A stretch of 30,984 nucleotides of DNA from Sanchytrium tribonematis (taxonomy: Eukaryota > Sanchytriomycota > Sanchytriomycetes > Sanchytriales > Sanchytriaceae), in NCBI GenBank assembly GCA_018985235.1, contig JADGIG010000051.1, positions 1 through 30,984 of the forward strand. The letters run 5' to 3'. The position numbers were made by a program, and so were the translations under genes. Positions 1 to 30,984 of this stretch are shown piece after piece. The notes under the pieces were generated by a model, which ran no database searches, was not told where the DNA came from, and worked only from the letters and a program-made list of their open reading frames with translations. Every line of letters starts with the position of its first letter. Positions within the stretch are counted from its first letter, which is position 1.

Positions 1-319
1 CGCTTCGTCGTTTAATTTCCAACTTTGCAAACCGCTTCTCGATTGATTTCGTACTTCTGAATATATTCGGTCTAACCATAGAGTAGGATGCGACTAATGT
101 GACAATAAATGGGAGCTTAAGTTGATTGTACTTCGAGGCTAAAAAGAAAAAAGGCCAAGGAAACAAAATTCTCTGCAATTCAGGCACAATACTGTTTCTA
201 AGTTGAAGTCTGTATAGCTTCGCAGCACTTGATTTTGTCTCTTGTCCCAATTTGATGTAGAGCCCGCCAGCTGACATGAGTCCTCTCATTTTAAGAAAAA
301 TGCTGGAAGCTCGCTCCAT
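1..319 (-). CDS. Partial membrane protein, 5' end only (runs off left edge)
   Basis: An open frame starts at ATG 319-317 and has no stop to base 1, giving the first ~106 residues. It begins MERASSIFLKMRG, followed by a basic amphipathic stretch and a hydrophobic patch (RILFPWPFFFLA, then LPFIVTLVASYSMV) suggesting one or two membrane segments, then a basic tail. The start lies only 21 nt downstream of the ALG6 stop on the same strand, as is usual for this window. The arrangement Arg-rich stretch / Pro-Phe membrane segment / P-x-x-F faintly recalls LETM1-domain mitochondrial proteins, but I do not recognise it with confidence. A GLYIKLGQ string resembles ABC1 kinases, but the flanks do not. 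Confidence 0.55.
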   Translation of the reverse strand, partial: MERASSIFLKMRGLMSAGGLYIKLGQETKSSAAKLYRLQLRNSIVPELQRILFPWPFFFLASKYNQLKLPFIVTLVASYSMVRPNIFRSTKSIEKRFAKLEIKRRS

Positions 320-340
320 ATGTCAACTCCTCAAAATTTA

Positions 341-1792
341 TTAAACAGTCTTTCTATCTCTATTTGCTTTCAATAACAAAACCAGAGTCGCAAGGCAAAT
401 AGTGTTTCCCAAAAAACAAAATGAGTAGATCAGGAGATTGAAAATAAAAGGATATTTTGCGACAGTAAAAATAGGAAAAGCTTGAAGGATGGCAAACAAA
501 GTGTAAAGATATGGACTGTACACGACATCTATCAAGACCCTGAATCTAATATCTAGTAATTTAGGTTTGTAAATTACGTAAAATATACAATGCAAGAGTA
601 AAAAGTAATACTTAGAATCATCTAAAACTACAAGCGGAAATATGTTGAACGAAGAAACAAAGAGCCACTTATACAAGATGTATTGACTGCTATCTAATCT
701 CATATGCATGAAATTGGCAAAGTATATTATAATAGTGAAAATTGGTAGCATTATTGTTTTCTCGTGTATGTGATAGCCAAACATGAACCCAATAAAACTA
801 GTAATTGAGCATCCTAATAGTACCTGTTGATTAATAAGTGTTGGATTTTTTAGTTTTAAGATATTTCTACTCATTTGAAATGAAACTGGGATTGTTAAGA
901 GCAAACACAAAGCAGTACATAATTTCGCTAAAAATTCTTCACTAAATCGACGTCTCCATTTAAAAACAACATCGGATATGCACCAAAAATTGCCAAGTTT
1001 GTCTTCGTATAATCCCCGATGCACTGGAAAGATACGTTTTACAATTCCTTGTGACTGTATTCTTAATCCTTCAAGTTTGTCGTCGTAATTGACGATAAAA
1101 GGTAAGGTGCACAACATTAATCCGATCAAAGTGGCGCCAGCAAGTGAAATAAGAACTGTAGACTTCTTTAAGAGACCGTTTTGCTTTAATATTATACAAA
1201 CATAAGACATTCCTATTGCCGGAGCATATACCAATGCCATTTGTTTGCTCGCAATACAAAAAATAAAACTAATAGTACCAATAACATGATTCAGTATACC
1301 GTTTTTAGACACACAATATATGCTTAAAATTAAAAAAAGAAACATTAAATTGTTTGGTTGATAATGTATATAATCAATCAAAAGTAAAATTGGATGACAT
1401 AAGATAATGACATAATCACTGGACCTAGCGTGGCTAAATCTTCTATTTTTTTTAATTATATAAAGCAAAAATAAATCTATCAAAAAAATAAATAGCCTCA
1501 TTTTAACAACTAACATCTCGTCTTCAGTTCCATGAGCCTCATATGTCTTTGGTAGGGTTTTTCCATACAAATAGTGTGTGTAGGCGGTCATAGGAGGATA
1601 GTCAAGAACCCATTGTGTTGCGGTTTGATTTTGATATATATGATCTTCTGCATGGAAATACCATTGCTCAATCGGTAATGCATTGGTCATGTACATCCAA
1701 TGCCTATGAGCTTGAAAGTCTCCAAACCTTGGAGGATCTTGATACCCAGAATGCGGTGCGTTAAATGTTAGAAGTCTCAAAAGTAGCTCCAT
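341..1792 (-). CDS. ALG6: Dolichyl-P-Glc:Man9GlcNAc2-PP-dolichol alpha-1,3-glucosyltransferase (ALG6)
   Basis: Adds the first glucose to the lipid-linked N-glycan precursor in the ER membrane, using dolichyl-phosphate glucose. The 483-residue protein is a multispanning GT-C enzyme. Its first luminal loop carries the ALG6 signature GDFQAHRHW (residues 24-32, with the Asp-25 equivalent to the catalytic Asp of the family), then LPIEQWYF and LDYPPMTAY (63-71). These resemble ALG6 more than ALG8, which has a shorter loop and different spacing. About ten hydrophobic segments follow. The N-terminus is short, so the usual first membrane helix is almost absent; no upstream in-frame ATG was found. An AATAAA hexamer (plus-strand TTTATT 337-342) overlaps the TAA stop. 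Confidence 0.88.
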   Translation of the reverse strand: MELLLRLLTFNAPHSGYQDPPRFGDFQAHRHWMYMTNALPIEQWYFHAEDHIYQNQTATQWVLDYPPMTAYTHYLYGKTLPKTYEAHGTEDEMLVVKMRLFIFLIDLFLLYIIKKNRRFSHARSSDYVIILCHPILLLIDYIHYQPNNLMFLFLILSIYCVSKNGILNHVIGTISFIFCIASKQMALVYAPAIGMSYVCIILKQNGLLKKSTVLISLAGATLIGLMLCTLPFIVNYDDKLEGLRIQSQGIVKRIFPVHRGLYEDKLGNFWCISDVVFKWRRRFSEEFLAKLCTALCLLLTIPVSFQMSRNILKLKNPTLINQQVLLGCSITSFIGFMFGYHIHEKTIMLPIFTIIIYFANFMHMRLDSSQYILYKWLFVSSFNIFPLVVLDDSKYYFLLLHCIFYVIYKPKLLDIRFRVLIDVVYSPYLYTLFAILQAFPIFTVAKYPFIFNLLIYSFCFLGNTICLATLVLLLKANRDRKTV

Positions 1793-1833
1793 GTTCCAAC
1801 TTTCAAGACTGAAAATTATTTATTAAATTGCTT

Positions 1834-2979
1834 TTATGATTGAATAAAATATATAGCTGCTGTTAAGGATGCTATTAGAGAAAATGGCGTTACTGTGTAA
1901 CATAAAGCAGTAAGCGTCGCCATTTCAAGAGGCTTACCAAAAGGATGCTGAATTTGGGATAAAATCAAATTCATCTGAGCCATTGGCATCAAAGTGGGCA
2001 ATATTAATACAAATTGCAAAATTTTGTTGCTTTTATCTATTAAATTATGACTGCTTATCAACTTAACAAACAAAATTCCAAGAATCGGGCTCAGAATCAT
2101 CCGCATAAAAATTACTGCACAGATTGGAATATAAACTGATTTTGGAAGATTCTGAGGAACATTGAAGCCTAGCAATTTTTTGAAAATGCTAAAGTCTGCA
2201 TACATCAGATTCGCGCCAAATAAACTCAAACTAATTGGGACATATCCGTTTCCAATTACTTGAAATGTCTTAAATATGAAATATAAAGCACCAGATGGTT
2301 GAACAAATATTTCGTTAAGTGGTTTAGCGAGGCCAAGTATAAGACCGATTGTAATTCCCAAAATATTGGGATTCAAGACAATTAATTGAAACAATCTATT
2401 GTTAAGGATTCTTTTAGTTAATGAAAGAGTGATGGTGGGATCCGCAATTGTAGAGTCTTCGTGGTTTATAGACTTATAGTCTGATTCGATCCAAAATTGT
2501 CCGAAAGTAAATAAAAATGGAATTAAAACCAAAACAAATGCAGTAGTGTATGCAATCCCTTTGTCTGAATCACCAGGACCAAATGGTTCAGAAGCTCCGA
2601 CTGATATCAAAATGGCAATTGGAAAATCACTCCAATTTCCAAATGCACAAGAACTTAAGACTGACTTTTTAAATGTTGACGTGAGAAAGCGCCTTGTTGA
2701 AAAAAAGATTATGAGGCCCATTACAATATAATAAACTTGATAAATAAATGCTATAAGAATGATTGATAAGTAGCTTGCTATATTGCCAATGTTGATTGAT
2801 ATTGCAATCTTAGTTAAAAGTAAGCAAGGAGAAAGGAATTGGATAGCAAGTTTGCCCAGCTCTTTCATCACAGTCTGATTATAGATCTTCTTCCTTTTTA
2901 AAATGACACCCAGTAGAACCATTATAAATATAGTTAAAACTGGTTGAATGGCACCCCAAATTATAGTGCCAATTAACAT
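1834..2979 (-). CDS. Auxin-efflux-carrier family membrane transporter (ECM3/PIN-like)
   Basis: A 381-residue, ~10-segment membrane protein of the AEC superfamily (bacterial auxin efflux, plant PIN/PILS, yeast ECM3/YNL095C). Evidence is the N-terminal pattern QPVLTIFIMVLLGVILKRK, the FLSPCLLLTKIA segment, the helix-break motif FGNWSDFPIAIL typical of the ECM3/PILS branch (N-x-x-x-x-P), a short hydrophilic central loop (~residues 165-185), and a C-terminal bundle with MPMAQMNLILSQ. The substrate is unknown; fungal members are ER or plasma-membrane proteins without an assigned solute. It lies 45 nt downstream of the hydrolase gene and 41 nt upstream of ALG6, all on one strand. AATAAA (plus-strand 1819-1824) lies about 9 nt past the stop. 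Confidence 0.8.
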   Translation of the reverse strand: MLIGTIIWGAIQPVLTIFIMVLLGVILKRKKIYNQTVMKELGKLAIQFLSPCLLLTKIAISINIGNIASYLSIILIAFIYQVYYIVMGLIIFFSTRRFLTSTFKKSVLSSCAFGNWSDFPIAILISVGASEPFGPGDSDKGIAYTTAFVLVLIPFLFTFGQFWIESDYKSINHEDSTIADPTITLSLTKRILNNRLFQLIVLNPNILGITIGLILGLAKPLNEIFVQPSGALYFIFKTFQVIGNGYVPISLSLFGANLMYADFSIFKKLLGFNVPQNLPKSVYIPICAVIFMRMILSPILGILFVKLISSHNLIDKSNKILQFVLILPTLMPMAQMNLILSQIQHPFGKPLEMATLTALCYTVTPFSLIASLTAAIYFIQS

Positions 2980-3024
2980 TAACGATCCCTGTTTGACATG
3001 GGTTTATAAGAATTTATTAATAAC

Positions 3025-4035
3025 TTAAACGTCAAACTCGATGATCATTCCATCATAAGTAGGCGCCAAGTATAAACCTTCCTTGACAATAGGCAACTGT
3101 CTGCAAACATATTTTGCGAACTTTCTATCAAAATTATTGAGCTCGTCTATCATTGTTACATTTAAAGGACATTTTGCATGTAAATTATTCTCATGTACCA
3201 ATTCAATGGTACGGTTATGTCCTAATCGATGAGAGTATCCAACAAACAGGCCGAAAGAGGTTCCAAATTTTTTAAACTCCTCAATAGCTTGGTGAATGGA
3301 AAAATGTGATTTGTGTGGAACCTCATTGAGTGCATCGAGCACAACAATAGGAACATTCCTTAAATGGTAAGATGTTTGTGGTGGAATGTTGACTGCATCA
3401 GAGATATATGCGAATAAATTTTCAAATTTGAATCCATAAGAAATTAGTTCACTCCCATCTGGATTGAAGCCATGGTAGACTGGTAAGAAATAAATGTTGT
3501 GATTAAAAATGGTTACTTTAGTCAAGGTATTATTTGAGTCGCAAACTTGTTTATCTTTTTTCTCAGAACAACATTCAATAAATTCTAGTTTTGCCACATC
3601 ACCTCCTCCAGAAGCTTTTTCTACATCTACTAAATATGGAAATGCACAAGATACAACTTTCAAAGTGTCTTTAGAACAATATACAGGTATCTTATTTAAG
3701 GCCGTAAATTCTCTCAAGTCATCCAAGCCTAACATTGCGTCTGCGTGTCCATGACTTAAAAACACAGCATGAATAGTCGTGATATTGTGCAATGAAAAGA
3801 ATTTTAAAGCAGAATGCCTAAAAGTCTTTCCACAATCTATCAAAATGTTTTTTTCTATTCCCTCGTCTTCCAAAGTAACTAAAATTGAAGTGTTGTTGCG
3901 AACATCTGGATGATCTGGGTTTATCAAATAATTTTTGCATACGCAACTTAGGTCTTTATTACCTAGACATGTTAAATTAGGCACGGATCCACTTGTCCCC
4001 GTTCCTAGAAACAAGATGCGCTTGATTTTGCTCAT
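3025..4035 (-). CDS. Metallo-beta-lactamase-fold hydrolase, PhnP-like
   Basis: A 336-residue MBL-fold protein beginning FLGTGTSGSVPNL, the signature of the PhnP/lipoate-like phosphodiesterase branch, including the S. pombe SPCC777.06c-type hydrolases. The metal-binding loop is SHGHADAMLGLDDLREF (H95, H97, D99), with Ala replacing the His usual after Asp, as is normal in this branch. Other candidate metal ligands are PVYHGF, YISDAV and YSHRLGH downstream. A Cys cluster (C-V-C near residue 31) may form the structural zinc site seen in PhnP relatives. Function is probably phosphodiester or related hydrolysis; the substrate is unknown. It is divergently arranged with the 7TM-RGS gene across ~138 nt. 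AATAAA lies just past the stop (plus-strand 3013-3018). Confidence 0.78.
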   Translation of the reverse strand: MSKIKRILFLGTGTSGSVPNLTCLGNKDLSCVCKNYLINPDHPDVRNNTSILVTLEDEGIEKNILIDCGKTFRHSALKFFSLHNITTIHAVFLSHGHADAMLGLDDLREFTALNKIPVYCSKDTLKVVSCAFPYLVDVEKASGGGDVAKLEFIECCSEKKDKQVCDSNNTLTKVTIFNHNIYFLPVYHGFNPDGSELISYGFKFENLFAYISDAVNIPPQTSYHLRNVPIVVLDALNEVPHKSHFSIHQAIEEFKKFGTSFGLFVGYSHRLGHNRTIELVHENNLHAKCPLNVTMIDELNNFDRKFAKYVCRQLPIVKEGLYLAPTYDGMIIEFDV

Positions 4036-4173
4036 TTTGCAAATTAAGTTTCAGGGAATTTGGATTATAGATTAAATTGACAACAGTTGTTGGGAAATAT
4101 AATTAAAAAACGATTTTTTGCAATATTGCTTCAACTTTTATTACAATGCCAATTTGTATCCGTTTCATCGCTA
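4036..4173. promoter_or_regulatory. Divergent promoter region, hydrolase / 7TM-RGS
   Basis: 138 AT-rich bases between two divergent start codons. No clear TATA box. The 3' half stays open in the 7TM-RGS frame from 4081 and reads KKRFFAILLQLLLQCQFVSV, signal-peptide-like but without ATG; CAACAG (4081-4086) could be a 3' splice site of an unseen exon. Confidence 0.35.
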
Positions 4174-5283
4174 ATGGATTTACGAGACTTGATTTTATTT
4201 TACTTTTTCATTTCTTGGCTTGCATTTATCTTGTTTTTGAATACAATATTAATTGCAAAGAGAAAGACTTTATTTTTCAAATTCAGGGGACCTTTTTTAA
4301 TATTGATATACAATCTATGTGCCCTAGCCACATTCCTATCTTATTTTTTATTTGATGATTTGATTGACTTTATAGTACCCGGCTTCTTTATTGGTCTTGA
4401 TTTTGGTATTATTCTGCTTAGAAATACATCAATACTTGCTCAGCAGCTTCACAGCCATTTTCATGTTTACAAGGAATTTGAATTGGAACTACATTCGTTA
4501 AAATTGAAACTCAAAAGAGATTACTTCGAACAAAATGCTTGGATTTTAGAATATAGGATCTACTATGTGCTTTCAATTGTAATTCCGTTTGTTGCGACAA
4601 TTTTTTACGTATTTCTTAATCGACAAGGCCACGAATATATATTTACGTGCGATGGGCTTTTTGAATGCACCTGGACAATCAATTGCTTCTTCGTAATTAT
4701 TGTTGTATTTAACGAACTTTTTTTAAGAGACTTTCAAGACTTTTACAAGATTAACTTTGAGTCACGTAATTTGTTTCTCGTGCTATTGGTGCACTACCTT
4801 TTTGTATATATTCAACCTTATATGACACTTGGAAGATTCACTCTGATATGTTGCCATTTCATTTTGATTGCAATCCGCCAAGTTTTTTTAGTGGCTGTTC
4901 CAATTTTTCAATATTCTTTGCAAAACTTTGAAAAAATTGGAAAAGAATCTGTTGTACCTGATAGTCTGGAATATCAAAGAATAATGACTTCTTATCTTAG
5001 AGTAAGATACTGCGTACAATACTATTTGTTCATTGTAGCTGTAGAACACTTCAAAAAAGAGTTCTCGGTCATCACGAAAGCAACAGGAAAAAGGCTTTTC
5101 AAAAAATTTCTGAATGATCAATCACTGCATTATCTTGACGATATTCCTTTTAAAATAATTGCCATTTGCGATGAATTGCTAGAAGCTGAGATGATTTTGA
5201 ATTCTTTTGACGACGTTGTAGCATATATTGAGAATAATATTTTAAGTCAAGTCTCGAAATCTACAATTAATTTTAACAACTAG
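4174..5283 (+). CDS. Seven-transmembrane protein with C-terminal RGS-like domain
   Basis: A 369-residue protein from ATG 4174. Seven hydrophobic segments are visible: LILFYFFISWLAFILF, PFLILIYNLCALATFL, IVPGFFIGLDFGIIL, YYVLSIVIPFVATIFY, INCFFVIIVVFNELF, NLFLVLLVHYLFVYIQ and FTLICCHFILIAIRQVF. The last ~110 residues look like an RGS box: YLRVRYCVQYYLFIVAVEHFKKEF, then RLFKKFLNDQ and a helical tail with FDDVVAYIENNI. This is the architecture of receptor-RGS proteins (plant AtRGS1, fungal GprK-like), which sense a ligand and accelerate GTP hydrolysis by a G-alpha subunit. The frame stays open upstream to 4081 and reads like a signal peptide without an ATG; a missed 5' exon is possible. The stop shares four bases with the convergent neighbour. 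Confidence 0.68.
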   Translation: MDLRDLILFYFFISWLAFILFLNTILIAKRKTLFFKFRGPFLILIYNLCALATFLSYFLFDDLIDFIVPGFFIGLDFGIILLRNTSILAQQLHSHFHVYKEFELELHSLKLKLKRDYFEQNAWILEYRIYYVLSIVIPFVATIFYVFLNRQGHEYIFTCDGLFECTWTINCFFVIIVVFNELFLRDFQDFYKINFESRNLFLVLLVHYLFVYIQPYMTLGRFTLICCHFILIAIRQVFLVAVPIFQYSLQNFEKIGKESVVPDSLEYQRIMTSYLRVRYCVQYYLFIVAVEHFKKEFSVITKATGKRLFKKFLNDQSLHYLDDIPFKIIAICDELLEAEMILNSFDDVVAYIENNILSQVSKSTINFNN

Positions 5284-6533
5284 TAGCGAATAAATGTAGC
5301 CTTATCTTCAAAGTTATTCATATTCCATGTCCTTGGTTTGATGACCCAGCTATCTTGAAGAACTGGTGTCAAACTGGGAATCATTTTAATTCTTTCAAAA
5401 TCAAAAATATTGCATTTAAATCTTGAAAATCCATCAATATTATATTTTCGAGTGTTTACACCTTTTCCAATTAGTTTAATATTTTCAATTTTCGTTCCAA
5501 ATTGAGAAGGAATTTTTAAGAATCCGAATGGCCATTGCCAGACCAAATTGCGGACCTTCTCAGGAAATCTTAAAACGTCATCCGATATAATTATTAGTTT
5601 GTCAATTTCACACTGCAAAGGGGACAAGTCCAAACGATATTTGTAAGGGCAATCCGATCCTATTTTCATATCACTTTCAAATCTTTCAACAATATTGATA
5701 GCAACAAAGTATTGTTGCACCATAACTTCGTTTATCCCGAATTCCAAAGTTAGTTTATCAAACCTAGAATTATTTAGCGTATTGTACAAATTATCACAAT
5801 CAACGTGATTTCGAATGTAAAAGTTTGTAAAAGGGTAATATCCAATGGAATAATCCGACGAGTGAAATAGTAAATAAATCGATAAAGCATATCTTGTCGG
5901 AGTTTCTCTGGCATTGATTCCTACTTTGTACTTCAATAACGTTCGAGATGGGAGATTTACTTTAGGGATCTCAGAAATTGGATCCGTAAAAAGGTTTCCT
6001 ATCGTCAGATCTTCAAGTCGTTCTAGTGCAAGCAACGATTTGTACATATTGTATAAGTCAAGGTGGGTCAGGTAAGTTGATTTTATATGGATATTTAATT
6101 TTGTCAAATGGAAACCAAAAATAATTGGGAAACATTCTTTGAGAAGCAAATCTGTGTAATCTAATCTAGTTTGTAAAGTAAAATTTGAGCAATTGGTTTT
6201 TAGAGAATATTTAATGGGCATTTCAACAATAATTTCTAAATTCTTAACCGTTTTGCAATTCAATGGGGATAAATCAATAGAACCATTTCTAAGATTTATA
6301 ATAATATTTGCATCTGGGACCCAGTCTAACGCCTTTATCAAATTGTTCAAATCGCGCTCTTCCCAAATTATGATATGAAGATGTCGAACATAAATTCCGA
6401 TAGACTCGAATTCGATATTATCTTGAAAATATATCCGATTGTATTTAATATCCGGATATAAACTTCCTCTCATTACCTTCAAAATACTTTCTCGAATCTC
6501 TTCCACATTATCGTATAGGATTCTCAGAATCAT
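5280..6533 (-). CDS. Unrecognised protein with leucine-rich/F-box-like character
   Basis: A 417-residue soluble protein that I cannot assign. It has scattered repeats of hydrophobic strands with Asn/Leu spacing (for example LEDLTIGNL, KTVKNLEIIVEM, LTKLNIHIKS), as in degenerate LRR or F-box-associated LRR proteins of fungi and amoebae. No catalytic motif, signal peptide or membrane span is evident. The C-terminal region of the TRAF-finger protein at 27015-28064 has a similar strand pattern (KSLKSITFVGD, ARQIRFENISAL), so the two may belong to a lineage-specific LRR-like family. Its TAG stop (5282-5280) overlaps the TAG stop of the 7TM-RGS gene; its start is 53 nt from the divergent DCAF gene. 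Confidence 0.6.
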   Translation of the reverse strand: MILRILYDNVEEIRESILKVMRGSLYPDIKYNRIYFQDNIEFESIGIYVRHLHIIIWEERDLNNLIKALDWVPDANIIINLRNGSIDLSPLNCKTVKNLEIIVEMPIKYSLKTNCSNFTLQTRLDYTDLLLKECFPIIFGFHLTKLNIHIKSTYLTHLDLYNMYKSLLALERLEDLTIGNLFTDPISEIPKVNLPSRTLLKYKVGINARETPTRYALSIYLLFHSSDYSIGYYPFTNFYIRNHVDCDNLYNTLNNSRFDKLTLEFGINEVMVQQYFVAINIVERFESDMKIGSDCPYKYRLDLSPLQCEIDKLIIISDDVLRFPEKVRNLVWQWPFGFLKIPSQFGTKIENIKLIGKGVNTRKYNIDGFSRFKCNIFDFERIKMIPSLTPVLQDSWVIKPRTWNMNNFEDKATFIRY

Positions 6534-6586
6534 AGAGATTCTTCAGTTTCAACTTTAAGTTCTCCTTCAGAAGTCTAGATTTTTGA

Positions 6587-7871
6587 ATGAATGATCAGAT
6601 TTATCTACGTTCACTTGGTATCAACAAAATACATGATGTTGTCGATCATTTGATACCAAATTACAATGTTAGCAAGGAATTGAGACAACATACAGGATGC
6701 GTGAACACGGTCCAATTCAACAAATCCGGCGATTTAATGGTTAGTGGATCCGACGATAAGTATATATGCTTGTGGGATGGATTTTCTTTCGAGTTAAAAG
6801 AGAAAATATTTACAAATCACGGTCACAATATCTTTTCTGCAGTTTTGCTGGAAAATGGTGAAGGAGTTCTAAGTTGTTGTGCCAAAGGCGATGTTAAGCT
6901 ATCGAATTTCAGTGGGGATAGCACGCAAATATACAACCATCAAAATGACATGGCATACCAAATTGAACTGGTCGATAGAAACACATTTATGAGTTGCGGA
7001 GAAAATGGAATTATAATGACATATGATTTGCGAGAAGCCCATTATGGGGCATCGGTTTTGGTAGATTCTCATAAGGTCTATAATTTTGAAAAAACTGTAC
7101 ACCAGGCGTCTCATAAAAACACGATGACAGGAATTCCAAGTATGTCAATGAAGAACGATATTTATTTTGCAGCCGCCTTTAACGACGATTTTGTTAGGAC
7201 GTTTGATCGTAGATGGGCTGAAATTTCAATTAATGCTTACTGTCCTGATAAATTCAATCCTTATAGTGCTACCAAAGATTCGACTATTATTAAAAGTCGG
7301 TTACATATGACTAGCAAAATCACAAGCTGCCAATACGATCCCCATGGGAACGGAAGTTTGGTTATAAGCTATGGCGGAAATTGCGTGTATGTTATAGATC
7401 CTGACCAAGATTTCACTGGCGATAATTACTTTAAAACAAACATTTCGGCAAAATGCCTCTCTGGACATTTGAATAGAAGAACTATGATTAAAGAAACTTC
7501 ATTTTTAGGTAATAGTTCTCGCTACGTTATGAGTGGAAGTGATGATGGCAGATTATACATTTGGGATCTCGATACGGAAAAAATTGTGAATTGCTTTGAA
7601 GCTGACGACGATGTTGTGAACTGTACAGTATCACACCCTTTTATACCCTGCATTGTACTAAGTGGAATTGACAATAGTATAAAAGTTTGTTTCCCGGAGC
7701 ACGAATCGTTTGATGAAGCGCAATTTGAGGAATATCTGGGAAATAGAGAAATTTCTGAAACCATGGCTTTAAGACTCCCACTGGATCGTCTAATGATGAG
7801 TACTTCATTTTGACTTAGTTCTGAGACAAGGTGGATTTGATGTTACGGACGAAGATTACGAGTCTGATTAG
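6587..7871 (+). CDS. WD40 DDB1/CUL4-associated factor (DCAF6/DCAF8/WDTC1-like), one 19-nt intron
   Basis: Exons 6587-7799 and 7819-7871 give 421 residues. WD repeats follow the DCAF6/8/WDTC1 order: HTGCVNTVQFN...SGSDDKYICLWD, GHNIFSAVLLENG, a middle ITSCQYDPHG...YVIDPD block, then the signature tail NRRTMIKETSFLG, MSGSDDGRLYIWD, DDDVVNCTVSHPFIP and LSGIDNSIKV. Such proteins are substrate receptors for CUL4-DDB1 ubiquitin ligases; this role is inferred from family. Without splicing the frame stops after MMSTSF. Removing GTACTTCATTTTGACTTAG continues it as MMILRQGGFDVTDEDYESD, an acidic end. AATAAA (7878-7883) lies 7 nt past the new stop. VPS2 follows 49 nt later. Confidence 0.8.
7800..7818 (+). 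other. 19-nt intron in DCAF gene
   Basis: GTACTTCATTTTGACTTAG. Phase 1. The candidate branch motif TTGAC places its A six bases from the 3' end. Removal replaces an immediate TGA with an 18-residue acidic C-terminus and brings the stop next to an AATAAA hexamer. Confidence 0.72.
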
Positions 7872-7920
7872 AAAGAAAATAAAGTGAAATTCCAGATAGG
7901 ATTATTTTTTCTAACAAAAG

Positions 7921-8536
7921 ATGAATATTTTTGCACCAAGAAAGACACCCCAAGAAATTCTCAGGCAACACAAGCGATCGATTGACAGAGCAGTCAGGGA
8001 TATTGACCGTGAGAGATCGAAACTGGAGCAGCAAGAGAAAAAATTGCAAGCTGATATAAAAATTATGGCAAAACAAAATATGAATGCATGTAAAATAATG
8101 GCAAAAGATATTATAAAAACACGGCATCATATAACTAAACTATACGAGATGAGAACTCAAATGCAGGCTGTAGGATTAAAGATACAGACTCTCAGTAGTA
8201 ATGCTCAGATGGCAGAAGCAATGAAAGGAGTTTCTAATACCATGAAAGTAATGAACAAACGCATGCAACTGCCTCAAATAGCTAAAATCATGCAGCAATT
8301 TGAGCAAGAAAGTGAAATTCTTGATATGAAACAAGAGATGATGAACGACAATTTTGAAGACATGAATGAGGAGGAGGAAGACGAGACAGACGAGCTTGTA
8401 CAACAGGTTTTAGATGAAATCGGAATAGGAGTTTCCACATCTGTAGCTTTAATTAATTTAGGCACCAGTAGCTCCTAACTCGCAGCAAGCTGTAGATTCA
8501 GATTTAGAAAAGAGGCTCGAGCAGCTTAGGAAATAA
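7921..8536 (+). CDS. VPS2: ESCRT-III subunit VPS2/CHMP2, one 19-nt intron
   Basis: Exons 7921-8442 and 8462-8536 give 198 residues. The N-terminus aligns with CHMP2A throughout: RKTPQEILRQHKRSIDRAVR, DIDRERSKLEQQEKK, ADIKIMAKQ, AMKGVSNTMKVMN, LPQIAKIMQQFE and the acidic patch before QVLDEIGIG. ESCRT-III polymers of this subunit remodel endosomal and division membranes and recruit the VPS4 ATPase. The recruiting motif (MIM1, L-x-x-R-L-x-x-L-R/K) appears as DSDLEKRLEQLRK only after removal of the 19-nt intron; the unspliced frame ends TSVALINLGTSSS. A basic helix 1 followed by an acidic C-terminal half is normal for the family. AATAAA (8532-8537) overlaps the stop. Confidence 0.92.
8443..8461 (+). 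other. 19-nt intron in VPS2
   Basis: GTAGCTTTAATTAATTTAG, phase 0, branch-like TTAAT with A at position -6. A donor at 8431 (31-nt intron, phase 0) would also restore the frame, but 19 nt matches the other introns. Splicing restores the MIM1 motif. Confidence 0.85.
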
Positions 8537-8632
8537 AATACCTCGAAATAAAAATTCCAACTAACAATAGATGATTTGCTGTCTAATTTTTTAATTTAAA
8601 TAAAAGCTTGATTGGCGACTTTTGAAACTTTG

Positions 8633-9334
8633 ATGTACGATGGTTCTGCTTACGATATATTAGGAGCCCTACAACTTGTGGTATACCTATGTGTTCTCGC
8701 TGCATATATTGGTGCTTTTAGGTGGGAGCAGTTAAGATTTATGAAGCAAAACAAATTAATTAACTTTCCAAATCTGCCTTTGCTTGGCGTTATTATCTTA
8801 TATGTTCCAGTTATAGCATGTACTTGGGCCCGAGATGTCGAAGTTGTAATCAGTGAAATATCTGTTTCATCGTTTGTTATGGAGATGATCTGGTTATATT
8901 CTGTTTGCTATTTTTTGATTCAATTGTTAAAGTTTTCTAATCAGCATCAAAGGAAACATCTATTTTTACTAGCTTCTTGTACCTTGGGCCCTCTTTTGAT
9001 TTTGTCTTTGTGTTTTTTTGGATTATTTCCCATAGAAAAAATCCAAGGAAATTCCTCGGTTCAAGGTTACGTGGAGTTTTTACGAATTTCACTTTATTGC
9101 AATTTTTGCATTCATATGATTTTATTTGTGATACTTTATTACCCTTTTATCAAAAAGCACACAGTATTATGGAGTCTTTGCGCCTTAGCCTTAATTTTGA
9201 CCATTGTTTGCGCATCTTTATATTCCGTATTTCCAATACAAGAGCTTCACATATTTGTAACCACTCTTTGGCTCATGATAGTCATTATTCATGGGTTTAT
9301 TATTACAGACTTTACACGTCGAATTTACAAATAA
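8633..9334 (+). CDS. Small seven-transmembrane protein of unknown family
   Basis: A 233-residue protein from ATG 8633 (the frame extends upstream only to a TTG). Seven hydrophobic segments of ~20 residues fill it: LQLVVYLCVLAAYIGAF, LPLLGVIILYVPVIACTW, MEMIWLYSVCYFLIQLL, FLLASCTLGPLLILSLCFF, YCNFCIHMILFVILYY, WSLCALALILTIVCASLY and VTTLWLMIVIIHGFII. Loops are short and the C-terminus is the basic TRRIYK. There is no RGS box or other cytosolic domain, unlike the 7TM gene at 4174. It could be a receptor or an intramembrane scaffold, but I do not recognise the family. AATAAA (9330-9335) overlaps the stop; HAT1 starts 25 nt later. Confidence 0.68.
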   Translation: MYDGSAYDILGALQLVVYLCVLAAYIGAFRWEQLRFMKQNKLINFPNLPLLGVIILYVPVIACTWARDVEVVISEISVSSFVMEMIWLYSVCYFLIQLLKFSNQHQRKHLFLLASCTLGPLLILSLCFFGLFPIEKIQGNSSVQGYVEFLRISLYCNFCIHMILFVILYYPFIKKHTVLWSLCALALILTIVCASLYSVFPIQELHIFVTTLWLMIVIIHGFIITDFTRRIYK

Positions 9335-9359
9335 AAAATAAAAATCATATTTTTCTGAC

Positions 9360-10544
9360 ATGATTATAAAACTTGGATCTCAGAAATTTGAGCCTGAATA
9401 TGTTGAAAACAATGACGATGTTTGGCGAATAACAGACAAACTGACTGTAGAAAAGGGAGACAAATCCTATGAAGTAAACAGTGTAGACTATGGTGATAAA
9501 ATTTATTTTGGCAATGATATGAAATTGTACCATAGCAAACCTATTCAATACACAAAAGTTGATTTGACAGCACTGAAGGAATCTATTGACACGGCAACGG
9601 ATATTGTAGACAAGAGAAAACTAGCAACTGCTTTGCAAGTGCAATATATTGGTATTCCAAATCTTGATGCAGCTACTCCATTGGATGATATATATTACAG
9701 AGATATGCATGTATTTACTTTATTCAAAAGTGAACTACTAGCTGGAGCTTGTATTGGAATTGAACAATTAAACAAAAATGAAGACAAAGACAACTTGGAA
9801 TTGTTTGGTTCGACTTTCAGAATTTGTCACTTTTTTATTCTTAAGCCTTTTCAAAATATGGGGCTTGGGCGGCAACTATACGCTGAAGTCAAAAAATTCG
9901 TTAATGAAAACTTTGATAGACTTTGTGTTGAGGATCCAAATGAGTTATTCTGTAACTTAAGAGATCATTGTGACTTGAGAGAAGTACAGGAAAGCGGTGG
10001 CTTGTCCGCTTTACTAAATAGGGCCGATGGGGAGTCATCGAAAAGATCCAAATTGGACCCCATCTCATTCGTGGGCAAATTCAATGGAATTCGAAATTAT
10101 ATCTCAAAGTTGCAATCGAAATTCCGATTATCTCCAGTAATTTATACTAACGAAGGATCAGTCAGTTAGAGTGTACGAGATGACCATTTTAGATGAGCTT
10201 TCTTTCGGAATGGAAAACAAATTTGATTTATTACAAAACTTTGAAGTTATGTCGAAATTTATGGAAATGTTGGCTGATCGAATTCAGACTCAAAACCAAA
10301 CAACAGAGGTATTACTGCCAGTTGAGCAGGACCAAAATCAAAGTTTACAACAGACAAGTTTGCTAAGAGTGCAAGATTACCTAGATGTATTAAATAAAAT
10401 GAGATGATTTGCCTCTTTTTTCGTAAAGAAACAATAGAATGCATCTTCATAGCGAAAAGAGATGTTTCTGAGCAACGGGAACGAGAACTACAAAATGTAC
10501 TTCAAGATATGTTGCCGAATTTGTGTCGAGGGAAACCTCCTTAA
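9360..10544 (+). CDS. HAT1: Histone acetyltransferase type B catalytic subunit HAT1, interrupted twice
   Basis: Acetylates newly made histone H4 before chromatin assembly. Proposed exons 9360-10136, 10156-10386 and 10404-10544 give 382 residues, a normal HAT1 length. The GNAT core shows FFILKPFQNMGLGRQLYAEV (acetyl-CoA loop) followed by LCVEDPNELFCNLRDHCDLR, the HAT1-specific V-E-D-P...L-R-D motif. Removing the 19-nt intron at 10137 joins KFRLSP to DQSVRVYEMTILDEL, matching the F-K-I-N-K-x-x-x-R-R-V-Y-E-I-L segment of animal HAT1. The frame then stops at 10407, but the next frame reads FFRKETIECIFIAKRDVSEQ and RERELQNVLQDML, which resembles the HAT1 C-terminal helix. That second junction (17 nt, 10387-10403, or 35 nt) is uncertain and could be a sequence indel. 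Confidence 0.82.
10137..10155 (+). other. 19-nt intron in HAT1
   Basis: GTAATTTATACTAACGAAG, phase 0, with a perfect CTAAC branch motif whose second A is six bases from the 3' end. Splicing restores the conserved VYE segment of HAT1. Confidence 0.87.
10387..10403 (+). other. Possible 17-nt intron (or indel) in HAT1
   Basis: GTATTAAATAAAATGAG, phase 0. It has GT and AG ends, but the YTNAY branch motif is poor and the length departs from 19-20. An alternative 35-nt intron starts at the GT at 10369. The downstream frame looks coding, so some frame change of +2 (mod 3) is needed here; a sequencing or assembly error in the A-rich run is the competing explanation. Confidence 0.35.
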
Positions 10545-10573
10545 ATTTTGTTTTGTTCCCAAAATTATTCCTA

Positions 10574-10607
10574 ATTGGATGGAAACACGTGATGGGGGTA
10601 TAAAAAG
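10574..10607 (+). promoter_or_regulatory. U3 promoter: ATTGG, CACGTG and TATA box
   Basis: Inverted CCAAT box ATTGG (10574-10578), palindromic E-box CACGTG (10586-10591) and TATAAAAAG (10599-10607). The TATA box lies 29 nt before the predicted U3 5' end, a standard polymerase II (or U6-type) distance. Confidence 0.6.
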
Positions 10608-10627
10608 AAATTAATCCCCAAAAACTT

Positions 10628-10812
10628 AAGACCGTACTGTACAGGATACATGTATAGTTAATATCTAGTGTTTAGTCATCTGACTAGGTACCTTGATCAG
10701 CTCAGAAGGTGATATTTTCGTTGTAGAGAAGAGGGACAACTGCATTTAGCAATGGATGATCTTGCTCGTAGTCGTATGACATTGAGCATCTCTACAACGG
10801 TATCTGATGAGT
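10628..10812 (+). ncRNA. U3 small nucleolar RNA
   Basis: No reading frame of note. The 5' end AAGACCGTACTG followed by GGATACATGTATAGT matches the U3 GAC / box A' / box A region (human AAGACUAUACUUUC then GGAUCAUUUCUAUAGU). A 5' hairpin follows (TAGTC 10673-10677 with GACTA 10682-10686). Then come a C'-like box GGTGATATTT (10708-10717), an 11-bp long-range helix CGTTGTAGAGA/TCTCTACAACG (10719-10729 with 10789-10799), a box B region, box C GGATGATCTTG (from 10754), a hairpin TGCTC/GAGCA and box D TCTGA (10803-10807). It ends five bases after box D as in yeast and human. This order and pairing is the U3 3' domain. U3 guides early 18S rRNA processing in the SSU processome, whose protein UTP5 is also encoded in this window. 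Confidence 0.85.
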
Positions 10813-10814
10813 TG

Positions 10815-11220
10815 CCCTAATATGTTTTTGTTTTGTTTTATAATAACTCCGATTTTCTATCTTTAGAGGACGTCGCCTTATCTTAGGTTACGTTGTCTTA
10901 CATCTCCAAAATTAGTGCAATTTTTCAAATTGTATAACTTTTCAGTATACTTCTCTTTCCTTTCATGGGATCATCCCCAACTTATTATTAATTTCGCCAG
11001 ACCACACAATATTTTTAGCCATGATCACATGGACCGTCGCAATACTCAAACGCCGTGACCCTTTAAAGTCTATAATCAAATGCGTGTCTATTTCAAGTTG
11101 CCTCAAGAAGACAATAAGTTTTATTTAATAAATCATTTAAAAAGTTGTACAAATCAATACATTTGCATCTCTAGATCATGAGTTGTCATTTCATTATTTT
11201 GTGTTCCCTGTACATAGTCA
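10815..11220. other. Unassigned intergenic DNA
   Basis: No convincing reading frame or tRNA. A T-rich tract with TTTATAATAA (about 10838-10847) follows U3. Local hairpins are visible: CAATTT-TTC-AAATTG (starting 10919), GTATA/TATAC just after it, TGGG/CCCA around 10977-10990, and CCATG-ATCA-CATGG (about 11019-11032). The AATTTTTC stretch next to a hairpin resembles an Sm site, but no snRNA signature was identified. Could be 3' flank of U3 plus distal promoter. Confidence 0.4.
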
Positions 11221-11221
11221 T

Positions 11222-11373
11222 ACGTAATATACGTATACGAATTATCACATCCAAACCCAACATTGTACTTAAAGGAACCAATAACGTGCAAGGCGAAACA
11301 CCATACGTGACGTTGTACGGCGTCGTGATTGGTACACGTGAGTATGAATTCTAGGGGTAAAGTGCTATAAAAA
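11222..11373 (+). promoter_or_regulatory. Promoter of zinc-finger gene: six ACGT cores, ATTGG, E-box and TATA box
   Basis: ACGT tetramers at 11222, 11231, 11284, 11305, 11310 and 11336 lie within ~120 bp, the last inside CACGTG (11335-11340), and one overlaps GTGACGTT. ATTGG lies at 11328-11332. TATAAAAA (11366-11373) is 36 nt before the last base preceding ATG 11409. ACGT cores are typical bZIP/bHLH binding sites. This is the richest promoter in the window and precedes its only clear regulator gene. Confidence 0.55.
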
Positions 11374-11408
11374 TAAAGCAGCCCATCCAGGCCAAAAAGT
11401 ATCACAAC

Positions 11409-12803
11409 ATGTTAAGTCAACTCGACAGAATTGAATTGTACAAACCAGGCAAAGACTGGTATAAGTTATGCTCCCAATTTGGACAATTTCATGGTAGTGT
11501 TTTTATCTGTCAAAACTGTTCTTGTCAATATGCCAATGTCAAAAGGACAGTGATAAATCATTTACTGAAGCACTGTCTGCGAGGAGAACAGCAGAAATTT
11601 TTGGTAATGGAGCTTGTTAAAATTGGGGATACCTCAAAATATGTCAATGATTGGTTCGAAAAGCTACAACGCGGTGAGCTTAAAAAGTTTCAAATTAATT
11701 TAAACGAAGTCGAGTGGCCAGCCATTAAGCCAGCTATCCCTGCTATACCAATCAATCGCATGCAGAGATTAGACTCCAAGTTTGATTTGAGTGGAGAAAC
11801 CAATTTTGAAAGCCGGTTATCGAAAATCAATACTAATTTATCATATAGTATTCCCAGACAAGAAGAAACTCCTACTTGTGATAACATTCCATCGCAGAAG
11901 TCGACTGAGTCTGAGGTCGATGATCAAAATGAAATGCAACAGGAAAATCAACCAGAAGAGGATGACGAGGATCAACTTATGACTCCCAAACCCAGCCCTG
12001 AGTTGGATCAAGTCAAAAAGATCAAGTCAAACAAAACCATGGGACCTCGCAACCAGCCACCGGCATGGAAAATTGTCAGTACTCAGTATGGATCTTTCAC
12101 TCCTATGAATCAGACTGAAAAGAAGACTTCTAGAAGAAGATTTTGGTACACATGTACTGCTTGTCAAGCCAGAATGACAGAAAACAAGACAGGCATTACT
12201 AACCATTTATTAAAATCGTGTTTAAGCATTGACACTGAAACAAAGCGCAAAATTTTGGATTTATTATTAAGTTTTGGAGAAGATGCTCCATACATTTTGA
12301 AAATGAAAAGTATCAATAATGATAAGGTACATAATGCTGGAAGATCAGCTAGAAGAGGTAGCCGGCAGTCATCCGCTGGCATTTTGAGAGGCTCACAAAA
12401 GCGTGATGTCAAATCGCCCTTTGGAGATCAGATGCAAAGAAAAGTCAATCATTCTATATTTAAAACTGACTTTTCTAGACATCCTACTTATTTTCCTAAG
12501 TGGCAAGAAAATTTAATGGATCATCAAACATTGAATGCATTGGAACATTTTCCTCAGTTCCAAAATTTACCTAAACCTATGTCTTGTGACTCATCATTTA
12601 AAGATGACAGCTCTTTTTTGGCTTTGAGCAGTTTTGCAGAGTTGTTATCTAACAAATTACAAGAAAGCAGTATTGAACCAGATTTAAATGCTGTCAAGGC
12701 AGAATTAATTGAGCGTAAACATATATTGGATTCTCAATTTAAAAATCTAAACAAATTAGAACGATTATCGAAAGTCTCTAATTTGATGTTAGAATTCGCT
12801 TGA
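11409..12803 (+). CDS. Probable DNA-binding protein with two BED-like zinc fingers
   Basis: A 464-residue hydrophilic protein. Two copies of the same module occur: W-x-x-x-S-Q-[FY]-G-x-F followed by a finger with identical spacing, C-x2-C-x13-H-x4-C. Finger 1 uses C34, C37, H51, C56 (NHLLKHC) and finger 2 uses C249, C252, H266, C271 (NHLLKSC). This is close to BED/hAT-type fingers (C-x2-C...H-x3-5-[HC]). An acidic Gln/Glu/Asp-rich linker (~160-190) may be an activation region, and the C-terminus is helical. No transposase core is present, so a transcription factor is the likely role. It has by far the longest upstream region in the window. AATAAA (12803-12808) overlaps the TGA stop. Confidence 0.7.
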   Translation: MLSQLDRIELYKPGKDWYKLCSQFGQFHGSVFICQNCSCQYANVKRTVINHLLKHCLRGEQQKFLVMELVKIGDTSKYVNDWFEKLQRGELKKFQINLNEVEWPAIKPAIPAIPINRMQRLDSKFDLSGETNFESRLSKINTNLSYSIPRQEETPTCDNIPSQKSTESEVDDQNEMQQENQPEEDDEDQLMTPKPSPELDQVKKIKSNKTMGPRNQPPAWKIVSTQYGSFTPMNQTEKKTSRRRFWYTCTACQARMTENKTGITNHLLKSCLSIDTETKRKILDLLLSFGEDAPYILKMKSINNDKVHNAGRSARRGSRQSSAGILRGSQKRDVKSPFGDQMQRKVNHSIFKTDFSRHPTYFPKWQENLMDHQTLNALEHFPQFQNLPKPMSCDSSFKDDSSFLALSSFAELLSNKLQESSIEPDLNAVKAELIERKHILDSQFKNLNKLERLSKVSNLMLEFA

Positions 12804-12820
12804 ATAAATCTGTATATTGT

Positions 12821-14731
12821 TTATTTTGGGGCAACATTGTCCACAAAATTCGACCACGCAAATGAACCGCTTTTTATAGACGAAATGGATTCGCTTTTAC
12901 TGTCCAATTTCTTTAGACTATGATTTGATTTCGTCTGACCATAAATTTTGTGGTTTAATGCTTTATTTGAGTCACTTGAATGAGATTTGAGGGACTTGGG
13001 TTCTGAAGGATTTTTCGCCTTTAATAAATTTAAAAAGGATATATCTAAGTCGCTATTCCTGCTTGAGGGAGCAGATTTTTGAATTCCAATAGACTCGACT
13101 CTTGCATTTAGAGATTGGGTAGATTCGAGCTTTGGGATTGGGTCCAAAGAATGATTTCTAGTGGACCCAGTTACTCTAGATCGTGATTTTTGTTTATCCT
13201 CGGAAGGCGAATCTTCAAAATCATCGTTATACTTCTGAATTATGGAAAAGCTTTTCTCATGATTCGAATTTGATTTTGACAAAGAAGAGGCGTTTTCAAT
13301 TTTGGGTTTGGATGATACAATGGCACTCTTGATGGCAGATAAAGAATTTTTGGATTCAGACTGAGATTTTTTCACATTAGAATTTAGTATGACGCTGCTC
13401 GAAGAAGCATATATGTCTACAATTTCATTAGCAAGATTCAAATTATTTTCTTTAGAAGTTGATGGACTTTTTATGCTACTTAGAGTTGAGCTATTTGAAG
13501 TTGATGTTGACTCTCTGATTGATTTGGATTTTGATTTTCTAAATGAGCCGGAAACATTTGTAGTGTTGTAGCTCCCATTTTCAACAAATTGACGTGTGGG
13601 CGATTCATAAGGTTCGGGGCCATCCAGATATTTTGATTTTTCAATATATTTTTGATACAAGGTTTTTTTACTGTCAATCATTTTCGTCTGGGTAGATTTG
13701 TGACGAGACTTCATTGGCGGAATTTTTGACTCGCGAACAAGAGGTGTCTCATTTGAGACTAAACGATTTAAGCCATTTAGCAAAGTCTCTAAATTTTCGG
13801 TTAAATCCCGTAAGGAGTCTTCTCTACCTTTAAGTTGATTCACGAACACTAAGGCTTTGTGCAACTCCTCTAATTGTAGTTGAAAATCGACTTCGACATT
13901 TGAAATACCAAAAGCAGTCATATCCACTTCTTCTGGTTTTAATTCTCTAGGAGGCGCTGTAACTGGTCGTTCCTTGGTATCAAAGTACATATAGGGTAGC
14001 TTCAAATGTAAATTATTTCTTGTGTTATGCCAAGGTGATATTAATTGATCAAACGATTTATATTTTTTCCTTAAACTCGTCATTTTCTTAATTTCCTCTA
14101 AATTTGATTCGTTTATAAAGTTATTTTTTACATTGATGTGACTACATCCAATATTGTCTGACAGATAGGTGATGATTATTCTCAAAGAGTGATTTGTCAA
14201 TCCACAATTTTCAAGGTCCCATTTTTTAACTTCTTTTCTTCCAGACAAATAATTCAACATATATTTGAGCCCAATATCCCTGATATCATTTCCATTTAAA
14301 GATATGCGAGAAAATGGTTGGTCAGATTTTAGTAATAAATGTACAAGATGCTGAATCCCTTCGTATCCAATGTGACAGGCAGATAAGTTTAAAACTTGCA
14401 ATTGGCTCAAATCATTGTATTGCATTAACAAAGAGTTGCCTAATTTTGTATGCGGTAAAGACAGCAATTGTAAATTCTTCGTTACCACTATTTTTTCTAT
14501 TTGGTTTAATAGTTTCGAGGTCAATGTGGTCCCACATATTTCCAAGGCAGTGACATGATCCATTCGACTGAGCAATTTTTTAATTAAATTATGAACATTT
14601 TGTTGAGATTTTTCATTTAATTCAACAGGGTTCAAATAAACGCATATTCCTTCATATCGATTCAAATCCTCGGTGATTTTATTAAAATCTTTTTTCTGAT
14701 TCAAATGTAATGGTATAATCAAGGTTTCCAT
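12821..14731 (-). CDS. Leucine-rich-repeat protein, CEP78-like
   Basis: A 636-residue protein. Residues ~50-215 carry about five ribonuclease-inhibitor-type LRRs (LQVLNLSACHIGYEGIQHLV, FSRISLNGNDIRDIGLKYML, VKKWDLENCGLTNHSLRII, INVKNNFINESNL). Then come a short coiled coil (~285-325) and a long Ser/Lys-rich, probably disordered tail. LRR order and the following helical segment resemble CEP78, a centriole-distal protein needed for ciliogenesis, but other LRR proteins cannot be excluded. Its stop lies 17 nt from the convergent zinc-finger gene stop, and its AATAAA (plus-strand 12820-12825) overlaps the stop. The divergent TPR gene starts 17 nt away. Confidence 0.6.
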   Translation of the reverse strand: METLIIPLHLNQKKDFNKITEDLNRYEGICVYLNPVELNEKSQQNVHNLIKKLLSRMDHVTALEICGTTLTSKLLNQIEKIVVTKNLQLLSLPHTKLGNSLLMQYNDLSQLQVLNLSACHIGYEGIQHLVHLLLKSDQPFSRISLNGNDIRDIGLKYMLNYLSGRKEVKKWDLENCGLTNHSLRIIITYLSDNIGCSHINVKNNFINESNLEEIKKMTSLRKKYKSFDQLISPWHNTRNNLHLKLPYMYFDTKERPVTAPPRELKPEEVDMTAFGISNVEVDFQLQLEELHKALVFVNQLKGREDSLRDLTENLETLLNGLNRLVSNETPLVRESKIPPMKSRHKSTQTKMIDSKKTLYQKYIEKSKYLDGPEPYESPTRQFVENGSYNTTNVSGSFRKSKSKSIRESTSTSNSSTLSSIKSPSTSKENNLNLANEIVDIYASSSSVILNSNVKKSQSESKNSLSAIKSAIVSSKPKIENASSLSKSNSNHEKSFSIIQKYNDDFEDSPSEDKQKSRSRVTGSTRNHSLDPIPKLESTQSLNARVESIGIQKSAPSSRNSDLDISFLNLLKAKNPSEPKSLKSHSSDSNKALNHKIYGQTKSNHSLKKLDSKSESISSIKSGSFAWSNFVDNVAPK

Positions 14732-14748
14732 AATATTTTGGCCTAATC
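14732..14748. promoter_or_regulatory. 17-nt divergent intergenic region
   Basis: Only 17 bases separate the start codons of the CEP78-like gene (minus) and TPR gene (plus). No TATA or other motif fits; transcription of each gene probably starts inside the other, or the TPR gene uses ATG 14770. Confidence 0.45.
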
Positions 14749-15921
14749 ATGATTTTAAGGAGTTTAGCTATGGTTCAAATTTACTATCTTACAAATTCCG
14801 AGATCAACTACAACGATTTGGCAGTACCCATTGAAAGCTTGAAAGTACTTGACAATCACATTTTATTAGCTGAAGCAAATGAAGTTCACCTAGATGGTGA
14901 AAATGGACGAGTCAATCATTATATGGATAAAGCAAAGCATTTGATAAATAGCTACAAAAATTACAAACACGCACTCTGTATTTATTTATTTTGCTGCCAA
15001 AATACGGAGCGTAAAAAATGGAAATTAGCATGTATGTGCAACATATCGTACTTATACACAGAACTACAGGATTTTACAGAGGCTAAAAGGGTAGCTAAAA
15101 AAGCATATGATATGGAAAAATCGCATTACAAGGCTCTGATACGGCTGTGTTCTATTGCAGAACGCCAGGGAGATTTGACGGAAATGATAAAAATTTGCGA
15201 ACTCGGGCTACAAAATCCAGATGAAAATGCTCAATTATATTTTTCCAAAAAGTTGAAAGAATCCCAAAATGCAGTTCAGAGAGACGAAAAACAAAAGCTA
15301 CGCATGGGAAAGCTTTTTAATGATGTTTTATTTGATCATCCCTCAATCGACACAATCGAGGGTTTTACCTTATTATTTTATAAAGACTTGCGTGCAAATG
15401 AGAATATTATATTTGAAGAAAGCACACGAACCTTTGAAGTTGCTAAGTCATACAAAAAAAGTGCATTTGAAAATTGCATTCGAATGAGTTCCACTTTTAG
15501 GAAAGTGCAATCTGCACACAGAGAAGACGAAATTCAGGTATACATGGTATACGGAATGTTGCTAGAAGACTTTTATAGAAGGGAAATGATTGTGTCAGTC
15601 ACAGATGACAAATTTGCTTTACCAATACCAAGAAACTTCAGAATTGAACCTAGTTGCCCAAATATGGATATTCAAGTCTCGGAAATGCTGCTCAAAAATA
15701 TATTCAAATATTTTTTTAATTTATTTCAATTCCAATATAGAAATGAACAAACTGTTACTAATGTGTTAAGGAATTATCGTACTCCATTGATGGCAACGTT
15801 ATATCAAGATTATGATGACGTAGAGGTTATTCAAAAGGCACTGTACGAACTCGTAACCTACAACATGTTGGATATGTACAAATACAAAGAAGTTGTTTAT
15901 TTCAAAGCAAGAGATTCATAA
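14749..15921 (+). CDS. TPR-containing protein of unknown function
   Basis: A 390-residue soluble protein. Residues ~65-165 contain two to three TPR-like helix pairs (YKHALCIYLFCCQN, ACMCNISYLYTELQDFTEAK, VAKKAYDMEKSHYKALIRL, GDLTEMIKICELGLQNP). The C-terminal half is helical with no motif I recognise. It may be a co-chaperone or ciliary TPR protein, but that is guesswork. The start could be ATG 14749 or ATG 14770; the first leaves only 17 nt to the start of the divergent LRR gene. AATAAA (15920-15925) overlaps the TAA stop, and the isopropylmalate synthase gene starts 24 nt later. Confidence 0.65.
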   Translation: MILRSLAMVQIYYLTNSEINYNDLAVPIESLKVLDNHILLAEANEVHLDGENGRVNHYMDKAKHLINSYKNYKHALCIYLFCCQNTERKKWKLACMCNISYLYTELQDFTEAKRVAKKAYDMEKSHYKALIRLCSIAERQGDLTEMIKICELGLQNPDENAQLYFSKKLKESQNAVQRDEKQKLRMGKLFNDVLFDHPSIDTIEGFTLLFYKDLRANENIIFEESTRTFEVAKSYKKSAFENCIRMSSTFRKVQSAHREDEIQVYMVYGMLLEDFYRREMIVSVTDDKFALPIPRNFRIEPSCPNMDIQVSEMLLKNIFKYFFNLFQFQYRNEQTVTNVLRNYRTPLMATLYQDYDDVEVIQKALYELVTYNMLDMYKYKEVVYFKARDS

Positions 15922-15945
15922 TAAATTTTGTTACTGAAACATTTT

Positions 15946-17564
15946 ATGAGCAAAGAAAAACTGATAATATTTGACACAACATTACGAGATGGCGAGCAGA
16001 GCCCAGGAGTCACCTTGGATACACAGGAAAAGATTAAAATAGCTAAACAATTAAGTATTTTGGGCGTTGATGTTTGCGAGGCTGGATTTCCTGTGGCAAG
16101 TGTTGGGGATTTTGAGAGTGTCAAATCCATTGCAACCATAGTGGGAAACATAAATGATGGCAGAAAGGAACCTATGATCATATGTGCATTGGCCAGGGCA
16201 ACAAATAAGGATATCGAAACTGCTGCGAAAGCAATAGAACCAGCAAAAAATAAGCGGATTCACACGTTTTTGGCAACTTCCGATCTGCATCTAAAATACA
16301 AGCTTAAAATCTCCAGGGAGGAATGCATTACTAAGGCGGTAAATGCAGTCAAATTGGCAAAGTCTTTTGTCAATGATGTTGAATTTAGCTGCGAAGATGC
16401 TGCCAGATCTGACAGGCACTTCTTATGTCAGGTGATACAAGAAGTAATTAAAGCAGGTGCTACTACCTTGAACATCCCCGACACCGTTGGCTATATGCAG
16501 CCAGAACAGTATGGAAGTCTTATCAAATACTTAATCGATAATACGCTTGGTAGTGAAAATGTGATTTGGAGTAATTTAATTCTTACGTAGGCACACACTG
16601 TCATAATGATTTAGGACTAGCGACGGCTAACACCTTGGCTGGAGTCAATAATGGTGCCAGGCAAGTTGAAGTCACGATTAATGGGATAGGTGAGCGGGCT
16701 GGAAACACTTCATTGGAAGAAATCGCCATGACCCTTTATGTTCATGAGAAATCCTCTCAAGTCTATACCGACATTGTTAAAAATGAGATTTATAAAACAA
16801 GTCAATTGGTCAAAAATTTTACAGGAATGGTAATACAGCCAAACAAAGCGATTGTTGGTAAAAATGCTTTTGCCCACGAATCAGGAATACACCAGGATGG
16901 TGTTCTCAAAAATGCAGAGACTTATGAGATTATAAATCCAGAGATAGTTGGAATTCCTAAAAACAGTATTGTTTTAGGAAAACATTCTGGTAGAAACGCC
17001 TTGAAGAGCAGAGTTGCAGAACTGGGGTTTATTTTGAAAGATATTGAACTCGATGAGATTTTCAAGACGTTTAAGAAACTTGCGGACTCTAAGAAGAACA
17101 TTACCGACGATGATCTCATTTCTATACTTACCGGCGAAGAGACGTCAAAACAATTTTATGAATTAAAATCGCTGCAAATTGTAGCTGGAACGTCTGCACT
17201 GGCCACGGTTTCAGTTGAAATTTTGAAAGAAAATGAACAAGAAGCAATAGCAGATGCAGCAGTTTCTAGAAACGGTGCATTAAGTGCGATATTTAGCTGT
17301 TTAGATCGCATAGTCGCATCTGATAATATAGTAGTGACATTAGATCATTACCAAGTTACCAGTGTCACCGAAGGCGGTGACAGTATAGGGCAAGTTAGTG
17401 TTAAAGTAAGATCCCAAGTAAACGAAAAATCAGTAGTTATTGGAGGGCATGCGAATGATGTGGACGTCTTAATTGCCTCTGCAAAAGCATATCTTAAAGC
17501 ATTGTCACGGGTCAAATTGGCCAACGGACGTAATGAGACCCGGGATACTTCGAGCGAAATTTAG
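15946..17564 (+). CDS. leuA: 2-isopropylmalate synthase, bacterial/plastid (LeuA) type, one 20-nt intron
   Basis: Condenses acetyl-CoA with 2-oxoisovalerate, the committed step of leucine synthesis. Exons 15946-16570 and 16591-17564 give 532 residues. The catalytic barrel shows [62 protein letters not shown] (metal-binding H-x-H-N-D, made by splicing) and [22 protein letters not shown] and LGKHSGR follow, then the C-terminal regulatory domain with [11 protein letters not shown]. This is the short LeuA/plant IPMS form, not the longer LEU4 type of most fungi, so horizontal acquisition is plausible. There is no transit peptide, so it is probably cytosolic. The 20-nt intron shows it resides in the nuclear genome. 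RAD6 follows 36 nt downstream. Confidence 0.9.
16571..16590 (+). other. 20-nt intron in leuA
   Basis: GTAATTTAATTCTTACGTAG, phase 1, branch-like CTTAC with A six bases from the end. Unspliced, the frame stops at the intron's own TAG; spliced, it restores the invariant STHCHNDLG metal-binding segment. Confidence 0.92.
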
Positions 17565-17600
17565 TAAATTCTATTCATATAATTTGCAACAATAGGAGTA

Positions 17601-18062
17601 ATGTCAACTACATGCAGACGGCGACTCTTGCAAGACTTTAAAAAGATACAAAAAGAACCCGTTGTGGGAATAAACGCGACGCCCGACCCAAATAATATAT
17701 TGATGTGGAATGCATTTATAGTGGGACCGGAAGACACAATTTTTCATCAAGGTATATTTAAATTACGTCTGGAATTTGACGAAACTTATCCTCAAAAAGC
17801 ACCCAAGGTCTCTTTTGTTACTAAAATTTACCATCCGAATGTTTATGACAATGGTGCGCTGTGTCTCGATATTATACAAACAAGGTGGAGTCCCAGTTAC
17901 GATGTCCAATCTATTTTGACCAGTGTGCAGTCCCTATTAAACGACCCTAATCCAAATAGTCCCGCCAATGCCGAAGCAGCTAGATTATTTCAAGACAACA
18001 GACCCGAATACGACCGGAAAGTCAGAGAGTGTGTCGAGAATTCCTGGCTACAGGATGAATAA
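17601..18062 (+). CDS. RAD6: Ubiquitin-conjugating enzyme E2 RAD6/UBC2
   Basis: A 153-residue E2 aligning end to end with RAD6/UBE2[37 protein letters not shown] at 78-80, catalytic Cys-88 in [29 protein letters not shown] and [13 protein letters not shown]. With RAD18-type and BRE1-type ligases, RAD6 ubiquitinates PCNA in lesion bypass and histone H2B in transcription. It lacks the acidic C-terminal tail of budding yeast, like animal and fission yeast forms. No intron is needed. AATAAA (18073-18078) lies 11 nt after the stop. Another DNA replication/repair set (RPA3, FEN1) is encoded within 5 kb. Confidence 0.95.
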
Positions 18063-18174
18063 TTTATTTTGAAATAAAATGCCGTACTATTTAGGGTTTA
18101 CATATTTCGAGCAATTAAGACATGCGTCTTCGCTTTTTCGACCAAAAGTATATCGATGACGTCGGGTATCAATC

Positions 18175-18450
18175 ATGTCAAATTTAACTACTACTACTTT
18201 GACCACAGATCCTGTCACTTTAACAACGACCACCATGACCCCAACAACTACTAAGTCTGTGGAGAGTGATACTTTGACCTTTTCAGTTGTCTCGACGATG
18301 AAAACGACAGTGATAACAAAAAGTGATGGAGCAACAAGTATCAGTCAAGTGTACGAAACATTTACTGTGAGTTACCCGCGACCTATAGCTGTTGCTGGAG
18401 CTTCAAAAATGTCAACTTTTATGGTAATCTTGTTGTTTATGTTTGTTTAA
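18175..18450 (+). CDS. Thr-rich small protein with hydrophobic C-terminus
   Basis: A 91-residue protein. The first ~30 residues are mostly Thr (TTTTLTTDP, TLTTTTMTPTTT), a mucin-like stretch. It ends GASKMSTFMVILLFMFV, a short hydrophobic tail after small residues, as in GPI-attachment signals. No N-terminal signal peptide is present and a TGA lies in frame just upstream, so either a 5' exon is missed or the tail acts as a weak tail anchor. No homologue recognised. AATAAA (18449-18454) overlaps the stop, as in neighbouring real genes, which supports expression. UTP5 starts 35 nt later. Confidence 0.5.
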   Translation: MSNLTTTTLTTDPVTLTTTTMTPTTTKSVESDTLTFSVVSTMKTTVITKSDGATSISQVYETFTVSYPRPIAVAGASKMSTFMVILLFMFV

Positions 18451-18485
18451 TAAAATATAGTCTTCAATTTTAGGGGATCTCCTCG

Positions 18486-19847
18486 ATGTCAATTCAAATA
18501 TACAGCGCTCAACAATACTGTAAATTCGATTCTACTAAACCTATTCAAATTATGGATGGGAAAAGAATGACATCGTATCAGCCAGGTTCGGACGTGGTTG
18601 ACGCGATTTTGGTCAAATCGTTGAAAGCCAAACAACCTTACTATTTGGCCATTTGTACGAAGCACGCTATATTGTTATTTAATGGAGAGACTGTCATAAA
18701 GCAAATTAAAGAAAACGTAACCAAATTGACTACTTTTGAAAATACTATAGTTGGAATTAGTTCTCAAAAATGCGTTCATTGGAATTATGATTTGGATACA
18801 ACTAACACGTATGAAGTAGACATCGAAGGAGAGATTAACAGCATCTCTTTAGCGAATGATCGCCTTATAATAGGGACTTCTAGATTGTCAATATTTTCTT
18901 TAAATAGTTTGCAATTATTGGCTTCAACCTCCAAGTCAGACCACAGCATTGATTTTATTTCAAATATGGGTGATTACGTATTTGCGGCTTCTTCATCAAG
19001 CAACGCAATCAATGTTTACAAGTTAAAAAAAGATAAGCGAAAGAATAAGAAACTCATGCTACTGGACACTGTTTTTGTCGATCAAAATATACAGAATATG
19101 TCAATATTTAACGGATGGATGACGCTCACGCATGATAGCTCATTTTCTTTAATTGAATTAGGAGAGGAATTAATTAAAAAGGGTACCACAATTTTAAATC
19201 AAAAAGTAGATGTTGCTTTGTGCGATTTAGACAAAAATGGAAACCTCACTGCGCACCTATTTATTAAGCCATTTTCAAGCTACTTTTGTTACGACATGAA
19301 AGACTTCCCTCGCGAGATTGAGTTGTCCAATGACGAGATGCAGCAAGAACTCGCAGTGCCTAAAATTGCAATTATGGATCAATTAGAACCTACATTGGGT
19401 GATCTGATCCCGGATATTGAACCTCAAAACGAAACTGAGATTTTACTTGAAAGCACACAGACCGAATTGACCCCACTTTTGCTTCAAGCTATTAAAGGTC
19501 ATGATCAAGCATTACTTGAGACATGTCTGCAGTCTGGTAGAAAAACCGCTAAGAAGGCGCTTAAAAGTCTTAGCCCCCCTGCAGTCACGGAACTCATTCA
19601 CTTATTAAATGAGCGAATGCAAAAACAAATGACCGAGACTGTTATGGAATGGATTGAGGATCTTCTTGTATTTCACGGATCTTTGATTCGAAGTGGCCCT
19701 GCTATGAAAGATATTTATGCGTTGGAAGCACTTATAAGTGAAAAGTCTCAAAATTATCAGCAACTTATGGATGTGTGTTCACAGCTTGAACTGGCTCTAG
19801 CTTTAAATGATAACATTACTGCATCTGATGATGAAATGGAAATGTAA
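18486..19847 (+). CDS. UTP5: U3 snoRNP / SSU processome protein UTP5 (WDR43)
   Basis: A 453-residue protein of the t-UTP subcomplex, which joins rDNA transcription to early pre-rRNA processing in the nucleolus. Residues ~1-270 form a degenerate beta-propeller (AICTKHAILLFNG, RLIIGTSRLSIFSLNSLQLL, FAASSSSNAINVYKL). Residues ~325-440 match the Utp12-type helical domain of WDR43/UTP5: LTPLLLQAIKGHDQALLETCL, LSPPAVTELIHLLNERM, VMEWIEDLLVFHGSLI and LEALISEKSQNYQQLMDVCSQL. It is shorter than animal WDR43. The same window carries U3 snoRNA, its RNA partner. TAATAAA makes the stop and the poly(A) hexamer overlap; the convergent RPA3 stop is 11 nt away. Confidence 0.82.
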   Translation: MSIQIYSAQQYCKFDSTKPIQIMDGKRMTSYQPGSDVVDAILVKSLKAKQPYYLAICTKHAILLFNGETVIKQIKENVTKLTTFENTIVGISSQKCVHWNYDLDTTNTYEVDIEGEINSISLANDRLIIGTSRLSIFSLNSLQLLASTSKSDHSIDFISNMGDYVFAASSSSNAINVYKLKKDKRKNKKLMLLDTVFVDQNIQNMSIFNGWMTLTHDSSFSLIELGEELIKKGTTILNQKVDVALCDLDKNGNLTAHLFIKPFSSYFCYDMKDFPREIELSNDEMQQELAVPKIAIMDQLEPTLGDLIPDIEPQNETEILLESTQTELTPLLLQAIKGHDQALLETCLQSGRKTAKKALKSLSPPAVTELIHLLNERMQKQMTETVMEWIEDLLVFHGSLIRSGPAMKDIYALEALISEKSQNYQQLMDVCSQLELALALNDNITASDDEMEM

Positions 19848-19858
19848 TAAACTAGTTT

Positions 19859-20143
19859 TTAATTTATTGCTGACGAATATAACTTTAGACTTTCGTCCAT
19901 TGATCCCGAGTAATCAAAAACATGAACTTCATCAACTTCAACTTGCAATTGAGAATTAACTGTACCCTCTACTTGAATAATTCTATCGGTTGGAAAATCT
20001 CTGCCCTTTAGAGTAACAATTCCACTACCTTCCTTTAATATAGCATATCCATTTTTGTTTTCATCGATTGTACCTACCAAAGCCACATTCTTACCGACAA
20101 ACTCATTCAATCCTGTACTTGCAATTCTTGTCGCTACAACCAT
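19859..20143 (-). CDS. RFA3: Replication protein A 14-kDa subunit (RPA3/RFA3)
   Basis: A 94-residue single OB-fold protein starting MVVATRIASTGLNEFVGKNVALVG, which matches the RPA3 start T-R-I-x-A-x-x-L-x-x-F-x-x-K-x-V-x-x-V-G. GSGIVTLKG and IIQVEGTVNSQLQVEVDEVHVF follow. It is the small scaffolding subunit of the heterotrimeric ssDNA-binding complex. The frame stays open further upstream (to 20203), but residues before MVV look like non-coding sequence, and the family start supports ATG 20143. AATAAA (plus-strand 19863-19868) abuts the stop. The gene is divergent from PP5. Confidence 0.8.
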   Translation of the reverse strand: MVVATRIASTGLNEFVGKNVALVGTIDENKNGYAILKEGSGIVTLKGRDFPTDRIIQVEGTVNSQLQVEVDEVHVFDYSGSMDESLKLYSSAIN

Positions 20144-20229
20144 CAAATAGACTCCTTGTAACAATTGCAACTTCGAATGAGGTACAATCAAACAACACAG
20201 CAAATACCTCGTGACCGGAAAAGAGAAAA

Positions 20230-21881
20230 ATGGTAAGTTTTGAATGTGATGACATACCTACATTCTCTGATTGAATGATGAGTACTAGACTCCTGATTCG
20301 CACAACTCATGTAGATTGAAATTATATTATGACTTTACGTTCTTCTCAAAAGCAATAATTATAATAAATTAAACCTAATTACTTTTCAGAATAATGAACT
20401 CCTTGAAATGGTAGAAGACAATTCTACAGCTGCAGAATCTGCAAAGCAGTTGGGAAATAAATATTTTAAAGAAAAGCACTATGACAAGGCCATTAATGCA
20501 TATACGGAAGCCATCAAAATTGAAGAGCGACCAGCTTTTTATTGTAACAGAGCAATGGCAAATTTTCACTTGGAGTATTATGGCCAAACAATTAGTGACG
20601 CAAACTCGGCAATATTACTAGACGACAAATTTTTCAAGGCCTTCTACAGGAGAGGCTGTGCATACGTACAGTTATTAAAATTTGATGAAGCTATTAAAGA
20701 TTTTAAATTAGTTTACACAAATACAAAAGATCCAAATGCCTATCAGCACTTGGTATCATGCGACAAAATCATTAAGCAAAGAAAATTTGAAGAAGCCATT
20801 AGAGTAGAGGAAACAAACCCATTCGACAAAGAGGATTGGAAGCAGATGATCGTTAGCGATTACTCTGGTCCGTCGGTCGATGCGGAATTTAGTATTGAGC
20901 TGGTGTACAAGTGTGCAGAATATATGAAAGAAAAAAGTCTGCATAGAAAACTTCTAATGAGGATATTAGTTCAATGCTACGAAGCATTCAGATGTCTAGA
21001 CTCAATTGTAGATATCAAAGTCCCTAAAAATGGACTCTTGACGATTTGTGGTGATACTCACGGGCAATATTTTGATGTTCTGAATATATTCGGGAAATAC
21101 GGGTGGCCTAGTGAGTCCCACTATTATCTGTTTAATGGAGATTTTGTGGACAGAGGGTCATGGTCTGTTGAGGTAATTACCTTGCTTTTGCTTATCAAAT
21201 GCGCTTTACCCAACAGCATCTATTTGACCAGAGGAAACCATGAGACTAATGACATGAATAAGGTTTATGGATTTGAAGGTGAAGTGAAAGCAAAATACTC
21301 TTCCTCTTTATTTCCATACTTCACAGAAATTTTTAATGCCTTACCTCTAGGTTTTCTAATTGAGAACAGAATATTTGTTTGTCATGGTGGTTTGTGCAGC
21401 GAAACTCCTGATATTGACAGTTTAAGAAAAATCAATAGATTTAAACAACCACAGCAAGGATTTTTCACTGAACTCTTATGGAGTGATCCTTGTGATGCCG
21501 ATGGCGTAAATCCAAGTAAAAGAGGTGCCGGAATTAGCTTTGGTTCAGATATAACTAAATCTTTTTGCGAAAAGAACGCAGTAGAACTTGTCATTCGATC
21601 GCACGAAGTGAAGGAAGAAGGTTTTGAGATTGCACACAACGGAAAATGTATAACGATTTTCAGCGCACCAAATTATTGCGATCAAATGGTATTTTTAATT
21701 GATATAGGGTAACAAAGGAGCGGTAATTCATTTTTCTTTCTCCGAGACGCCAAAGGTTGAGCCTAAAGCCAACTTGGGTATCGTTGGTGGAATGAATGGG
21801 TGGATTGATCAGTTTTTAGCCGTTCCTCATCCTAATGTCAAGCCTATGGCATATGCTGGTGGATTTGGACAAATGCAATAA
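20230..21881 (+). CDS. PPT1: Serine/threonine protein phosphatase 5 with TPR domain (PP5/PPT1)
   Basis: An HSP90-associated phosphatase. Proposed exons 20230-20232 (ATG only), 20390-21688 and 21708-21881 give 491 residues. Three TPRs (~residues 18-120: AKQLGNKYFKEKHYDKAINAY, FYCNRAMANFHL, AFYRRGCAYVQL) precede the catalytic domain with GDTHGQ, FNGDFVDRGS, LTRGNHET, FVCHGGL, LWSDP, IRSHEVK and SAPNYCDQ. Removing a 19-nt intron joins CDQM to GNKGAVIHF and the family end VPHPNVKPMAYAGGFGQMQ. If the ATG-only exon is wrong, ATG 20408 gives a protein seven residues shorter. AATAAA (21877-21882) overlaps the stop. FEN1 begins 22 nt later. Confidence 0.92.
20233..20389 (+). other. 157-nt conventional intron after the PP5 start codon
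   Basis: GTAAGT directly after an ATG (20230-20232), ending CCTAATTACTTTTCAG, with a pyrimidine tract unlike the 19-nt introns. Exon 2 (AATAATGAACTCC) continues in frame into the TPR domain. It encloses a box C/D snoRNA. RNA evidence is lacking; the alternative is that PP5 starts at 20408 without this intron. Confidence 0.6.
20241..20300 (+). ncRNA. Intronic box C/D snoRNA
   Basis: All four boxes are exact and in order: C GTGATGA (20246-20252), D' CTGA (20267-20270), C' ATGATGA (20275-20281), D CTGA (20293-20296). A 4-bp terminal stem (TGAA 20241-20244 with TTCG 20297-20300, one G-U pair) closes it. Guide segments are CATACCTACATTCT before D' and GTACTAGACTC before D. It lies inside the inferred PP5 intron, 13 nt past the donor base, as intron-encoded snoRNAs do. 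Such RNAs direct 2'-O-methylation, here probably of rRNA; I could not identify the target from memory. Confidence 0.7.
21689..21707 (+). other. 19-nt intron in PP5
   Basis: GTATTTTTAATTGATATAG, phase 0, branch-like TTGAT with A at -6. Splicing turns a premature stop after CDQMVFLIDIG into the conserved CDQM-GNK junction. Confidence 0.93.
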
Positions 21882-21903
21882 ATTTATTTTTTGGCTGAGA
21901 CAA

Positions 21904-23038
21904 ATGGGTATCAAATCCCTAACGAAAGTTTTGACAGAACACGCACCAAATGCGACCAAACTTAAGCCAATAAAATCCTACTTTAGCAGAAAAGTTGCGA
22001 TAGACTGCAGCATGTGGATTTATCAATTTTTGGTTGCCGTTCGAACCGGAGGCAATAACATGCAAGATAGCGAAGGAAATACAACGAGTCATTTAATCGG
22101 ATTGTATTATAGGACAATAAGAATGCTGGAAAATGGAATTGAGCCTGTTTTTGTTTTTGACGGAAAACCACCAGATCTCAAGTCCGTTGAATTAAACAAA
22201 CGAAAAGCAAATAGAGATAAGGCAGAAAAGGATCTGCAGAAAGCGAAAGATGAAGGTAACGCAGAAGACGAGGAAAAGTTTAATCGCAGATTGACTAAAG
22301 TCACTCCTGAACATAATGCCGAATGTCAAAAGCTGTTGACTTTGATGGGAGTTCCTTTTATTATTGCACCATGTGAAGCCGAAGCTCAGGCTGCAGAACT
22401 TGCAAAAAAGGGGAAAGTTTTTGCTGTAGGTACAGAGGATGCCGATACACTCTGTTTCGCAACTCCAGTCTTATTAAGAAATCTAAGTGCCGCTGATAAC
22501 AAAAAACTCGATATTAAAGAAATTACTTTATCCACCATTTTAGAGGATATGAATTTAACTCAATCTCAATTTATTGACCTTTGCATTTTGTTGGGATGTG
22601 ATTATTTAGAGTCGATTAAAGGACTGGGGCCTAAATCGGCTATGAATTTGATAAAAAAGTATGGAAGTATAGACAAGATCGTAGAGGCTAAAGCTTCTGA
22701 CAAAAATGGAAAAGGTCTCAAATTTGATATTCCTGAAGTTTGGGATTATCAACAAGCGAGAGAACTGTTTATCAACCATCCAGTCATACCAGCCGAAGAC
22801 GTTGATTTTAAATGGATCGACCCTGATGAACAAGGCTTAGTAGATTACCTTGTGACTGAGAAAAACTTCAGGTAATTTTCTTTAAATTAGCGAGGATCGA
22901 ATCCGGAATGGTGTAGCAAAAATCCGTAAGACTAGAACAAAAGGAAAGCAAGGTAGACTTGATGATTTTTTCAAATTTTCAAGTGCCAAAAGGTCTACAA
23001 ATGAAAATTCTAACCCTGTCAAAAAAGTTAAAAAATAA
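21904..23038 (+). CDS. FEN1: Flap endonuclease 1 (FEN1/RAD27), one 19-nt intron
   Basis: Removes 5' flaps in Okazaki fragment maturation and base excision repair. Exons 21904-22871 and 22891-23038 give 371 residues. It starts MGIKSLTKVL, with the helical cap and acidic active site visible as IDCSMWIYQF, VFDGKPPDLK, IIAPCEAEAQAAEL, GTEDADTL and LGCDYLESIKGLGPK (helix-hairpin-helix). After splicing, LVTEKNFS continues as EDRIRNGVAKIRKTRTKGKQ and then GRLDDFFK, which includes the PCNA-binding PIP box (Q-x-x-L-x-x-F-F). A basic tail follows. The frame also stays open upstream through the end of PP5, but only ATG 21904 gives the family start. AATAAA (23034-23039) overlaps the stop. Confidence 0.95.
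22872..22890 (+). other. 19-nt intron in FEN1
   Basis: GTAATTTTCTTTAAATTAG, phase 2, A at -6 in TTAAATTAG. Unspliced, FEN1 ends at EKNFR and lacks the PIP box; spliced, it matches the family to the end. Confidence 0.94.
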
Positions 23039-23052
23039 ACTAACTTTGTTTA

Positions 23053-25347
23053 TTACTCAAGCTTTGATTCGGCTTCAATTCTGTATCTCGTGTATTCACA
23101 CAAATCGTCTACATATTTAGTCTGCTTGGAGTGAATTTCGCTCAGGCTTTCCACCAATTCCCTTTTGCATAACGATATATAATATTTCACACCCTCCATT
23201 GCCATTTTATACTCATTAATAATGGGCAAAATGTTTGCTTCTAGTGTTTGTATAAGCTTTTCAGATGGTGTTGGCGTTTTTTTCTTATCTACTTTTTTAG
23301 GTCGCAACGAATTGATATAAGCAAAAAAACTGGCTTCTAATTCATTTTGCAGCAAAATGTCTTCAAAATGGTCAAATTTTAATTGACCTATCATTCCACC
23401 CTCGAATGCTTTTTGGAGCTCCTCAAAAAAGCTATTTAGACTTAAATTAAAAGCAAATGTACAATTGCAATACTTGAAATATAAATTCTTCAAGTCAATT
23501 TCAATTTTGCTGTGCCATTTATGAGACAGAAGAGAATCAACATTATCTTGGTTGTCATTTCTATAAAAATCTACTTGTTTCCACATTCCAATAAAAACCA
23601 AATTAAATTTGTTTTGATAAAATGATTTAAATTCGGAACTAAGTCTCTCGGAAATATCATGCTGATTAAATTCGATTTTAAGCAATTCATAGTTTGCCTC
23701 TAAATTATATTTCCTTTGAAATTTGGATAATATATTATATTTACAACTCTCAACATAAGATTTCAGGCCCAAGTAAAATGCCTCTAAATCCTTTGCAAAT
23801 TCCGCCAAAGAAGAACTTTGCTGAATTATAATTACATTGTAAGCATCATGAAATTCATCGATAATTGGTGCGTCTAATTGCTTTTCTAAATTTACCGAAA
23901 AGATGGGAGTAGGTTGATGATTTCTACTTTCACATATGGAGTATTTTGAGTCGATAAGCACATTATTTCGCTTTACTGTTTCCTCAGGAGAATCAGTCTT
24001 AGGGATGTGTATTAAAAATTGAAGTGGTACTTCTGTATTCAATGCTTTACATCTAAGGCAAAACTCCTGGAAGATTTTAGATGCAATGACGCCCAGGGTT
24101 TCTTTTTCATTTAAATTACAGTCTATTATATTAAATGGCGCAGTCCAGTCAATTTCTGATAATTCAAATTCTCTTGCGTTCGAAACTTCTACAAAATAGA
24201 AAATTTGACACAAATGATTAAAGGATTCGACAACGTATGGTATGGAATTGAATAATGAAATTGCTTTTTCATGGTTTTTTAAAAGTTGAAAATTTGGATG
24301 ACGCTTAAACAAACCGAATTTATCCATTAGAGAATTGACATTATTCCCGGTAATTGACTTAAATCTTCTTCTCGTTTCACTTTGAAAAATAACATTTGAT
24401 TTCATCAAATTATCAATTTGTAGCAAGGACATCTCGATGCACTCAAAAATCATGCACTTTAGACTAGAGCCCAAGTTTTTATAAAATATAGATTTCAAGG
24501 CATCCGAGGAGTTTGCTTTTGGCAACGAATTATGGAAAAAATCCATAGAAAGTTTCTCTGCTATTAAATTTTGTCTCTTGGAGAAATCAATCTCTTTATC
24601 CATAATGTAATTGGACCATATCCGCTTCTGGTTCTCAGACTCCTTATACTGCTGCGCTAAAAAAGCTTCAATTGTTGTCTTTTCCTCAAGAATGTGGATC
24701 TTATCTTCATCAATAAAAGAACTCTTTATAAAATTATCTATCTGTTGATCTAAAAGCATCTTGAAATCCCTAACAATCAAATCTTGCAGTGAATTGATTT
24801 GATTCTGTGGGACGAGAGTTTTGGCTTCGATACCTTGAGTTTTTGAATCTGTCCTCTCCAAAATTGGAGTTCCCTCGTTACTTTCTAATAAAGAAGACTG
24901 ACTCGCATATTTATCAATAATTTTATCCAGGTTGGTCATAGTGTCGATTTCCTTTTGAATAGTTTTAACATCGAGATTTTCTCTTGATATTATTTCAGGT
25001 AATTTCAGTTTCGTCCCAAATTTTAAAATTTTTTTCACATCATTGCTGAAGACGTGTTGCTTAAAATTAAAATTTTTTTGATTGAGTCCATCCGATATCT
25101 CAAATGTCACTTCGACGTTGCTTATTGAATCCAATAAATTTCTATATTCGATTTCATCCTGTTTTAAAATTGCGGCAACCTGTTTGGGAGAAATATAAAT
25201 TTGGACACCTGCAAGTAATCTGGAGATTTTGCTCCAATTTGCAATTCTTTCATCCAGAGTAGGTCTAGAGCTAAGATTTAATGAAAATCCTTTATTTTTC
25301 AAACAATCTTCAATTTCTAATCCAGAAATTTGAGAAAAGTCCAACAT
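23053..25347 (-). CDS. Large helical protein with N-terminal CH-like region, SPEF2-like
   Basis: A 764-residue protein, almost wholly helical and charged. The N-terminus (FSQISGLEIEDCLKNKGFSL, LSSRPTLDERIANWSKI, RLLAGVQIYISPKQVAAIL) resembles the CH-like domain of SPEF2/CPC1, a central-apparatus protein of motile flagella (pattern F-S-x-G...S-R...N-[WF]-S-[KR]-[IL]...L-x-G-V). The first CH helix is missing. There is no adenylate-kinase domain and the protein is much shorter than SPEF2. The rest shows coiled-coil-like stretches and KKVDKKKTPTPSEKL near residue 685. The ATG lies 5 nt past the stop of the upstream AAA gene. TAATAAA at the stop overlaps the hexamer (plus-strand 23049-23054). Confidence 0.55.
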   Translation of the reverse strand: MLDFSQISGLEIEDCLKNKGFSLNLSSRPTLDERIANWSKISRLLAGVQIYISPKQVAAILKQDEIEYRNLLDSISNVEVTFEISDGLNQKNFNFKQHVFSNDVKKILKFGTKLKLPEIISRENLDVKTIQKEIDTMTNLDKIIDKYASQSSLLESNEGTPILERTDSKTQGIEAKTLVPQNQINSLQDLIVRDFKMLLDQQIDNFIKSSFIDEDKIHILEEKTTIEAFLAQQYKESENQKRIWSNYIMDKEIDFSKRQNLIAEKLSMDFFHNSLPKANSSDALKSIFYKNLGSSLKCMIFECIEMSLLQIDNLMKSNVIFQSETRRRFKSITGNNVNSLMDKFGLFKRHPNFQLLKNHEKAISLFNSIPYVVESFNHLCQIFYFVEVSNAREFELSEIDWTAPFNIIDCNLNEKETLGVIASKIFQEFCLRCKALNTEVPLQFLIHIPKTDSPEETVKRNNVLIDSKYSICESRNHQPTPIFSVNLEKQLDAPIIDEFHDAYNVIIIQQSSSLAEFAKDLEAFYLGLKSYVESCKYNILSKFQRKYNLEANYELLKIEFNQHDISERLSSEFKSFYQNKFNLVFIGMWKQVDFYRNDNQDNVDSLLSHKWHSKIEIDLKNLYFKYCNCTFAFNLSLNSFFEELQKAFEGGMIGQLKFDHFEDILLQNELEASFFAYINSLRPKKVDKKKTPTPSEKLIQTLEANILPIINEYKMAMEGVKYYISLCKRELVESLSEIHSKQTKYVDDLCEYTRYRIEAESKLE

Positions 25348-25352
25348 TGGCC

Positions 25353-26234
25353 TTAATCAAAAAATATAATATTTTGAAATCTGCGCATCAAAGATTTTGG
25401 AATCAAATCTATGTAGTTGGTTGCACCTATTACAATTATTTTGCCTCGCCCTCTGTCTTTCAACTTATCGAGTTCTGCATGCAATTGCCATAAAATTTTA
25501 CAAATATAGTTTTCATCTGAACCAAAAATGACATCAAGCTCGTCAATAAATATAAATATACAATCACTACCTACATTAAATAATCTAGACAGCGCTCTCT
25601 CGCCTTCTCCGACATGCGACTTCAATATATCTTGAATTTGCACATTGATAAAAGTAGGACTACCTCCAATAGCTACAATTTCTTGTAAATATGCCCTAGC
25701 CATCATAGTTTTACCTTTTCCGGGAAGACCATGAAATATAATGCTCTCAAACGAATTCTTACTTTTATAAATATTCATAAGTTGTGTTTTTACAGTTTCA
25801 CGGCCAATAACAGAGTTGAAATTGATACTTTTAATAGGATCGACTAGACTACTCGCGTCATCCTCAGATATGGAGCTTTTTTTAAAATATTGCAACATAA
25901 AATTGTATACTTTTGATCTGTCTGTTGCAAACGCAATAATTTTAATTTTGTTCTCCTGAGCATACTCGAAAGCTATTGCTAATTGCTTGAGCTCGTGAAT
26001 GGAAGAATCGTGATGAAAATCTTCTAAATGTCGAATATACAACACTTTGCCGTGTTTCTTCGCGTACGCAAATACTGCACGGATCCCATGAATTGCATTA
26101 TTAAAGTAAGTTTTAAGAAGTCCCAAGCTGAGAATTACGCAGTCTTCTTTTTTCATAAACTTGTCAATTTTTTCGCAATTGCCATATACAATTAAGTTTT
26201 CCAGTGGTGGAAAAGTCAGTTTATTAGTTTCCAT
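25353..26234 (-). CDS. AAA ATPase with degenerate first module and truncated second
   Basis: A 293-residue protein. Residues ~130-293 hold an AAA core: P-loop HGLPGKGKTMMARAY, the pore-region position SHVGEGERALSRLF, Walker B IFIFIDELDVIFG, sensor 1 GATN and Arg finger RRF. Residues ~35-115 look like the back half of another AAA domain without a P-loop (RAVFAYAKKHGKVLYIRHLEDF, KIIAFATDR). The protein stops eight residues after the Arg-finger segment, so the small alpha-helical lid is absent. Closest in style to AFG2/SPATA5 or PEX1-type tandem AAA proteins, but I do not assign it. No AATAAA follows the stop, and the next gene starts after 5 nt. Confidence 0.68.
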   Translation of the reverse strand: METNKLTFPPLENLIVYGNCEKIDKFMKKEDCVILSLGLLKTYFNNAIHGIRAVFAYAKKHGKVLYIRHLEDFHHDSSIHELKQLAIAFEYAQENKIKIIAFATDRSKVYNFMLQYFKKSSISEDDASSLVDPIKSINFNSVIGRETVKTQLMNIYKSKNSFESIIFHGLPGKGKTMMARAYLQEIVAIGGSPTFINVQIQDILKSHVGEGERALSRLFNVGSDCIFIFIDELDVIFGSDENYICKILWQLHAELDKLKDRGRGKIIVIGATNYIDLIPKSLMRRFQNIIFFD

Positions 26235-26272
26235 GAAAATTCCCCTTTTTTATGAAAATTTTCATTAAAGTG

Positions 26273-26983
26273 CTAATTTATTATCGAAATGCCTAATTCA
26301 TGCAGTGAAGGAATCAGCCAAGATTTAAATTTGGAATTGCAGCAATCAATCGGACTTAGCCCATTGTTATTACGACTGTGAATAGATTTTCCGAAATTTG
26401 CGGCAAGATACACCACAACTTCTCCATTACTCAATTCACATGCGAGATGTATAGGCAGGTTCCCCTCAGAATCTTTCAACTGTTTTGCTCCTCTGCTACA
26501 TAACAATTCAACCATAGCTCTATTTCCAACGCTGCTACACCTATGAAGTGGTGATTGTTGATATTTATCAACTGCATTTATCAAATCTGGTTTATTGTCC
26601 AGTAGCAACTGCGCAATTGGTATAGAGCCTTTAGATGCAGCAAAATGAAGAGCCGATTGACCTGTTTTTGAAGTTTTACCTAAATCAACCTTGCAATTGT
26701 ATGTTAATAATTGAACAATTTCAAGATTTGTGGTTGCGCACGATAATAAAAATGGAGTAAATCCACCATCATCAGAAACATCTGCTAGAGATATATCGAT
26801 TTTGCTTAGAATAAATTGTACAATTTTCGTGTGCATTCCGACCACAGCCCAATGCAAAGCGGTCCTACCGTCTAAATCCTTTAGTTCTAGTTGATCCGAA
26901 AGCTTTTCTACTTTATGAAAATGTCCTAGGAAGGCAGCTTCAAAAATTCCACCGAATTTGTTATCATTTGAGATTTGAGTCAT
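26273..26983 (-). CDS. NAS6: Gankyrin / NAS6 proteasome assembly chaperone
   Basis: A 236-residue protein of about seven ankyrin repeats. The sequence DLDGRTALHWAVVGMHTKIV, then TGQSALHFAASKGSIPIAQLLL, SPLHRCSSVGNRAMVELL and KDSEGNLPIHLACE follows PSMD10/NAS6 in order and spacing, including the diagnostic D-S-E-G-N-x-P-x-H-L-A-C. NAS6 binds the RPT3 ATPase during assembly of the 19S regulatory particle. The gene lies 38 nt upstream of an AAA ATPase gene, but that protein does not look like RPT3. AATAAA is embedded in the last codons, just before the TAG stop. Confidence 0.85.
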   Translation of the reverse strand: MTQISNDNKFGGIFEAAFLGHFHKVEKLSDQLELKDLDGRTALHWAVVGMHTKIVQFILSKIDISLADVSDDGGFTPFLLSCATTNLEIVQLLTYNCKVDLGKTSKTGQSALHFAASKGSIPIAQLLLDNKPDLINAVDKYQQSPLHRCSSVGNRAMVELLCSRGAKQLKDSEGNLPIHLACELSNGEVVVYLAANFGKSIHSRNNNGLSPIDCCNSKFKSWLIPSLHELGISIIN

Positions 26984-27014
26984 TACAGAAACAAAGGAGT
27001 TGATTTACTTAAAA

Positions 27015-28064
27015 TTATGCTATCTTGACTCTGTCATTTTGAACATTGTATGAGCAATTCACTAATTCGATTTTCACCGAGGAATTTTGCTTCAAAATCT
27101 CATTGATATAATTATCAAAATATAAGGCTGAGATATTTTCAAATCGAATTTGTCTCGCAGAGCATCTGATCAAGTACGAAATAACATTATCGGATAAAAC
27201 TATTGCATTTTTGGTTTTATCTCCGACGAAAGTTATTGATTTTAAACTTTTGCCCTGAGCTGTGCAACTTTCAACAAATGTATTTAACAAGTTTGGCTCT
27301 ACAGTAGATGAGTTTAGTGGCAATCTGATTGACTGCAGCGTGTAATACTTGATTCTTCTCAGTATGTTAAGCAAAGTATCATTAGAAATGGATTGTGATG
27401 CCAAGTCTACGTCATCTTTTGAAAAATCTATCAGTCCATTGTATTTTGGATTTGTAATGATGTACTGCTTTCCAATTTCTTTGATCAGGTCAACTTTTGA
27501 ATCAAGTTCCGCTTTGAGTTGTGTAAACCCATTATTTAAGCCTTGGACGTCGTCGTTGAAGTCTAAAAAGTACCCGTCATGAAGTCTTAATTGCATTTTA
27601 AATGCATTGATCTCTTTCTGTTGTTCTATAACTAATTGCATCAATTTTTCAACCAAAAAATCTGCGGTTACAGCACAAACATGATCTTTCACTTTTTGTT
27701 TTGTTCCTTCTACTTTGCAACCAAACAAAAATTTTGGGCATTTTACCACTGAAAATTCGCAAATTTTTAAATGTTCTGTTAAATCCTTTCTCTTACAGGA
27801 TTTGGAGCACCCACTTGACCAATTAGTACAGAAAACTTCCATGTCACCCAACTGAGCAGCAAGGTTTTCATCAACTACCGCATTGCTAGGCTTGCAATCT
27901 TTACAGAAAACTTTCCACTCTACCACAAATGGCACATCGCAAGTCTCCTTACATTTAGAACAAGACAAAGATGAATCTGGTCTCTTTAAATAAAAATAGT
28001 TTTTGCTTTTAAAAACTTGGGATTCTTCATTTTCCTCTTCTGAGTCACCATGATAAATCCCCAT
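27015..28064 (-). CDS. TRAF-type zinc-finger protein with LRR-like C-terminus
   Basis: 349 residues from ATG 28064 (MGIYHGDSEEEN). The longer frame to 28148 would run into the start of the divergent DALRD3 gene and reads as non-coding. Cys/His clusters: SCSKCKETC and FCKDC (degenerate RING), then FCTNWSSGCSKSCKRKDLTEH and KICEFSVVKCPKFLFGC followed by KDHVC, which is the TRAF-type finger pattern C-x-N-x-x-x-G-C...H-x-x-x-C. A short coiled coil follows (~residues 130-190), then an LRR-like strand region. There is no MATH domain. Perhaps a ubiquitin ligase or adaptor; the RING ligands are too degenerate to claim activity. AGTAAA lies past the stop. Confidence 0.7.
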   Translation of the reverse strand: MGIYHGDSEEENEESQVFKSKNYFYLKRPDSSLSCSKCKETCDVPFVVEWKVFCKDCKPSNAVVDENLAAQLGDMEVFCTNWSSGCSKSCKRKDLTEHLKICEFSVVKCPKFLFGCKVEGTKQKVKDHVCAVTADFLVEKLMQLVIEQQKEINAFKMQLRLHDGYFLDFNDDVQGLNNGFTQLKAELDSKVDLIKEIGKQYIITNPKYNGLIDFSKDDVDLASQSISNDTLLNILRRIKYYTLQSIRLPLNSSTVEPNLLNTFVESCTAQGKSLKSITFVGDKTKNAIVLSDNVISYLIRCSARQIRFENISALYFDNYINEILKQNSSVKIELVNCSYNVQNDRVKIA

Positions 28065-28100
28065 TCTTGGCCTTTTTAAATTTGAAATTAGGATAAAACA

Positions 28101-28943
28101 ATGCTCAAATTGCAGCGCGACATTGAAAAGCAAATAAAATGCAATCATATTATTTATTATGAGCAGCGCCCTTGCTCATATTACGTTAATTCTGCTCAAT
28201 GGCACAACGACAATCATTCAGAATTCGAGAATATTGAAAAAATTGAAAATTACAGAAGGGGATATCTGCTGTACATAAATATCAACTACTGCATTGGATC
28301 TTTTACAAGAGTATCGTACAAATCGTTCTTAAGCACTTCTTTTTCAGTGGAAGAAAGCACGGGCCTAAATTTATTACATCAAAAACGCATCCAGTATGTT
28401 TATAAGATTTTATCCAACTTCTTTTTCGGAGATGTGAAGCTCACGGTGGGAGAGTTGACGAAATCGGATATCGGAGTCTCTACAATGAAGCAATTTGAAT
28501 GGTGCAATGATGAATTTCAAGATTTGAAGGAAAAATGCACAATGATTTCGACAAAAAGAACTCAGCCAGTGAATTTTAAAATCGATTCAATTTATATAAG
28601 TTACTCCTATGCTAGGCTAAATAGAATTAATGAATACATCATATCGTGCGAGTCAAATTCTCTTGATTTGTCGCTGGCTGACGATGATAGTCGAGTACTT
28701 ATTCACATATTATGTTCATACGAATTCTATCTAGATAATTTCGTGGAAAAGAGAGACCCTTACTTTTTGTTTGTTTACTGCCAAAAGTTGTCCCGAACTG
28801 TTGGCAAAGTACACAAATCTCTTAGAGTCAAAAATACGCACGAAAATCTCAAAATGTTTCGAAGCTACTTGTTTAGCCATTCCTTGCGCATATTGGATGA
28901 GCTTTTTACAGTTTTGGAATTCCAAAAAATTACTGAAATCTAA
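28101..28943 (+). CDS. DALRD3: DALR anticodon-binding domain protein DALRD3
   Basis: 280 residues. The C-terminal ~120 residues form an arginyl-tRNA-synthetase-type DALR domain, without any synthetase catalytic core. Segments matching DALRD3 are GDVKLTVGEL, SIYISYSYARLNRINEY (family Y-N-x-A-R-L), PYFLFVYCQKLSRTVGKVHKSL and SYLFSHSLRILDELFTVL. In animals DALRD3 works with METTL2 to place 3-methylcytidine at position 32 of tRNA-Arg isoacceptors; the same job here is inferred. The divergent TRAF-finger gene starts 36 nt away. The TAA stop shares bases with the convergent RIC1 TAG (28940-28943). No AATAAA is seen near the stop. Confidence 0.75.
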   Translation: MLKLQRDIEKQIKCNHIIYYEQRPCSYYVNSAQWHNDNHSEFENIEKIENYRRGYLLYININYCIGSFTRVSYKSFLSTSFSVEESTGLNLLHQKRIQYVYKILSNFFFGDVKLTVGELTKSDIGVSTMKQFEWCNDEFQDLKEKCTMISTKRTQPVNFKIDSIYISYSYARLNRINEYIISCESNSLDLSLADDDSRVLIHILCSYEFYLDNFVEKRDPYFLFVYCQKLSRTVGKVHKSLRVKNTHENLKMFRSYLFSHSLRILDELFTVLEFQKITEI

Positions 28944-30984
28944 TGCTCGACATTCTGAAGAACAAGGTCCCTTAATGACAGGTAACAAGAACTCTCCATG
29001 GCGAACATCAATTGCTCCCATTTATCCCTAATCTCTGTGTTTATAGTATTTTTTAAGGAAGGTATGTCCTGCAGCATAGAGAGAATCATAACATAGAGCT
29101 CCGTAAATTCGCTGGAAGTTGATGCCAATTTTGCAATGCTCAGTAATCTCATTGTGCGTTTGTCATTCTTCTCTTTCACCAATGATGATTTTCGACTCTG
29201 AGGGGCGCTATTTAGCTCAATATCCGTACTCAAATTTAAATTGGAGCTAGAATTTCGACGAAGTTGTCCACTTTCATAGTCTATAGGCCATTTGAAATTA
29301 ACATGTAGAATTTTGAATGTTTCGAGATCCATAGGGAGCTTGAGATAATCTTTGTGCTGAAGGACATAAGATTTGGCATTTTCACCCGCCAACTGAATAG
29401 TCTCAAACAGATCTGCGTATTGCTTTCGGCTGTATAGCAAATGACAATGTCTGTCGAATAAATCATTAACATTATGAAACCTTGTGAAGTAATCCACAAA
29501 TTCATACTTGTACCGGTCTGCAACCATATCAACAATGTGAGTTGAGTCTAAATAAATAAGGAAAACCTCCGATTTTGTTAATATATTCAAGTATTTCTCT
29601 ACTTAATTGCATGTCCCTCACATCCAGAGCACCTTTTAGAAGTTCAATACAGTCATTTTCCTGAAAACTATTATCATTTTGGCTTAAAACTAAATAACAA
29701 CTTGCTGTTCTGTACTTTTGAAGATTTAGACATTTTCTTAAAATTGAGTCGGGATCTTCTTCAACAATATCAAATAAGTCTTTCCAATAAACGCTTTCCA
29801 TTTTGCGTGCCACTTTTGCAAGCACATCATAAAAATTGGAATAATATTTCAGAACACGAACTAGCATTTTTAAATATTGACTGTCATCGGTTTCCCTACT
29901 TTTTTCCCAAAAGTATGAAAATATTATTTCTAAATAAACTTCATACTGCGGGTCGGTCTTAAAATGGTCCAGATAGGCTTGAAGAAGTTCTTGTTTTTTC
30001 ATGTTAATGCATAATTGAAAGGCAAAAATATGCAAAAAGGGCTGTGTTTTACTTGCAAACTTGATGTATGGCGCGTCATCATGAAAAACACGACTAGCCT
30101 CTAACTCAATAATTAATAATAGACCCTTTTGAATATCGACTGCTACTGGTAATGAATGAACGTTGTAATTAACCTGAAAATCAAATGGCGTTTTATCAAT
30201 CATACAAAATATTTTAACATGCCCAGGGCCCAGCAAAACAAAGCAATGTGAGAATAAATCTGTGAAAATTGGAAAATAACTCAATCCTAGAAGAGAATAT
30301 TTGTAGTCAATTTGGAAAGTTTTTTTCAATGTCGTAATTTTATCGACTTCCTCCACCTTGTACACCATACATGCTATCTTGTCGTAAGTACTCATCACTC
30401 CGGACAAGCTACTAGAGGAAATATTGTTCAAAACGAAGCCCGTTAGATTTTTAAAAGGAAGATCAAGCTCAAATAAATATTCGATATGTTTCAATCCGTC
30501 AAAACTATAAGCTGCTACTGTCCCTTGCTCTTCATTTTTCCCAAAAAAATACAAGTATGGCTTAATATAATCCAGTCGCTGGGCAGGATATCCAATCCTT
30601 ATCCTAGGAACACTTTCTAGATTTATTTCCTGACTAAAGTCTAATACAGTGACAAACTGTTCGGAATAATGATTCTTTACAGTCGTGATTAAGCATATCA
30701 GGCAGTTATTGACAAAAACAATGGAATCTATCGTAGTGGAACTACCATCCTTAAAGTCTATTTCTTGCCAAACGACTTGAGCTTTGCTAAAAATATGAAT
30801 TTTAGTCAGTCTTGTTAAAAAGAGTAAGTCTTTGGTGTTCAATATATTAACAGCGGAAAATTTCTCCAAAGTAAAACCAGTAGGATAGCTCAATGGTATA
30901 AAATGACAACCGCCAGGAATACTGAAAGGTTGAGAGACCGTGGTTGCTATGTGTAATTGATGTCTAGTTAGTAAGCATGGAAAC
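28940..30984 (-). CDS. RIC1: RIC1, partner subunit of the Ypt6/RAB6 exchange factor (5' end off window), one 19-nt intron
   Basis: Exons 29567-30984 (open to the window edge) and 28940-29547. With RGP1 this protein activates Ypt6/RAB6 at the Golgi. The visible ~675 residues are the later beta-propeller strands, then the RIC1 helical domain: VLAKVARKMESVYWKDLF, then RKCLNLQKYRTASCYLVLSQ and LLKGALDVRDMQLSREILEYI, matching the C-L-x-x-x-x-x-x-T-A-x-x-Y-L-x-x-L-Q pattern of the family. The C-terminal exon (DSTHIVDMVADRYKYEFVDYF) includes FKWPIDYE, similar to F-L-W-P in RIC1, and a helical end. The frame remains open to base 30984. At the edge, CTAACTAG (complement of about 30964-30971) could be a 3' splice site. 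Confidence 0.8.
29548..29566 (-). other. 19-nt intron in RIC1
   Basis: On the minus strand GTTTTCCTTATTTATTTAG, phase 1, with TTTAT placing A at -6. It joins two long frames at an Asp codon (G plus AC). It is the only ultrashort intron here without a GTA start. Confidence 0.87.

What the first reader, a model, noticed from the sequence alone, without database searches (positions are those of the whole stretch)
7800..29566. Uniform 19-20-nt spliceosomal introns with a fixed branch-to-acceptor distance
Seven introns (7800-7818, 8443-8461, 10137-10155, 16571-16590, 21689-21707, 22872-22890, 29548-29566) are 19 nt, one of them 20 nt. All are GT...AG, six of seven begin GTA, and every one has an A exactly six bases from the 3' end in a YTNA context (TTGAC, TTAAT, CTAAC, CTTAC, TTGAT, TTAAA, TTTAT), leaving NNAG after the branch pentamer. 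Removal restores family-conserved sequence in each well-known protein. From memory, comparable introns (18-21 nt, mostly 19) are a hallmark of chlorarachniophyte nucleomorphs; here they occur in a genome with secretory, flagellar and leucine-synthesis genes, so miniaturisation looks independent. A spliceosome would have to bind the 5' site and branch site within about 13 nt.
Basis: partly seen in the sequence, partly recalled or inferred. Interest (0 to 1): 0.92.

Follow-up and report, generated by a model that had tools for sequence, protein, structure and literature searches.

The report
Nineteen-base introns in a fungus-like microbe
This small eukaryotic genome, probably of an early-branching fungus-like parasite, interrupts its genes with introns that are almost all exactly 19 bases long, near the lower size limit known for the splicing machinery, and gene calls that ignore introns cut proteins short at them.

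Summary
They belong to a genome-wide class.

A cross-validated scan of 229 kb found 25 frame-restoring introns of 19 nt, 3 of 20, 1 of 21 and none of 17, 18 or 22, against about 0.4 per length by chance. In a genome-wide gapped-pattern search, 54 of the 100 listed matches (196 in all) were exactly 19 nt and 5 were 20. Selected on reading frame alone, 26 of 29 carry A six bases from the 3' end. In two relatives the FEN1 gene has the same intron, readable only as 20 nt. Three relatives have uninterrupted protein at the IPMS intron site.

Prp8 and U1, U2 and U6 RNAs with canonical pairing sites are present, so ordinary U2-type splicing of miniaturised introns is by far the best explanation. Comparable introns (15-28 nt) are known from several lineages, some with the same A(-6) geometry. 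This is a new, apparently fungal-side case, probably a sanchytrid (inferred). No RNA evidence was available.

The parts
7800..7818 (+). 19-nt intron GTACTTCATTTTGACTTAG in a WD40-repeat protein gene (6587-7871)
   Evidence: motif only, no homology across the junction; not recovered by either scan
8443..8461 (+). 19-nt intron GTAGCTTTAATTAATTTAG in a CHMP2/Snf7-family gene (7921-8536)
10137..10155 (+). 19-nt intron GTAATTTATACTAACGAAG (contains TACTAAC) in a HAT1-like gene (9360-10407)
   Evidence: gene weakly HAT1-like, junction not covered by homology; not recovered by either scan
16571..16590 (+). 20-nt intron GTAATTTAATTCTTACGTAG in 2-isopropylmalate synthase (15946-17564)
   Evidence: three relatives have uninterrupted protein here
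21689..21707 (+). 19-nt intron GTATTTTTAATTGATATAG in the PP5 phosphatase gene (20408-21881)
   Evidence: removal gives APNYCDQMGNKGA as in solved PP5 structures
22872..22890 (+). 19-nt intron GTAATTTTCTTTAAATTAG in FEN1 (21904-23037)
   Evidence: same position holds a 20-nt intron in two relatives
29548..29566 (-). 19-nt intron GTTTTCCTTATTTATTTAG (minus strand) in a RIC1-like gene (28940-30983, 5' end off the window)

Best explanation
These are U2-type spliceosomal introns shrunk to a nearly fixed length: G1, branch A at position 14, AG at 18-19, consensus GTANTT...YTNAYNTAG. An ordinary major spliceosome (U1, U2, U6, Prp8) removes them by intron definition. Shown: position, number, length spectrum, motif, reading-frame restoration, sharing with relatives, presence of the core machinery. 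Inferred: U2 pairs at 9-15 and bulges A14; U1, then U6, reads only GTA plus a few bases; the AG four bases after the branch is taken without scanning or a U2AF-read tract; the length sits at a functional floor reached by deletion, with 3n lengths rare because retention must shift frame to be noticed by mRNA quality control; the 20-nt forms add their base between donor and branch. The host is probably a sanchytrid fungus or close kin (about 0.6).
For: Length: 25 at 19, 3 at 20, 1 at 21, 0 at 17, 18, 22-24, 1 at 16; mean 0.37 per length for 45-300 nt. Genome-wide pattern: 54 of 100 listed at 19, 5 at 20. Frame-only selection: 26 of 29 A(-6), 24 of 29 GTA. With GTA and YTNAY demanded and any acceptor allowed, 17 of 17 frame-supported 19-mers end in AG; so do 4 of 4 20-mers (two of them on loci that a pattern ending in AG had brought in) and 1 of 1 21-mer. 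FEN1 in relatives P0004 and P0005: only L=20 fits (17 of 23 and 12 of 12 residues recoverable; next best 6 of 18 and 3 of 7). IPMS: P0241, P0242 and P0243 run through the site with no insertion. U1 5' end AUACUUACCU, U2 GUAGUA and U6 ACAGAGA present; Prp8 with seven Pfam domains.
Against: No RNA reads. Neither scan recovers all seven window introns (5 of 7 in union). U1 scores under Rfam's gathering cut-off (43.7 against 69.5 bits). SF1-HH gave no hit and U2AF large subunit only sub-threshold matches, but the SF1 controls were silent too and the assembly is probably incomplete. One likely 19-nt intron in HBS1 ends in AT, not AG. The frame tests cannot see 3n-long introns without a stop; the motif-only and pattern-only counts, which can, show no excess at 18 or 21 (3 and 3 hits, 0 and 0).
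Confidence: 0.93

Rival explanations
1. The 19-nt class is only part of a mixed population; a further set of longer or differently marked introns exists and was missed.
For: The motif was trained on 19-20-nt introns, so long introns with other signals would escape; 248 kb of about 6.3 Mb was scanned de novo; Porospora has such a mixed population (PMC9250747, passages).
Against: The frame-only scan used no motif and shows no other clear peak from 12 to 60 nt (25 and 52 nt have 5 each; control pairs reach 1-6 at 25 nt, and controls at 52 nt were not printed); motif plus frame shows 0.37 per length for 45-300 nt, chance level.
Confidence: 0.2
2. The stretches are removed by something other than a spliceosome: DNA elimination as of ciliate IESs, or translational bypassing.
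For: Removal from mRNA has not been seen; precise excision is all the DNA shows.
Against: GT...AG at 17 of 17, YTNAY branch context, canonical U1, U2 and U6 and full Prp8; the Prp8 frame of over 2,100 codons holds no TAA, TAG or TGA, as expected of the standard code; nearest named relatives are fungi and animals, not ciliates.
Confidence: 0.02
3. Assembly errors or decaying genes mimic introns.
For: The assembly is a draft in 311 contigs with low reported coverage values.
Against: Errors would not share one length, GT-AG, A(-6) and a position conserved in two relatives.
Confidence: 0.01
4. The window is from a chlorarachniophyte nucleomorph or similar relict nucleus.
For: Same length class (18-21 to 18-23 nt; passages of PMC10245619 and PMC4035089).
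Against: Genome at least 6.3 Mb against 0.37-0.61 Mb for those nucleomorphs; IPMS nearest to an aphelid and early fungi, Prp8 to a mix of fungi and animals.
Confidence: 0.01
5. The host is not a sanchytrid but another fungal-side lineage (aphelid-, rozellid- or blastoclad-related) or a more distant opisthokont.
For: Trees place the clade on a long unresolved branch; SSU rRNA could not be searched.
Against: SPAdes plus TransDecoder record style, GC 35.0%, contig sizes and a second related EukProt genome fit the published sanchytrid pair.
Confidence: 0.38

Closest known systems
Pygmy introns of chlorarachniophyte nucleomorphs (Bigelowiella, Lotharella)
   Same: 18-21 to 18-23 nt, GT-AG, hundreds per genome, narrow size range (PMC10245619, PMC4035089, passages)
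   Different: Those lie in 0.37-0.61 Mb relict green-algal nuclei; this is a >=6.3 Mb genome with fungal-side proteins
Introns of Babesia microti (20 bp) and Porospora gigantea (mode 28 bp)
   Same: A conserved A six bases from the 3' end in a compact nuclear genome (PMC9250747, passages)
   Different: Apicomplexans; the Porospora small class is wider (25-30 bp) and coexists with other introns
Tiny introns of Stentor coeruleus (15-16 nt)
   Same: Branch A at position 10 of 15, i.e. -6; GUA donor; commonest intron GUAAUUUUUAUAUAG lacks +5G as here (PMC9505925, passages)
   Different: Donor-to-branch distance 9 nt rather than 13; ciliate; U2AF1 and U2AF2 candidates listed there
Mikrocytid introns (16-17 nt)
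   Same: All of nearly one length, conserved sequence (PMC10245619, passages)
   Different: Highly reduced parasites placed with Rhizaria; 224 introns in M. mackini, against an extrapolated 1,200 or so here

Membership tests
U2-type (major) spliceosomal introns | GT...AG ends | tested here: met
   7 of 7; 17 of 17 frame-supported 19-mers with free acceptor; one HBS1 exception ends AT, which the test did not pick up although its locus was included
U2-type (major) spliceosomal introns | Branch adenosine in a U2-complementary context | tested here: met
   A(-6) in 26 of 29 and YTNA in 23 of 29 frame-only 19-mers; U2 GUAGUA present. The lariat itself was not seen
U2-type (major) spliceosomal introns | Core spliceosome encoded in the genome | tested here: met
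   Prp8, U2 (19), U6 (44), U1 below the gathering score (43); U4 and U5 not searched
U2-type (major) spliceosomal introns | Excision from RNA | not testable with these tools
   no RNA data
Chlorarachniophyte nucleomorph introns | 18-23 nt length class | tested here: met
Chlorarachniophyte nucleomorph introns | Location in a sub-megabase relict green-algal nucleus | tested here: not met
   6.34 Mb held; nearest named hits of IPMS are an aphelid and early fungi, of Prp8 a mix of fungi and animals
Ultra-short introns with fixed A(-6) geometry (Stentor, B. microti, Porospora type) | Narrow length plus fixed branch-to-AG distance | tested here: met
Sanchytriomycota (host identity) | Assembly size, GC and contig statistics of the published genomes | tested here: inconclusive
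   GC 35.0% over 248 kb against 34.64% and 36.27%; 6.34 Mb in 311 contigs against 10.5-11.2 Mb in 1167-1960; smallest of 25 contig lengths seen is 10.5 kb, suggesting a length cut
Sanchytriomycota (host identity) | rRNA or phylogenomic placement beside Blastocladiomycota | tested here: inconclusive
   IPMS nearest named hits Amoeboaphelidium and Allomyces; trees unresolved; SSU search unanswered

The most novel reading that the evidence does not exclude
A fungal-side lineage has moved its whole intron set to a 'ruler' mode of splicing: donor, branch and acceptor are read as one rigid 19-base unit. The +5G that anchors U1 and U6 is given up, SF1 and U2AF are dispensed with, and the branch-to-AG gap is locked at the same value that Stentor, B. 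microti and Porospora reached independently. That would mean A(-6) is a physical minimum of the spliceosome itself.
Probability: 0.25. Interest if true: 0.8.

Novelty: new member of a known kind. Interest (0 to 1): 0.6.

Why it matters
It adds an independent, apparently fungal-side origin to the few lineages whose introns sit at the lower size limit, in a genome whose U1, U2 and U6 keep the usual pairing sites. Comparing it with Stentor and the apicomplexans asks directly which distances are fixed by the machine (branch to AG) and which can vary (donor to branch: 9, 13 or more nt). There is also a practical side: held protein predictions of two relatives stop inside the unspliced FEN1 intron (P0004, P0005), so protein sets and gene counts for this clade are likely distorted.

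Tried and rejected
SSU rRNA was asked for three times and not answered, so host identity rests on proteins and assembly style. Picozoa was considered and dropped (SAG co-assemblies 32-109 Mb, passages of PMC8599508), as were uncultured choanoflagellates (estimated 29-52 Mb, passages of PMC6792448). Trees of Prp8, IPMS and FEN1 keep the clade of relatives together with full support but do not place it. The reversed-pattern controls were not used, because the reversed pattern differs in composition; they were 398 against 271 matches and 146 against 196. Length contrast within the pattern was used instead. The pattern was one base too long for the 19-nt class, so it says nothing of that class. 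Seeking long introns up to 300 nt gave chance level only. Non-AG acceptors gave none and non-GT donors 5 scattered. A +5G deficit was noticed and tested on three sets. Rows dropped: L001-L009 and L030 for overlap, L031-L037 from the test because a pattern had chosen them, L046 and L048 for overlap. Literature: searches of an open-access library showed no report of 15-25-nt introns in fungi or sanchytrids in the rows I saw; search 74 brought up no Babesia paper. The library is partial and only the listed rows were seen, so this is weak evidence of absence from print.
Full report
What was checked. All seven stretches are at the coordinates given: six of 19 nt and one of 20, all GT...AG, six beginning GTA, all with A at -6 in YTNA. 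The last (29548-29566) is on the minus strand. Junction homology is strong for three: FEN1 and IPMS by alignment with relatives and named fungi, and PP5 by a continuous match to a solved PP5 structure (APNYCDQM|GNKGA). It is weak for RIC1 and CHMP2, and absent for the WD40 and HAT1-like genes.

Is it more than chance? I held 248 kb of this genome for scanning: the window, 20 stretches fetched by place and 8 short loci brought in by searches; seven of those eight came from the intron-like pattern and were left out of the test. GC is 35%, and chosen stop-to-stop ORFs of 150 aa or more cover 77%. A scan that used only reading frame and codon usage, no motif, found GT-AG frame-restoring candidates peaking at 19 nt (10 of 62), where six control dinucleotide pairs gave 0-4. 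At a looser cut the frame-only set holds 29 candidates of 19 nt: 26 have A at -6, 24 begin GTA, 23 end TAG. A motif trained on one half of the stretches and tested on the other, over 229 kb, gave 49 hits at 19 nt against a mean of 4.7 for the other lengths 15-44. With frame support added it gave 25 at 19, 3 at 20, 1 at 21, 1 at 16, none at 17, 18 or 22-24, and 0.37 per length for 45-300. The scans miss real ones: each recovers 4 of the 7 window introns, 5 of 7 together. They also cannot see an intron of 3n bases that holds no stop; the motif-only counts, which can, show 3 hits at 18 and 3 at 21, no more than background. Genome-wide, the pattern GTAT-N(0-30)-TTNATTTAG has 196 matches; of the 100 listed, 54 are exactly 19 nt, 5 are 20, none is 17, 18 or 21. 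Extrapolating the motif excess gives about 1,200 introns in 6.34 Mb, a rough figure.

Anatomy. Over a union set of 41 nineteen-mers (it includes three frame-only candidates that lack A14 and may be false): G1 T2 A3 (36 of 41), T6 (33), Y11 (39), T12 (37), A14 (38), T17 (34), A18 G19. Part of this set was chosen by motif, so the frame-only figures above are the unbiased ones. +5G, the usual anchor for U1 and U6 (recalled), is absent: 0 of 29 frame-only and 0 of 41 union; background after GTA is 15%. Among the 54 genome-wide 19-mers I count 3 with G there (from the listing). The four frame-only 20-nt candidates all keep A at -6, but two of them lie on loci brought in by a pattern that demands it; the other two are the window's IPMS intron and one on L015. 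So the extra base seems to lie between donor and branch. With GTA and YTNAY demanded and the acceptor left free, 17 of 17 frame-supported 19-mers end in AG. If retained, 13 of the 29 frame-only introns meet a stop inside the intron; that the rest meet one soon after was a condition of the scan.

Relatives. FEN1 of two relatives (P0004, P0005) is truncated exactly at our intron site. Back-translating their tails with all codon choices, only a 20-nt intron allows GT...AG, A at -6 and the conserved downstream protein (17 of 23 and 12 of 12 residues recoverable; next best 6 of 18 and 3 of 7). A third relative (P0003) has uninterrupted FEN1, by splicing of its model or by loss; I cannot tell. At the IPMS site three relatives show uninterrupted protein. 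P0242 was called from contigs in the same style as our genome's own record, so the intron is probably absent there; for the other two I cannot tell.

Machinery. Prp8 is one intact frame with seven Pfam domains. U2 (115.9 bits), U6 (61.8) and U1 (43.7 bits, under the gathering score of 69.5) are present, with U1 5' end AUACUUACCU, U2 GUAGUA and U6 ACAGAGA. U2AF large subunit gave only matches below cut-off; the best belongs to a protein closest to the CC1/RBM39 family, itself under that family's cut-off (198.5 against 231.65 bits). SF1-HH gave nothing, but its controls, all prokaryotes, were silent too. Only 25 contig lengths were seen, the smallest 10.5 kb, so short contigs may be missing, and absences count for little.

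Whose genome? Its Prp8 is the EukProt record NODE_296_length_10502, the length of contig C215. The nearest named IPMS hits are Amoeboaphelidium and Allomyces, then other early fungi. The FEN1 list of 120 mixes many animals with a few zoosporic fungi, mostly Blastocladiomycota (group names recalled). The named Prp8 hits mix fungi and animals. In the midpoint-rooted Prp8 tree the clade sits on a long branch that I read as lying between fungi and the rest; support there was not printed. The other two trees are unresolved. SPAdes contigs with TransDecoder calls, GC and contig sizes fit the published sanchytrids (PMC8371127, passages). In that paper's held text 'intron' occurs once, in a reference title, and 'splicing' not at all. 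The identification is inference, about 0.6.

How it works. With the branch at position 14, U1 on positions 1-6 and U2 on about 9-15 would nearly touch, so recognition must be of the intron as one unit. I infer that weak U1 pairing (no +5G) eases hand-over to U6, and that the AG is taken at a fixed distance with no scanning. Stentor has its branch at position 10 of 15, also -6 from the end (PMC9505925, passages). Porospora and B. microti also have A at -6 (PMC9250747, passages). The shared value suggests a limit set by the spliceosome. Length fixation could come from deletion pressure down to a floor, as argued for mikrocytids (PMC10245619, passages). The lack of excess at 18 and 21 nt may add selection for frame-shifting lengths, as recalled from Paramecium work and not tested here.

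Novelty. Uniform ultra-short introns are known from ciliates, mikrocytids, nucleomorphs and apicomplexans; microsporidian introns are described as few and relatively short (PMC10245619, passages). I found no report of this size class from the fungal side in the rows of the searches listed, which cover open-access papers only. I file this as a new member of a known kind, in a new lineage, with the absence of +5G and the shared A(-6) as the points worth testing.

Noticed in passing
L047 1485-1503 (G000:C164): HBS1-like gene: the 19-nt stretch whose removal restores NMISGASQAE is GTAATCTATTCTAATTTAT, i.e. it has the intron consensus but ends in AT instead of AG. Either a GT-AT intron or a sequence error.
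   Followed up: partly
P0004, P0005 (FEN1 of relatives) and P0001 (window ORF): Held protein predictions of two relatives stop inside the unspliced FEN1 intron, as the window's own ORF does; protein sets of this clade made without intron modelling are probably truncated at many introns.
   Followed up: partly
L021 3546-9998 and P0121-P0123 (Prp8): Prp8 of this clade lacks a recognisable JAB/MPN Pfam match (PF01398) that most other listed eukaryotes show, and is shorter (about 2,200 aa).
   Followed up: partly
G000: An EF-1alpha model gave seven matches, none over its cut-off; the two best genes read as HBS1-like and GTPBP-like. Either EFL replaces EF-1alpha or the gene lies on contigs not held.
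   Followed up: partly
window 15946-17564: 2-isopropylmalate synthase hits are early fungi, with sequences labelled Chloroflexi on the same tree; its eukaryotic history may involve transfer.
   Followed up: partly
window 10421-11390: About 1 kb with no ORF of 100 aa or more in an otherwise gene-dense window; single copy in the 248 kb held and no Rfam match.
   Followed up: partly
L028 minus 4286-4304 and L029 plus 3849-3867: Two places on contig C299 carry the identical intron GTACTTGTTATTAATTTAG in similar flanks, suggesting a recent gene duplication that kept its intron.
   Followed up: no
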